This document shows positions 1 through 54,267 of a stretch of 54,267 nucleotides of DNA, piece after piece. The notes under the pieces were generated by a model. That model was not told where the DNA came from. It saw only the letters and a list, made by a program, of their open reading frames with translations, and did not search any database. Every line of letters starts with the position of its first letter. Positions within the stretch are counted from its first letter, which is position 1. This stretch comes from an uncultured Lachnospiraceae bacterium (GTDB lineage Bacteria > Bacillota > Clostridia > Lachnospirales > Lachnospiraceae): NCBI GenBank assembly GCA_947627365.1, contig CANQVT010000012.1, positions 1 through 54,267 of the forward strand, read 5' to 3'. The translations under genes and the position numbers were made by a program.

Positions 1-30
1 GGATAAAAATCGGGCATGGAATCGAAAAGT

Positions 31-55
31 GGTGCCGGAGATTGTCTCCGGCACC
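31..55. repeat. perfect 10-bp inverted repeat (hairpin)
   Basis: A 10-bp arm (ggtgccggag) is followed by a 5-nt loop and its exact complement. It lies at the left edge, upstream of a second hairpin. No T-tract follows directly, so it may be part of a compound 3' end of a gene left of the window. Confidence 0.55.
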
Positions 56-72
56 AGCTTTGTCTACAGTCT

Positions 73-110
73 GAGCCGCCCTTCATGTAAGGACGGCTCG
101 AATTTTCTTA
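73..110 (+). terminator. probable rho-independent terminator of the upstream gene
   Basis: An 11-bp stem (73-83 with 89-99, one mismatch) and a 5-nt loop are followed by aattttctt. It separates whatever lies to the left from the pyrE promoter. Confidence 0.55.
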
Positions 111-141
111 AAATAGCTTGCAATTGTTTCGTATTTCCCGG

Positions 142-170
142 TTGAAAGGAAGTGGTTTTGATGGTATACT
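142..170 (+). promoter_or_regulatory. sigma-A type promoter of pyrE
   Basis: TTGAAA at 142-147 and TATACT at 165-170 are separated by 17 bp. It lies 64 bp upstream of the pyrE start. No PyrR-binding loop or attenuator is evident in the short leader. Confidence 0.7.
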
Positions 171-233
171 TAACCAGTAATTTGTCAGGATAAAGATCGG
201 AAAAAACGCACATAATAAGGAGATTCGGGGCAT

Positions 234-905
234 ATGGAACAGTACAAGAAAGATTTTATCGAGTTTATGGTGGACTGCGAGGTTCTGAAATTCGGAGACT
301 TTGTGACGAAGAGCGGGCGGAAGACGCCGTTTTTTGTAAACGCTGGCTTCTACCGCACGGGAGCGCAGCTTCGCAGACTCGGCGGCTACTATGCGCAGGC
401 GATCAATGAGAAGTTCGGAATGGACTTTGACGTGCTGTTTGGTCCGGCGTACAAGGGCATTCCGCTCACGGTCGCGGCGACGACGGCGATCAGTGAGCTC
501 TATGACAGGGACATCCGCTATTGCTCGAATCGCAAGGAGGTCAAGGACCACGGCGACAAGGGAATCCTTCTGGGAAGCCCGATCATGGACGGGGACAGGG
601 TCGTTATCATAGAGGACGTCACGACGGCGGGGACATCGATCGCGGAGACGATGCCGATCATCAAGGCGCAGGGAGACGTCGAGGTGCTTGGACTGGTGGT
701 GTCGGTGGATCGCATGGAGCGCGGCCAGGGGACGAAGGGCGCGCTGCAGGAGATCGCGGAAACATACGGGATGAAGACGACGGCGATCGTCACGATGGCG
801 GAGGTCGTGGAGCATCTGTATGGAAGAGAATACAAGGGAAGAATTGTGATCGACGATGCAATAAAATCTGCAATTGACGCATACTATGAGCAATACGGCG
901 CATAA
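234..905 (+). CDS. pyrE: orotate phosphoribosyltransferase
   Basis: PyrE transfers the phosphoribosyl group of PRPP to orotate, giving OMP in de novo UMP synthesis; it is cytosolic. The 223-aa protein has the type I PRTase PRPP loop VVIIEDVTTAGTS at residues 123-135, the flexible-loop lysines in NRKEVKDHG (K101, K104), and the orotate-contacting N-terminal motif KTPFFVNAG. Length is normal for the family. The ATG is preceded by aaggag at a suitable distance. No other pyrimidine gene is visible, so pyrE either ends a pyr operon or stands alone behind its own promoter. Identification is firm. Confidence 0.96.
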   Translation: MEQYKKDFIEFMVDCEVLKFGDFVTKSGRKTPFFVNAGFYRTGAQLRRLGGYYAQAINEKFGMDFDVLFGPAYKGIPLTVAATTAISELYDRDIRYCSNRKEVKDHGDKGILLGSPIMDGDRVVIIEDVTTAGTSIAETMPIIKAQGDVEVLGLVVSVDRMERGQGTKGALQEIAETYGMKTTAIVTMAEVVEHLYGREYKGRIVIDDAIKSAIDAYYEQYGA

Positions 906-927
906 CACATTTCAGGAGGATATCATC

Positions 928-1080
928 ATGGAAGAAAAAATGTACAAGGCAGTATCCGTGGCGGGAATCATGAACCTAGTGCTCGGCATCACGGTTCTTG
1001 TGTCGGCGATTACCTGGGGCGTCCTTTTGCTGGTCAGCGGTGGCCGGCTTCTGAAGAGCAGGAAAGATATCATTTTCTGA
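928..1080 (+). CDS. small membrane protein, 50 aa
   Basis: A short protein with one long or two short hydrophobic stretches (about residues 8-40) and a basic C-terminus (LLKSRKDIIF). I chose ATG 928 because aggagga at 914-920 precedes it; an in-frame start further upstream would overlap pyrE. Its stop overlaps the start of the VanZ-like gene (TGATG), so the two are probably translationally coupled. Function is unknown; the size and topology suggest an accessory membrane peptide. Confidence 0.6.
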   Translation: MEEKMYKAVSVAGIMNLVLGITVLVSAITWGVLLLVSGGRLLKSRKDIIF

Positions 1081-1568
1081 TGGAGGCGGCTGTTCGCAGA
1101 GGGATCCGGTTGTCGGGATTCTGCCTGTTTCTGTTGTATCTGACAGGACTGGTCTATTTTTTGTTCTTTGCTGAGAGCTATGGCAGAGGCCTGGCAGGCG
1201 TGGCCTACGATTACAATCTGCTTCCGTTTCGCGAAATTCGGCGTTATCTGCTCTACCGCAGGCTGTTGGGAACACGTTCAGTAATGCTGAACATCGTCGG
1301 CAATATCGCCGGATTTATCCCGTTTGGGGCGCTCGTTCCGCTGCTGTCGCGGAGCGTGCGCAAGGCATGGAAGACGGGACTGCTGTGCATGGAGGTCAGC
1401 GTGCTGATTGAAGTGTCGCAGCTTCTGTTTCGTGTAGGCTGCTGTGATGTGGACGACGTGATTTTGAACACAGCCGGCGGACTGCTCGGCTATTTGGTCT
1501 ACAGGACAGCGGAACGGTTATACAGGGGCGTTCGTGTGGCCGCAGGGAGAGATAAGGGAGAAAGATAG
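1080..1568 (+). CDS. VanZ-like family membrane protein
   Basis: The 162-aa protein has about four transmembrane segments. It has the VanZ-family pattern: a NLLPF motif after the first helix, then NIVGNIAGFIPFG, a conserved E..Q pair in EVSQLLF, and DVDDVILNTAGGLLGY near the C-terminus. VanZ itself gives low-level teicoplanin resistance, but most family members are not resistance genes and their role is unclear. The start overlaps the preceding stop by one base. This is a chromosomal housekeeping-type copy with no vanHAX nearby. Confidence 0.85.
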   Translation: MEAAVRRGIRLSGFCLFLLYLTGLVYFLFFAESYGRGLAGVAYDYNLLPFREIRRYLLYRRLLGTRSVMLNIVGNIAGFIPFGALVPLLSRSVRKAWKTGLLCMEVSVLIEVSQLLFRVGCCDVDDVILNTAGGLLGYLVYRTAERLYRGVRVAAGRDKGER

Positions 1569-1892
1569 ATGGCGAGAAAACAGCGACAGGTTTATTCCTT
1601 TGCAGAGAAAAAATATTCGGCGAACGGGATCGCGTCTGCGGTGCTCAGCCTTATTTCAGCGATCCTGCTGATCGGGTTGCTTTTTGTTTCTTTTCTGCTG
1701 AAGGGCAGGGCAAATGTATGGATTGGCGCGATGGGCTTCACCGGGATCGTGATGGCATGCTGTGGCTTGCGCTATGGCTTTATCGGCTTCAAGGATGACT
1801 GCCGGTCGTATTTTTGCAGCAAATTCGGGACGATCACAGGAATGATTTCCCTTGTCGGATGGTTTTTTATCGTCTGTCTCGGGCTTGCCTGA
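1569..1892 (+). CDS. small membrane protein (DUF6142-like)
   Basis: A 107-aa protein with a charged N-terminus containing YSFAEKKYS and three hydrophobic helices (about residues 20-45, 48-68 and 85-106). The pattern resembles a small Lachnospiraceae membrane family annotated as DUF6142; I am assigning this from memory of the motif. The ATG at 1569 follows directly on the VanZ-like stop, with gggagaaag upstream, so the three small membrane genes form one unit. Function is unknown. Confidence 0.6.
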   Translation: MARKQRQVYSFAEKKYSANGIASAVLSLISAILLIGLLFVSFLLKGRANVWIGAMGFTGIVMACCGLRYGFIGFKDDCRSYFCSKFGTITGMISLVGWFFIVCLGLA

Positions 1893-1934
1893 GGCGGGAG
1901 AGTACTATTTGTGCCGTCGACGGAGGGCGGTAGA

Positions 1935-4031
1935 ATGGAGAACAATATGGAACGAGATAATTTGAACGAGATGAATTTGCAGGAGCGGTACAGTCTCGCG
2001 TCGGGGAGGATTCATGAAATCTGTTCGGAGGAGACGGTTCCCGCTCCTTTTAGCGATTTTTTCCAGAAGACGGCGCGATTTCTTGTGCAGATGGAGGATC
2101 TGAAAAACTGTCTGGATTCCGGCGCTGTGCAGGACTATACGCTGCGGCAATGGGAGCAGCTGAACAACGCGCTGTACTATGATATTCTGCCGGAGCAGTA
2201 TGGCATGAGCTATGCGAACCCGGCTTACGCGGTCGAAACGTTGGGCGAGACGTATGGGCGGATCTTGAGCTTTCTCTACACGGAGCTGAGGGGGATCATC
2301 GTGTACGCGTTTGAGCAGAGGACGGAGGAGATTGTCGTCCTCCTGGAGCTCTTTATCGAGATCTACAACTGTTTTGAGCAGAAAGAATTACCGGCTTATA
2401 AGGATATCCAACAGATCGTGTACTGGTTTGTCAGTGATTACAGCGAGCTGTTCGCGGCGCATCGGACACGCTCTGCGATCGATCCGGGATTTGATTTCGC
2501 GACGCGGATCATCATGGATTCCGATCTGAGCGATTTGCGTTATCTGTACCGTTACGGGGAGTATGTGTCGGAGAATGAGCGGAAGACCGCGGAGTATCTG
2601 AACCGCCTCTCCGAGCAGGAGATCGAGGCGATGGCGAGCACGTTCACCGAAGGATATCGGATCGGCTTTGTCGTGACAGGCAAGGATCTTTCGGTCAAGA
2701 AGACGGTCAATATCCACTACCATCTTGGCTTTGAGCGCATGATCCGTGCGGCGATCAGGAATTTTGAAAAAATGGGGCTTAAGCCGGTCATCTACCGTGC
2801 GGCGGTGAGTACAGTGAACAAATCGCGCAACAGACGTATCGGCTATACCGGGGCAGCGGCCAATCTGCAGTACGACTACGATCACAGGGCGGACAATGCG
2901 ATCTATCTGGATAAACGCTTCCTCGAGCGGAAGCTTGGCGTGCTGCGCAATGTCTATGAGGCAAACAGGGAGCTCGCGCGAGAGCATGCGGGTCCTGCGG
3001 TTCTCGAGGTGTTCGGCGAGACGCCCTTCGTCCCGGAAGCGAAGTCGGAGGCGTATCAGCTGTCCGAAAAGCAGCAGAGGCTCATGACCTGGATGCAAAA
3101 TGAACTGGCGCAGCTCTCCAATCAGTATATTCCGGAAACAGAGCGCAGCTTCACGATCATCGCGTTTCCGCTCCCGGAGATCGGTCCAAACTATGAGGAG
3201 ATCTTCCGCGAGACGGTGCGTATCAATATGTTGGACTACAAGCTGTATCAGAGAATTCAGCAGACACTGATCGACGCGCTCGACCAGGGCGAGGCCGTTC
3301 ATATCAAGGGCAGGGACGGCAACCGCACCGACCTTATGGTGGCGCTCATGACACTGTCCGACCCAAAGAAGGAAACACTGTTCGAGAACTGCGTGGCCGA
3401 TGTGAATATTCCGGTCGGGGAGGTTTTCACATCTCCGAGGCTCGCCGGAACGAACGGGGTTCTGCATGTGAAGCAGGTCTATTTGAACGAGCTGAAATAT
3501 CTGGATCTGGAAGTGAAGTTCAAGGATGGCATGGTGAAGGATTATAGCTGTGCCAATTTCGCGTCTCCGGAAGAGAACCGCAATTATTTTAAAGAAAATG
3601 TGCTGTTTCACCACGAGACGCTGCCGATGGGAGAGTTCGCAATCGGGACAAACACGACGGCCTACGTGATGGCGGAGAAATATCAGATCGCGGATAAGCT
3701 GCCGATTCTGATTGCAGAGAAGATGGGGCCGCACTTTGCGCTTGGCGATACCTGTTACAGCTGGGATGAGGACACGCCGACGTACAATCCGGACGGCAAG
3801 CAGATCATTGCCCGGGACAACGAGGTCTCGCTTCTGCGAAAGGAGGACCCGTCGAAGGCGTACTTCGGCTGCCATACCGATATCACGATTCCGTATGAGG
3901 AGATCGGGCATATCGAGGTGGTTTGCGCGGATGGCCGCAGGATCACGCTGCTTAGGGACGGCCGTTTTGTGTTGCCGGGAACGGAGGCGCTCAACGAGCC
4001 GTTTGAGGAGACCGGGCTTTGCCGGAAATAA
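1935..4031 (+). CDS. M29-family metallo-aminopeptidase with long N-terminal extension
   Basis: The C-terminal half matches peptidase family M29 (AmpS/PepS type, dinuclear metal aminopeptidases). Candidate metal and catalytic residues are E496 (VGEVFTSP), E567 (MGEFAIGTN), H600 (PHFALGD), Y608, and H647/D649 (CHTDIT). At 698 aa it is far longer than a typical M29 enzyme of about 410 aa; residues 1 to about 330 form an extension with no motif I recognise. I chose ATG 1935 because ggagggcgg at 1922-1930 precedes it; a GTG at 1911 is possible but has no SD. It probably acts in cytosolic peptide breakdown. Whether the extension is regulatory or a second domain is unknown. Confidence 0.88.
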   Translation: MENNMERDNLNEMNLQERYSLASGRIHEICSEETVPAPFSDFFQKTARFLVQMEDLKNCLDSGAVQDYTLRQWEQLNNALYYDILPEQYGMSYANPAYAVETLGETYGRILSFLYTELRGIIVYAFEQRTEEIVVLLELFIEIYNCFEQKELPAYKDIQQIVYWFVSDYSELFAAHRTRSAIDPGFDFATRIIMDSDLSDLRYLYRYGEYVSENERKTAEYLNRLSEQEIEAMASTFTEGYRIGFVVTGKDLSVKKTVNIHYHLGFERMIRAAIRNFEKMGLKPVIYRAAVSTVNKSRNRRIGYTGAAANLQYDYDHRADNAIYLDKRFLERKLGVLRNVYEANRELAREHAGPAVLEVFGETPFVPEAKSEAYQLSEKQQRLMTWMQNELAQLSNQYIPETERSFTIIAFPLPEIGPNYEEIFRETVRINMLDYKLYQRIQQTLIDALDQGEAVHIKGRDGNRTDLMVALMTLSDPKKETLFENCVADVNIPVGEVFTSPRLAGTNGVLHVKQVYLNELKYLDLEVKFKDGMVKDYSCANFASPEENRNYFKENVLFHHETLPMGEFAIGTNTTAYVMAEKYQIADKLPILIAEKMGPHFALGDTCYSWDEDTPTYNPDGKQIIARDNEVSLLRKEDPSKAYFGCHTDITIPYEEIGHIEVVCADGRRITLLRDGRFVLPGTEALNEPFEETGLCRK

Positions 4032-4068
4032 AAGTTTACAACTTGCCAGCGCATGGAGACCGGGCTTT
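4007..4068. repeat. 14-bp direct repeat across the aminopeptidase stop
   Basis: ggagaccgggcttt occurs at 4007-4020, just before the stop codon, and again at 4055-4068. An AATAAAAG/CTTTTATT pair (about 4026-4033 with 4064-4071) also frames the segment. It may be a decayed terminator or a small duplication. Confidence 0.5.
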
Positions 4069-4092
4069 TATTACAAATAACAAAACGCGGCA

Positions 4093-4121
4093 TTGACAAG
4101 GCAGAATTTCCTAGGTAAAAT
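4093..4121 (+). promoter_or_regulatory. sigma-A type promoter of the pur block
   Basis: A consensus TTGACA at 4093-4098 is followed after 17 bp by TAAAAT at 4116-4121. It lies 55 bp upstream of purE. The leader is too short for a purine riboswitch. Confidence 0.8.
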
Positions 4122-4176
4122 TTAAAACAGCCATTTGCTTTGGCTGAAAAAACATCAGAGAAGAGGAGCGGATACG

Positions 4177-4686
4177 ATGGCGAAGGTAGGCATTGTGATG
4201 GGCAGCGATTCCGATATGCCTGTGATGAGCAAGGCGGCGGATATGCTGGAGAAGTTCGGGATAGAGTATGAGATGAGGATCATCTCGGCGCACCGGGAGC
4301 CGGATGTGTTCTTTGAGTACGCGAAGACTGCAGAGGAGAAAGGCTTCAAGGTGATCATTGCGGGGGCGGGCATGGCGGCGCATCTGCCGGGCATGTGCGC
4401 GGCGATCTTTCCGATGCCGGTCATCGGGATTCCGATGCATACGACCTCGCTTGGCGGAAGGGATTCCCTGTACTCGATCGTGCAGATGCCGAGCGGCATT
4501 CCGGTCGCTACCGTGGCGATAAACGGCGGAGCGAACGCAGGCCTTCTGGCGGCGAAGATTCTGGCTGCCTCAGATCCGGAGCTGCTCGCGAAAGTGAAAG
4601 CATACGCCGCAGAGCTGAAGGAGCAGGTCGAGGCGAAGGACGAAAAGCTGCAGCAGGTGGGATACAAGGATTATTCCCAAAGGTGA
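4177..4686 (+). CDS. purE: N5-carboxyaminoimidazole ribonucleotide mutase, class I PurE
   Basis: PurE moves the carboxyl group of N5-CAIR to make CAIR in purine synthesis. The 169-aa protein shows the substrate loop GSDSD (9-13), the catalytic SAHR motif (H39, R40), [11 protein letters not shown] and the [21 protein letters not shown] segment. I chose ATG 4177 because agaggag (4162-4168) precedes it; a longer in-frame start would begin inside the promoter region. It opens a block with purM, purN and purD. No purK is seen here, although class I PurE normally needs PurK in the cell. Confidence 0.95.
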
Positions 4687-4693
4687 TATCCGC

Positions 4694-4712
4694 GAAAACC
4701 GGCAGGTTTTTC
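4694..4712 (+). other. short hairpin between purE and purM
   Basis: gaaaacc and ggttttt form a 7-bp stem around a GGCA loop in the 84-bp gap. It is weak and A/T-rich at its base, so it may only reduce read-through. Confidence 0.3.
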
Positions 4713-4770
4713 AGAAACGGACACAGTTCATGAACAAGGAAGACAATAACGTGCAGATCGGGAGGAACGT

Positions 4771-5796
4771 ATGGACTACAAAAAAGCAGGAGTAGATATT
4801 GAGGCAGGCTATAAGTCCGTGGAGCTCATGAAGGAGCATGTGAGGCGGACGATGCGCCCGGAGATGCTCGGAGGCATCGGAGGATTTTCCGGGGCATTCT
4901 CGATGGAAGCGTTCAAAGATATGGAGAAGCCGACGCTTGTGTCGGGGACGGACGGCGTTGGGACGAAGCTAAAGCTGGCGTTTCTGCTGGACAAGCATGA
5001 CACGATCGGTATCGATTGTGTGGCGATGTGCGTGAACGACATCGCGTGCGCGGGCGGAGAGCCGCTGTTCTTTCTCGACTATATCGCGTGCGGAAAGAAT
5101 TATCCGGAGAAGATTGCGGCGATCGTCAGCGGCGTGGCCGAGGGCTGCGTGCAGGCGGGCGCGGCGTTGATCGGTGGCGAGACGGCCGAGCATCCGGGCA
5201 TGATGCCGGAGGATGAATACGATCTGGCCGGGTTCGCGGTCGGCGTCGTGGACGAGAAGAACCTGATCACAGGCAAAGATCTGAAGCCGGGCGACGTACT
5301 TCTGGGGATCGCGTCCACGGGCGTACACAGCAACGGTTTTTCGCTTGTCCGCAAGGTGTTCCCGATGGAGCGGGAGGCACTGAACGAATATTATGAGGAG
5401 CTCGGGACAACGCTCGGCGAGGCGCTCCTGACTCCAACTCGGATCTATGTGAAAGCGCTTCGCAGCGTAAAGGAGGCGGGTGTGCGCGTCAAGGCGTGCA
5501 GTCACATCACAGGCGGCGGTTTCTATGAGAATGTGCCGCGGATGCTCCCGGACGGTGTGCGCGCCGTGATCAAGAAGGACAGCTATCCGGTTCCGGCAAT
5601 TTTCCGTATGCTGGCGCAGCGGGGAGACATTGCTGAGGAGATGATGTACAATACTTACAATATGGGCATCGGTATGGTGGTCGCGGTCGCGCCCGAGGAC
5701 GTCACGGCGGCAGTTGCGGCGATCGAGTCGGCGGGCGATACGGTGTACCAGATCGGCGGCATTGAGGTCGGCAAAAAGGGAGTGGTACTATGCTGA
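4771..5796 (+). CDS. purM: phosphoribosylformylglycinamidine cyclo-ligase (AIR synthase)
   Basis: PurM closes FGAM to AIR using ATP. The 341-aa length is normal. Visible family motifs are [13 protein letters not shown] (nucleotide-binding N-terminal region), the [17 protein letters not shown] strand-loop, [10 protein letters not shown], and [16 protein letters not shown] in the C-terminal domain. The ATG is preceded by gggagga. Its last codons overlap purN by 7 bp, which implies coupled translation. Confidence 0.96.
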
Positions 5797-6413
5797 AGCT
5801 CGCGGTGATGGTGTCGGGCGGCGGCACGAACCTGCAGGCGATCCTCGACGCGATCGCGGACGGGAGCGTCACAAACGCGCAGGTCGTTCGAGTCGTCAGC
5901 AACAGCAGCAAGGCCTACGCGCTCGAGCGCGCAAAGGGGGCGGGCATCGAGACCGTGTGCGTGACGCGCAAGGCCTATCCGCAGCCGGAGGAATTTGACC
6001 GCGCGCTGCTTGCGGCGCTTCAGGCGTCCGGGGCGGATCTCGTCGTGCTGGCAGGCTGCCTGGTGGTGCTTCCGCAGATTGTGATCGACGCGTATCCGAA
6101 TCGTATCATCAATATTCATCCGGCTCTGATCCCTGCGTTTTGCGGAAAAGGGTATTACGGGCTGGCGGTGCACGAGGCGGCGCTCGCGCGCGGTGTGAAG
6201 CTGACTGGGGCGACAGTGCATTTCGCAGACGGAGGCACGGACACCGGGCCGATCATCCTGCAGAAGGCGGTGGAGGTTTGCGAGGGCGATACGCCGGAGA
6301 TCCTGCAGCGCAGGGTCATGGAGCAGGCCGAGTGGGTGATCCTGCCAAAGGCGATCGATCTGATCGCGAACGGGCATGTCAGGGTGGAAGACGGAAAAGT
6401 ACGGAGGATATAA
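5790..6413 (+). CDS. purN: phosphoribosylglycinamide formyltransferase
   Basis: PurN transfers a formyl group from 10-formyltetrahydrofolate to GAR. The 207-aa protein has [13 protein letters not shown] for phosphate binding, N108 and H110 in [10 protein letters not shown], and D151 in GGTDTGPII, which match the classical Asn-His-Asp catalytic set. The ATG lies within the purM end, with aaaaagggag as SD. purD follows after 2 bp. Identification is firm. Confidence 0.96.
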
Positions 6414-6415
6414 TT

Positions 6416-7690
6416 ATGAAAGTATTGATCGTAGGCAGCGGCGGACGCGAGCACGCGATTGCGTGGAAGGTAGCTCAGAGTCCGAAGGTGGATAAGATTT
6501 ACTGCGCGCCGGGCAATGCGGGCATCGCGGAGTACGCCGAGTGCGTGGACATCAAGGCGATGGAGTTTGAGAAGCTTGCTGCGTTTGCGAAGGAGAACGC
6601 GGTTGACCTCACGGTGATCGGCATGGATGATCCGCTCGTGGGCGGTATCGTCGACGTGTTCGAGGCGCAGGGGCTGCGGGTGTTCGGACCGAGAAAGAAT
6701 GCGGCGATCCTTGAGGGCTCGAAAGCGTTCTCGAAGGATCTGATGAAGAAATACCATATTCCGACTGCTGCGTACGAGAACTTCACGGACGCGCAGGCGG
6801 CGCTTACGTATCTGAAGACGGCAAAATTCCCGATCGTGCTCAAGGCGGACGGGCTGGCGCTCGGCAAGGGCGTGCTGATCTGCAATACGCCTGAGGAGGC
6901 CGAGGCTGGGGTCCGTGAGATCATGACGGATAAGAAGTTCGGAGACGCCGGGAACTGCATGGTCATCGAGGAGTTCATGACGGGCAGAGAGGTGTCCGTG
7001 CTGAGCTATGTGGACGGGAAGACGATCAAGCCGATGACCTCCGCACAGGACCACAAGCGAGCGGGAGACGGAGACACCGGGCTGAACACGGGCGGCATGG
7101 GGACATTCTCGCCGAGCCCGTTCTACACCGAAGAGGTGGACAAATATTGCAGGCAGTATATTTATCAGCCAACCGTCGACGCGATGGCGGCCGAGGGACG
7201 CCCATTCAAGGGGATCATCTTTTTCGGACTGATGTTGACGGCGGACGGGCCGAAGGTGCTTGAGTACAACGCGCGCTTCGGCGACCCGGAGGCGCAGGTC
7301 GTGCTTCCGCGGATGAAAACCGATATTATCGATGTGTTTGAGGCGTGTATTGACGGCACGCTGGATCAGGTCGACCTGGAGTTTGCGGACAATGCGGCGG
7401 TCTGTGTTGTGCTCGCCTCGAAGGGCTATCCGGTGAGCTATGAGAAGGGCTATCCGATCAAAGGGTTGGATACGTTTCAGGATAAGGAAGGCTATTATGT
7501 GTTCCACGCGGGCACCGCGAGGCGCGGCGACGACATCGTGACGAACGGCGGACGTGTGCTCGGTGTGACAGCCACGGGAGCCAATCTGAAGGAGGCACGC
7601 AGAAACGCGTACGAGGCGACCGGCTGGATATCCTTTGAGAACAAATACTGCCGAAGCGATATCGGCAAAGCGATCGATGAGGTAAAATAA
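6416..7690 (+). CDS. purD: phosphoribosylamine-glycine ligase
   Basis: PurD is an ATP-grasp ligase that joins glycine to phosphoribosylamine. The start at 6416 gives 424 aa and the expected N-terminus KVLIVGSGGREHAIAWK; a longer in-frame reading would run back through purN and is a shadow. Further motifs are FSKDLMKKYHIPTAAY, IVLKADGLALGKGV, GTFSPSPFY and EYNARFGDPEAQVVLPR. The SD cggagg sits just upstream. purE, purM, purN and purD are one transcription unit; purF, purL, purH and purC are not in this window. Confidence 0.97.
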   Translation: MKVLIVGSGGREHAIAWKVAQSPKVDKIYCAPGNAGIAEYAECVDIKAMEFEKLAAFAKENAVDLTVIGMDDPLVGGIVDVFEAQGLRVFGPRKNAAILEGSKAFSKDLMKKYHIPTAAYENFTDAQAALTYLKTAKFPIVLKADGLALGKGVLICNTPEEAEAGVREIMTDKKFGDAGNCMVIEEFMTGREVSVLSYVDGKTIKPMTSAQDHKRAGDGDTGLNTGGMGTFSPSPFYTEEVDKYCRQYIYQPTVDAMAAEGRPFKGIIFFGLMLTADGPKVLEYNARFGDPEAQVVLPRMKTDIIDVFEACIDGTLDQVDLEFADNAAVCVVLASKGYPVSYEKGYPIKGLDTFQDKEGYYVFHAGTARRGDDIVTNGGRVLGVTATGANLKEARRNAYEATGWISFENKYCRSDIGKAIDEVK

Positions 7691-7715
7691 GGTTTTAGTC
7701 AGGAGTGTAATTGTG

Positions 7716-8729
7716 ATGAGGAAGAGAAGCAGCAAATGGAAGATACTGTTCATACTGACGGCGGTCCTGGCATGGATGTGCGCAGTCAGTGTGATGGCAG
7801 GAGAAGGGTCGAATGACAACTCGCTTGCAGATCTTGGGATCTTGACGGAAGGGGCGGAGGTGTTCCCGGAATTCGAATATGGGGTCACGGAGTACGAAGT
7901 CCGGGTTCCGGCAGGCACGCAGGAGCTGGAGCTTGATCCGATTCCGACAAATGGAAACGCGTGGATCGTGGATATCACGGGCACAGAGCTCGTGGATGGA
8001 GAGACGACGGTTGAAATCACAGTGGAAGCGCAGAACGGGGAACGTTATCCGTATTATCTTCATGTGACGGAGAGCGGAAGTGCAGCTGTCGCGCCTGAGA
8101 CGGAGCCGGCTCCGCAGACCGAGCCTGAGACGGAGCCGGAGCCAGAGACCGAGGATCCGCGTTACGTCAAGGTAGACCGAACGACCCTGCAGGAAGCGGA
8201 GAATACGATCAACGCGCTGAAGGATGAGACCAGGAGCTACCGGAACAGATCGACGATGCTGATGCGGATCTTATATGGGATGATCGCGTTTAGCGTAGTG
8301 CTTCTTTTCATTGTGATCAATCTGCTCTTGAAGAAGAAGGATCTGAAATCAGAGCTGCAGAAATACAGAGGTTACGGATATCGGCAGGAACCGGAGACCG
8401 GGAAGTATCCTCAGGAATACGAAGGGAGCCGTCAGGAGAAGGCATACGCCTCGCGGGGCAATCATACGCAGGCTTATGAGGGCGACAGCGAGAGGCAGGC
8501 GCAGCAATATGCGCAGGAGCGTGAGCCGCAGCTGCAGGTCTATCGGCCTGAGCCGCTTGTAGAAAGAGACGATCCGGCGACGGCGCCGAAACCCCAGAAG
8601 GCGAAAAAGAAGTCGAAGAAGATGCCGGAGTACCAGCAGCCAAAGCCGCAGCCGCGCAAGGAAAACGGTCAGAGTCCTCAGAAGAAGGAGAAAACCGACA
8701 AGGTAGAGATCACTATGATCGACTTGTAG
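7716..8729 (+). CDS. membrane-anchored protein with cadherin-like beta-sandwich domain
   Basis: A 337-aa protein with an N-terminal signal sequence (basic MRKRSSKWK, then a hydrophobic core to about residue 28). A single extracellular domain (about 33-115) resembles the bacterial cadherin-like beta-sandwich, ending in the typical NGERYPYYLHV strand. A Pro/Glu/Thr linker (about 123-148), a short helical region, one TM helix (about 188-210) and a long Gln/Glu/Pro/Lys-rich cytoplasmic tail follow. GTG 7713 is an alternative start, but ATG 7716 is better spaced from aggag. It sits 25 bp after purD and may be read with it. Function is unknown; the layout suggests an envelope sensor or scaffold. 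Confidence 0.72.
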   Translation: MRKRSSKWKILFILTAVLAWMCAVSVMAGEGSNDNSLADLGILTEGAEVFPEFEYGVTEYEVRVPAGTQELELDPIPTNGNAWIVDITGTELVDGETTVEITVEAQNGERYPYYLHVTESGSAAVAPETEPAPQTEPETEPEPETEDPRYVKVDRTTLQEAENTINALKDETRSYRNRSTMLMRILYGMIAFSVVLLFIVINLLLKKKDLKSELQKYRGYGYRQEPETGKYPQEYEGSRQEKAYASRGNHTQAYEGDSERQAQQYAQEREPQLQVYRPEPLVERDDPATAPKPQKAKKKSKKMPEYQQPKPQPRKENGQSPQKKEKTDKVEITMIDL

Positions 8730-8779
8730 GAAGTAAATATGTAAGGCGGGACGGAAAGAGTTTATGCCGATAGTGTGTA

Positions 8780-8840
8780 GGGCAGGGCGTCTCGGAGGGG
8801 AACCTGTATACAGGGCGTCCGTTCGGAGGCGTCCCTGCCC
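8780..8840. repeat. large imperfect hairpin with internal 12-bp palindrome
   Basis: Arms at 8780-8793 and 8826-8840 pair with one bulge. The perfect palindrome CCTGTATACAGG (8803-8814) lies in the loop. No T-tract follows. It stands just upstream of the GntR-type regulator gene, so it could be an operator, an mRNA leader structure, or a factor-dependent 3' end of the preceding gene. Confidence 0.55.
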
Positions 8841-8886
8841 TTCACAGCCTGTTATATAGTACATATTACAAAGGAGGAAATATCAG

Positions 8887-9270
8887 ATGTTGATACAGAT
8901 AGACTTTCAGAGTGAAGAGGCGCTTTACATGCAGCTTCGAAATCAGATCATACTGGGGATCGCCACATCGATGATACGCGAGGGTGATCCTCTGCCGTCG
9001 GTTCGCCAGCTTGCGGGAGACATCGGGATCAATATGCACACGGTGAACAAAGCGTACTCCGTGCTGAGACAGGAGGGCTTTGTGACGATTGACCGCAGAA
9101 AGGGCGCGGTCATTGCGGTGGATGCCAACAGGCTGCAGGCGGCAGAAGAGATGAAGAAGGAGCTCCGTGTGATTCTGGCAAAGGGTTTCTGCAAGAACAT
9201 CACACGCGAGGATGTGTACGGGTTAATCGATGAGATATATGATGAGTATGAGAGACAGGAGGACAATTGA
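8887..9270 (+). CDS. GntR-family transcriptional regulator (YtrA-like)
   Basis: The 127-aa protein carries an N-terminal winged helix (about residues 10-75) with the GntR signature YMQLRNQI, LPSVRQLAGDIGINMHTVNKAY and LRQEGFV. The short C-terminal helical tail (about 80-127) is typical of the YtrA subgroup, which usually controls adjacent ABC transporter genes. Here the neighbour is clpC: ATG of clpC overlaps this stop (TTGATG), so the two are coupled. The SD aaaggagg is strong. Its likely operator lies in the 157-bp upstream region. Confidence 0.88.
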   Translation: MLIQIDFQSEEALYMQLRNQIILGIATSMIREGDPLPSVRQLAGDIGINMHTVNKAYSVLRQEGFVTIDRRKGAVIAVDANRLQAAEEMKKELRVILAKGFCKNITREDVYGLIDEIYDEYERQEDN

Positions 9271-11714
9271 TGCAGGATAATTTCACAAAGAGCGCTGTGC
9301 AGGTTCGCAATCTGGCAGTGAAGGCGGCGAAGAGCTGCGGACACAGCTATGTTGGTTCCGAGCATCTTTTGATCGGTCTTTTGCAGGAGCCGAAGGGAAC
9401 GGCAGGGGCTGTACTCAGAGCGCATCACGTGGAGGAGGAGAAGCTGAGGGAGCTGATCGATCGTCTGATTGCTCCGGATGGCAGCGTGCTTTCTGCACAG
9501 GAGGAGGGCTGGAGTCCGCGTGCCCAGGAGATCCTTGCGGCAAGTGTCGAGACGGCGCAGTTTCTCGGCAGCGAGCAGACGGGGACAGAGCATATTCTTT
9601 TGGCGATCCTTCAGGATGTCGAGTGTGTGGCAGCCAGGCTGCTTCACACGCTCGGGGTAAATCTTCAGAAGCTATATCTGGATCTTGCCGCCGTGATGGG
9701 GATCCCTGAGGAGAAATACAAGGAGCTTCTGCGGGGTGCGCACTCGGATGGAGCTGCGACGAACACGCCGATGCTTGACCAGTATAGCCGGGATCTGACG
9801 GAGCTGGCGGCAGCGCACAAGCTGGATGTGACAGTCGGAAGGCAGCAGGAGACGGAGCGCATCATCCAGATCCTGAGCCGCAGGACAAAGAACAATCCCT
9901 GCCTGATCGGAGAGCCGGGAGTCGGCAAGACCGCGATTGTGGAGGGACTGGCCCAGAGGGTTGCCGCAGATCAGGTGCCGGAGCCGATGCGCGGAAAACG
10001 CGTCGTGACGCTCGACATGGCCGGGATGGTGGCCGGCTCTAAGTACCGCGGCGAGTTTGAGGAGCGCATCAAGCGGATCATCCGCGAGGTGGTGGACAGC
10101 GGAGACGTACTGCTCTTCGTGGACGAGCTGCACACGATTATCGGGGCGGGAGGGGCCGAGGGCGCGCTCGACGCGTCCAATATCCTGAAACCGTCGTTGT
10201 CCCGCGGTGAGCTGCAGCTGATCGGCGCGACGACAATTGAGGAGTACCGTAAATATATCGAGAAGGATCCGGCGCTGGAGCGCAGGTTCCAGCCGGTGCA
10301 TGTGGAGGAGCCTTCCGAGGAGGAGACAGAGGAAATTCTGAGAGGACTGCGCCCGGTCTACGAGCGACACCATGGCGTGCAGATCACGGACGAGGCCATC
10401 GAGGCTGCCGTGAAGCTATCCAGACGCTACATCAACGACCGTTTCCTTCCGGATAAGGCGATCGATCTCATCGATGAGGCGTCCGCGCGCAGGCAGCTCG
10501 GCTATTACAATGTTTCCGGCCGTCTGGCTGAGCTTCAGGAGCAGTACGACGCGCTCCTCGCCGGCCGTGAGACAGCCCTGAGAGAAGGGCGGCTGGAAGA
10601 CGCGAAGCAATTCAATCAGGAGAAAGAGGCGCTTCAGGCGAAGCTGGAGCGTGAGAAGAAGAAAATTCACAGAAGGCAGCAGGGGCATAAGTCCATTGTG
10701 ACAGCCGAGGATATCGAGCAGATCGTCTCAATCTGGACGAAGATTCCGGTACAGAAGCTGGCAGATCGCGAGGGGAAGAAGCTGCTCAAGCTGGATCAGC
10801 TGCTGCATCACCGTGTTATCGGGCAGGAGGAGGCGGTGCAGGCAGTCGCGAAGGCGATCCGCAGAAGCCGCGCCGGTCTGAAGAGCCCGAACCGCCCGAT
10901 CGGGTCGTTTCTGTTTCTCGGGCCGACCGGCGTCGGAAAGACGGAGCTTTCCAAGGCACTCGCGGACGTGGTGTTCGGCAGCGAGCAGTCGATGATCCGC
11001 GTAGATATGTCCGAGTATATGGAGAAGCACAGCGTGTCCCGCCTGGTCGGTTCACCGCCGGGCTATGTGGGCTACGACGAGGGCGGACAGCTCAGCGAGA
11101 AGGTGCGGCGGAATCCGTACTCGGTCGTCCTCTTCGACGAGATCGAGAAGGCCCACCCGGACGTGTTCAACATCCTGCTTCAGGTGCTTGATGAAGGGCA
11201 TATCACAGACGGACAGGGACGCAAGATTGATTTCAAGAATACGATCCTGATCCTGACGTCAAACGCAGGAGCGCAGTCGATCGTGGCGCCGAAGCACCTT
11301 GGCTTTGGGGCGGGGAGCGACGAGAAGAAGAACTATGAGTCGATGAAATCCAGCGTGCTTGAGGAGGTGCGACGGATCTTCCGGCCAGAGTTTTTGAACC
11401 GTATTGATGAGACGATCGTCTTCCATCAGCTTACGGAGGAGAATATCCGGGATATCGCGGGCCTGCTGCTTGACGAGCTCGCGAAGCGCTGCAAGGAGCA
11501 GATGGAGCTTACGCTGAAATTCAGCCCTGCTGTGCGGCAGTACATTGCGAAGGAGGGTTTCGATCCGAAGTACGGTGCGCGTCCTCTGCGGCGTGCGGTT
11601 CAGAGCAAGGTTGAGGATTTGCTGGCGGAGGAGATTCTCGCGGGCAAGGTGAAGGCGGGTGATACGGTGCGCGTCTCATGCCGGAACGGAAAAATTTCAT
11701 TTGATTCGATCTAG
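9270..11714 (+). CDS. clpC: Clp protease ATPase subunit ClpC
   Basis: A Hsp100 AAA+ unfoldase of 814 aa that feeds substrates to ClpP. It has an N-domain with two Clp_N repeats (about 1-145), AAA-1 with Walker A GEPGVGKT (K220) and Walker B VLLFVDELHT, a short UVR-type middle domain (about 420-455, ETALREGRLEDAKQF), and AAA-2 with GPTGVGKTEL (K557) and the C-terminal ClpB-D2 segment. I chose ATG 9270 (SD aggagg); TTG 9267 is also in frame. Unlike the Bacillus ctsR-mcsA-mcsB-clpC operon, the partner here is a YtrA-like regulator. Confidence 0.94.
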   Translation: MQDNFTKSAVQVRNLAVKAAKSCGHSYVGSEHLLIGLLQEPKGTAGAVLRAHHVEEEKLRELIDRLIAPDGSVLSAQEEGWSPRAQEILAASVETAQFLGSEQTGTEHILLAILQDVECVAARLLHTLGVNLQKLYLDLAAVMGIPEEKYKELLRGAHSDGAATNTPMLDQYSRDLTELAAAHKLDVTVGRQQETERIIQILSRRTKNNPCLIGEPGVGKTAIVEGLAQRVAADQVPEPMRGKRVVTLDMAGMVAGSKYRGEFEERIKRIIREVVDSGDVLLFVDELHTIIGAGGAEGALDASNILKPSLSRGELQLIGATTIEEYRKYIEKDPALERRFQPVHVEEPSEEETEEILRGLRPVYERHHGVQITDEAIEAAVKLSRRYINDRFLPDKAIDLIDEASARRQLGYYNVSGRLAELQEQYDALLAGRETALREGRLEDAKQFNQEKEALQAKLEREKKKIHRRQQGHKSIVTAEDIEQIVSIWTKIPVQKLADREGKKLLKLDQLLHHRVIGQEEAVQAVAKAIRRSRAGLKSPNRPIGSFLFLGPTGVGKTELSKALADVVFGSEQSMIRVDMSEYMEKHSVSRLVGSPPGYVGYDEGGQLSEKVRRNPYSVVLFDEIEKAHPDVFNILLQVLDEGHITDGQGRKIDFKNTILILTSNAGAQSIVAPKHLGFGAGSDEKKNYESMKSSVLEEVRRIFRPEFLNRIDETIVFHQLTEENIRDIAGLLLDELAKRCKEQMELTLKFSPAVRQYIAKEGFDPKYGARPLRRAVQSKVEDLLAEEILAGKVKAGDTVRVSCRNGKISFDSI

Positions 11715-11853
11715 GCGAAAAAAGTAAATCCGAGCTCCAGGTCCGGGTAAGGAATCCGGGCGGTGTTTTCCGCTCAGAGGGCTGGAATTTCAGACAGGTT
11801 TGTGATAAGATAGCACTATAAGCATTCGAAAGAAGAATCAGGAGGGCAACACA

Positions 11854-12267
11854 ATGTCAGGTATAAAAGAGCTTATACGCACAGAGTCAGACGGAACGCT
11901 CAGCTTTGGGGATTACGAGTTGGCACAGAAGCAGAAGCGCTCGGACTACGAGCACGACGGGGATCTGTATAAGGTGAAGACATTTGCAGACATCACGAAG
12001 CTCGAGCGCAACGGTATGTTTGTCTATGAGTCTGTTCCGGGGACTGCCGTGTACAACTTTCGTGAGACGGAGAATGGGGTTTCGTTCCAGGTGGAAGGCA
12101 CACAGGATACACAGATCATCCTCGGGCTTGAGGAGGATGCGGAGTATAAGATTTACATTAACGATACGAATATCGGCACAATGAAGACAAATATGGGCGG
12201 CAAGCTGGTGCTGAGCGTGGAGGCCGGCGCGGCAGGCAGCATTCCGGTAAAGGTAGTGAAATTATAA
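11854..12267 (+). CDS. small conserved protein of unknown function
   Basis: A 137-aa soluble acidic protein without signal sequence or TM segments. The C-terminal half (about 60-137) alternates beta-strand-like segments (VYNFRETENGVSFQVEG, AEYKIYINDTNIG, GKLVLSVEAG) and could be a small beta-sandwich. It has a good SD (caggagg) and ends immediately before the radA ATG, with no gap, so it is co-transcribed with radA. I do not recognise a characterised homologue. Confidence 0.65.
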   Translation: MSGIKELIRTESDGTLSFGDYELAQKQKRSDYEHDGDLYKVKTFADITKLERNGMFVYESVPGTAVYNFRETENGVSFQVEGTQDTQIILGLEEDAEYKIYINDTNIGTMKTNMGGKLVLSVEAGAAGSIPVKVVKL

Positions 12268-13629
12268 ATGGCAAAGGCGAAAACAGTGTTCTTCTGCCAG
12301 AACTGTGGATTCGAGTCCTCGAAATGGATGGGGCAGTGCCCCGGGTGTAAGGAGTGGAATTCATTTGCGGAAGAGCCGAAATTGATCACAAAGAAGGCAA
12401 CTACGGGAGCTGCGCGGCGTGAAGCTGCGCAGCCTCTTGCGCTGTCGCAGATTCAGATGAGCGCGGCGGCGCGGACGACGACCGGGATCGGGGAGTTGGA
12501 CCGCGTGCTGGGCGGCGGTATTGTACAGGGTTCGCTTGTGCTGGTGGGCGGCGATCCCGGCATCGGCAAGTCCACGCTGCTTCTCCAGGTGTGCCGCAAC
12601 CTGTCACAGGACGGGAAGCGCGTCCTCTACATATCCGGGGAGGAATCTCTGCAGCAGATCCGGATGCGCGCGCAGCGCATGGGAGAGTTTACAGATCAGC
12701 TGATGATCCTGTGCGAGACGAATCTTGAGGACATCAGAGAAGCGATCACTAAGATGAATCCGGAGGTTGTCATCATCGACTCGATTCAGACCATGTACAA
12801 TGAGGAGGTTACATCCGCCCCGGGCAGCGTCTCGCAGGTGAGAGAGTCGACAGGCGTCCTTTTGCAGATCGCGAAGGGCATGAATATCTCGATCTTCATC
12901 GTTGGACATGTGACGAAGGAGGGCGTTGTGGCAGGACCGCGCGTGCTCGAGCATATGGTGGACACGGTGCTCTATTTTGAGGGCGACCGGCATGCGGCGT
13001 ACCGTGTGCTGCGCGGCGTGAAGAACCGCTTCGGCTCCACCAACGAGATCGGCGTGTTTGAGATGCGCGAGAGCGGACTCGTGGAGGTGCCGAATCCGTC
13101 GGAGTACATGCTGGAGGGCAAGCCGGAGGGCGCGTCCGGCTCTGTCGTGGCCTGCACAATGGAGGGGACAAGGCCGGTGCTGCTGGAGGTGCAGGCGCTT
13201 GTATGCAAGACGAATCTGGCGTTTCCTCGCAGGACTGCGGCGGGGACGGATTTGAATCGCGTCAACCTTCTGATGGCGGTGCTGGAGAAGCGTGCGGGGC
13301 TCGGGCTTTCCTCCTGCGACGCCTATGTGAATATCGCCGGGGGTATCCGTATGAACGAACCGGCGCTGGATCTCGGCATCGTTCTCGCCATCGCGTCGAG
13401 CATGAAGGATCAGCCGATTGATGAGAAGACGATCGCGTTCGGAGAAGTGGGCTTAAGCGGCGAGGTGCGCTCGGTCAGCATGGCGGAGCAGCGTGTGCGT
13501 GAGGCGAAGCGCCTCGGCTTTGACACGGTGATCCTGCCGGCAGCTTGCAAACGGCAGGCGACTCAGGTCGAGGGGATACAGCTGGTCGGCGTGAAGAACG
13601 TGCGCGAGGCGATCCGGGCGATATCATAG
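12268..13629 (+). CDS. radA: DNA repair protein RadA
   Basis: RadA is a RecA-like ATPase that drives branch migration of recombination intermediates. The 453-aa protein has the N-terminal zinc finger C10-x2-C13-x10-C24-x2-C27, Walker A GGDPGIGKST (K101), the RadA-specific KNRFGSTNE motif (from K252) and a C-terminal Lon-like domain (RTAAGTDLNRVNLLMAVLEKR onward). It starts directly after the preceding stop. Length and all diagnostic motifs are normal. Confidence 0.97.
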   Translation: MAKAKTVFFCQNCGFESSKWMGQCPGCKEWNSFAEEPKLITKKATTGAARREAAQPLALSQIQMSAAARTTTGIGELDRVLGGGIVQGSLVLVGGDPGIGKSTLLLQVCRNLSQDGKRVLYISGEESLQQIRMRAQRMGEFTDQLMILCETNLEDIREAITKMNPEVVIIDSIQTMYNEEVTSAPGSVSQVRESTGVLLQIAKGMNISIFIVGHVTKEGVVAGPRVLEHMVDTVLYFEGDRHAAYRVLRGVKNRFGSTNEIGVFEMRESGLVEVPNPSEYMLEGKPEGASGSVVACTMEGTRPVLLEVQALVCKTNLAFPRRTAAGTDLNRVNLLMAVLEKRAGLGLSSCDAYVNIAGGIRMNEPALDLGIVLAIASSMKDQPIDEKTIAFGEVGLSGEVRSVSMAEQRVREAKRLGFDTVILPAACKRQATQVEGIQLVGVKNVREAIRAIS

Positions 13630-13800
13630 AGAGCAGAAAACCGTTTTCGGTTATCACGACAGGGCAAAAGCCGGACGCCGGTATTGCCTGAGATGATTTA
13701 CAGATTACAGGAGAGAATGATCTGGTCATATTCCGGATGGTTCTCTTTTGCTTTCTTAAGAAAAATGTCAGAAATCCATAAAGAAAATATAGCTGCCATC

Positions 13801-13809
13801 TGCTATACT
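13801..13809 (+). promoter_or_regulatory. extended -10 promoter for the two-component genes
   Basis: TGCTATACT fits an extended -10 (TGn-TATACT). The -35 region is poor, as is common for this class. It lies 114 bp upstream of the response-regulator start, after about 170 bp of mostly unremarkable sequence behind radA. Confidence 0.5.
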
Positions 13810-13922
13810 GTTCTCAGCGACGCTGCGCATGTCGGGCGAATATGTGTTGACTTTCTGATCTGAGAGTTTCCGGGCGATATGCCGATGCGATCGTGTTGTA
13901 CCGTGTGGGGAGGAAGTTGCAG

Positions 13923-14630
13923 ATGGACAATTACAATATACTGGTGGTGGACGACGACAGAGAGATCGTGCGCTCGCTCTCGCGTCTTCTGGAGCTGGAG
14001 GGGTATCATGTGTACAAGGCGTATCAGGGGATGGAGGCGCTGGATATTCTGGCGCACGAGCCGGTTCACCTGATTATCCTGGACGTGATGATGCCGCAGC
14101 TCAACGGACTGTCGGCGCTGATGAAGATCCGGGAGAAAAACAACATCCCGATCATTATGCTGTCGGCGAAGACCGAGGAGAGCGATAAGGTACTTGGACT
14201 CTCGATGGGCGCGGATGACTATGTGACGAAGCCATACAATACGGCGGAGCTGATGGCGCGCGTGAAATCCCAGCTGCGGCGCTATTTCTCCCTTGGAGCA
14301 GTGGCAGATCAGGGGAGCGGAGACGACCTGCTGAAGAACGGCGGACTGGTGTTGAACCGGAACACCAAACAGTTGACGGTTGACTCGGAGCCGGTTCGTC
14401 TGACTGCGACAGAGTACAAGATCGTCGAGCTGCTGATGAGCCATCCGGGCTATGTGTTTTCCGCGGAGGAGATCTACAGCCGGGTTTGGCAGGAGGAGGC
14501 TTACGGCGTGGAGAATACCGTGATGGTGCATATTCGCCGTATCCGTGAGAAGATCGAGATCACGCCGAAAAATCCAAAATATCTCAAGGTGGTGTGGGGC
14601 ATTGGTTACAAGATTGAAAAATTTGATTGA
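13923..14630 (+). CDS. OmpR/VanR-family response regulator
   Basis: The 235-aa protein has a receiver domain with acidic pocket D10-D11-D12, phosphoacceptor D54 (LIILDVMMP), and the switch Lys in YVTKPYN. The C-terminal winged helix (about 135-232) carries TATEYKIVELLMSHPGYVFS and TVMVHIRRIREKI. I chose ATG 13923, with ggggagga upstream, since this gives the standard N-terminus NILVVDDD. The kinase gene overlaps its 3' end. Overall similarity is closest to the VanR group, but no vancomycin-resistance enzymes are nearby and the target genes are unknown. Confidence 0.93.
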   Translation: MDNYNILVVDDDREIVRSLSRLLELEGYHVYKAYQGMEALDILAHEPVHLIILDVMMPQLNGLSALMKIREKNNIPIIMLSAKTEESDKVLGLSMGADDYVTKPYNTAELMARVKSQLRRYFSLGAVADQGSGDDLLKNGGLVLNRNTKQLTVDSEPVRLTATEYKIVELLMSHPGYVFSAEEIYSRVWQEEAYGVENTVMVHIRRIREKIEITPKNPKYLKVVWGIGYKIEKFD

Positions 14631-16233
14631 CTTCGAACGGCAACCGGAGAGAAGACAGGCGATCCTGCTGACTGCGCTCTTTTTTCTGGAGTCCGTTCTT
14701 GTGACGCTGACGGTGATCTATTTCCGGTATTTCCGCGATTATTCCTCGTGGAGATGGACGGCCTATGCAAAGCCGTACCAGATCAGATTTGTCGTCCTGC
14801 TGCCGGTGGTGGTTCTGCTGGGCGTTTATTTTGCGCGCTGTCTGTCGGAATTTATGAAAAAGCATCCGCTCAAGGCGTACAGAAAGCCGCTTCGGGTCGA
14901 CCGGATCAAGACGGAGATCCTGGGGCTTGTCATGCTGTGGACCGGGCTGATCTGGGCGGATGTGCTGTTTGGCTTTGATCTGGGGCTCGGAAATTATGTT
15001 TTTGTAGAGGGGATCAGCGTATCCTCGCAGTCTAAAGACGCGTTGCTCGGACTATGGGACATTGTATCCTTTGCGGTAGCGCTTCTTTTGGTGCTCGTGA
15101 TATTTTACGGCAGCGCTGCGATCCTGCTGCGTCAGCGGGCTCTGGGGATCCTGCCGGAGACCTCGTTGATCTGGACGGCGTCGCGACGGTATCTGGAGCG
15201 GACGACACTCGAAAAACGCTTGCAGAACCGACGCAGGGGAAGCATTTGGCTTGCAGTCTTCTTTACAGTGGATGGCTGTGTTGCGTCGATGTGGGCGATG
15301 GATTATATTGGAGAGGCGGGGGCCGCGGCCGGACTGTGCGTTATCGCTCTTTTCGTCCTGTTCCTGAAGGTGGGGTTTTTCGGAAGGCTGCCACAGGAGG
15401 CCGGGCGGCTGGCGGAGCAGATTCGCTGCATGTCGGAAGGGGAGGAGCTGCCGGAGAAATATACTCTCTCGGAGAACGCGATCCTGCACGAGCCGTCGGT
15501 TCAGCTGAAGAATATCGACAGCGCGATGCATGACAGCGTGGAAAAGCAGGTGCAGGCGGAACGGCTGAAGATCGATCTGATCACGAACGTCTCGCATGAT
15601 CTGAAGACGCCGCTGACTTCGATGATCGGCTACACGGATCTGCTTAAAAAGGAGGATCTGGGCGCGGAGGCGCGGGATTATGTAGAGATTATCTCGACAA
15701 AACAGGAACAGCTGAAAAATATGATCCAGGATCTCTTTGACCTCTCGAAGGCGACGAGCGGGGCGGACCAGATGACGATCGAGATCCTTGACATGCGCAG
15801 GCTTCTGGAGCAGACGCTGGGGGATATGGAGGATGTGATCCGCGCGAGCGGCAGGGAGATCCGCACAAGCTTTACGGAGGAGGCGCTGCTCTTCGCCGGG
15901 GATAACAACAAGGTATACCGTGTCGTACAGAACCTTCTGGAGAACGCGCTCAAATATTCCCTGCAGGGAACGCGCATTTACATCGAGACGGCACGTGTGG
16001 ACGGGCAGGTCGAGATGCGGATGAAGAACATCGCGTCCTATGAGATGGATTTTTCGCCGGAGGAGATCACGGAGCGCTTTGTGCGCGGCGACAAGGCGCG
16101 GACGACCGAAGGACACGGCCTTGGGCTGGCGATCTCTTCCAGCTTCGTGCACAATATGGGCGGTACGCTTGATATCGTGACGGATGGCGACTTGTTCAAG
16201 GCAACCGTGCGCTTTCCGGGCGTGCCGGGATGA
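14602..16233 (+). CDS. membrane sensor histidine kinase (VanS-like catalytic region)
   Basis: A 543-aa kinase with about six TM helices in the first 250 residues and only short outer loops, so it may sense within the membrane. The dimerisation/phosphoacceptor motif is NVSHDLKTPLTS with H332. The ATPase domain has the N-box N448 (NLLENALKYS) and the G-box RTTEGHGLGLAIS. The start is uncertain. TTG 14602 is preceded by aaggtggtg with 7-nt spacing and overlaps the regulator by 29 bp; TTG 14614 and 14623 are alternatives. Kinase and regulator clearly form one signalling pair. Confidence 0.88.
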   Translation: MVTRLKNLIDFERQPERRQAILLTALFFLESVLVTLTVIYFRYFRDYSSWRWTAYAKPYQIRFVVLLPVVVLLGVYFARCLSEFMKKHPLKAYRKPLRVDRIKTEILGLVMLWTGLIWADVLFGFDLGLGNYVFVEGISVSSQSKDALLGLWDIVSFAVALLLVLVIFYGSAAILLRQRALGILPETSLIWTASRRYLERTTLEKRLQNRRRGSIWLAVFFTVDGCVASMWAMDYIGEAGAAAGLCVIALFVLFLKVGFFGRLPQEAGRLAEQIRCMSEGEELPEKYTLSENAILHEPSVQLKNIDSAMHDSVEKQVQAERLKIDLITNVSHDLKTPLTSMIGYTDLLKKEDLGAEARDYVEIISTKQEQLKNMIQDLFDLSKATSGADQMTIEILDMRRLLEQTLGDMEDVIRASGREIRTSFTEEALLFAGDNNKVYRVVQNLLENALKYSLQGTRIYIETARVDGQVEMRMKNIASYEMDFSPEEITERFVRGDKARTTEGHGLGLAISSSFVHNMGGTLDIVTDGDLFKATVRFPGVPG

Positions 16234-16337
16234 GAATAGGAAGATTTTCAAGATTTGAGGTTATTGAGAGCGATGTAGATTTCTTTCACTGCGTTGCAGT
16301 TGACGCCGGAGGGCGTGGATTTAAAGAATATAAAAAG

Positions 16338-16370
16338 AAAAAGTGCCATGTCTACGGCACTTTTTACTTT
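16338..16370. terminator. bidirectional terminator between the kinase and tRNA-Trp
   Basis: aaaaagtgcc (16338-16347) and ggcacttttt (16356-16365) are exact complements around an 8-nt loop. T-runs occur on both strands, so it can end the kinase transcript (+) and the tRNA transcript (-). Confidence 0.85.
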
Positions 16371-16371
16371 A

Positions 16372-16442
16372 CAGGGGTTGAGAGAATCGAACTCCCACTA
16401 AGAGTTTTGGAGACTCCTGTCATACCACTTGACCAAACCCCT
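16372..16442 (-). tRNA. tRNA-Trp (anticodon CCA)
   Basis: The 71-nt cloverleaf reads on the minus strand. The 7-bp acceptor stem is AGGGGTT/AACCCCT with discriminator G. The anticodon stem GGAGT/ACTCT encloses loop CTCCAAA, giving anticodon CCA (plus-strand tgg at 16408-16410). The T-loop sequence TTCGATT is present. CCA is not encoded. It has its own promoter and terminator. Confidence 0.95.
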
Positions 16443-16462
16443 ATGTGACAACTCACCAAATA

Positions 16463-16491
16463 TTTATAGCATACAACAGGCGGGTTGTCAA
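16463..16491 (-). promoter_or_regulatory. promoter of tRNA-Trp
   Basis: On the minus strand TTGACA (16491-16486) and TATAAA (16468-16463) are separated by 17 bp. The start point would lie a few bases before the tRNA. The near-consensus sequence fits a strong stable-RNA promoter. Confidence 0.88.
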
Positions 16492-16544
16492 ATGAATTTT
16501 TAATCAGATTCCACGAATGCCAAGGCTTTGGTGAACGCCTGGAT

Positions 16545-17315
16545 TCAGCTTTTCTGGTTCTTGTTGTAGATCAGCATAAGCCCCTTCAGCAGCAGCAGAT
16601 CATCGATGATGATCTCACGCTTGCAGAAGGGAATGATTGTCTTGGCCATGCCGCCCGTGGAGACGACGGTACATTTCTCGCCGAGTTCCTCCTCAATGCG
16701 CTCGATCGAGCCGTCGATGCTGGCTGCGGTGCTGTATATAATGCCGCTGTGCATGCAGTCGACCGTGTTGGTGCCGATGACCTTCTTGGGCGGGTCGAGG
16801 CTGATCTTCGGAAGCTGCGAGGTTCGCATCGTGAGCGAGTCGAGCGAGACCTTAAGCCCGGGAATGATCATGCCGCCGCGAAAGTTTTTGCCCCCGTCGA
16901 TGACGGAGATCGTCGTGGCCGTCCCCATGTCGACGATGATAAGGGGGCAGGGATACTCATGGATCGCGGCGACCGCGTCGGCCACCCGGTCGCTGCCGAG
17001 CTGCGCCGGATTATCCAGCAGGATCTTCAGTCCGGTGCGTATGCCCGGGCCAACGATCATGACAGGAGCCTGTGTCAGGCGGATCACCGCGTCCTTGATT
17101 GTCTGCGTCACAGAGGGCACCACCGATGAGATGATGCTCCCATCAAACGAGAGAGAGCTCAGATGGTTAAGCTCGAGGATGTTCTTGATCAGAACCGTGT
17201 ACTCGAGCGACGTTGAGTCCTGGTTCGTCGAGAGCCGTTCGATGAAATGAATCTGCTCCCCCTCGAAGCAGCCAAGCACAATATTCGAATTTCCGATGTC
17301 AACAGCCAGAATCAT
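16545..17315 (-). CDS. coaX: type III pantothenate kinase
   Basis: CoaX phosphorylates pantothenate in the first step of CoA synthesis. The 256-aa protein belongs to the ASKHA fold. It has the N-terminal phosphate loop AVDIGNSNIVLG, GPGIRTGLKI, GSDRVADAVAAIHEY with the catalytic Asp, and the DMGTATTISVID adenosine-side motif. The SD aaggggg precedes the ATG. It lies downstream of a membrane S component, which supports coupled uptake and phosphorylation of pantothenate. Confidence 0.95.
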   Translation of the reverse strand: MILAVDIGNSNIVLGCFEGEQIHFIERLSTNQDSTSLEYTVLIKNILELNHLSSLSFDGSIISSVVPSVTQTIKDAVIRLTQAPVMIVGPGIRTGLKILLDNPAQLGSDRVADAVAAIHEYPCPLIIVDMGTATTISVIDGGKNFRGGMIIPGLKVSLDSLTMRTSQLPKISLDPPKKVIGTNTVDCMHSGIIYSTAASIDGSIERIEEELGEKCTVVSTGGMAKTIIPFCKREIIIDDLLLLKGLMLIYNKNQKS

Positions 17316-17443
17316 GACAGAACCCCCTTATTGCTAATTTTTCTGATCCGAAAGTAAAGTGCTGTCGTAATAACGATTTATGAATTCCTTGACGCCTTGT
17401 TTTGTACTCTGAGCAAATGAATAGAACAAACGCCGGCTGTGAT

Positions 17444-18073
17444 TTAGACAACCGCATTTTTGGCCGTCACTCCGGGCACGAAGCGCGCCTTGTACAGAGC
17501 CAGTCCGACCGCGCCTGTAATGATTGTCGACGAGATCATCTCAAAGACCGCGTTGATGCCGACGAAGCCGCAAACAAACAGGATCACGTTCTTTCCGCCG
17601 ATCAGTTCCTGCATGTATTCCGTATTGCCGAAGAGCAGGATGAGTGCGCTCATGAAGAACAGTGTGTTCAGAAAAGCCGAGCAGAAGCCGGTCGCCAGAC
17701 AGGCGACGGACACATTCGTAAGCTTTCTCACACCCCGAAAAATATAGCCGAGCAGAAAACCGTCAAGCACGCGCGGGACAAAGCGCTGGATAAATGCGAG
17801 CACCGGATTGATGTTGAACAGAATGGCGCCCATCGCGCTTGTGCCGCCTACACCGATACACTGAAGGAAGCTGGTGAGCCCGAACACGCCACCGGCGATC
17901 GCGCCTCCGACCGGGCCGAGCGTGATCGCGGAGATTGCCACCGGAATCACGTTGAACGTGATGGCGAGCGGTCCGATATTCAGATAGCCGAGCGGGGTGT
18001 ATGCCATGAGAAGCAGAATGGCGGTCATGAGACCCAGAATGACGAGTTGCGAGACAGTAAATTTTGTTTTCAT
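17444..18073 (-). CDS. ECF transporter S component, probably for pantothenate
   Basis: A 209-aa integral membrane protein with about six helices. The sequence YTPLGYLNIGPLAITFNVIPVAI and TLGPVGGAIAGGVFGLTSFLQ is typical of ECF substrate-binding S components of the PanT/DUF3816-like type. It needs the shared energising module EcfA-EcfA'-EcfT, not encoded here. It is upstream of coaX in the same direction with a 128-bp gap, so pantothenate is the best substrate guess. The SD aaggagg is strong. Family call is firm; substrate is inferred from context. Confidence 0.85.
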   Translation of the reverse strand: MKTKFTVSQLVILGLMTAILLLMAYTPLGYLNIGPLAITFNVIPVAISAITLGPVGGAIAGGVFGLTSFLQCIGVGGTSAMGAILFNINPVLAFIQRFVPRVLDGFLLGYIFRGVRKLTNVSVACLATGFCSAFLNTLFFMSALILLFGNTEYMQELIGGKNVILFVCGFVGINAVFEMISSTIITGAVGLALYKARFVPGVTAKNAVV

Positions 18074-18246
18074 ATGAAATTCCTCCTTGTTATTATTCCC
18101 AGGGTGACAATGCGCAGAAGATCGGACGTGGGCGGCGCAGGCGGTTACTGCCCTGAAAAGGTGCAGTGCCGCGGACGCTGGTAAATGCCCCTATGTACGG
18201 TGAATCTGCCTGTCCCCGATATGGGATACAATACAATTACAGGAGC

Positions 18247-18275
18247 ACTATAACATACTTTTTCTGTTTGCACAA
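18247..18275 (-). promoter_or_regulatory. promoter of the ECF-coaX unit, with ~165-nt leader
   Basis: On the minus strand TTGTGC (18275-18270) and TATAGT (18252-18247) are separated by 17 bp, with TG one base before the -10 (extended). The leader from about 18240 to 18074 contains an ACTGC/GCAGT hairpin near 18170-18140 but no riboswitch class that I recognise. Confidence 0.6.
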
Positions 18276-18326
18276 TGAAAAAATTCTTTCTTCCATTGTC
18301 AACAAAAGATTTATTGAGATAAAGGG

Positions 18327-18332
18327 TATAAT
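18327..18332 (+). promoter_or_regulatory. consensus -10 box upstream of the adenosine deaminase gene
   Basis: A perfect TATAAT lies 145 bp before the gene, but the -35 is not convincing at 16-18 bp. The 18074-18476 gap thus holds divergent promoters and otherwise A/T-rich sequence. Confidence 0.4.
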
Positions 18333-18476
18333 ATGGTACAATCAGGTAGCGGATATGAAGATCATGCAAAAAGATAGACAATAAAGACAAGCAGTAAAGA
18401 CAAGTAGAAAGGCAGATAAAAAACAGACGAAAGGTTCCGGGCGATCCCGGGACGGAAATCGTGAGGAATGAGCAGC

Positions 18477-19451
18477 ATGGAAAATGTTTCAATGAACAGG
18501 ATTCGTGTGCCGAGGCTGGATCTGCACTGTCATCTGGACGGCTCGCTGTCCCACAGCTTTGTCGAGGATGTGCTGGGGCGCAAGGTGAGTATGGAAGAAC
18601 TGCAGGTAGAGCCGGATTGTCGGAACCTTGCCGAGTATCTGGCGAAATTCGCGCTGCCGTTTGAGTGCATCCAGTCGGCGGAGCATCTGAAATATGCCGG
18701 ATTTGACTTCATGAAAAGCGCGAAGACGGATGGCCTGGATTACGTGGAGGTTCGCTTCGCGCCGGTGTCGAGCTGCATGGAAGGCCTCGATGTGCGAACG
18801 GTGATTGAGTCGGTGCTGGAGGGGATCCGGCGCGGGGAAAAGGAGTTCGGCGTTGCCTGCGGCGTGATCGTCTGTGCGATGCGTAATCACAGCGAGGAGC
18901 AGAATCTTGATATGCTGCGCACGGCGCGGGAATTTCTGGGAGAAGGCGTCTGCGCGGCGGATCTGGCGGGCGATGAGGCGTCGTACCCGATGCGGCAGTT
19001 TCGGGAGCTTTTTCAGGAAGTAAAGCGAATGGACATGCCGTTCACACTGCACGCCGGCGAGTGCGGAAACGCGGAGAATATCGTGGAAGCCATAGAGTGC
19101 GGGGCGAGACGCATCGGACACGGGGTGGCGATGAGCGGCCGTGCGGATGTGATGAATCTGTGCCGCGATCGGCAGATTGGGATTGAGATGTGTCCGACGA
19201 GCAACCTGCAGACCAGGGCGGTGGCGGATTTCAGCGTGTACCCGATGCGGGAGTTTCTCGATAACGGTTTGCTCGTGACGATCAACACGGACAACCGCAC
19301 GATCAGTGGAACCTCACTTGAACAGGAGATCCAGACGGTTCGGGAGCATTGCGGGATGACGGACGAGGATATAGCGCGCATGATGAAAAACGCGGTGGAG
19401 GTCTCCTTCGCGCCGGACGAGCTGAAGCAGAGGCTGCTAGGGTTTGTGTGA
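18477..19451 (+). CDS. adenosine deaminase family protein
   Basis: A metal-dependent amidohydrolase of 324 aa that deaminates adenosine or a related base or nucleoside. It has the zinc ligands H17 and H19 (DLHCHLDGSL), catalytic H192 and E195 (LHAGE), the GHG motif in RIGHGVAM, and D272 in INTDNRTISGT. I chose ATG 18477 because gagga lies 9 nt upstream; ATG 18468 is too close to it. Prokaryotic members of this family include adenosine, adenine and N6-modified adenine deaminases, so the substrate is not certain. It may serve purine salvage. Confidence 0.87.
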   Translation: MENVSMNRIRVPRLDLHCHLDGSLSHSFVEDVLGRKVSMEELQVEPDCRNLAEYLAKFALPFECIQSAEHLKYAGFDFMKSAKTDGLDYVEVRFAPVSSCMEGLDVRTVIESVLEGIRRGEKEFGVACGVIVCAMRNHSEEQNLDMLRTAREFLGEGVCAADLAGDEASYPMRQFRELFQEVKRMDMPFTLHAGECGNAENIVEAIECGARRIGHGVAMSGRADVMNLCRDRQIGIEMCPTSNLQTRAVADFSVYPMREFLDNGLLVTINTDNRTISGTSLEQEIQTVREHCGMTDEDIARMMKNAVEVSFAPDELKQRLLGFV

Positions 19452-19500
19452 CCGGAAAAGTCGTATGGATGGAAGACCAGAGAGGGACAGGTGAAGTTTT

Positions 19501-20379
19501 ATGTATGAATTAGAGCAGGTGGGTCAGGACAGCTTCTACATCCAAAGCCCGGCGAAGATCGGACTGTTCCGGATAGACGAGGCGGAGGTGTGCCTGATCG
19601 ACAGCGGGAGCGACAAGGAAGCGGGGCGTAAGGTCCGGCAGATCCTGGATAAGAACAACTGGAGGCTGACTGCCATTTTCAATACACACTCAAATGCGGA
19701 TCATATCGGCGGAAACAAATACCTGCAGGGGCAGACGAATTGCAGGATTTACGCGCCGGGGATCGACTGCGATTTCACGAATCACACGATCCTCGAGCCC
19801 GCGTTCCTCTACGGGGGCTTCCCGCCGAAGGAGCTGCGGCACAAATTCCTGCTCGCGCAGGAGAGCCAGGCGAAGCCGCTTGTGCAGGAGCGCCTTCCGG
19901 ATGGGATGGAGATGATCGCGCTGCCGGGGCATTTCTTTGATATGGTCGGGTTCCGCACAGAGGATGACGTAGTCTACCTGGCGGACTGCTTGTCTAGTCG
20001 GGCGACGCTTGAGAAATATCAGATCAGTTTTGTGTATGATGTGGCGGCGTATCTGGCGACGCTGGAACAGGTGAAGACGATGCAGGCTGCCCTGTTCGTC
20101 CCGGCGCATGCGGAGCCGACGGAAGACATTGCGCCGCTCGCGCAGTATAATATCGACAAGGTACACGAGATTGCGGACAGGATCGTGGAGTTCTGCCGGG
20201 AGCCGGCCGGATTCGAGGCAGTGCTGCGGCGACTGTTCCTGGATTACGGACTCGTGATGAACTTTGAGCAGTACGCGTTGGTCGGAAGCACAGTGCGCTC
20301 TTATCTGGCGTGGCTGAAGGACAGCGGGCGGCTGGAGGCGCTGTTTGAGGACGGGCAGTTGCTGTGGAGGGCTGTGTGA
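19501..20379 (+). CDS. MBL-fold metallo-hydrolase with altered HxHxDH motif
   Basis: A 292-aa cytosolic protein of the metallo-beta-lactamase fold. The usual THxHxDH motif reads H63-S-N65-A-D67-H68, so the second metal-site-1 histidine is replaced by Asn. The remaining ligands are present: H144 (LPGHFFDMV), D162 (LADC) and H203 (PAHAEP). C-terminal residues 215-292 are helical and look like a winged-helix or dimer arm. The SD aggtga is adjacent. Substrate is unknown. It lies between the deaminase and coaBC in the same direction with short gaps. Confidence 0.8.
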   Translation: MYELEQVGQDSFYIQSPAKIGLFRIDEAEVCLIDSGSDKEAGRKVRQILDKNNWRLTAIFNTHSNADHIGGNKYLQGQTNCRIYAPGIDCDFTNHTILEPAFLYGGFPPKELRHKFLLAQESQAKPLVQERLPDGMEMIALPGHFFDMVGFRTEDDVVYLADCLSSRATLEKYQISFVYDVAAYLATLEQVKTMQAALFVPAHAEPTEDIAPLAQYNIDKVHEIADRIVEFCREPAGFEAVLRRLFLDYGLVMNFEQYALVGSTVRSYLAWLKDSGRLEALFEDGQLLWRAV

Positions 20380-20409
20380 GAAAAAGTTATAGAAAGCAGA
20401 GGGAGCAGA

Positions 20410-21618
20410 ATGTTACAGGGAAAAACAGTAATCCTCGGCGTGACCGGAGGTATTGCCGCATACAAGGCGGCGAATCTGGCAAGTCTTTTGAAAAAGCAGC
20501 ATGCGGATGTGCATGTGATCATGACGAAGAACGCGACGCAGTTTGTCGGTCCGGTGACCTTTGAGACGCTGACCGGGAACAAGTGCCTGACGGACACGTT
20601 TGACCGGAGCCACCCGTTCGAGGTGGAGCATGTAGAGCTCGCGAAACGCGCGGATCTTGCGCTCGTGGCCCCGGCGACGGCCAATGTGATGGCGAAGCTG
20701 GCGCACGGGCTGGCGGACGACATGCTGACGACGACGCTGTTGGCGTGCGATTGTCCTCGGCTGATCGCCCCGGCGATGAATACGCGCATGTATGAGAATC
20801 CGGTGACGCAGGACAACGAGCGGCTCCTGAAAAAATACGGCTGGAAGGTCATCGAGCCCGCGGTCGGTCATCTGGCCTGCGGCGATACCGGGAAGGGCAA
20901 ATTTCCGGAGGAGAGCCTGATCGTCGGGCATGTATTGAATGAGATTGCGTTTGAAAAGGATATGGCGAGGCTGCGCGTGCTCGTGACGGCGGGGCCCACG
21001 ATCGAGCCGATCGATCCGGTGCGCTTTTTGTCGAACCATTCAAGCGGGAAGATGGGCTACGCAATCGCTCATGTCTGCCGGATGCGCGGGGCGGAGGTGA
21101 CGCTCGTGAGCGGGCAGACGAGTCTTGACGCTCCGGTCGGCGTAAACGTGGTTTCAATCGGTTCGGCTCAGGAGATGTTTGAGGCGGTGACCTCCCGCGC
21201 GGAACAGCAGGATATGATCATCAAGGCGGCGGCCGTGGCGGATTACCGACCTGCGGTTGTAGCGGATGAGAAGGTGAAGAAGTCTGACGACGAGCTGAAC
21301 ATCGAGCTTGAGCGGACGCAGGACATTCTGGCGTGGCTCGGGGCGCACAAGGGTGAGGGGCAGATCCTCTGTGGCTTTGCGATGGAGACCGAGCATATGG
21401 TTGAGCACGCGCGTGAGAAGCTGGAGCGCAAGAATCTCGACCTGATCGCTGCGAACAATGTAAAGGTGGCGGGCGCGGGCTTCGGGACTGACACAAACGT
21501 GGTGACGCTGATCGGCGCGCAGGGCGCGCAGGAGCTGGAGCTGATGAGCAAGGAGGACGTTGCCGTGAAGCTAACGGACGAGTTATTGAAAATTCGCGCG
21601 AAGAAAGTATTGAAATGA
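20410..21618 (+). CDS. coaBC: bifunctional phosphopantothenoylcysteine decarboxylase / phosphopantothenate-cysteine ligase
   Basis: CoaBC makes 4'-phosphopantetheine from phosphopantothenate, cysteine and CTP. The 402-aa length is normal. The N-terminal FMN decarboxylase has GGIAAYKAANL, the active His in FEVEHVELAKRADL, PAMNTRMYENP, and the catalytic Cys in HLACGDTGKGKFPE. The C-terminal CoaB has TAGPTIEPIDPVRFLSNHSSGKMG and KAAAVADYRP. With coaX and the ECF gene about 2.5 kb away it completes much of the CoA pathway in this window. Confidence 0.96.
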   Translation: MLQGKTVILGVTGGIAAYKAANLASLLKKQHADVHVIMTKNATQFVGPVTFETLTGNKCLTDTFDRSHPFEVEHVELAKRADLALVAPATANVMAKLAHGLADDMLTTTLLACDCPRLIAPAMNTRMYENPVTQDNERLLKKYGWKVIEPAVGHLACGDTGKGKFPEESLIVGHVLNEIAFEKDMARLRVLVTAGPTIEPIDPVRFLSNHSSGKMGYAIAHVCRMRGAEVTLVSGQTSLDAPVGVNVVSIGSAQEMFEAVTSRAEQQDMIIKAAAVADYRPAVVADEKVKKSDDELNIELERTQDILAWLGAHKGEGQILCGFAMETEHMVEHAREKLERKNLDLIAANNVKVAGAGFGTDTNVVTLIGAQGAQELELMSKEDVAVKLTDELLKIRAKKVLK

Positions 21619-21727
21619 CATGTTTCAAATCAGGTAAAGAATATGGCAGACCCGCACGTCCGAAACATGACGGAGAGTGCTGTGGAATGTGTCAGAGGTT
21701 TGCGGAAAAAGAGGAGCGCCGAAACGT

Positions 21728-21955
21728 ATGAAGTGTTACGAGACCGTATGGGAGATTTTCAATAAATGTGCGAACAATCAGATGCGCGACGTGTTTATCG
21801 AGGAGCTTGAGATCGAGGACATCGACGCATTCCTGCAGGAGAAATTCAAGGGCAAGGAAGTCACATTTGACAAGACCGTACAGCCGGACGGGACAATCGT
21901 CTACGACATCATCGCCTCCGGGATCAAGGAGCGATATTCGTTTACGGAGATCTGA
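21728..21955 (+). CDS. small conserved protein of unknown function
   Basis: A 75-aa acidic soluble protein. An N-terminal helical half (YETVWEIFNKC, MRDVFIEELEIEDIDAFLQ) is followed by a short beta-like half (KEVTFDKTVQPDGTIVYDIIASG). I chose ATG 21728; aagagga about 12 nt upstream is a usable SD. I do not recognise the family. It precedes the MoxR/VWA pair in the same direction. Confidence 0.6.
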   Translation: MKCYETVWEIFNKCANNQMRDVFIEELEIEDIDAFLQEKFKGKEVTFDKTVQPDGTIVYDIIASGIKERYSFTEI

Positions 21956-22082
21956 AGCCCGCGGAAACGGCTTTCGATAGTCCCATTGCGGGATAAGCCG
22001 GGCAGCAGGTCAAAAGAGGGGACAGATTTATATGGTTTCAGAAAAACGGGCAGACATAGAGAAAGACAGGAGAGGCAATCGC

Positions 22083-23006
22083 ATGGATTACATCATTCAG
22101 TCACTGGAAGAGCAGCAGGTGAGCAGGGAGCTTCTGCGCGCGATCGCGGAGTTTCGGGAGAAGTATCCGGTGGAGGAGAAGCTGAAACCGAGGATCATCC
22201 GGCCGATGCTGCCGTACTACGGGCGAGAGACGTTCGAGATGGCGGCTGCTGCGCTGCTGCAGGGGGAGAATATCCTCCTGACCGGCACGAAGGCGACCGG
22301 GAAAAATATCCTTGCGGAGAACCTTGCCTACGTGTTTGGCAGGCCGTCGTGGAACATCTCATTTCATGTCAATATGGACAGCAGCGCGCTGATCGGCACG
22401 GACACGTTCCGCGCGGGCGAGGTACAGCTGCGCACCGGCCCGGTCTACGACTGCGCGGTCGGCGGGGGCTTCGGCATCTTCGACGAGGTGAACATGGCGA
22501 AGAACGACGCGGTCTCCGTGCTCCACGCGACGCTCGATTACCGCCGGATCCTTGATATTCCGGGCTATGAGAAGGTAAGCCTGCACGATGCGGCCCGCTT
22601 TATCGGCACGATGAACTATGGATACGCGGGCACGCGCGAGCTCAACGAGGCGCTGGTGTCGCGTTTTCTGGTGATTGAGATGCCGATGGCGACGGAGGAT
22701 ACGCTGCACTATATTTTGGAACGAGTCTTCCCGGATTTCCGAAAGGAAGGGCTGGAGCAGATCTGCGGGCTGTTCCTCGACCTGCAGACGAAGGCGAACA
22801 ACAATGAGATCTCGACGAAGCCGCTCGACCTGCGCGGTCTGATCGGCGCGCTCAAGACCGTGCGCGCGGGCCTCAGCCCCCGGCTTGCGATCCGTATGGG
22901 CATCGTCAACAAGAGCTTCGACCTGTTCGAGCGGGAGATCGTGGAGGATATCGTGATGACACGCATCCCGGAGAGCTGGACGTCGGCGGAAATTTTCGAG
23001 GCATAG
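22083..23006 (+). CDS. MoxR-family AAA+ ATPase
   Basis: A 307-aa AAA+ ATPase of the MoxR/CbbQ-NorQ type, which acts as a chaperone to remodel or metallate partner proteins together with a VWA protein. Motifs: Walker A TGTKATGKN (K74), Walker B GIFDEVN (D134, E135), sensor-1 IGTMNYGYAGTRELNEAL and the arginine-finger region SRFLVIEMP. ATG 22083 has aggagagg at 7 nt; ATG 22032 also has a plausible SD and would add 17 charged residues. The VWA partner follows after 76 bp. The client protein is unknown. Confidence 0.87.
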   Translation: MDYIIQSLEEQQVSRELLRAIAEFREKYPVEEKLKPRIIRPMLPYYGRETFEMAAAALLQGENILLTGTKATGKNILAENLAYVFGRPSWNISFHVNMDSSALIGTDTFRAGEVQLRTGPVYDCAVGGGFGIFDEVNMAKNDAVSVLHATLDYRRILDIPGYEKVSLHDAARFIGTMNYGYAGTRELNEALVSRFLVIEMPMATEDTLHYILERVFPDFRKEGLEQICGLFLDLQTKANNNEISTKPLDLRGLIGALKTVRAGLSPRLAIRMGIVNKSFDLFEREIVEDIVMTRIPESWTSAEIFEA

Positions 23007-23082
23007 ATAATTTCGTGTATAGTGCATAGCCCTTGCAGGGCGTCCGGGTAGCCAATATGTGAATTGAGCAAATGGAGAAGAA

Positions 23083-24873
23083 ATGGACGAGCTGTATGCA
23101 TCCGACGACCTCATGACGGAGGCGGAGAACCGAATACGCAACCTGATGTGGACAGTCAGCGGGGATTACCGGCTGGACACGAAGCTTGACATGGAGTCCT
23201 GGCATCGCTCGAAGTATATTTCCATGTACGACGCGGTGAAGCAGGGCGCTTTCGCGCGCTTTTTCGACCGGGACGAGCTGGGACTTTACCTCGTGAAGAA
23301 GGTGTACTACGGGGCGCAGGAGCAGCCGCTGACGGAGCTCGCGCAGCTCTGCGTGGACGCGGCGGTGTACCGGAAGATCGCGGCGGAGCGGCCCGGCGTG
23401 CCGGAGCTTCGGCAAAAGGCATTTGCCGATCTGCTGGAGTTCTCCTTTAAGCGGATGAGCGCGTCATTGCCGGGCAGGATTAAGATCGCCTTGCTGCGCG
23501 GGTATCTGCGGGGCGACTGGCACTGTGAGCGGCAGATAGAAGACGCGCTGCGGCTGATCCGTTCTCTGGAGGACGCGCGTGATACAATGGAGCTGATCCG
23601 TGCGACGGACGAGCTATATAATACGTTGATCGACAAGAGCTTCGTGCGCAAGCACGGGGATCTGGCGCATGTGCTCGCCGTGACGGCGGAGGATCTGCAG
23701 GAGTTTGACTGGAGCGATTTTCTGGAAGAGGAGATGGGTGAGGATCTGCTTGAGCGCTACATGAACAAGATGAACAGCCAGGTGACGACGCTGCAGGAGG
23801 AACAGGACGAGAAGGAGGACGCGCCGAAAAGCCCCGGCAAGCGCAAGGTGACGCTGATCTCGCCGGAGGCCGCGGCGAAGATGCATTCGTACATTGAGCT
23901 GAATTACGGCAGATCGTACCTCTCGGAGCTGGAGCAGAAGCGGCTGAACCAGCGGCTGTGTCGCGGAGCGCATGCGGACTGCAGCCTTTATTTTACGGAC
24001 GGCGTTCTCAGGAATCCTGTACTCGCGAACGCGCAGTTCGTCAACGCGAGGCGGCACGCGGAGAAAAACCGGACGCTGTTTCGCAACAGCAAGAACATGC
24101 TCGCGCGCAACATCGAACAGCTCACAGACGAGCTGAAGCGCTCCCTGCACCGGCGCAGCGAGCCGGAGGAGAGCGCGGCGTGGTCGGGGCAGATCGTTCC
24201 GCGGCTTCTCTGGAAGGTGGGCAGGATGGAGGATCCGGGCCGCCTCTTCGTAAAGACGATGAAGCGCAGCGTGTCGGAGTTCGCGGTCGATATCCTGATC
24301 GACGCGAGCGGCTCCCAGCGCGACAGACAGGGGCAGGTGGCGCTGCAGGCCTACATCATCAGCGAAGCGCTGTCAAACAACCACGTGCCGCACCGCATCA
24401 TGAGCTTCTGCAGCTTCTGGGATTATACGATCCTGCAGAGGTTCCGGGAATACGACGCGCCGCGCGAGGAGAACCGGCGCGTGCTGGAGTATGTGACCTC
24501 CTCGAACAACCGGGACGGGCTGGCGATCCGCGCCGTGGGCGACGGACTGCTGCAGCGCCAGGAGGAAGGCAAGATCCTGATCGTATTGAGCGACGGCAAG
24601 CCGAACGACATCATCGTGAATCGGCCGAACAGTCGCAACCCGCGGCCGTACTACGGGGACTATGCGGTGACCGACACCGCCTTCGAGGTACGCAAGCTGC
24701 GCGGAAAGGGCGTCTGTGTGCTCGGCGTGTTCACCGGGAGGGAGAAAGAGCTGATGGCGGAGAAGAAGATTTTCGGCAAGGATTTCGCCTACATCCGCAG
24801 CATTGAGAGCTTTTCGCGCGTCGTCAGCCGGTATCTGCGCAAGCTGCTCGAGGACGACAGCGCGAACTTTTGA
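23083..24873 (+). CDS. VWA-domain protein, NorD/CobT-like partner of the MoxR ATPase
   Basis: A 596-aa cytosolic protein. The C-terminal VWA domain (about 395-590) has an intact MIDAS: D407-A-S409-G-S411, a Thr/Ser loop region and LSDGKPNDI. The N-terminal 390 residues are helical and charged, with an acidic low-complexity stretch (EEQDEKEDAPKSPGKRK). The VWA and its LSDGKPND segment resemble the NorD/CobT group that works with NorQ/CobS-type ATPases. No nitric oxide reductase, rubisco or cobaltochelatase gene is nearby, so the job here is open. It ends 8 bp from the convergent ABC gene. Confidence 0.83.
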   Translation: MDELYASDDLMTEAENRIRNLMWTVSGDYRLDTKLDMESWHRSKYISMYDAVKQGAFARFFDRDELGLYLVKKVYYGAQEQPLTELAQLCVDAAVYRKIAAERPGVPELRQKAFADLLEFSFKRMSASLPGRIKIALLRGYLRGDWHCERQIEDALRLIRSLEDARDTMELIRATDELYNTLIDKSFVRKHGDLAHVLAVTAEDLQEFDWSDFLEEEMGEDLLERYMNKMNSQVTTLQEEQDEKEDAPKSPGKRKVTLISPEAAAKMHSYIELNYGRSYLSELEQKRLNQRLCRGAHADCSLYFTDGVLRNPVLANAQFVNARRHAEKNRTLFRNSKNMLARNIEQLTDELKRSLHRRSEPEESAAWSGQIVPRLLWKVGRMEDPGRLFVKTMKRSVSEFAVDILIDASGSQRDRQGQVALQAYIISEALSNNHVPHRIMSFCSFWDYTILQRFREYDAPREENRRVLEYVTSSNNRDGLAIRAVGDGLLQRQEEGKILIVLSDGKPNDIIVNRPNSRNPRPYYGDYAVTDTAFEVRKLRGKGVCVLGVFTGREKELMAEKKIFGKDFAYIRSIESFSRVVSRYLRKLLEDDSANF

Positions 24874-24881
24874 AATAAGTC

Positions 24882-26723
24882 TCATTTCAGAATCCCCAGC
24901 GCCATGTCCCGGAAGACGCCGGGCGTGGCTTCCAGTTCATCATATTTACCCTTCTGGACGATCCGTCCCTTGTCCATGACGATGATCTCGTCGCAGTTCT
25001 TTAATGTGGTCAGGCGGTGTGCGATCGAGAGCACGGTCGTGCCATATTCTTCCTTTAGCTTCTCGATCTCATGCTGGATCCATTTTTCTGAGGTGTTGTC
25101 CAGCGCGGAAGTTGCCTCGTCGAGGATCAGGATCCGGGGTCTGCGCAGAAAGATGCGCGCCAGGGCGATTCTCTGCCTCTGGCCGCCGGAGAGATTGGAT
25201 CCTCCTTCCGCGATCTGGAAATCATATCCGCCCGGGAATCGTTCGACGTCGGAGGCAATATTTGCTTTTCGTGCGGCGTCTTTCACTTCTTCCGGAGAAA
25301 CCTCGTGCTTCATTCCATAACAGATATTGTTGTATACGGTATCCGCGATCAGAAACGGAGTCTGCGGCACAAGTGCGACACTCTCGGCGAGAGTCGCCCG
25401 CGAAAGAGTGAACAGCGCCTGACCGCCCAGAAGAACCTCGCCCTGCGCCTGTTCGAGCTTGTCGATGATCTTAATCAGCGTGGACTTGCCGCAGCCGCTG
25501 GGCCCCGCGATCCCGAGAAAGGCTCCGGCAGGGATTTCCAGATGAATATTGTTGAGGATCAGTTGATCCGGCTTCTCCGGGTAGGCGAAACACACCCCTC
25601 GGATCCGTATATCGTTGGCGGCAGGAGTTCGCTGACGCACGGATGAATTCTGCGGCGCCTCCTTTTTCACAGGACTGCTTTTGGAATTGGAATAAGTCTG
25701 ATCCGGCTTGGCGGCTGCATCAGGCAGATAGGAGAAATCCACCGGCAGCTCCAGCAGTCGGAAATAGTCGTTTGCCAGGACGACGCACTCTGAAAACTCG
25801 TCCAGGATTCGGTGCAGTTCACGCAGCGGCCCGGTCAACTGCGTGAAGCAGAGATAGGCCGTGAGCACTGTGCCGATGGAGATGACTCCGCGCGAGGCCA
25901 AGAGAACAGAGATGCCGATGACAAGGACGCTGAATACGGCCTCGTTTATGAATTTCAGACAGTCGTAGAACGCCATTGCCTTGTGATGGCGCATTTCTTT
26001 TTTTCGAAGCTGTTCGGAGCGATCGAGGATGCGACTTTCCTCCGTCTGTGCGCTGTCAAGCGTACGGATTGTCTCGATACCGCCTAAGAGCTCGACGATT
26101 GTGCCGTCCATGTCGGCGCGCGTTTCCATGAGCTCGACGCGGATTCCTCGCTGTGTGCTGATTTGGCAAAATACGAGGAAGGTGCCGACCGGAATCACCA
26201 GGACGACGAGGCAGGCGACCGGAAGCGGGAGCCTCCAGAAAATTGTCACAATCGCGGCGAGGCCGGTGGTCACGGCGGGCGCGAAGTCCATGAACATCAG
26301 CTTGATCAGCTTGACTGTGCCCTCGAGACTGCGGTTTAGCCGTCCGTGGATATTTCCGGTCATATGACCACGAAAGTAGGACAGCGGAGCTTTGAGCAGG
26401 GACGCCGATGCTTTCTGCCGCGCGGTCTTTTCCGCCTGCGTGGCGGTGTCCTCGACGATCAGTCTGCGCACGACCTTGATCACCTCATTCGCGACATTTA
26501 CGAGGAGAATCAGCAGAAGCACGGGAAGTACCGCAGGGAAGGAGACGTCTCGCCCCTCCAGGACATGGTCGGTCAGGTAGCCGACGGCGAGCGGTGTAAG
26601 CTGGCTTAAGACAGCGGAAATTGCCAGGATTGCCAGGATCCAGAAAAAACGTAGCCTTTGTCTCGCCGGCAGCAGATCAAAAATATTTTTCCAGATTTTT
26701 TTATGACAGCTTTCCTTGTCCAT
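24882..26723 (-). CDS. ABC transporter, fused permease and ATP-binding domains
   Basis: A 613-aa half-transporter of the exporter type. Six TM helices (about residues 20-320) precede an ATPase with Walker A GPSGCGKST (K413), Q-loop LVPQTPF, signature NLSGGQRQR, Walker B ILILDEATSALD and the switch His in SIAHRL. A Ser/Pro/Lys linker of about 40 residues separates the domains. I chose ATG at 26723 because aaagga lies 11 nt upstream; ATG 26735 touches the SD. It may export a lipid, peptide or drug as a homodimer. No partner half-transporter is adjacent. Confidence 0.86.
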   Translation of the reverse strand: MDKESCHKKIWKNIFDLLPARQRLRFFWILAILAISAVLSQLTPLAVGYLTDHVLEGRDVSFPAVLPVLLLILLVNVANEVIKVVRRLIVEDTATQAEKTARQKASASLLKAPLSYFRGHMTGNIHGRLNRSLEGTVKLIKLMFMDFAPAVTTGLAAIVTIFWRLPLPVACLVVLVIPVGTFLVFCQISTQRGIRVELMETRADMDGTIVELLGGIETIRTLDSAQTEESRILDRSEQLRKKEMRHHKAMAFYDCLKFINEAVFSVLVIGISVLLASRGVISIGTVLTAYLCFTQLTGPLRELHRILDEFSECVVLANDYFRLLELPVDFSYLPDAAAKPDQTYSNSKSSPVKKEAPQNSSVRQRTPAANDIRIRGVCFAYPEKPDQLILNNIHLEIPAGAFLGIAGPSGCGKSTLIKIIDKLEQAQGEVLLGGQALFTLSRATLAESVALVPQTPFLIADTVYNNICYGMKHEVSPEEVKDAARKANIASDVERFPGGYDFQIAEGGSNLSGGQRQRIALARIFLRRPRILILDEATSALDNTSEKWIQHEIEKLKEEYGTTVLSIAHRLTTLKNCDEIIVMDKGRIVQKGKYDELEATPGVFRDMALGILK

Positions 26724-26855
26724 AACAAGAGACATCCTTTCAAAACCGTAAAATTGTTCGCCCCATTACGCAGCGATCAACCAGCGAAAACTGCGTGTGG
26801 GATCAAAATCAGTTTATCATATATTGTGATGAAAACAACTTATTTTTACCAGTTC

Positions 26856-26884
26856 TTGCAGAATTACTTCATATGATGTAAAAT
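26856..26884 (+). promoter_or_regulatory. promoter of the secreted cell-wall protein gene
   Basis: TTGCAG at 26856-26861 and TAAAAT at 26879-26884 are separated by 17 bp, with TG directly before the -10. The 26724-26935 gap is A/T-rich and must also carry the divergent ABC gene's promoter, which I could not place. Confidence 0.6.
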
Positions 26885-26935
26885 GAAACAGAAACAGGGG
26901 GGAGTACAATCCATAAAGTATAGGGGAGATAACGT

Positions 26936-28060
26936 ATGAATACCAAAAAGATAAAAAGAGGATTCCTTTTGCTTACGCTTCTCATGTTGCTTGGGATACC
27001 TTGCGTTGTGAATGCGGCATCTTACACATGGAAGTCAACCTCGGACGGCAATATGCAGTGCTACAAAAACGGCACGGAGCTTGTGAAAAATAAATGGGTG
27101 GGCGATAAACATCTGAACAAGAACGGATATATGGATCGCAATACCTGGGTCAGCAAGAAGGTAAATGGCGTGAAGACCCGCGTTTTTGTCAGAGATGACG
27201 GCAAATGGGTCAAGAATTTCAAAGGCGGCTGGCAGAAGATCAACAAGCAATACTATTATTACACCAGTGAAGGCAAGATGGTGACCGGCTGGATCAAGAT
27301 CGGCAGCAAAATGTATTATGTGAGCAAGTCGACCAAGACACGGGTGAAAGGGATCTTCAGCATCAGCAAGAAACTGTATTATTTCTCCTCGGGCGGCGTG
27401 CTGCAGACGAATAAGAAGATTACATACAATGGCAGAGAGTACATGGCTGATGAGAGAGGCGTATGTACTCCTGTGGCTGACAGCGGCACTCCGGATGAAA
27501 ATATGCTGTTTTTCCTGACGTTTGAGTCTGGCTCGGAGGCATATAATCAGACAGGCGGAGATCATGGTAATGCATGCGGCGCTTATCAGTTTGATAACCG
27601 GTATTCGCTGCTTCCGTTCGTAAAGTACGCGTATGCGCAAAATCCGACGCTTTGCAAGGAATTCAAGAAATACGCCAAATACACAGACGGCACGAAGCTG
27701 AAGAGCAACAATAAATTTTTCAAAGCCTGGCATAAGGTCTATAAACGTGATCCGCGACTCTTTGCAAAGCTGCAGGATACCTATGCGAGACAGGAATATT
27801 ACGATCCGGTGGAGCGGATGCTGGCTCTTTCCGGGATTGATCTTGCAAGCCGGCCGGGCGTCGTGAAGGGAGCGGTGTACAGCTATTCCATCCAGCACGG
27901 TCAGACCGCCGCGGTCAGCGCGGTGAAAGCGTGCAAGATCAAGACCACAACAACGGACGCAAAATTTCTGAAGAAATTATACAATTACCGGAAGGCGAAA
28001 TACCCAGCTTACAAGAGCAGGTATTCTGCGGAATGCAGTCTTGCGCTGAGCAAGCTTTAG
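26936..28060 (+). CDS. secreted protein with cell-wall-binding repeats and hydrolase-like C-terminal domain
   Basis: A 374-aa protein with a signal peptide (cleavage probably after VNAA, residue about 28). Residues 30-175 hold degenerate aromatic/glycine repeats of the choline- or cell-wall-binding type (GGWQKINKQYYYYTSEGKMVTGWIKIGSKMYYV). The C-terminal domain (about 185-374) has FLTFESGSEAY with E197 as a candidate catalytic acid, CGAYQFDNRYSL and GAVYSYSIQHGQTAA, which recall lysozyme-like or tail-lysin folds, but I cannot name a family. Codons are more A/T-rich than in neighbours. Likely acts on or binds the cell wall. Confidence 0.7.
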   Translation: MNTKKIKRGFLLLTLLMLLGIPCVVNAASYTWKSTSDGNMQCYKNGTELVKNKWVGDKHLNKNGYMDRNTWVSKKVNGVKTRVFVRDDGKWVKNFKGGWQKINKQYYYYTSEGKMVTGWIKIGSKMYYVSKSTKTRVKGIFSISKKLYYFSSGGVLQTNKKITYNGREYMADERGVCTPVADSGTPDENMLFFLTFESGSEAYNQTGGDHGNACGAYQFDNRYSLLPFVKYAYAQNPTLCKEFKKYAKYTDGTKLKSNNKFFKAWHKVYKRDPRLFAKLQDTYARQEYYDPVERMLALSGIDLASRPGVVKGAVYSYSIQHGQTAAVSAVKACKIKTTTTDAKFLKKLYNYRKAKYPAYKSRYSAECSLALSKL

Positions 28061-28161
28061 AACGCATTCCAGTGAGCATTGCGATTCTTCTGCATTGAGA
28101 TCATATATATTGTAGAGCAGGATAAAATATAGAAAGAATATGCATTACGGGAGGTAGAGTT

Positions 28162-29019
28162 ATGGCAGAGAAATCATGTAGCAGCGCGGCAAGCTGCAGC
28201 AAGGAGAGCTGTGAAGGCTGTCCGAGCGCGAGTCAGCCGCAGAGCTTTCTGGAGGAGCTCAATATCTATTCGGAGATAAAGCATGTGATCGGCGTTGTCA
28301 GCGGAAAGGGCGGCGTAGGGAAATCTATGGTAACCGCGTCTCTGGCGAATCTTCTGGCGGCGCAGGGATACCGTGTCGGGATTATGGACGCGGACATTAC
28401 CGGACCGTCGATTCCGCGGATGTATGGGTTAAAAGGGCCCGCGATGGCGGACGACCAGGGCATGTACCCGGTGTTGACCAGGAACGATATCAAGGTGATG
28501 TCGATCAATCTGCTGATGACGGATCCGGAGGCGCCGGTGATATGGCGCGGGCCGGTTCTCGCCGGTGTGGTGAAGCAGTTCTGGACGGATGTAATTTGGG
28601 GCGAGCTGGATTATCTGCTTGTAGATCTGCCGCCGGGAACGGGCGATGTGCCGCTTACGGTGTTCCAGTCGATTCCGGTGGACGGAATCGTGATCGTGAC
28701 TTCGCCGCAGGACCTTGTGAAGTTGATCGTGAAGAAGGCTTACAACATGGCTGAGACGATGCATATTCCGGTGCTCGGCATGATTGAGAACTACAGTTAT
28801 CTCAAATGTCCGGACTGCGGGAAGGAGATCGCGGTGTTCGGCGAGAGCAAGATCGATGCCGTGGCGCAGGAGCTCGGCTCGCTTGTGCTCGGCAAGGTGC
28901 CGATTGAGCCAGAGGTGGCGCGGCTGGCGGACGCGGGGGTGTTTGACGAGGCGAAGAACTCGTATCTTGAGAAGGCAGTGCAGGCGCTGAGGGTACTTGA
29001 TACACAGAAAACGGTATAA
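28162..29019 (+). CDS. Mrp/Nbp35-family Fe-S cluster carrier ATPase
   Basis: A P-loop ATPase of 285 aa that carries and delivers iron-sulfur clusters. The deviant Walker A GKGGVGKS spans residues 48-55. The MinD-like motifs DADITGPSIPRMYGL, DLPPGTGD and TSPQD follow. A Cys-rich N-terminus (five cysteines in the first 20 residues) resembles the Nbp35 extension, and a CPDC pair in LKCPDCGKEIAVFG is the conserved cluster-bridging motif. The SD gggaggtag is adjacent. No suf or isc genes are in the window. Confidence 0.93.
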   Translation: MAEKSCSSAASCSKESCEGCPSASQPQSFLEELNIYSEIKHVIGVVSGKGGVGKSMVTASLANLLAAQGYRVGIMDADITGPSIPRMYGLKGPAMADDQGMYPVLTRNDIKVMSINLLMTDPEAPVIWRGPVLAGVVKQFWTDVIWGELDYLLVDLPPGTGDVPLTVFQSIPVDGIVIVTSPQDLVKLIVKKAYNMAETMHIPVLGMIENYSYLKCPDCGKEIAVFGESKIDAVAQELGSLVLGKVPIEPEVARLADAGVFDEAKNSYLEKAVQALRVLDTQKTV

Positions 29020-29074
29020 TTCTTCTGGGCTTTTCATACTCTTTTTATAGAAGGGTTTGAAGAGGTGAAGTATT

Positions 29075-29545
29075 TTGAAGAAAGAGAAAAGTACGCTGAT
29101 CATATGTGTGTTGATTCCCCTTGCGGTGGGAGCCGTGGCAGGAGTGTTGTCGGGCGGCGGTATGGCAAAGTTCGCGATGCTGAATAAGCCGCCGCTATCT
29201 CCGCCAGGATGGGTGTTCCCGATTGTTTGGACGATTCTGTACCTGCTGATGGGAATTTCGTCGTATCTGGTACTGACGGCAGGAAAGGATTCTCGTGAGA
29301 CAGGCAAGGCGTTGATCGCCTATGCGGCGCAGCTTGCAGTGAATTTTTTTTGGCCGATCCTGTTTTTTACTTTCGGCTTATACGGGGCGTCCTTTATTTG
29401 GCTGGTTCTGCTGTGGGTGCTGATCGTAGCGGTGATCTATTTGTTCGGGGAGATTTCACGAAGTTCGGTCTATCTTCTTGTCCCATATTTACTCTGGGTT
29501 ACGTTTGCCGGATACCTGAATCTTGGCGTTTGGCTGCTGAATTGA
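29075..29545 (+). CDS. TspO/MBR-family membrane protein
   Basis: The 156-aa protein has five TM helices and the TspO signature: KPPLSPPGWVFPIVWTILYLLMG with conserved Trp/Pro residues, AAQLAVNFFWPILFF, and a final helix VPYLLWVTFAGYLN. TspO proteins bind tetrapyrroles and affect stress responses; the bacterial role is still debated. The likely start is TTG 29075, preceded by agaggtg; no ATG gives the full first helix. A hairpin terminator follows. Confidence 0.92.
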   Translation: MKKEKSTLIICVLIPLAVGAVAGVLSGGGMAKFAMLNKPPLSPPGWVFPIVWTILYLLMGISSYLVLTAGKDSRETGKALIAYAAQLAVNFFWPILFFTFGLYGASFIWLVLLWVLIVAVIYLFGEISRSSVYLLVPYLLWVTFAGYLNLGVWLLN

Positions 29546-29619
29546 GAAGATACACATGCATCTGGTTCATGCAGTCTGCAGTGAAGAATCGAGCAGAATC
29601 TGATTATAGATGGAAAAAT

Positions 29620-29658
29620 AAGGCAACACTTCTAATGCAAGGGAGGGTTGCCTTTTAT
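29620..29658 (+). terminator. terminator hairpin after tspO, overlapping the spoIIR start region
   Basis: aaggcaac (29620-29627) pairs exactly with gttgcctt (29647-29654) and is followed by ttatgtt. The loop contains gggagg, which could also serve as the SD for spoIIR. Confidence 0.6.
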
Positions 29659-30484
29659 GTTGCCTGAAATCGGAATAGAGAGACTGGATGGGACAAAAAG
29701 ACCATGTGAGCAAAACCTGTGTGAGGAGAAAGAATCGTATGACGATAATTCATGCGTGACAGAAAATATGTATAGAAAAAGGCTGCTCCGAAAAGCAAGG
29801 ACAGTACAAAGAAAAAAGCAGTATGCTGCAGTTGTGCGGAAGTGGAGCGTTACACTGTTCTGTATTCCGGCTTGCCTGGTTGTACTGAATATCGGTGTGT
29901 CTGCGGCACATCGTGCGATCCTGCAGCGGGGGATCGCAGAGGAAGTGCTGCGTTTTCATGTGCTGGCGAACAGCGACAGTGAGGCAGATCAGAGCGTCAA
30001 GCTTTTGGTGCGCGACGCAGTGCTGGAGTGGATACATGAGGAATTGGACAGTGAGAAAGCCCTGCCGTCTGTTCTGGAAAATGAAGCGGGACAGAAGACG
30101 GTGGAGGGAGGAAAGAAATTCGAATTGTGTTTCCTTTCCGGTCATCTTCCAGAGATTGAAAAGGTCGCAAACCGTGTGCTGGAAGAACAAGGGATGTCCT
30201 ATCGTGCGCAGGCCTCTGTCGAAAACTGCTATTTTCCGGAGCGCAGTTACGGAGATTGCACATTTCCGTCAGGCTGGTATGACGCACTGCGCGTCCGGCT
30301 CGGCAAGGCGAAGGGCCGCAACTGGTGGTGCGTACTCTATCCGGGCCTGTGCTTCTCCGACTGTTTGCACGCAGTCGTGGACGAGGACGAACTTGCGGAT
30401 CTCAAAAAGGTATTGACGGTGGAAGAGTATGAGAGCCTGCTGCGCAGGCCAAAGAAGTGGAAGATCGCGTTTCGGTGGTTTTAA
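29657..30484 (+). CDS. spoIIR: stage II sporulation protein R
   Basis: SpoIIR is made in the forespore and secreted to trigger SpoIIGA, which activates sigma-E in the mother cell. One TM/signal segment (about 54-76 in this reading) is followed by FHVLANSDSEADQSVKLLVRD and YGDCTFPSGWYDALRV, then GRNWWCVLYPGLCFSD, all hallmark SpoIIR motifs. The start is uncertain: ATG 29657 has gggagg upstream, but that SD lies in a terminator-like hairpin; ATG 29768 would give a shorter protein beginning MYRKR just before the TM helix. Presence of this gene marks a sporulation lineage. Confidence 0.9.
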   Translation: MLPEIGIERLDGTKRPCEQNLCEEKESYDDNSCVTENMYRKRLLRKARTVQRKKQYAAVVRKWSVTLFCIPACLVVLNIGVSAAHRAILQRGIAEEVLRFHVLANSDSEADQSVKLLVRDAVLEWIHEELDSEKALPSVLENEAGQKTVEGGKKFELCFLSGHLPEIEKVANRVLEEQGMSYRAQASVENCYFPERSYGDCTFPSGWYDALRVRLGKAKGRNWWCVLYPGLCFSDCLHAVVDEDELADLKKVLTVEEYESLLRRPKKWKIAFRWF

Positions 30485-30485
30485 A

Positions 30486-30531
30486 TTGAGAAAAATCGCG
30501 TTTAGTCTTGGCTAAACGCGATTTTTCTCAA
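30486..30531. terminator. bidirectional terminator with a perfect 20-bp stem
   Basis: Arms 30486-30505 and 30512-30531 are exact complements with a 6-nt loop and A/T-rich tails on both strands. It ends spoIIR (+) and typA (-). The typA stop codon (30528-30530) lies inside the right arm. Confidence 0.9.
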
Positions 30532-32354
30532 TTCTTCTTAAACGACGCCCTCTTCCGCAGCGTCGGATCCAATATTTTCTTCCGGATGCGCAGGCTCTTT
30601 GGCGTGACCTCAAGCAGTTCATCCGTGTCGATGAATTCGAGCGCCTGCTCCAGACTCAGGATTTTCGGCGGGGTCAGCTTCAGCGCCTCGTCGGAGCCGG
30701 AGGCGCGAGTGTTCGTCAGGTGCTTTGTCTTGCAGACGTTCAGCTCGATATCCTCTGGCTTCGCACTCTGACCGATGACCATGCCGGAGTAGACCTTTTC
30801 GCCCGGGCCGATGAAGAGCGTGCCGCGGTCCTGCGCGTTGAACAGACCGTAAGCGACGGATTCGCCGGACTCAAAGGCGATCAATGAGCCCTGGCTGCGG
30901 TACTGCAGGTCTCCCTTGTAGGGGCCGTAGCCGTCGAAGATCGTGTTCATGATACCGTTGCCCTTCGTGTCAGTCAGAAATTCGCCGCGGTAGCCGATCA
31001 GGCCGCGGGACGGAATTGAGAACTCGAGGCGGGAATAACCGCCCTGCCCGACGCTCATGCCCTGCAGCTCGCCTTTGCGGAGGCTCAGCTTCTGGATGAC
31101 GCTGCCGGAGAATTCCTCGGGCACGTCGATGTAGGCCAGTTCCATCGGCTCAAGCCGCTTGCCGCGCTCGTCCGTTTTGTAGATGACCTCAGCCTTGCTG
31201 ACCGCAAACTCGTAGCCCTCGCGGCGCATCGTCTCGATCAGGATAGACAGATGTAGCTCGCCGCGCCCGGAGACCTTAAACGTATCCGTGTCGTCGGTGT
31301 CCTCGACGCGCAGGCTGACGTCCGTGTTCAGCTCGCGCATCAGCCGGTCGCGGATGTGGCGGGAGGTCACGTATTTGCCCTCCTGTCCTGCGAGCGGGCT
31401 GTCGTTGACAATAAAGTTCATAGAGATCGTCGGCTCGGAGATCTTCTGGAATGGGATCGGATCCGGCGCGTCCGCCGCGCAGATCGTATCGCCGATGTGC
31501 AGATCCGCAATACCTGAGATCGCGACGATGGAGCCGATTGTCGCGGAGCTCACGTCCACCTTGTTCAGACCGTCAAACTCATAGAGCTTGCTGATCTTGA
31601 CTTTTTGCTTTTTATCCGGGTCGTGATGGTTGACGAGGACGGCCTCCTGATTCACGGAGATCGTGCCGCGATCCACCTTACCGACGCCGATGCGGCCAAC
31701 GTACTCGTTGTAGTCGATTGTGCTGATCAGCACCTGCGTCGGGCCGTTCTCGTCGCCCTGTGGCGCCGGGATGTAGTTCAGGATTGTGTCGAAGAGCGGC
31801 GCCATGTTTTTCGGCTCGTCCTTCGGGTCGAGCACCGCGTAACCCGCTTTTGCAGAGGCGTACACAAACGGGCAGTCGAGCTGCTCGTCGGAGGCCTCCA
31901 ATTCGATGAAAAGCTCAAGCACCTCGTCGATGACCTCGTTCGGACGAGCCTCCGGGCGGTCAATCTTGTTGATGCAGACGATAACCGGAAGGTCGAGCTC
32001 GAGCGCTTTGCGCAGCACGAATTTGGTCTGCGGCATTGCGCCCTCGAATGCATCCACGACGAGGATGACGCCGTTAACCATTTTGAGCACACGCTCCACC
32101 TCGCCGCCGAAGTCTGCGTGGCCCGGCGTGTCGATGATATTGATTTTCGTGTTCTTATAAAAAACCGCAGTGTTCTTGGACAGGATCGTGATGCCGCGCT
32201 CTCTCTCCAGATCGTTGGAGTCCATAACACGCTCGGCGACCTCCTGGTTCTCACGGAACACGCCGCTCTGCTTCAAAAGCTCGTCCACAAGCGTCGTCTT
32301 ACCGTGATCCACGTGTGCGATGATGGCAATATTTCTTACGTCTTCTCTGATCAT
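30528..32354 (-). CDS. typA: translational GTPase TypA/BipA
   Basis: A ribosome-binding GTPase of 608 aa active in stress adaptation and 50S assembly. Motifs: G1 [10 protein letters not shown], switch-I RERGITI, G3 [16 protein letters not shown]4 [10 protein letters not shown], domain II and V as in EF-G, and the TypA-specific C-terminal domain ([25 protein letters not shown]). Length is normal. It runs alone on the minus strand between convergent spoIIR and the divergent SSB-like gene. Confidence 0.96.
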
Positions 32355-32566
32355 AAATTCACTCTTTCCGCGTATAGCTCGTTGCTGCTTAGCATTAAAT
32401 TTAAACCTCGTTCAGTTTATCACAATTTGGAAAGATTACAAGCCTCGGTGCAAAAAAAATAAAAAATAAGCAAAAAGGAGGAATATAATCCGTTTCTCCC
32501 GAATAAATATGAACTGTAGAAATACGAGAAGAGATACTTCTTACGAAGAAGGGAGAACAACGCTTT

Positions 32567-33193
32567 ATGACAGATAAGATCATTGAAAACAATCAGGTAT
32601 CCATCATGGGAAAAATCGTTTCCGGGTTTGGCTTCAGCCACGAGGTGTTTGGGGAAGGGTTTTACATGGTGGATATTTCCGTTCAGAGGTTGAGCGATTC
32701 CTCCGATATTATCCCTGTGATGATCTCGGAGCGGCTGATCGACGTCACACAGGATTACGAGGGGGAATACATACAGGTTTTCGGACAGTTCCGCTCATAC
32801 AACAGACATGAAGAGAAAAAGAACAAACTGGTGCTTTCTGTGTTCGCGCGGGAGGTCAGTTTCGTGGATGAGGAGGATGACAAAGTAAAGAGCAACCAGA
32901 TTTTTCTGGACGGTTATATCTGCAAGACGCCAGTGTACCGAAGGACTCCGCTCGGTCGCGAGATCGCGGATATGCTGTTGGCGGTCAATCGTCCATATGG
33001 GAAATCAGATTATATACCGTGCATCTGCTGGGGAAGAAACGCCCGCTTCACCTCAGGCTTCGAGGTGGGAGGACATGTGCAGGTGTGGGGACGTATTCAA
33101 AGCAGGGAGTATGTAAAGAGATTAGACGATGAGACTACGGAGAAGCGCATTGCCTATGAGGTGTCTGTGAGCAAGCTCGAATATCTGGAGTAG
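32567..33193 (+). CDS. single-stranded DNA-binding-like protein with two OB folds
   Basis: A 208-aa protein with two OB-fold modules in tandem. The second (about 110-205) is clearer and ends YEVSVSKLEYLE; CICWGRNARFTSGFEVGGHVQVWGRIQSREYVKR matches the SSB-type barrel with its W-G-R segment. It lacks the acidic C-terminal tail DDDIPF of main SSB proteins, so it may be an accessory ssDNA-binding protein. gaaggga lies about 13 nt before ATG. The upstream gap 32355-32566 is divergent with typA. Confidence 0.78.
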   Translation: MTDKIIENNQVSIMGKIVSGFGFSHEVFGEGFYMVDISVQRLSDSSDIIPVMISERLIDVTQDYEGEYIQVFGQFRSYNRHEEKKNKLVLSVFAREVSFVDEEDDKVKSNQIFLDGYICKTPVYRRTPLGREIADMLLAVNRPYGKSDYIPCICWGRNARFTSGFEVGGHVQVWGRIQSREYVKRLDDETTEKRIAYEVSVSKLEYLE

Positions 33194-33289
33194 AGACTGA
33201 CAGAGGCATATGTCAAACTGTATGTTGCCGGGTGCGGAGTGAATCTCGGCGGCGAAATAAGCATGTAGTAGGAATGTCCGCAATAATAA

Positions 33290-33318
33290 TTGCATTCTCG
33301 GGGAAAATATAGTAATAT
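33290..33318 (+). promoter_or_regulatory. possible promoter of the adenosyltransferase gene
   Basis: TTGCAT (33290-33295) and TAATAT (33313-33318) are separated by 17 bp, about 110 bp before the start. The rest of the 33194-33429 gap holds nothing I recognise. Confidence 0.45.
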
Positions 33319-33429
33319 TATGGAGTATTTGCAAATACATGATCCACAGGCTGGGAAGATGTGGCCGGCGCGCGCTGCTGGCGGAAAGAGTGCAGAAGCC
33401 CAGTTGTGGAGGCGATGAGGTGGATGACA

Positions 33430-33939
33430 ATGAGCGGACGATATATACACATTTTCTGCGGAACAGGCGTGGGGAAGACCTCGGCGGCACTCGGCAAAGG
33501 GGTTCGCGCAGCCGCAGAAGGCAAGGAAGTTGTGCTGATTCAGTTTTTGAAGGAACAGCAGTCCGGCGGAAGCCAGGAATTTTTCAAGCGCCTTGAACCG
33601 GAGATCAGGCTGTTTCGCTTTCAGAGATTTGCGGCCAACTACGAAAATCTGACTGAGCTTGAGAAGGAGGATGAGATCCACAATATCAAGAACGGGTTGA
33701 ACTTTGCCAAAAAGGTTCTGGTGACAGAGGAGGCGGATGTGCTGATCCTTGATGAGATCCTTGGTCTGACGGACAAGGGGATTGTGACGATCGAGGAGTT
33801 GCGCGGACTGATCGATGCAGTCGGTGACGGCACAGAGTTGTACCTGACCGGGACCAGTGAGTGCCGGGAGCTGTGGCCGTATGTTGACGAGGTGACGGAG
33901 CTTTCGACCTCGTATCGCGCGGAAAGCAACAAAGCGTGA
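33430..33939 (+). CDS. cob(I)yrinic acid a,c-diamide adenosyltransferase family (CobA/BtuR-like)
   Basis: The 169-aa P-loop protein resembles CobA/BtuR/CobO, which adenosylates corrinoids to coenzyme B12. Walker A reads GTGVGKTSAALGKG instead of the usual GNGKGKTTAA. LIQFLKEQQSGGSQEFFKRL, VLILDEILGLTDKGIV and LYLTGTSECRELW follow the family pattern. I chose ATG 33430 with gaggtgg about 7 nt upstream. No other cobalamin genes are in the window, so a function in corrinoid salvage or another ATP-cob(I) reaction is inferred only. Confidence 0.85.
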   Translation: MSGRYIHIFCGTGVGKTSAALGKGVRAAAEGKEVVLIQFLKEQQSGGSQEFFKRLEPEIRLFRFQRFAANYENLTELEKEDEIHNIKNGLNFAKKVLVTEEADVLILDEILGLTDKGIVTIEELRGLIDAVGDGTELYLTGTSECRELWPYVDEVTELSTSYRAESNKA

Positions 33940-34001
33940 ACCGGCAGCCACGGCGTGATACTTTTGCCGTGATCCTGGCGGTGCGTTTCCCGTTGAAACC
34001 G

Positions 34002-34030
34002 TTGACAACACAATTTAATGATGTTATAGT
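34002..34030 (+). promoter_or_regulatory. promoter of the lysine-biosynthesis unit
   Basis: Consensus TTGACA (34002-34007) and TATAGT (34025-34030) are separated by 17 bp, with TG at the extended -10 position. It places the start point about 10 nt before the riboswitch aptamer. Confidence 0.88.
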
Positions 34031-34047
34031 AGAGAAAATCTTGAAAC

Positions 34048-34212
34048 GATAGAGGTTGCGTGATTCATAAGTACGCGGGTGGATGTGTTCGGGCACAGGA
34101 GAAGGCCGTGGAAAGGGGAGAGCGCCGAAAGGGAGCAGTTTCCGCAGACTGCTTTCTTGGGCGTACGGTGAAGAACCGTATGACTGTCATCGGGATGCGA
34201 TGGAGAGCTATC
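34048..34212 (+). ncRNA. lysine riboswitch aptamer (L box)
   Basis: The segment opens with GATAGAGGTTGCG and closes with GAGAGCTATC; GATAG and CTATC form the P1 stem. Between them are conserved L-box elements GAAGGCCGTGG, AAGGGGAGAGCGCCGAAAGG, CTTGGGCGTACGGTGAAGAACCG and GACTGTCATCGGG. It controls dapA and probably dapB by lysine-dependent termination at the hairpin that follows. Recognition is from sequence pattern; covariance scoring was not possible here. Confidence 0.92.
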
Positions 34213-34240
34213 TGGAGAAGGGAATTCTGCAAATTCTTTG

Positions 34241-34267
34241 GAGGCTGTCTGTCGGCAGTCTCTTTTT
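34241..34267 (+). terminator. lysine riboswitch terminator
   Basis: GAGGCTG (34241-34247) pairs with CAGTCTC (34256-34262) with one G-U, followed by TTTTTA. It stands 28 nt after the aptamer, as expected for an OFF switch. Confidence 0.8.
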
Positions 34268-34272
34268 ATGCG

Positions 34273-34383
34273 CAGACCCGCGTAAGGAGATTAGCTGCTG
34301 TCGCAGCACGCGGGTCGCGCTGCGAGCGGGGTAAGAAACTCCCCCGCCCGATTTCAGACCCGCGTAAGGAGATTAGCTGCTGT
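34273..34383. repeat. 29-bp exact direct repeat between the riboswitch and dapA
   Basis: Copy 1 spans 34273-34301 and copy 2 spans 34355-34383; both begin cagacccgcgtaaggag. Copy 1 can pair with its 3' flank (gacccgcg 34275-34282 with cgcgggtc 34309-34316; inner GCTGC/GCAGC). A second hairpin, gcgggg 34326-34331 with ccccgc 34342-34347, lies between the copies. This makes the dapA leader about 390 nt long, longer than a riboswitch alone needs. Confidence 0.85.
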
Positions 34384-34427
34384 TTAAATTTAATAGGCTG
34401 ATACGAAGAAGAAGGAGGATATGGACC

Positions 34428-35312
34428 ATGGCAATTTTTAAGGGGGCAGGCGTGGCGATTGTCACGCCAATGTACGAGAACGGGGATGTGAATTATGACG
34501 CGCTTGCGGAGCTTCTGGAATACCAGATCGCTGAGGGGACGGATGCAATCATTATCTGCGGGACGACGGGAGAGTCCGCTACTTTGACGATGGAAGAGCA
34601 TTCGAAGGTGATTCGTTTCGCGATCGAGAAGGTGGCAAAGCGCATCCCGGTGATTGCAGGCACGGGCTCGAATTGCACGCAGACCGCAATCCAGCTTTCG
34701 CAGGAGGCGGAGAAGGACGGTGCGGACGCACTGCTTCTCGTGACGCCGTATTACAACAAGGCAACGCAGAACGGTCTGAAGCAGCATTACACGAAGATTG
34801 CGGAGTCGGTAAGCCTGCCGATCATCCTGTACAATGTACCGAGCAGAACCGGCTGCAACATCCTGCCGGAGACAGCTGCCTGGCTTGTAAAGAATGTAAA
34901 AAATATCGTGGGCGTGAAGGAAGCGTCCGGGAACATTTCGCAGGTGGCAAAGCTGATGCGGCTTGCCGGGGATGAGATCGAGCTGTATTCCGGCAATGAC
35001 GACCAGATCGTGCCGATTCTGTCGCTCGGCGGCTGCGGCGTGATCTCGGTGCTTTCGAACATTGCGCCGAGGCAGACGCATGAGATCGTGGCGTCCTATC
35101 TGGCGGGCGACGTGAAGAAGAGCTGCGAGCTGCAGCTGAAGGCGATCGATCTGGTGGACGCGCTGTTCTGCGAGGTCAATCCGATCCCGGTGAAGAAGGC
35201 GCTCAACCTGATGGGTAGGAACGCCGGTCCGCTGCGCAGCCCGCTCTCCGAGATGGAGGAGGCGAACGCGAAGCGGCTGGAGGCTGCGATGCGCGATTAC
35301 GGGATCCTGTGA
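34428..35312 (+). CDS. dapA: 4-hydroxy-tetrahydrodipicolinate synthase
   Basis: DapA condenses pyruvate with aspartate semialdehyde, the first step of the lysine and dipicolinate branch. The 294-aa TIM barrel has GTTGESATL (substrate loop), Y135 in [10 protein letters not shown], and the Schiff-base lysine K164 in VGVKEASGN. The start ATG 34428 has aaggagg at 9 nt; an earlier ATG at 34421 is out of frame. It is directly downstream of the lysine riboswitch. The product also feeds dipicolinate for spores. Confidence 0.97.
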
Positions 35313-35315
35313 CAC

Positions 35316-35345
35316 TTGACATTTTGCGGTGAGATAGTGTAGATT
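35316..35345 (+). promoter_or_regulatory. possible internal promoter before dapB
   Basis: TTGACA (35316-35321) and TAGATT (35340-35345) are separated by 18 bp in the 92-bp gap after dapA. This could let dapB escape riboswitch control. Confidence 0.5.
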
Positions 35346-35404
35346 ATCGTGGGTAATAAAGAGTAATCGGGAAATATAGAATATTCGGGAAGAGGATGAA
35401 GGAA

Positions 35405-36163
35405 ATGACGAGAATAATCATGAGCGGCTGCAACGGCTACATGGGCCGTGTGGTGACGGATATCGTCGCGGCGGACGAAGACGCGCAGATCGTGGCCGGC
35501 GTCGACCTGGAGGACAAGGGCGACAAGGCTTACCCGGTGTTTACGAACATTGCGGACTGTGATGTCGAGGCGGACGTTGTGATCGATTTTTCCGCGCCGG
35601 GGGCGTTGGATTCTCTGCTTGCGTACTGCACGGAGAAAAAGGTAGCGGCGGTCTTCTGTACGACCGGCTATTCGCAAGAGCAGATGGAGCAAATTCGTGC
35701 GGCGGGCGCGAAGACGGCAGTCATGAAGTCCGCGAATATGTCGCTTGGCATCAACATGCTGCTGAAGCTTGTACAGGAAGCGGCGAAGCTGCTGGCTCCG
35801 GCCGGTTTCGACATGGAGATCGTGGAGAAGCATCACAACCGCAAGGTGGACGCGCCGAGCGGGACGGCGCTTGCGCTGGCGGACAGCCTGAATGAGGCGC
35901 TGGACAATCAGTATGAATACATTTATGACAGGAGCGGCCGCAGGCAGAGCCGGGACAAGAAGGAGATCGGTATCAGCGCGGTGCGCGGCGGCAATATCGT
36001 CGGGGAGCACGAGGTGATCTTCGCCGGCTTTGACGAGGTGATCGAGTTCAAGCACACGGCCTACTCGCGCGGCGTGTTCGCGAAGGGTGCGGTGCAGGCG
36101 GCGAAGTATCTTGCGGGCAAGCCCGCCGGGACCTACGACATGGCAGATGTGATTTCTATATAG
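35405..36163 (+). CDS. dapB: 4-hydroxy-tetrahydrodipicolinate reductase
   Basis: DapB reduces the DapA product using NAD(P)H. The 252-aa protein has the Rossmann motif GCNGYMGRVV, the conserved EKHHNRKVDAPSGTA with the catalytic His-His and Lys, and the C-terminal segment EVIEFKHTAYSRGVFAKGAV. ATG 35405 is preferred because gaagagga lies 8 nt upstream; ATG 35396 would be too close to it. Length is normal. Confidence 0.96.
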   Translation: MTRIIMSGCNGYMGRVVTDIVAADEDAQIVAGVDLEDKGDKAYPVFTNIADCDVEADVVIDFSAPGALDSLLAYCTEKKVAAVFCTTGYSQEQMEQIRAAGAKTAVMKSANMSLGINMLLKLVQEAAKLLAPAGFDMEIVEKHHNRKVDAPSGTALALADSLNEALDNQYEYIYDRSGRRQSRDKKEIGISAVRGGNIVGEHEVIFAGFDEVIEFKHTAYSRGVFAKGAVQAAKYLAGKPAGTYDMADVISI

Positions 36164-36235
36164 AAACAGTGAGTTGTTTCTGCCGTGCGGCGTATATTTG
36201 GGATAATACAGTAACGATGAGACGAGGAGATTATT

Positions 36236-37555
36236 ATGAAAAAGGTAGTGAAGTTTGGCGGAAGCTCGCTTGCGAACGCGGAACAGTTCCGCAAAGTGGC
36301 GGAGATCATCCATGCGGATAAGGGGCGGAGATACGTGGTGCCTTCCGCGCCCGGCAAGCGCTTTTCCGATGACACAAAAGTGACAGATATGCTCTACGAC
36401 TGCTATCAGTCGGCGGGAGATGAGAAGGCGCTGGAGCAGAAGATGGCGGCGATTGCGCAGCGCTATCAGGAGATCATCGAGGGACTTTGCCTGGAGCTTT
36501 CGCTGGAGGACGAGTTCGTGAAGATGAAGGAGGCGTTTGCGAACCAGGCGGGAAGCGACTATGCGGCGTCCCGCGGAGAGTATCTGAACGGCATCATCAT
36601 GGCGGCGTATCTGGAGTACGAGTTCATCGACGCGGCGGAGGTGATCCGCTTTGATGAGGACGGCGAGTTTGATTCGGAGACAACGAACGAAATCCTGAGC
36701 AAACGGCTCGAGTCGGTGGAGCGCGCGGTTGTACCGGGATTTTATGGAGCGTTTGAAGACGGCAGGATCAAGACGTTCTCGCGAGGCGGTTCCGACATTA
36801 CCGGTTCGATTGTGGCGCGCGCCGTGCACGCTGATCTGTATGAGAACTGGACGGATGTGTCCGGCTTCCTCGTGACGGATCCGCATATCGTCGAGAATCC
36901 GGAAACGATTGAGACGATCACATACCGTGAGCTTCGGGAGCTGTCCTACATGGGAGCCACCGTGCTGCACGCGGACGCAATTTTCCCGCTGCGCAGGGAG
37001 GGCATTCCGATCAACATCAGGAACACGAACCGCCCGCAGGACGCGGGTACACTGATCGTAGAGAACACCTGCCGACAGCCGAAGTATACGATCACCGGTA
37101 TCGCCGGCAAGAAGGGCTTCTGCGCGATCAACATCGAGAAGGATATGATGAATTCGGAGATCGGCTTTGGCCGCAGGGTGCTTCAGGTGTTTGAGGAGAA
37201 CGGCATTTCTTTCGAGCACACGCCGTCCGGCATCGACACGTTTACCGTGATCGTGCATCAGACCGAGTTCATGGAGAAGGAGCAGAGCGTGATTTCCGGA
37301 CTGCACCGGGCCGTCGAGCCGGATACGATCGATCTCGAGTCCGATCTCGCGCTGATCGCTGTCGTGGGCCGGGGGATGCGACAGATGCGGGGAACCGCGG
37401 CGCGAATCTTTGCGGCGCTTTCCCATGCGCATATCAATGTCAAGATGATCGATCAGGGCTCCAGCGAGCTGAACATTATCATCGGCGTGAAGAACGATGA
37501 TTTCGAGCGCGCGGTGCGGGCGATTTACGATATCTTTGTGCTGACGCATCTGTAA
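36236..37555 (+). CDS. aspartate kinase
   Basis: Aspartokinase phosphorylates aspartate, the shared first step for lysine, threonine and methionine. The 439-aa monofunctional form has KFGGSSLANAEQ at the N-terminus, SRGGSDITGSIVAR in the catalytic core, and two C-terminal ACT domains for feedback control (ITGIAGKKGFCAINIEKDMMN and IAVVGRGMRQMRGTAARIF). The paired ACT arrangement fits the lysine- or threonine-sensitive type. It follows dapB by 72 bp and is ended by a clear terminator. Confidence 0.95.
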   Translation: MKKVVKFGGSSLANAEQFRKVAEIIHADKGRRYVVPSAPGKRFSDDTKVTDMLYDCYQSAGDEKALEQKMAAIAQRYQEIIEGLCLELSLEDEFVKMKEAFANQAGSDYAASRGEYLNGIIMAAYLEYEFIDAAEVIRFDEDGEFDSETTNEILSKRLESVERAVVPGFYGAFEDGRIKTFSRGGSDITGSIVARAVHADLYENWTDVSGFLVTDPHIVENPETIETITYRELRELSYMGATVLHADAIFPLRREGIPINIRNTNRPQDAGTLIVENTCRQPKYTITGIAGKKGFCAINIEKDMMNSEIGFGRRVLQVFEENGISFEHTPSGIDTFTVIVHQTEFMEKEQSVISGLHRAVEPDTIDLESDLALIAVVGRGMRQMRGTAARIFAALSHAHINVKMIDQGSSELNIIIGVKNDDFERAVRAIYDIFVLTHL

Positions 37556-37630
37556 ACCCGAGAGAGGGCGGGCACAGCCACAGTATATTGTTGTGAATAT
37601 TTTTGAATATTTTATGCATATCTTTCGATG

Positions 37631-37665
37631 GACCGCAAGGGAACAGCCTCCCTGCGGTCTTTTTG
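37631..37665 (+). terminator. rho-independent terminator of the lysine unit
   Basis: gaccgca..ggga (37631-37642) pairs with tccctgcggtc (37649-37659), with one bulged A, and is followed by a run of five T. Confidence 0.88.
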
Positions 37666-37689
37666 TAGTATGACGGGCATGTCCTTGTT

Positions 37690-37856
37690 CTGCGGTGAAA
37701 GTCTACATAGGTGTAGCTACTGACGAACTTGATAGCGATTCTCAAGTTTGCACTGTGAGGTGTAGGTGAGAAGAAGGAATAGCGAAATCGTATCCCTCCG
37801 AATAGAAAGCGGATATAAGACGTGATAACGTCCTGCGCATGCTGTCATGGACATAG
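37690..37856 (+). mobile_element. possible truncated group II intron RNA (domain I-like fragment)
   Basis: This non-coding stretch contains elements I associate with domain I of clostridial group II introns: GCGGTGAAAGTC near 37692, GTGTAGCTACTGACGAAC, TAGCGATTCTCAAG, GAGAAGAAGGAATAGCGAAA, TATCCCTCCGAA, AAGCGGATATAAG and GCTGTCATGGA. There is no GUGYG 5' end, no reverse transcriptase and no domain V/VI hairpin in the next 200 bp, so it would be a dead fragment. It could instead be another structured RNA. The rest of the 37556-38078 gap is A/T-rich and otherwise empty apart from the terminator and a promoter. Confidence 0.45.
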
Positions 37857-37984
37857 AAAAAAGTACGTTTTTTCGGCTGGTTAATCGTTACACCAAATGT
37901 CTATAATGACGAAATGAAAGAAAAGAAGATCAGCACTTCTATATGGATTGCATAAAAAAAGCGTATAGAAATTGAAAAATCATG

Positions 37985-38013
37985 TTGAAATACACGGAGA
38001 ATTGGTTTATATT
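37985..38013 (+). promoter_or_regulatory. promoter of the glycan-use locus
   Basis: TTGAAA (37985-37990) and TATATT (38008-38013) are separated by 17 bp, 66 bp before the GH26 start. No obvious CcpA cre site or LacI-type operator was found by eye around it. Confidence 0.65.
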
Positions 38014-38078
38014 TATTAGGGAATTTGCTGAAAAAGAGATTTTGACAGAAATGAAAGAACTGAGGAGTGCCGGAAATT

Positions 38079-39665
38079 ATGAGGAAGATACGTAAAATCT
38101 GCAAAGGACTTATGGCTGTGACCGCGGCCGCCGCTCTGACAGCGGGTTGCATGACGGCAAACGCGACGGAGACGGACGAGAGCGCGGCTGAAACGGAGAC
38201 GGTCGGAGAGGCGTCAGACGCGGACAAGTCTGAGGAGGCTGCAGCCGGGGACGTGAGCGGCGAAGCGGCGGAGGCAGCCGACGGGACAGTCTATGAGGCA
38301 GAGGAAGCAGATTTTTCCGGCAATGTACATATCGAATCGCAACTCTCGGGTTATTCGGGCAACGGCTATGCGGCCGGCTTTCAGGACGACGGCGACGCGT
38401 GCAGCTTTGCCGTCTCTGTATCGGACGATGGTTTCTACGATCTCCATTTTATCAGCGCCGCGCAGGGCGGCTACAAAGAGAATTATGTGAACGTGGACGG
38501 TGAAAATCTGGGAACGGTCAGTGTCTCTGACGATTCTTTTACGGATTCACTGCTCTCAAGGGTTTTCTTGTCCGCGGGAGAGCATGAGATTTCAATCTCA
38601 AAATTCTGGGGGTGGATCTGTTTGGATAAACTGATCGTGCAGGAGGCGGAGTCTCTGGATGAGTCGATCTATCAGGTTTCCGCGAAGCTCTGCAATCCGA
38701 ACGCGAGCGAGAGCGCCAGAAGGCTGATGAGTTATCTGGCGGACAATTACGGAAAGAATATCATCTCCGGCCAGTATTCGAGCAGCGGCCGATACGGCAA
38801 GGAGTTCACGGTCATCAAGCGTGAGACGGAAAAGGAGCCGGCGATCCTCGGACTGGATTTCATCGAGTATTCGCCGTCACGCGTGGCGAACGGCAGTAAC
38901 CCGAAGTCTACGGAGTACGCGATCGACTTCTGGAAGAACGGCGGGATCGTCACCTTCTGCTGGCACTGGAATCCGCCTGAGAAGTATCTGACGAAGGAGT
39001 GGTACCGCGGCTTTTACGCGGACAGCACGGATATCGACCTCGCCGCGATCATGAACGGGGAGGACGAAGAGGGCTATCAGCTGCTGATGGAGGACGTCGA
39101 CGCGATCGCGAAGCAGCTTCAGATCCTGCAGGAGGCGGATGTGCCGGTTTTGTGGCGGCCGCTTCACGAGGCGAGCGGCGGCTGGTTCTGGTGGGGCGCG
39201 TCAGGCGCGGAGGCTTATAAGAAGCTTTATATTCTGCTGTATGATAAGCTGACGAACGAGTACGGGCTGAACAACCTGATCTGGGTCTGGAACGGGCAGG
39301 ACGCCGACTGGTATCCGGGCGACGAGTATGTGGATATCATCGGGGAGGATCTCTATCCCGGCGAGCATGTATATACCCCGCAGACGAATAAGTATCTGCA
39401 GGCGGTTCACTATACGGACGCGGACAAGATGGTCGTCATGTCGGAGAACGGCTGCATTTTCGACCCGGAGCTCGCGGTCCGCGACGGCGCGATGTGGGGA
39501 TTCTTCTGCACCTGGGAGGGTGAGTTCGTGGCGAAGAACACGGCCATCTTCGCCTACAGCGAACAGTACACGGAGACCTCGATGCTTCAGAAGGCCTACG
39601 ACAGCGATGTGGTGATCACGCTGGACGAGCTGCCGGATCTCCACAGCTACCCGATCCGGGAGTGA
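38079..39665 (+). CDS. GH26-family lipoprotein, probable beta-mannanase with N-terminal CBM-like domain
   Basis: The 528-aa protein starts with a lipoprotein signal (lipobox LTAGC, Cys24) and an acidic linker. A CBM35/CBM6-like beta-sandwich (about 72-195, YEAEEADFSG start) is followed by a GH26 TIM barrel (about 205-525). The acid/base E364 lies in WRPLHEASGGWFWWG and the nucleophile E456 in VVMSENGC; both match family 26, in which most members cleave beta-1,4-mannan. ATG 38079 is 12 nt from aggag; GTG 38067 abuts the SD. It would cut mannan at the cell surface, with products taken up by the transporter genes downstream. Confidence 0.9.
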   Translation: MRKIRKICKGLMAVTAAAALTAGCMTANATETDESAAETETVGEASDADKSEEAAAGDVSGEAAEAADGTVYEAEEADFSGNVHIESQLSGYSGNGYAAGFQDDGDACSFAVSVSDDGFYDLHFISAAQGGYKENYVNVDGENLGTVSVSDDSFTDSLLSRVFLSAGEHEISISKFWGWICLDKLIVQEAESLDESIYQVSAKLCNPNASESARRLMSYLADNYGKNIISGQYSSSGRYGKEFTVIKRETEKEPAILGLDFIEYSPSRVANGSNPKSTEYAIDFWKNGGIVTFCWHWNPPEKYLTKEWYRGFYADSTDIDLAAIMNGEDEEGYQLLMEDVDAIAKQLQILQEADVPVLWRPLHEASGGWFWWGASGAEAYKKLYILLYDKLTNEYGLNNLIWVWNGQDADWYPGDEYVDIIGEDLYPGEHVYTPQTNKYLQAVHYTDADKMVVMSENGCIFDPELAVRDGAMWGFFCTWEGEFVAKNTAIFAYSEQYTETSMLQKAYDSDVVITLDELPDLHSYPIRE

Positions 39666-39672
39666 GCGGCGT

Positions 39673-40326
39673 ATGAAATCGATCAGAGAGTTTTTTTCCT
39701 GGGAGGGCGGCCTGATCCGCTTCCTGAATAAGATGGGAGAGCTGATCCTGGTAAACACTGCGTTTGTGCTGTGCTGTCTGCCGGTGATCACCATCGGTTC
39801 CTCGATCACTTCCTTCTATTACGCGATGATCAAGAGCATCCGCAGAGAGAGGGGCAACCCGCTTTCCGAGTTCTTCGGCTCCATGAAGCGGACACTGGCG
39901 AAGGGCTGCATTGTGACGGTCGTATCCGTGCTGATCCTGGGGGTTCTGTACATCGGCGCGAGACAGCAGATCGATACAGGAAACCGCCATCTGGCGGCGG
40001 TCTACGTGGGGCTGATCGTCCTGTGTGTCTGCGTGCTGGTGAATCTTTTTCCGGTGATGTCACGTTTTTCCCTGCGTTTGCCGGAGCTTTTGAAGCTGTC
40101 CTTTGTGATGGGTATCCGATTCATTCCGGTGACGCTTGTCACGGTGCTCGGCACAGCGGCGGTCGGCTGGCTTTTGTTTTTCATCCTGCCGGTGCCTTGT
40201 ATACTGATCCTTCCGGGCTGCTGGTGCTATATAGTGACCTTCTTTATGGAAAAGGCATTGCTCGCGTACATGCCGAAGCCCGGGCCGGGCGAGGACGCGT
40301 GGTACTACGAGGATAAGAAAAAATAA
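39673..40326 (+). CDS. YesL-family (DUF624) membrane protein
   Basis: A 217-aa protein with about five TM helices. The N-terminal GLIRFLNKMGELILVNTAFVLCCLPVITIGSSITSFYYAMIK is characteristic of the YesL/DUF624 family, which regularly sits beside sugar ABC transporter and glycosidase genes; its function is unknown. It begins 7 bp after the GH26 stop, so it is in the same transcript. Confidence 0.88.
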   Translation: MKSIREFFSWEGGLIRFLNKMGELILVNTAFVLCCLPVITIGSSITSFYYAMIKSIRRERGNPLSEFFGSMKRTLAKGCIVTVVSVLILGVLYIGARQQIDTGNRHLAAVYVGLIVLCVCVLVNLFPVMSRFSLRLPELLKLSFVMGIRFIPVTLVTVLGTAAVGWLLFFILPVPCILILPGCWCYIVTFFMEKALLAYMPKPGPGEDAWYYEDKKK

Positions 40327-40421
40327 AAAGACGTCCTGCCCTTTGCGGCACCCGGAATTGATAAATTTAATGGCATTGACTGTGAATGGCAACAAGATCA
40401 TATAGATTGCGGAGGTAGAGA

Positions 40422-43400
40422 ATGAGACGAGATAAGTGGCAGAGAAAAGCCATACCGGTGATCCTGGCAGCGGGTCTGGTGCTCGCGATGCCGGGCCTTG
40501 TCATGGCGACGGATCCGGAAAGCGAAACGGAGACTGTCAGCGAAACGGAAGCTGCAAGTGAGACAGAAATTTTCAGCGAAGCAGATGCCGCAAGCGAGAC
40601 GGAAGCAGTCAGCGAGGCGGAGATCGAGAGCGAGACAGAGGCCGTCAGCGAAGCAGAAGCGGAAAGTGAGACAGAGGCCGTCAGCGAAGCGGAGACGGAG
40701 AGCGAGACCGAGGCTCTCAGCGAAGTGGAGACAGAAGACGAAACCGAGGCCGAGAGTGAAACAGAGGCAGCGATAGACGGAAGCGGAGTCAGTATGGACG
40801 AGTACGACGACATCATCAGCTTCTACTCGGTGGATGATTCCATCCCTTCCTACAAGGATTATGTGCAGCAGTTCGATCCGTCCTATCCGTCTGCGGAAGT
40901 GACGATGGGCGCGGTCGAGCTCGTGCGCTACGAGGAGGATGGCGAGGCGAAGGAGCCGGAGCTCTACACGGACTATATGGGCGTGGAGGGCGACAGCATC
41001 TACACGACGGAAGATTCCCTGACTGAGTTTGAGATTGAGGTTCCGGAGGAGGGCTTCTACAATCTCTCTCTGGAATATTATCCGGTGGAAGGCAAGAATT
41101 CCGATATCGAGCGCAGCATTTTTATAGATGGAAGTCTTTCGTATAAGGAGCTTGCCCTGATTTCGTTCCAGCGAATCTGGAAATACGATATGGAGCGGGG
41201 CGCGAACGAAAACGGTTCCGCTGCCTACGAGTGGGAGCGCGATAACCAGGGCAATGAATCCCGGCCGAGCATGGTGGAGGAGCCTGCGTGGCAGACAGAG
41301 CCGGTGTACGACAGCGACGGCTACATCAGCAATCCGCTTTCGATCTATCTGACGAAGGGGACGCACATTGTTTCCCTGATGTCCCTGCGTGAGCCGATGC
41401 TCATCCATTCTCTGACCTTCAGCAATCAGGCGGCCACTAAGCCTTATGCCGACGTGAAGGCGGAGCAGGACGCCGCGGGCGCTAAGGATACGAGCGGGCA
41501 GCTCATCACGATCGAGGGCGAGAACGCCACGCGTTCTTCGTCGCAGATGCTCTATCCGGTGCAGGATCAGTCGTCGCCGGCGGTTTCTCCGTCGAGCGCG
41601 AAGGAGCTCCTGAACAATACGATCGGGGGCAACTCCTGGCGTCTGGTCGGGCAGTGGATCGAGTGGGATTTCGACGTGCAGGAGAGCGGATACTACAATA
41701 TCTCTCTCTATGACAGCCAGAATTTTGTGCGCGGCATCTATGTCTCCCGCAAGATCCTGCTCGATGGAAAGGTGCCGTTCTCGGAGATGGAGGCCTACGG
41801 CTTCAACTACGGCCAGAGCTGGAGAGAGGACGTGCTGCAGGATGAGGAAGGCAATCCGTACTCCTTCTATCTGGAGGAGGGACATCACACCCTGCGCATG
41901 GAAGTGGTGCTCGGCGATTTCTCGGATATCATCAGCGAGGTGCAGGACTGTGTGCAGCAGCTCAACGGCATCTACCGCGAGGTCATCAAGATCACCGGCG
42001 TGAAGCCGGATACCTACCGCGATTACCAGATCGAGCGCACGCTGCCGGGGCTTCACGACGAGCTTTCGGCGGTGCACGACCAGCTGGCCGAGGCGATCAC
42101 GAGCCTGGAGCAGCTCACCGGAAAGAACTCCGACAAGCTGACCGTGCTGCTGACGATGCGCGACCAGCTTGAGGATCTGATCGAGGACGGCGACTACTTC
42201 GTGCGCGTCATCGGCACCTATAAGACAAATGTGCGTGCCTGCGGCAACTGGATCAGCCAGGTGATCGCGCAGCCGCTGGCGGTGGACCGCATCAACGTCT
42301 GCTCCCCGGATCAGGATGTGAAGTACGCGCACACCTCGTTCCTGGACAAGGCGGGCTATGAGTGCAGGAGACTGTTCTATTCTTTCATTATCGATTACAA
42401 CCAGATCGGAAACGTGTCCAAGGACGCGGGTGAGACGATCACCCTCTGGATCGGCACCGGCCGCGATCAGGCGAACGTCATCAAGGGTATGATCGACGAA
42501 TCGTTCACCAGCGAGACAGGCGTGAATGTGAACGTGCAGCTGGTCGACATGAGCACGCTGCTGCGCGCGGAGCTGGCGGGCGAGGGGCCGGACGTGGCGA
42601 TCCAGGTGACGAACACGACCGGGCAGATCGTGGCGCAGACCACGGGCGTGACGGCTCTGCCGAACGGCAACGACACGCCGGTCAACTACGGTATCCGCAA
42701 CGCCGTGCTGGATCTGAGCCAGTTCGACGATCTCGAGGAGGTCACAAAACGATTCTCTGAGGCGGCGATGACGCCCTTCCAGTTCGACGGGGCGACCTAC
42801 GGGCTGCCGGAGACCCTGACCTTCCCGGTGATGTTCTACCGCAAGGATATCCTGGCGGAGCTCGGCATGGAGATCCCGAAGACCTGGGACGACGTGAAGG
42901 TGGCCATGACGGTCCTCGCGAAAAACCAGATGGAGTTCGGCATGCTGCCGAGCGAGCAGATCTTCGCGATGCTGCTCTACCAGAACGGCGGGAGCTACTA
43001 CACCGAGAACGGTGAGAGCTCGGCGCTGGATTCTGATATCGCGGTCAATACCTTCAAGGATTACTGTGAATTCTACACGGATTATAAACTGGACAAAGAG
43101 ACGAGCGTGGAGGAGCGCTTCCGTACCGGCGAGTGCCCGATCATCATCGCGGACTACACGATCTACAACAACCTGGTCGTCTCCGCGCCGGATATCGCGG
43201 GACTGTGGGATTTCGCTCCGGTTCCGGGCACGGTGAAGGAGGACGGCAGCGTCGACCGCAGCACGGGCAGCACGGGTCTTGCCTGCATGATCATGGCGGA
43301 CACCGAATTTCCGGACGCGTGCTGGGAGTTCCTGAAGTGGTGGACCTCGGCGGACATCCAGACGCAGTACGGCAGAGAGATGGAGAGCCTGATGGGAAGC

Positions 43401-43682
43401 GCGGCGCGTGTGCCGACCGCCAACCTGGAAGCTTTCAGCAATATGCCGTGGCCGATCGACGACTACCGCGCGCTGGAAGAGGCCTTCGAGTGGGTGCAGG
43501 GCATCCCGCAGGTGCCGGGCGGCTACTATTCGTGGCGAAACGTGAACAACGCGTTCTACACGGTGACGACGGAGACAGACACCGCGTCGCCCAGAGAGGA
43601 ACTGATGGACAAGGTCATCTACATCGACGCCGAGATCAGCCACAAGCGGCAGGAGCTCGGGCTGTCGGTGGCCGCGCAGTAG
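40422..43682 (+). CDS. large multidomain extracellular solute-binding protein
   Basis: A 1086-aa secreted protein with a signal peptide (cleavage after about VMA, residue 29) and no lipobox Cys. An acidic Ser/Glu/Thr repeat linker (about 30-125) is followed by two beta-sandwich-like modules (about 160-350 and 360-535), each with a EVPEEGFYNLSLEYYP or VQESGYYNISLYDSQ strand typical of CBM-type folds. A helical region (about 540-640) and a family-1 solute-binding domain (about 690-1075, ITLWIGTGRDQANVI...TYGLPETLTFPVMFYRKDIL...DACWEFLKWW) follow. Ordinary sugar-binding proteins have about 430 aa. It should capture a large glycan or oligosaccharide for the permeases directly downstream. Confidence 0.85.
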   Translation: MRRDKWQRKAIPVILAAGLVLAMPGLVMATDPESETETVSETEAASETEIFSEADAASETEAVSEAEIESETEAVSEAEAESETEAVSEAETESETEALSEVETEDETEAESETEAAIDGSGVSMDEYDDIISFYSVDDSIPSYKDYVQQFDPSYPSAEVTMGAVELVRYEEDGEAKEPELYTDYMGVEGDSIYTTEDSLTEFEIEVPEEGFYNLSLEYYPVEGKNSDIERSIFIDGSLSYKELALISFQRIWKYDMERGANENGSAAYEWERDNQGNESRPSMVEEPAWQTEPVYDSDGYISNPLSIYLTKGTHIVSLMSLREPMLIHSLTFSNQAATKPYADVKAEQDAAGAKDTSGQLITIEGENATRSSSQMLYPVQDQSSPAVSPSSAKELLNNTIGGNSWRLVGQWIEWDFDVQESGYYNISLYDSQNFVRGIYVSRKILLDGKVPFSEMEAYGFNYGQSWREDVLQDEEGNPYSFYLEEGHHTLRMEVVLGDFSDIISEVQDCVQQLNGIYREVIKITGVKPDTYRDYQIERTLPGLHDELSAVHDQLAEAITSLEQLTGKNSDKLTVLLTMRDQLEDLIEDGDYFVRVIGTYKTNVRACGNWISQVIAQPLAVDRINVCSPDQDVKYAHTSFLDKAGYECRRLFYSFIIDYNQIGNVSKDAGETITLWIGTGRDQANVIKGMIDESFTSETGVNVNVQLVDMSTLLRAELAGEGPDVAIQVTNTTGQIVAQTTGVTALPNGNDTPVNYGIRNAVLDLSQFDDLEEVTKRFSEAAMTPFQFDGATYGLPETLTFPVMFYRKDILAELGMEIPKTWDDVKVAMTVLAKNQMEFGMLPSEQIFAMLLYQNGGSYYTENGESSALDSDIAVNTFKDYCEFYTDYKLDKETSVEERFRTGECPIIIADYTIYNNLVVSAPDIAGLWDFAPVPGTVKEDGSVDRSTGSTGLACMIMADTEFPDACWEFLKWWTSADIQTQYGREMESLMGSAARVPTANLEAFSNMPWPIDDYRALEEAFEWVQGIPQVPGGYYSWRNVNNAFYTVTTETDTASPREELMDKVIYIDAEISHKRQELGLSVAAQ
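40593..40736 (+). repeat. four 36-bp tandem coding repeats in the acidic linker
   Basis: Units of 12 residues (SETEAVSEAExE) run at 40593, 40629, 40665 and 40701, with degenerate flanking copies. They form an extended acidic spacer near the N-terminus of the large binding protein and are prone to length change by slippage. Confidence 0.8.
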
Positions 43683-43701
43683 AAGGGAGGGAGAGAGCGT
43701 T

Positions 43702-44634
43702 ATGGCAGAACAGACAGCTGTAAAAAAGAGCGCGAACAAGCAGAATACTCTGGGATACCGCATCCGGCGGAACAAAGTCTGCTACTTTATGATGGCGCCT
43801 TATTTTATCCTGTTTTTCTTTTTCACGGTGCTGCCGGTGGTGATCTCCATCGCCTTGAGCTTCACCTATTTCAACATGCTGGAGTTCCCGACCTTCGTCG
43901 GCTGGCAGAACTACATCCAGCTGTTTCTGGAGGACGATATCTTCCTGATCTCGCTGAAGAACACGCTGATCTTCGCCGTGGTCACGGGCCCGATCAGCTA
44001 CATCCTCTGCCTGCTGTTCGCGTGGATCATCAATGAATTTTCCGGGAAGGTGAGGGCGTTCCTGACCCTGATCTTCTATGCGCCGAGCATCTGCGGCAAC
44101 GCCTACATGGTCTGGAACCTGATCCTCACCGGCGACCGCTACGGCTACCTGAACGGTATCCTCATCAAGCTTGGCATCCTGGACGAGGCGATCCTGTGGA
44201 TGAAGACCGAGAAATACGTGCTGCCGGTGCTGATCGTCGTACAGCTGTGGCTCTCCCTCGGAACCGGCTTCCTCTCGTTCATCGCCGGTCTGCAGACCGT
44301 GGACAAGACGCTCTTCGAGGCGGCCGCCCTGGACGGCGTGAAGAACCGCTGGCAGGAGCTGTGGTACGTCACACTGCCGGCCATGAAGCCGCAGCTGATG
44401 TTCGGCGCGGTCATGCAGATCACGCAGTCGTTTGCCGTGGCGGATATTTCCATCCAGCTCGCCGGCAACCCGTCCGTGAACTACGCGGGCGCCACCGTGG
44501 TCACGCACCTGCTGGACTATGGTTCCACCCGTTTCGATATGGGCTACGCATCCGCCATCGCGACGGTGCTGTTCCTTCTGATGGTCGGCACCAATAAGCT
44601 GGTGCAGAGAATGTTAAGGAGGGTTGGCGAATAA
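43702..44634 (+). CDS. sugar ABC transporter permease (MalF-like)
   Basis: A 310-aa integral membrane protein with six TM helices and the inner-membrane EAA loop EAAALDGVKNRWQELWYVTLPAMKP. The N-terminal RRNKVCYFMMAPYFILFFFFTVLPV is typical of the first permease of CUT1 carbohydrate importers. The SD ggaggg precedes ATG 43702. Its stop overlaps the next permease start (TAATG). Confidence 0.93.
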   Translation: MAEQTAVKKSANKQNTLGYRIRRNKVCYFMMAPYFILFFFFTVLPVVISIALSFTYFNMLEFPTFVGWQNYIQLFLEDDIFLISLKNTLIFAVVTGPISYILCLLFAWIINEFSGKVRAFLTLIFYAPSICGNAYMVWNLILTGDRYGYLNGILIKLGILDEAILWMKTEKYVLPVLIVVQLWLSLGTGFLSFIAGLQTVDKTLFEAAALDGVKNRWQELWYVTLPAMKPQLMFGAVMQITQSFAVADISIQLAGNPSVNYAGATVVTHLLDYGSTRFDMGYASAIATVLFLLMVGTNKLVQRMLRRVGE

Positions 44635-45512
44635 TGGAAAAAAAGAGACGTCGGCTTTTCCGGAGAAAGCCCAGGAAATTAAACCGTTCCATGGCGGGCA
44701 ACGGCATCATGTTCTTCATCATGTTTATCTGCGGCATCTTCATGGCTCTGCCGCTGGTAATGATCATCAACAACGCCCTGAAGCCGCTGGACGAGCTGTT
44801 TCAGTTCCCACCGAAGATCTTTGTGCGCAACCCGACGCTGGAGAATTTCACCGATCTGTTCGTGCTGATGAACAATTCCTGGGTGCCGTTCTCCCGCTAC
44901 ATACTGAACACGATCATCATCACGGGCGGCGGCATGGTGGGTCACGTGATCTGCGCGTCCCTGGCGGCGTACCCGCTGGCGAAGCACAACTTCCCGGGCA
45001 AGAACCTGCTGTTTTCCATGGTCGTGCTCTCGATGATGTTCTCGTGGACGGTCACGCAGATCCCGCAGTACATCATCATCAGCTGGCTGCATATCAACAA
45101 CACCTATGCGGCGCTGGTGCTTCCGGCCTTCTCCTTCGGCATGGGCCTTTACCTGATGAAGCAGTTTATGGAGCAGCTGCCCGACGCGCTGATGGAGTCG
45201 GCGCGGCTGGACGGCGCTTCCGAGTGGCGCATTTTCTGGACGATCGTGATGCCGAACGTCAAGCCGGCCTGGCTGACGCTGGCGATCTTCCAGTTCCAGC
45301 AGATGTGGGGCAACACGGGCGGACTGTTCCTGCGAAGCGAGGAACTCAAGCCCCTGCAGTATTCCCTGCAGCAGATCACCGCGGGCGGCACGGCGAGAGC
45401 CGGCGCGGCGGCGGCCGTCACCTTCATCATCGCGGCGGTGCCGATCACGTTCTTCCTGATCTGCCAGAGCAGCGTGCTGGAGACCATGACCACGTCCGGT
45501 ATGAAAGACTGA
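44634..45512 (+). CDS. sugar ABC transporter permease (MalG-like)
   Basis: A 292-aa partner permease with six TM helices and the EAA loop ESARLDGASEWRIFWTIVMPNVKP. It would pair with the preceding permease and the large binding protein. The SD aaggaggg lies inside the end of the upstream gene. No ATPase gene accompanies it; CUT1 importers of Firmicutes often share a distant MsmK-type ATPase. Confidence 0.92.
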   Translation: MEKKRRRLFRRKPRKLNRSMAGNGIMFFIMFICGIFMALPLVMIINNALKPLDELFQFPPKIFVRNPTLENFTDLFVLMNNSWVPFSRYILNTIIITGGGMVGHVICASLAAYPLAKHNFPGKNLLFSMVVLSMMFSWTVTQIPQYIIISWLHINNTYAALVLPAFSFGMGLYLMKQFMEQLPDALMESARLDGASEWRIFWTIVMPNVKPAWLTLAIFQFQQMWGNTGGLFLRSEELKPLQYSLQQITAGGTARAGAAAAVTFIIAAVPITFFLICQSSVLETMTTSGMKD

Positions 45513-45525
45513 GAAGGAGGGCAGT

Positions 45526-47004
45526 ATGAGAAGACAAAAAAGATTTGTTCGGTTCGCTGCCTCTCTGGCGGCGGTCATTCTGGCGTCAGCGCCGTGTGTG
45601 TCTGCGGGGGCGAAGGAACTCCCCTACGATACTTACACATACGATTACCGTGAGAATGTAATGCTCACGCCCGCGCCCTACGTGCCGAACGGCAGGATCA
45701 CCGGGCAGACGGCGGGCACTACGGATTTCAAGGAACCGCAGGATCTCTGCGTGGCGCCGGACGGTCTTGTCTACGTGGCGGACACCGGCAACAACCGCAT
45801 CGTCGTGCTGAGCAGAGACATGAAAGAGACGGTCCGCGTGATCGACTCCTTCAAGCGCGACGGGGCGGACGATACGTTCAACGCGCCCTACGGCGTGTGC
45901 GTCTCCGAGAACGAGCAGCTCTACGTGGCGGACTCCAACAACAAGCGCGTGGTCGTGCTCACCCCGGAGGGGGAATTCGTGAAGATCATCGACAATCCGC
46001 AGTCGGAGGTTCTTGAGGACGACTTCGACTTCGTCCCCCTGAAGGTGACCGTGGACTACGCGGACCGCGTGTACGTCATCGCGCGAAACGCCTTCGAGGG
46101 CATTCTGGTGTTTGAGAACACCGGAGATTTCACCGGTTATTTCGGAACGATCAAGGTAAAGATCACCCTTTGGGAGAAGTTCTGGCGCAGGCTTGCCAGC
46201 AAGGAAGAGCGCTCCAAGCAGCAGCTTTACATCCCGACCGAGTTCACCGGGATCGACATCGACAGCGACGGTTTCGTGTACGCGTCCAACCTGGATTCGG
46301 AGGGCATACAGGGCATCCGGCGGCTGAACCCGAGCGGAGAGGACGTCATCCAGAAGGGCGAGAACGGAAATCTGGGCGGAGATCTGTGGGGCAGCATCTA
46401 CGGCACCTACAGCGGCCCGTCGGAGTTTACTGACGTGGTGTACCGCGACAAGGGCATCTACTCCCTGCTTGACCGCAAGAGAGGGCGCATCTTTACCTAT
46501 GACAAGGAGGGCAACCTGCTCTACGTGTTCGGCGGACTCGGAAGTCAGGAGGGTACGTTCAACACCCCGGTGGCGATCGAGGCGGTGGACGACCAGATCA
46601 TCGTGCTCGACGCCTATCACAACGCGATCCTCCGCTTTTCCGCGACGGAGTACGGCTCCCTCATCAATGAGGCGGTGGGACTGCGCTACGACGGCGACGA
46701 GAAGCAGGCCATCGGCATCTGGGAGCAGGTGCTCAAGCTCAATGAAAACAACGAGCTCGCCAACAGCGGCATCGGTAAGGCCTACCTGACGGCCGGAGAC
46801 AACGCGAAGGCCATGAAATACTTAAAGCTCGGCATGAACCGCAAATATTATTCCATTGCCTGGCAGCGCTACCGCAACGAGCTGCTCACCCAGAGCATCG
46901 GAACTGTGCTGACGGTGGTGGTCGTGATCGCCGTGCTCCTGTTTGTCATCTCGCAGCTGCGGCACAGAAAGGGCAAAGGAAAGCGAAAGGAGGGCCTGCT
47001 ATGA
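45526..47004 (+). CDS. membrane-anchored extracellular NHL-repeat/TPR protein
   Basis: A 492-aa protein with a signal peptide (about 1-28). A six-bladed-propeller-like NHL region (about 60-375) shows repeats such as LCVAPDGLVYVADTGNNRIVVL, VCVSENEQLYVADSNNKRVVVL and IEAVDDQIIVLDAYHNAILRF. A TPR-like helical pair follows (about 385-440, GDEKQAIGIWEQVLKLNENNELANSGIGKAY), then a TM helix (about 457-480) and a basic tail. The propeller faces out. It may bind glycan or another surface protein. Its stop overlaps the next start by 4 bp (ATGA). Confidence 0.8.
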   Translation: MRRQKRFVRFAASLAAVILASAPCVSAGAKELPYDTYTYDYRENVMLTPAPYVPNGRITGQTAGTTDFKEPQDLCVAPDGLVYVADTGNNRIVVLSRDMKETVRVIDSFKRDGADDTFNAPYGVCVSENEQLYVADSNNKRVVVLTPEGEFVKIIDNPQSEVLEDDFDFVPLKVTVDYADRVYVIARNAFEGILVFENTGDFTGYFGTIKVKITLWEKFWRRLASKEERSKQQLYIPTEFTGIDIDSDGFVYASNLDSEGIQGIRRLNPSGEDVIQKGENGNLGGDLWGSIYGTYSGPSEFTDVVYRDKGIYSLLDRKRGRIFTYDKEGNLLYVFGGLGSQEGTFNTPVAIEAVDDQIIVLDAYHNAILRFSATEYGSLINEAVGLRYDGDEKQAIGIWEQVLKLNENNELANSGIGKAYLTAGDNAKAMKYLKLGMNRKYYSIAWQRYRNELLTQSIGTVLTVVVVIAVLLFVISQLRHRKGKGKRKEGLL

Positions 47005-47636
47005 TAAAGGAACTGTTCTCACTTGACAAATGGAAATACGCCTTTTACACAGTGAGCCATCCGATGGACGCTTACTATGAGATCCGCCACCGCGGAAGGG
47101 GCAGCGTGCCGGTAGCGATCGTGCTGGTGATCCTGTTTTCCTTAAGCTTTTCCATCAACCGCATGTCGGCGGGCTTTATCGTGAATGATGTGGATCCGCT
47201 GGAGGTGAACGCGCTCACCGAGCTGGTCGCCGTGCTGCTTTTGTATCTGCTGCTCTGCGTAGGCAACTGGTCCATCACCTGCCTGATGGAGGGCGAGGGG
47301 CGTCTGAAGGATATCGCGATCGCGATCGGCTATGCGCTGATCCCGATGATCATCTGCTTCAACATCGGCACGATCCTCAGCCAGTTCGTCTCCCTCGAGG
47401 AGGGGGCGTTCTACTGGATCATCATAGCGCTGGGCATCGCCTACGGACTGATCATGATGCTGATGGGGATCATGGTGGTGCACAACTACACGCTGGCGAA
47501 GACGCTGGTGACGATCCTGCTCACTTTTATCGCGGTGTTCATCATCATCTTTGTAGTGCTGCTGTTCGTGAATCTGATCAATCAGGTATACAGTTTCTTC
47601 TACAGTATTTACCAGGAACTGATGTACCGGGCATAG
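47001..47636 (+). CDS. Yip1-family membrane protein
   Basis: A 211-aa protein with about five TM helices. An N-terminal cytoplasmic segment (LFSLDKWKYAFYTVSHPMDAYYEIRHRGRGSV) precedes the helices, the usual Yip1-domain layout. Bacterial Yip1 proteins have no defined role. Start and stop overlap or nearly touch both neighbours, so it is probably produced in step with the NHL protein and the DUF5696-like protein. Confidence 0.8.
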   Translation: MIKELFSLDKWKYAFYTVSHPMDAYYEIRHRGRGSVPVAIVLVILFSLSFSINRMSAGFIVNDVDPLEVNALTELVAVLLLYLLLCVGNWSITCLMEGEGRLKDIAIAIGYALIPMIICFNIGTILSQFVSLEEGAFYWIIIALGIAYGLIMMLMGIMVVHNYTLAKTLVTILLTFIAVFIIIFVVLLFVNLINQVYSFFYSIYQELMYRA

Positions 47637-47648
47637 GAGGGGGACGAA

Positions 47649-50237
47649 ATGCGTACAAGAAAAAAAGTCGTGATCGCGTTTGTGATCCTCATCCTGGCGG
47701 CGGTCGCAGGCTGGTTCGGATGGTGGCTCTACCGCTATCATTTCTACAATGAATACAGGGAGGCCCTTTCCTCCTACGAGTACGAGGAGGGCGGATCCTT
47801 CACCCCGCTTGCGGATGAGGAGAGCGACGTGAAGGGCATGAAGCTCGCGGCGCAGAACGATATCCTGAAGCTCTACGCGAACACGGAGACCGGAGAGGTG
47901 GCCGTGGTCGACAAGCGCAACGGGCAGATCACCTACTCGAATCCGCCGGACGCGGACTCGGACGCGGTGGCGAGCGGCACGAACAAGAGCTTCCTGAAAT
48001 CGCAGCTGATCGTGGATTACTTCAACACCTCCAGGACGGAGGGAACGCTGGATTCCTACACCTACTGCACGGAAAAGGAAGACCAGCTCGCGGTGGAGGG
48101 GATCGAGAACGGGATCCGCTTCCTCTACACGATCGGCGATATGTCGAACAAGACCGGCCTTGTGCCGCAGTATATCAGCATTGAGACGCTGGAGAACGTG
48201 CTGGCGGCGCTCCCGGAGGACGACGCGAGCTTCGTGAACAAAAAATACACAGACAGCACAGTGGCGGAAAATTACAAGGAGCTGCTTCCGTCGGCCGCGA
48301 AGGGCGCGTCTCAGCTGCGCAAACTGAACAAATACTTCGAGGCCGCAGGCTTCACGAACGAAGATTACCTGCGCGAGATGGAAAACTCCGGCGTGGAGGG
48401 CGCGGTGCCGATCTCCTTTGAGATTCCTCTGGAATACCGCTTAAACGGCGACGCGGTGGATGTGTCCATCCCGATGAGTCAGGTGGTGGAGAACGGCGGG
48501 GGCGCGATCTTCCGCATCCAGCTGCTGCGCTACTTTGGCGCGGCGGGCAAGGATGAGAACGGCTACATGCTCGTCCCGAACGGCTCCGGCTCCCTGATCT
48601 ACTTCAACAACGGAAAGACCACGGCGGACAATTATTCCGAATACATGTACGGCATCGATCCGTTGGCCGCGGAGTACACGGTGCTGGAGAACACAGAGAA
48701 CCCCAAAATGGCGTTGTACGGGCTCTTCCGCGAGAAGAGCGGTATCTTTGCCACGATTGAGGACGGCGCGAGTCTGGCTTACTTAAACGCGGGCATCGCG
48801 GGCAAGATCAACGAGTACAACTATGTGTATCCGACCTTCGTGATGCGTGGGAACGACAAGCTTTCCATGTTCGGAGCCACCGGCAACGAGGCGGACATCC
48901 CGATCGTGGAGAAGAATTTCTACGACGCGAACCTTACAGTGAAATACACGATGCTTCCCGAGGAGGACGCGAGCTATGTGGGGGCGGCAAACTATTATCG
49001 CAATCGTCTGCTGGACGAGGGCGTGCTGACGGCGAAGGAGGAGACAGACGGCGACATCAAGTTCTACTACGATGTGCTGGGCGGCGTGGACATGACGAAG
49101 TTCATCCTCGGCACGCAGTATCAGGGTCTGTACGCGATGACCACCTTCGAGGAGGCGCAGGAGATGTCGGACGACCTGAAGGGGTTGGGCGTCTCCAATC
49201 AGGTGATGAATTTCCAGGGCTGGATGAACCGCGGCTACTATCATGATGTGGTGGATAAGCTGAAGATCCCGCACGCGCTCGGCAGCAAGTTGAGCCTCGG
49301 AACCTTAAACGACACGCTGGAGCGAAACGGTGGGATATTCTACGCGGACGTGGCGCTTCAGCAGGTGACATACGTCAGCAAGCGATACTCGGAGAACAAC
49401 GAGACGGCGCGCTATTACGGCGGCGGCTACATCGCCGAGTTCGGTCTGGTGAACCCGTCCACGCTGAGGCGGACCTCGGGGCTGGGTTATGAAGAGAACC
49501 ATTATTATCTGATATCGCCGAAGTTCCTGCCGCGCTATGTAAACAGCCTTGCGTCGAAGATCCAGAATTATAACGTGGACGGCATTTCCCTGAGAGATCT
49601 CGGAAATGAGCTCCACTCGGACAAGAAGCGGACGAACGTCATCAGCCGCGAGCAGGCGCTCGACGTGGTGCTGGATTCCCTCGCGAAGCTCTCAGACACC
49701 GGCAAAAAGCTTCTGGTGAACGATGGAAACGATTACTCCTTCGCCTATGCGGACGATATCATCAACGCGCCGCTGACGGACAACGACTACTACATTGTGG
49801 ACGAGACCGTTCCGTTCTATGAGATGCTGATCCACGGAAGCATCGATTATTCGGGTTCCGCGATCAACTTAAGCGACAGCTACGACCGCGCGGAGCTCGT
49901 GCTGAACCTGATCGAGACGGGCGCTTCCCCGCACTTCATGTTCTCGGCAAAGAATTCGAGCGAGATCAAAAACACGGGTCTGAACCGCTTCTGCTCCACA
50001 ACCTACGAGAGCTGGAAGAACGACGCCCTCGAGATATACACGGAGGTGAACGAGGCGCTGAAAGATGTGAAGGACAGCATGATCGTGAACCACGAGATTG
50101 TGAACGATCATCTGCGCATTGTCACCTATGAGAACGGTGTGAAGATTTATGTGAACACCGGGACGAAGGATGAGAGCGTGGACGGAGTTACGGTTCCGGC
50201 GAGGGCTTACGCGATAGGAGGTGAGGCAGATGAATAA
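47649..50237 (+). CDS. membrane-anchored DUF5696-like protein with glycosidase-like architecture
   Basis: An 862-aa protein with one N-terminal TM helix (about 8-28) and a large extracellular part. Residues 60-430 look like a beta-rich supersandwich (VPISFEIPLEYRLNGDAVDVSIPMSQV, GYMLVPNGSGSLIYFNNGK). Residues 450-780 look like a TIM barrel, with acidic strand ends such as DGISLRDLGNEL, LLVNDGNDYSFAYADDI and YYIVDETVPFYEM. This arrangement recalls glycoside hydrolases such as families 31, 36 or 101, but no catalytic pair is proven. I connect it to DUF5696 from memory. It overlaps the next permease by 8 bp. Confidence 0.72.
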   Translation: MRTRKKVVIAFVILILAAVAGWFGWWLYRYHFYNEYREALSSYEYEEGGSFTPLADEESDVKGMKLAAQNDILKLYANTETGEVAVVDKRNGQITYSNPPDADSDAVASGTNKSFLKSQLIVDYFNTSRTEGTLDSYTYCTEKEDQLAVEGIENGIRFLYTIGDMSNKTGLVPQYISIETLENVLAALPEDDASFVNKKYTDSTVAENYKELLPSAAKGASQLRKLNKYFEAAGFTNEDYLREMENSGVEGAVPISFEIPLEYRLNGDAVDVSIPMSQVVENGGGAIFRIQLLRYFGAAGKDENGYMLVPNGSGSLIYFNNGKTTADNYSEYMYGIDPLAAEYTVLENTENPKMALYGLFREKSGIFATIEDGASLAYLNAGIAGKINEYNYVYPTFVMRGNDKLSMFGATGNEADIPIVEKNFYDANLTVKYTMLPEEDASYVGAANYYRNRLLDEGVLTAKEETDGDIKFYYDVLGGVDMTKFILGTQYQGLYAMTTFEEAQEMSDDLKGLGVSNQVMNFQGWMNRGYYHDVVDKLKIPHALGSKLSLGTLNDTLERNGGIFYADVALQQVTYVSKRYSENNETARYYGGGYIAEFGLVNPSTLRRTSGLGYEENHYYLISPKFLPRYVNSLASKIQNYNVDGISLRDLGNELHSDKKRTNVISREQALDVVLDSLAKLSDTGKKLLVNDGNDYSFAYADDIINAPLTDNDYYIVDETVPFYEMLIHGSIDYSGSAINLSDSYDRAELVLNLIETGASPHFMFSAKNSSEIKNTGLNRFCSTTYESWKNDALEIYTEVNEALKDVKDSMIVNHEIVNDHLRIVTYENGVKIYVNTGTKDESVDGVTVPARAYAIGGEADE

Positions 50238-51150
50238 GAAAAAGAAAAAGCTGACGCTTTCCAGAAAGCGCAGCATCACCGGCTTTCTGTTTATCCTGCC
50301 GTGGCTGATCGGCTTCATCTGGTTCTACGCGAGAAGCCTGTTTCTGTCGATCGAGTTTTCCCTGTCGAACCTGACGGTGAACCCGGGCGGCGGCTATACG
50401 CTGGAATTTGTAGGACTGGATAATTTCCTCTACGCGTTCCGCGCGCACGCTACCTACAAGCAGGTGCTGACCACGTCCATCGGCAACATGCTGATCGACG
50501 TGCCGCTGATTACTTTCTTCAGCCTGTTCATGGCGCTGCTTCTGAACAAGAAGTTCCGCGGGAGGACGCTGGTGCGTGCCATCTTCTTCCTGCCGGTGAT
50601 CCTGAATTCCGAGGCGATCACGGCTGCGATGAACCTGGTCCGGACCATGATGAGCGGCGGCATCTCCAGCGCGAGCGCCGAGATGGCGGAGGCCGCGGCC
50701 GGAACCGGCGTGGGTCTGACTTACTATATCGAGATGTTCAGCAACTTAGGTCTGCCGGACTCGATCATCACCTACATCGCGGGGGCGGTGGACCGGATCA
50801 GCGACATCATCAACGCCTCCGGCGTGCAGATCATCATCTTTATCGCCGCTCTGCAGTCGATTCCGGAGTCCATGTACGAGGTGGCGAAGATCGAGGGCTC
50901 CACGGCCTACGAGACCTTCTGGAAGGTGACCTTCCCGCTGGTGATGCCGCACATTGTCACGAATGTGGTCTACACCGTGGTCGACAGCTTTACGCAGTCT
51001 GAGGTGGTGGAGCTGGCCTACGACACCGCCTTCACGGAGATGAACTACGGACTGAGCTCCGTGTTCAGTCTGGTGTCCACGGTGGTCACCTGTCTGATCC
51101 TGGTGATCGTCTGCCGCTTCATACAGAAGCGAACGTTCTACTATAACTAG
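50230..51150 (+). CDS. sugar ABC transporter permease (second system, MalF-like)
   Basis: A 306-aa six-TM permease with EAA loop EVAKIEGSTAYETFWKVTFPLVMPH. I chose ATG 50230 because aggaggtga precedes it by 6-7 nt; GTG 50221 is the alternative. It is not a close copy of the first permease. An unusual feature is a longer periplasmic-side insert (about residues 150-195, MSGGISSASAEMAEAAAGTG). Confidence 0.9.
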   Translation: MNKKKKKLTLSRKRSITGFLFILPWLIGFIWFYARSLFLSIEFSLSNLTVNPGGGYTLEFVGLDNFLYAFRAHATYKQVLTTSIGNMLIDVPLITFFSLFMALLLNKKFRGRTLVRAIFFLPVILNSEAITAAMNLVRTMMSGGISSASAEMAEAAAGTGVGLTYYIEMFSNLGLPDSIITYIAGAVDRISDIINASGVQIIIFIAALQSIPESMYEVAKIEGSTAYETFWKVTFPLVMPHIVTNVVYTVVDSFTQSEVVELAYDTAFTEMNYGLSSVFSLVSTVVTCLILVIVCRFIQKRTFYYN

Positions 51151-51165
51151 GAAAGGAGAGAAAAG

Positions 51166-52164
51166 ATGGAAAAGACAAAGAAGAAATCATTGCTTGTCCG
51201 GTACCGCGAGCTGATGGCGGACAGCCAGTTCACCAACGACCGCACCCGCTGGGCAGGCAATGTGAAAAAGTTCATCCTGTTTGTTTTCCGCCTGGTGCTG
51301 ATCGTCGGCGTGTGCTATGTCATCTTAGGTCCGGTCATCGGTATCATCAGCAGCTCTTTTTTCTCCGACGCGGACAGCTACAATCCGATGGTATACCTGA
51401 TCCCGCAGGAGCCCACGCTCGGGCGCTACACGATGGCGGCACAGTATCTGAATTACGGCAAGACCGTGACGTCCTCCCTGGCGTACTCCCTGTCTCTGAT
51501 GCTGATCCAGGTATTCATCTGTTCCATGGTGGGTTACGGATTCGCAAGATACAATTTTCCGCTGAAAAATGTCTTATTTGCGTGCGTGGTCATCATGATC
51601 GTCATTCCTACCAACACGATCATGCTCCCGCTGTATATGACATTTGCGAAATTTGATATCTTTGGAATTATAAAGGCAATTAAGGGGGATGCTGTCAACC
51701 TCCTGTCCACGCCGATCCCGATGTACATTATGACATTCTTCGGCTGTGGACTCCGGTCGGGGCTGTACATTTACATCTTCAACCAGTTCTTCCGCGGACT
51801 TCCGAAAGAGATTGAGGAAGCGGCGTTCGTGGACGGAGCCGGGACGCTGTATACGTATTTCCGTATCATGCTTGTAAATGCGATGCCCTCGGTCATCACC
51901 GTAGCGATCTTCTCTATGGTGTGGCAGTACAACGACACCTTCTACGCGAACCTGTTTCTGATCAGCAACGACATCGTGATCAGTAAGCGTATCGCCACGA
52001 TCGAAGCGTCGATCTCCAATGTGGAGAAGATCCTGGATCCCAATATCCTGGAGCTCTTTGTGGACGCTGGCATCGTGCTGATCATGATCCCGATCCTGAT
52101 CATCTACATCGCGCTGCAGAAGCAGTTCATAGAGGGCGTCGAGCGAAGCGGTATCGTCGGGTAG
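51166..52164 (+). CDS. sugar ABC transporter permease (second system, MalG-like)
   Basis: A 332-aa six-TM permease with EAA loop EEAAFVDGAGTLYTYFRIMLVNAMPS and the C-terminal KQFIEGVERSGIVG tail seen in MalG-type permeases. A 50-residue cytoplasmic N-terminus precedes the first helix. The SD aaaggagag is adjacent. It should pair with the preceding gene and with the binding protein that starts at the right edge. Confidence 0.92.
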   Translation: MEKTKKKSLLVRYRELMADSQFTNDRTRWAGNVKKFILFVFRLVLIVGVCYVILGPVIGIISSSFFSDADSYNPMVYLIPQEPTLGRYTMAAQYLNYGKTVTSSLAYSLSLMLIQVFICSMVGYGFARYNFPLKNVLFACVVIMIVIPTNTIMLPLYMTFAKFDIFGIIKAIKGDAVNLLSTPIPMYIMTFFGCGLRSGLYIYIFNQFFRGLPKEIEEAAFVDGAGTLYTYFRIMLVNAMPSVITVAIFSMVWQYNDTFYANLFLISNDIVISKRIATIEASISNVEKILDPNILELFVDAGIVLIMIPILIIYIALQKQFIEGVERSGIVG

Positions 52165-52194
52165 GAGACAAAAAAAGAAAAGGAGGATAAAAAG

Positions 52195-54087
52195 TTGAAA
52201 GCAAGAAAAATCATCACGTTATCTCTGATGTCTGCAGTGCTCGGCACGGCGGCGTTCGGGGGAATGAATGCGATGGCGGATGAGGGCGGTGCGGCCGCGG
52301 CCAGCATCGACTTCGAGGACGGCCTGTTCGGCTTCGCGGGAGTGGACAAATCCGTGAATTCCGCGGGCGACGTCGGTTCTCTGGAAGTGGTGGACTACAA
52401 CGGTTCCAAGGCGCTGAAGGTGACGTCGAACGGCAAGGCGATGTTTGTCGGCTTCCAGGCGGATGCGCTTCTGGGCGACAACATCGGGAATGTGGCTTCG
52501 ATCGACATGACGATCGGAAGCGAGAACCCGGACGGCGAGTTCGGCGCGGTGTCCGGCAACATCTACGCTTTCGTGGGCGAGGATCTGGCGCGCAACAACG
52601 GCGCGTGGTCGGTCTATCTGGAGACCGCGAATCCGAAGACCGTGAGCTACGCTCTGCCGGAGGGCAGCTCCATGGTTCCGGGCAGCTACATCGTCGTCTC
52701 TCTGGAGACGGATACCAAGAAGGATAAGGGCGCGACACCGGCGAATATGTACATCGACGACATCGCGTTCAAGGACGCGGACGGCAATGTGCTCCCGGTG
52801 GACACCTCCGCGGAGTATGTGGCGGTGGCGACGGGCGCGGACCGCTCCAACCTGTACGCGCTGACGAACGCAGTGGAGTTCGCGGACTTCGCGTGCTCCG
52901 GCGACGGCTGGGCGCAGAACGGCTTTGATATGCCGCAGGAGATCCTCGACGCGCTCGTTCCGGGCAGCGTTGTGGAGATTTCCTACACAAGCGAAACCGG
53001 CGATATGTGGCTGGTAATGCCGGATGCGGCGGCAGGCTGGATGAGAGTCGGCCAGGGCAACGCGGACGGCAGCGGCAGCGACAGTGCTTTCGTCAACAAT
53101 TCCAAGAACATTGCGCAGATCACCTACGAGCAGATCGCGGCGGTGTGCGGCGACGACGTCAGCACCTGGGGCGCGAGAATGCAGTGTGAAGCGTCGGGCG
53201 CTTGGGAAGTGCAGTCTGTGAAGGTCGGCAAGGCGGCCGTGCAGCCGGCTGTGGCTGACGCAGTGGAGTTTGCGGGCTTTGCGTGCACCGGCGACGGCTG
53301 GGCGCAGAACGGCTTTGACATGCCGCAGGAGATCATCGACGCGCTCGTTCCGGGCAGTGTGGTAGAGATCACCTACGCAAGCGACAACGGAGATATCTGG
53401 CTGGTAATGCCGGACGCAGCGGCGGGCTGGATGAGAGTCGGCCAGGGCAACGCGGACGGCAGCGGCAGCGACAGCGCGATCTCTGATGGCAGCAAGGCGT
53501 ACATCACCTACGAGCAGATCGCGGCGGTATGCGGCGACGACGTCAGCACCTGGGGCGCGAGGATGCAGTGCGAGGCTTCGGGCGCATGGGAAGTTTACGG
53601 CGTGAAGGTCGGTAAGAAGACCGAGCTGAAGCCGCTCAAGAACATGGTTGAGTTCACGGGCTTTGCGTGCACGGGCGACGGCTGGGCGCAGAACGGCGCG
53701 GCGATGCCGCAGGAGATCTTGGATGCGCTCGTACCGGGCAGCGTAGTGAGCATTTCCTACACGAGCGAGAGCGGAGACCTCTGGGTAGTCATGAACGAGG
53801 CTGCGGCGGGCTGGATGAGAGTCGGCGTCGGCAACATGGACGGCAGCGGCGGCGATCCGGCGGCTTACAACGGCAGCACCTGCCAGGTGACCTACGAGCA
53901 GATCGCGGCGCTCTGCGGCGACGATGTGAGTACCTGGGGCAGCACGATGCAGTGCGAGTCCTCCACCGCGTGGGAAGTCTACAGCGTAGCGGTAGGCCAG
54001 GCGGCGGACGCGGCTCCGGCAGCGGCGGCTGAGGCTCTCGAGGCGGAGACAGAGGCCGAGACGACGGCGGCTGAGGTAGCTGAGTAA
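52195..54087 (+). CDS. secreted protein with three near-identical carbohydrate-binding-like repeats
   Basis: A 630-aa secreted protein. The signal peptide (MKARKIITLSLMSAVLG...) is followed by a jelly-roll-like domain (about 33-205, beginning SIDFEDGLFGFAG). Three tandem domains of about 128 residues follow, starting near residues 226, 356 and 484; each has VEFxxFACxGDGWAQNG, MPQEIxDALVPGSVV, AAAGWMRVGxGN and TYEQIAA.CGDDVSTWG. Regular Trp residues suggest glycan binding. An Ala/Glu/Thr tail ends the protein. The start is TTG 52195 with aaaggagg at 9 nt. No anchor or LPXTG motif is visible. CBM family not recognised. Confidence 0.75.
   Translation: MKARKIITLSLMSAVLGTAAFGGMNAMADEGGAAAASIDFEDGLFGFAGVDKSVNSAGDVGSLEVVDYNGSKALKVTSNGKAMFVGFQADALLGDNIGNVASIDMTIGSENPDGEFGAVSGNIYAFVGEDLARNNGAWSVYLETANPKTVSYALPEGSSMVPGSYIVVSLETDTKKDKGATPANMYIDDIAFKDADGNVLPVDTSAEYVAVATGADRSNLYALTNAVEFADFACSGDGWAQNGFDMPQEILDALVPGSVVEISYTSETGDMWLVMPDAAAGWMRVGQGNADGSGSDSAFVNNSKNIAQITYEQIAAVCGDDVSTWGARMQCEASGAWEVQSVKVGKAAVQPAVADAVEFAGFACTGDGWAQNGFDMPQEIIDALVPGSVVEITYASDNGDIWLVMPDAAAGWMRVGQGNADGSGSDSAISDGSKAYITYEQIAAVCGDDVSTWGARMQCEASGAWEVYGVKVGKKTELKPLKNMVEFTGFACTGDGWAQNGAAMPQEILDALVPGSVVSISYTSESGDLWVVMNEAAAGWMRVGVGNMDGSGGDPAAYNGSTCQVTYEQIAALCGDDVSTWGSTMQCESSTAWEVYSVAVGQAADAAPAAAAEALEAETEAETTAAEVAE
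52870..54000 (+). repeat. three tandem coding repeats of about 384-390 bp
   Basis: Repeat 1 starts at 52870, repeat 2 at 53260 and repeat 3 at 53644. Long stretches are nearly identical in DNA as well as protein, for example the GWMRVGQGNADGSGSDS segment of repeats 1 and 2. This indicates recent duplication or gene conversion. Confidence 0.9.
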
Positions 54088-54124
54088 GTTAAAATAAGAA
54101 CAGGAAGAAGGAGGAATAAAAAGA

Positions 54125-54267
54125 ATGACGAACACGAAAAAATTATTTGCTCTTGGCCTTGGCCTCGCGATGACTGCAGGTCTTGCGATGACCGCGAACG
54201 CGGAGGAGCCGAGGACGATCAAGATCGGTACCTGGTACGATCACTACTATGACAGCACGAACACCGA
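54125..54267 (+). CDS. start of a second ABC solute-binding protein (truncated by window)
   Basis: Only 47 residues are present. A signal peptide (MTNTKKLFALGLGLAMTAG, cleavage near ANA/EE) is followed by RTIKIGTWYDHYYDS, the usual first beta-strand of a family-1 extracellular sugar-binding protein. The SD agaaggagg precedes ATG. It probably serves the permease pair at 50230-52164. It lacks a lipobox in the visible part. Confidence 0.7.
   Translation, partial: MTNTKKLFALGLGLAMTAGLAMTANAEEPRTIKIGTWYDHYYDSTNT

Follow-up and report, generated by a model that had tools for sequence, protein, structure and literature searches.

Three little-studied membrane proteins, an NHL beta-propeller protein, a Yip1-family protein and a DUF5696 protein, travel together in Gram-positive genomes and apparently belong to one undescribed machine for the uptake of plant fibre. 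We examined them in the window, a stretch of 54,267 nucleotides that is the whole of contig CANQVT010000012.1 from an uncultured Lachnospiraceae bacterium (GCA_947627365.1). We consider it probable that the operon at its end serves to catch, cut and import a beta-mannan-type plant polysaccharide, and that it is built around a widespread cassette in which the trio is part of the importer.

Gene content of the operon

From position 38079 to the contig end, ORF calls and Pfam matches define 12 genes, all on the plus strand, in the order GH26-CBM35, YesL, SBP1, P1a, P1b, NHL/TPR, Yip1, DUF5696, P2a, P2b, triple-CBM65 and SBP2. The original prediction had named these genes, their single strand and their order, all of which we confirm. 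It had also described most gaps as under 40 bp with several overlaps; the successive gaps are 7, 95, 19, -1, 13, -4, 12, -17, 15, 30 and 37 bp, so that 10 of 11 are below 40 bp and three are overlaps. The arrangement is far above chance, since the identical order recurs across the compared loci. The ORF caller is mechanical, and statements on lipoboxes and signals come from a simple motif or reading by eye. A putative sigma-A promoter (TTGAAA-17-TATATT, 37985..38013, plus strand) lies upstream of the GH26 gene and is the joint best promoter-like match within 37.4-54.3 kb (10 of 12 positions). Nine such matches were found against 6.7 expected by chance, which makes the candidate weak on its own; promoter and terminator scans of the operon region stayed near chance level. 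A conserved LacI operator 5' of the GH26 gene was considered and dropped, since among the 45 upstream regions compared no palindrome was common to more than two.

The first gene (38079..39665; alternative GTG start at 38067) exhibits an N-terminal CBM35 (PF16990, 7.4e-19) and a full-length GH26 domain (PF02156, 3e-73). Its nearest solved structure is the GH26 endo-mannanase 3zm8 (E-value 6.6e-94), with the match spanning both modules. The glutamates of the HEA and SEN motifs, which we take to be the catalytic pair, align in the comparisons with 3zm8 and with 6hpf, the latter having Gln at the first site. Homology with mannanases from end to end points to a beta-mannanase. From its sequence it is predicted to be extracellular; a lipobox-like LTAGC was seen by eye near the N-terminus. 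Of the 61 GH26 ORFs in the locus set, just 23 have a lipobox-like motif, so lipid anchoring is not general. The gene at 52195..54087 had been predicted as a repeat protein. Such a protein is present, but it is not of obscure nature: its three repeated stretches are CBM65 modules (PF18259, 1.9e-79), a beta-glucan/xyloglucan-binding family, and it is predicted to be secreted. A phmmer search at 0.01 found no PDB sequence match for it.

SBP1 (40422..43682) is a giant CUT1-type solute-binding protein of 1086 aa (SBP_bac_1, PF01547, 9.2e-21). It has an acidic repeat linker (by eye), then a pair of CBM35-like jelly rolls, a further segment and the binding domain at about residues 687-980. Compared by hhalign with the CBM35 of the operon, the two jelly rolls gave 96.5% and 96.1%, and a control segment (505-680) 0.2%. 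SBP1 lies within the locus in 97 of 104 eligible loci, and 3 of 75 SBP1 ORFs carry a lipobox-like motif. The second binding protein of the original prediction is also present, though the contig end cuts it after its first 47 codons (54125..54267, by translation). Its orthologue L009:1541-2890 matches SBP_bac_1 (5.1e-14), and the SBP2 cluster covers 69 loci (66 distinct) of 96 (91 distinct).

All four ABC permeases match PF00528: P1a (43702..44634; 6.3e-7), P1b (44634..45512; 7e-17), P2a (50221..51150; 6.6e-10), which overlaps the DUF5696 gene by 17 bp, and P2b (51166..52164; 4e-12). The glycine of the EAA loop is conserved in 104/104 rows for P1a, 100/101 for P1b (one gap), 116/116 for P2a and 120/121 for P2b (one gap). 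The locus therefore holds what is expected of a CUT1 importer, a binding protein and two permeases with the EAA docking loop. No OB_MalK-type ATPase was found in the draft genome of the window (84.5% complete). Such an ATPase is present in 8 of 11 same-genus genomes, and none was found in the other three, which are rated 96-100% complete and carry the cassette; this speaks against our preferred explanation. On a Paenibacillus plasmid, ugpC adjoins the cassette.

The remaining gene, at 39673..40326, encodes a YesL/DUF624 membrane protein (PF04854, 1.4e-13) related to MusI, with 75 bits (5.8e-21) against NF052431 MusI_fam, below the 160-bit cut-off. MusI is an additional membrane subunit of the MusEFGK2I importer.

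The NHL-Yip1-DUF5696 trio and its spread

The NHL protein (45526..47004; PF01436, 5.4e-18) exhibits a signal peptide and a C-terminal transmembrane segment (by eye); its TPR match is weak (best 6e-4, below the cut-off). It is followed by a multi-pass membrane protein of the cassette-type Yip1 subfamily (47001..47636; PF04893, 8.3e-15) and by the DUF5696 protein. Their linkage was followed in a set of 131 loci, made up of the window, 19 loci, the 79 closest to the window and 40 hand-spread picks, minus identical copies; near-identical species may remain. The picks were drawn by hand from 63 strong non-own phylum matches, with at most three candidates scored per genome. Loci with short flanks were excluded test by test, and each count is given with its eligible number.

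Among the eligible DUF5696 loci, NHL is present in 116/116 and Yip1 adjoins DUF5696 in 124/124; a non-overlapping ORF layout missed a separate Yip1 in 13 fusion-free loci, and the looser count finds it in every eligible locus. Where the downstream flank suffices, at least one P2 permease follows DUF5696 (119/119). The phylum draw alone gives 36/36 for NHL, 39/39 for Yip1 and 37/37 for a P2 permease. Taken singly, P2a occurs in 124/125 and P2b in 116/119 eligible loci, and P1a or P1b in 98/110. In the phylum draw, 12 of the 34 eligible loci have no P1 upstream, which counts against the explanation we prefer.

NHL and Yip1 are fused into one gene in 23 of the 125 loci with an NHL ORF. Across 398 phylum genomes (assemblies at least 90% complete plus that of the window), the genomes with cassette-type Yip1 and those with full-length DUF5696 are the identical 41. 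Cultured bacteria with the cassette include Thermoanaerobacterium butyriciformans, Butyrivibrio fibrisolvens D1 and soil Paenibacillus. In six genomes, 37 of the 39 Yip1 copies among those listed have a DUF5696 no more than 3.5 kb away; five of six genomes examined closely have 8-20 DUF5696 matches each, fragments included. The core genes also diverge together, with rank correlations of 0.80-0.95 over 52 loci, and of 0.67-0.75 with GH26. A trio found mostly away from glycoside hydrolase and transporter genes had been named beforehand as the outcome that would speak against a joint role. Permease linkage in the eligible loci leads us to reject a trio apart from transporters; glycoside hydrolases are often, not always, nearby. 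A text search of 5.39 million papers, with subscription papers outside its scope, found no mention of DUF5696, and combinations of Yip1, NHL, SBP and DUF624 gave either no paper or two that look unrelated.

DUF5696 and the GH129 glycosidases

The gene at 47649..50237 had been called DUF5696-like; its match to PF18952 (3.8e-190) makes it a DUF5696 protein outright. It exhibits an N-terminal hydrophobic anchor (by eye) and a GH129-like domain, presumably outside. The comparison family came from weak DUF5696 matches in same-genus genomes, which we rejected as DUF5696 when they proved to be GH129 enzymes (L021, E-value 8.6e-231 to 5wzn, and four alike). A search of 149 phylum genomes for the GH129 family gave no match, but neither did its controls, so it carries no weight as evidence of absence. 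Aligned to this family by hhalign, DUF5696 gave 98.6% over 472 columns at 14% identity; the E-value of 6.2e-16 is that of a single comparison. Its profile also matches 5opq (1.3e-8) and 5wzn (6.5e-5) in the PDB. The homology with GH129 glycosidases (5wzn) and the related 5opq/8rzg is weak and colinear, from the barrel to the C-terminus. Profile comparison thus predicts a GH129-homologous fold, to which DUF5696 adds its anchor and invariant residues of its own.

As aligned, the GH129 acid/base and metal-binding residues are not kept (columns 691, 521, 523, 567 and 568); we take these to be the acid/base Glu and the metal-binding His/Asp sites, three of which are altered in 5wzq. At the acid/base position, DUF5696 proteins have N/S/D/E/A in 56/23/14/9/8 of 129 cases. 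On account of these losses, we consider DUF5696 a probable glycan-handling domain that is GH129-like but non-catalytic. Alternatively, it may be an active membrane-anchored glycosidase of a new GH family beside GH129, which trims incoming oligosaccharides at their ends or side chains where they enter the importer, with NHL and Yip1 as its holders. Its homology with GH129 enzymes and with the related 5opq and 5wzn would suit this, as would several near-invariant polar residues (N740 in 129/129, R667 in 126/129, D658 in 124/129, E756 in 122/129 and N694 in 121/129), which could form a different active site; the nucleophile column is ambiguous in the alignment, and the nearby D650 is Asp in 106/129. 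Besides the variable acid/base position and the lost metal ligands, however, the occurrence of one family across loci with very different enzymes is easier to reconcile with a general component than with an enzyme for one linkage, and we regard an active DUF5696 as unlikely, if worth keeping in view.

Substrate, known importers and proposed mechanism

The operon combines a mannanase, extracellular as judged by sequence, with an ABC importer, as Gram-positive beta-mannan loci do. The GH130 also expected of such loci was not found in the draft genome of the window, nor in 10 of 11 same-genus genomes, a further point against our preferred explanation. Among 91 distinct loci, neighbour clusters labelled from one or two representatives each include LacI (31), GH130 (24), GH5 (22), epimerase (12), GDSL (11), and GH36, GH27 and GH113 (3 each). 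Relatives of the window carry GH130, epimerase, GH113 and GH36/27 downstream, which is supporting evidence for beta-mannan. The predicted mannan-like substrate hence stands for this clade, on GH26 homology and the mannan-catabolic genes of its relatives, but does not extend to the trio: GH26 occurs in just 2 of 25 eligible phylum-draw loci. Other cassettes lie near GH5, GH43, GH2, GH3, GH31, GH67, GH106-like or apiosidase-like enzymes, and one has no annotated GH within 14 kb; a family tally (best 25 families; 78 proteins of at least 410 aa) again shows GH43, and it alone puts GH28 near cassettes. Twenty large accessory proteins chosen by hand comprise eight GH or apiosidase-like proteins, one with a GDSL esterase domain, two SBPs, two HEAT-repeat proteins, one SLH protein and six without a match. 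Because the nearby enzymes vary between loci, the trio seems to be a module for glycan uptake in general, with GH26 marking one clade.

The missing GH130 makes glucomannan or a mixed mannan/beta-glucan diet fit better than pure mannan. The substrate could even be mainly beta-glucan (xyloglucan or mixed-linkage glucan), with GH26 accessory or of lichenase type. The triple CBM65 protein in the operon would agree with this; in the available text on Eubacterium cellulosolvens, CBM65A/B bind xyloglucan tenfold tighter than linear beta-glucan (PMC10992016). So would the scarcity of GH130 in the genus, the same-genus loci with LacI followed by GH5, the one tested being nearest to endoglucanases, and a paralogous cassette on another contig (C1) that adjoins a GH5 nearest to a xyloglucanase. 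However, both GH26 and its CBM35 match mannanases, and the GH26-bearing relatives of the same clade have GH130, some loci also GH113, alpha-galactosidase or epimerase. A mainly beta-glucan substrate is therefore decidedly doubtful in our judgement, and glucomannan or galactoglucomannan the most likely one.

In Bacteroidota, SusC/SusD-type pairs form an uptake core of which one genome has many copies, each next to its own set of GHs. The cassette resembles them as a multi-copy core near varied GHs; it has ABC permeases where SusC/SusD has an outer-membrane porin. Among described importers, the CUT1-type MusEFGK2I maltose importer has an additional small membrane protein, to whose family YesL is related below the cut-off; its available description is without a second permease pair, NHL, Yip1 or DUF5696 (PMC10101108). 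The MULL/MULS loci of Roseburia intestinalis comprise GH26, an ABC importer, LacI, GH130, epimerase, GH113, GH36 and esterases, and relatives of the window have a number of these families downstream; the words "yip1", "yesl" and "hypothetical" do not occur in the available text (PMC6385246). The Faecalibacterium prausnitzii mannan locus (14 genes) holds the components of one ABC transporter, LacI, GH36, GH113, epimerase and one hypothetical protein, and the available text does not contain "yip1", "nhl" or "yesl" (PMC8262883). That ours is an ordinary duplicated CUT1 importer, with each of its two permease pairs taking other chain lengths and the trio carried along for unrelated envelope duties, is very improbable: the four normal permeases with EAA loops and two SBPs would allow it, and the Roseburia locus, as described, works with one SBP and two permeases against two pairs and two SBPs here (PMC6385246), but the near-perfect linkage and co-occurrence of trio and P2, the NHL-Yip1 fusion and the correlated divergence argue against it.

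We thus favour the trio as part of the importer, in a cassette that would comprise SBP1, P1a-P1b, NHL, Yip1, DUF5696, P2a-P2b and SBP2. At the surface, the polymer would be held and cleaved by the GH26-CBM35 and triple-CBM65 proteins, and SBP1, with two CBM35-like modules on its CUT1 binding domain, would gather oligosaccharides together with SBP2. The P1 and P2 pairs, separate and each with an intact ATPase-docking loop, would import these with an ATPase whose gene lies elsewhere. In this reading NHL and Yip1 function as one unit and, with the membrane-anchored DUF5696, as constitutive parts of the importer. The trio would most likely be a platform on the outer face of the membrane where long oligosaccharides and binding proteins dock and by which the two importers are coupled, with DUF5696 probably its non-catalytic, GH129-like glycan handler. 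More tentatively, and at somewhat less than even confidence, we propose that the trio and both permease pairs form a membrane machine not described before, which would be for Gram-positive bacteria what SusCD is for Bacteroidota, in which a pseudo-glycosidase on the membrane passes long oligosaccharides from a giant CBM-bearing SBP to two coupled ABC importers, and of which about 15 copies in some genomes cover different plant glycans.

Models of how Gram-positive fibre degraders import large oligosaccharides usually show a single, simple ABC importer. About 10% of the sampled phylum species (41 of 398) share a cassette that has a second permease pair and, in addition, three membrane proteins that are almost inseparable. 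Should the trio prove to be a genuine component of the importer, DUF5696 would serve as a marker by which loci for glycan uptake could be found in Gram-positive genomes, and functions could be given to a Pfam DUF family and to one subfamily each of Yip1 and NHL/TPR proteins.

Gene content and layout of the operon

The window, which is the whole of contig C12 in a draft genome 84.5% complete, has Lachnospiraceae MAGs as its named near relatives, among them one labelled Marvinbryantia sp. Its plus strand carries twelve co-directional genes from position 38079 to the contig end, separated in operon order by 7, 95, 19, -1, 13, -4, 12, -17, 15, 30 and 37 bp. The same-strand gene set of the original prediction is borne out by Pfam, with matches to GH26+CBM35, YesL (DUF624), a 1086-aa solute-binding protein (SBP1), four permeases (the pairs P1a-P1b and P2a-P2b), NHL with weak TPR, Yip1 and DUF5696. 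The predicted repeat protein is present and proves to carry three CBM65 modules; the second binding protein (SBP2) begins at 54125, and only its first 47 codons precede the contig end. Directly upstream of the operon (34428-37555) lie dapA-, dapB- and aspartate-kinase-like genes, named by eye from their translations, which form an unrelated housekeeping stretch.

Conservation of the cassette and links within the trio

DUF5696 loci were taken from same-genus and same-order genomes, a one-genome-per-species collection (best 79 loci) and a phylum-wide draw of 398 genomes. Conservation was counted over 131 distinct loci, a set over-representing close kin of the window, with loci having enough flank as denominators. 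NHL lies directly upstream of DUF5696 in 116/116, as does Yip1, separate or fused, in 124/124; downstream, P2a is present in 124 of 125 loci and P2b in 116 of 119. P1a or P1b occurs upstream in 98/110, SBP1 anywhere in the locus in 97/104, CBM65 in 55/108 and GH26 in 45/75. The phylum draw taken alone (39 distinct loci) gave NHL 36/36, Yip1 39/39, upstream P1 22/34 and SBP1 in the stretch 26/32; several loci without upstream P1 have SBP1 and P1 elsewhere on the same stretch. Since NHL, Yip1 and P2 are near-constant and P1 and SBP1 less so, the tightest unit is NHL-Yip1-DUF5696-P2, to which GH26 and CBM65 are accessories. The trio NHL, Yip1 and DUF5696 had been placed in a glycan locus; across the Firmicutes genomes of the draw it does recur with an adjoining P2 permease (37/37), but it is not tied to GH26 (2/25). 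The cassette of both binding proteins, both permease pairs and the trio is real and general.

Independent evidence also links the trio. NHL and Yip1 are fused as a single gene in 23 of the 125 loci with an NHL ORF, and the annotation of a Paenibacillus cellulosilyticus plasmid has one 2160-bp "YIP1 family protein" gene in their place. Separate searches of the 398 genomes with the cassette-Yip1 profile and the DUF5696 family returned, by script check, the identical 41 genomes; DUF5696 at E 0.001 reaches 52, of which the additional 11, set apart by a line placed post hoc in a score gap, match it weakly and over part of its length (best 2.2e-6, two barely passing). Within six multi-copy genomes, the matches listed include 39 Yip1 copies; 37 of these have a DUF5696 no more than 3.5 kb away, and the remaining two are on contigs without DUF5696 among those matches. 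Over 52 GH26 loci, core-protein divergences correlate with each other (rank correlation 0.80-0.95) more than with GH26 divergence (0.67-0.75), which is only supportive, as common descent by itself yields some correlation.

DUF5696 and the import components

A PDB search with a profile of 12 DUF5696 sequences matched 8rzg/8rzk, 5opq (1.3e-8) and 5wzn/5wzq (6.5e-5), along with two ribosomal proteins near 0.8 that are chance matches; a true GH129 protein as query retrieved the same group. When a profile of 129 DUF5696 sequences was compared with one of five GH129 sequences, the result was 98.6% across 472 columns, with 14% identity and an E-value of 6.2e-16 that applies to this single comparison. 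As aligned, the column that we take to be the GH129 acid/base holds N/S/D/E/A in 56/23/14/9/8 of the 129, and N, Q, D and V prevail in the presumed metal-binding His/Asp columns; three of the sites concerned carry changes in 5wzq. The nucleophile column is ambiguous, the nearby D650 being Asp in 106/129. P722, G730 and N740 are invariant (129/129), and R667 (126), D658 (124), W525 (124), E756 (122) and N694 (121) nearly so. On balance these alignments lean towards a GH129-like domain outside GH129 proper, probably non-catalytic. A full-length GH129 enzyme does occur near ABC permeases in a same-genus genome (G018, L021:7730-9604, minus strand); its match to the alpha-N-acetylgalactosaminidase 5wzn (E 8.6e-231) may indicate mucin O-glycan use in the genus.

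SBP1 has two CBM35-like jelly rolls ahead of its binding domain, matching the operon's own CBM35 at 96.5% and 96.1% (control segment, 0.2%). By a simple motif test, a lipobox is found in 3/75 SBP1 ORFs, 48/69 of SBP2 and 23/61 of GH26; with the motif so rare in it, SBP1 is probably held by partners or by the hydrophobic segment at its N-terminus. All four permeases retain the docking-loop glycine, which makes two working importers likely. The operon has no ATPase gene, and an OB_MalK search of the 84.5% complete draft gave no match; ugpC adjoins the cassette on the Paenibacillus plasmid. OB_MalK is found in 8 of 11 same-genus genomes. Because the other three, 96-100% complete, lack this expected ATPase family, our confidence fell very slightly in what we still consider a reasonably probable explanation, namely a mannan-type operon built on a general importer cassette.

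Substrate and changing enzymes

The window GH26 aligns with mannanase 3zm8 across CBM35 and catalytic domain (E 6.6e-94) and keeps the HEA and SEN glutamates, which we take to be catalytic. Among 91 distinct loci from the first two sources, labelled from representatives, the cassette is surrounded by LacI (31), GH130 (24), GH5 (22), epimerase (12), GDSL esterase (11), GH36, GH27 and GH113 (3 each). The same gene set is known from the mannan loci of Roseburia (PMC6385246) and Faecalibacterium (PMC8262883). The beta-mannan assignment is supported in part, but a pure mannan diet fits poorly with the lack of a GH130 match in the draft. GH130 is also found in only 1 of 11 same-genus genomes (0/7 among the best assemblies), which favours the main rival, a beta-glucan, as do the CBM65 modules, of a xyloglucan/beta-glucan family (PMC10992016). 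Same-genus loci moreover have LacI then GH5, the single GH5 tested being nearest endoglucanases, and a second cassette of the same genome (L003, G000:C1:50001-70000; identity 30% for DUF5696, 58% for P1a) adjoins a GH5 nearest the xyloglucan-specific endoglucanase 4w84. Weighing these against the mannanase match and the mannan-locus genes of relatives, we regard glucomannan or galactoglucomannan as quite likely the substrate of the window operon.

In a 129-sequence tree a single clade with 87 members (support 0.989) contains every GH26-bearing locus; no GH26 was found in the fetched stretches of the 42 sequences outside it. Outside the window's kin, 8 of 20 accessory proteins picked by size had GH2, GH3, GH31, GH67, GH106-like or apiosidase-like domains; GH43 and GH5 also occur by cassettes, as do GH28 and GH43 in the family tally. 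On Butyrivibrio fibrisolvens D1 plasmid pNP243 (L151), GH43 and three binding proteins accompany the cassette, and a two-component system is nearby. The P. cellulosilyticus plasmid cassette (L152, NZ_CP054609.1) adjoins four LLM-class flavin-dependent oxidoreductases (flavin monooxygenases), with no annotated GH found within 14 kb, and its solute may differ from a plain glycan. HEAT-repeat proteins were seen by two cassettes (L118:16770-19859, 1030 aa; L130:1-2244, 748 aa). Six genomes have 4 to 20 DUF5696 matches each, the highest comprising about 15 long matches and five fragments; the 8-20 matches, fragments counted, per 2-3 Mb genome in five of them (G136, G117, G096, G183, G209) resemble SusCD expansion in style.

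The cassette looks like a general module with changing enzymes. The trio would form a fixed importer platform serving both permease pairs, with the NHL propeller and the DUF5696 pseudo-glycosidase outside and Yip1 within the membrane, to which CBM-bearing SBP1 and SBP2 would hand oligosaccharides. The non-subscription literature covered yielded no mention of DUF5696 and only two unrelated-looking matches for Yip1 and NHL beside importers. The system is an ABC glycan importer in kind; it differs from known ones in the fixed trio and second permease pair, which are its new part.
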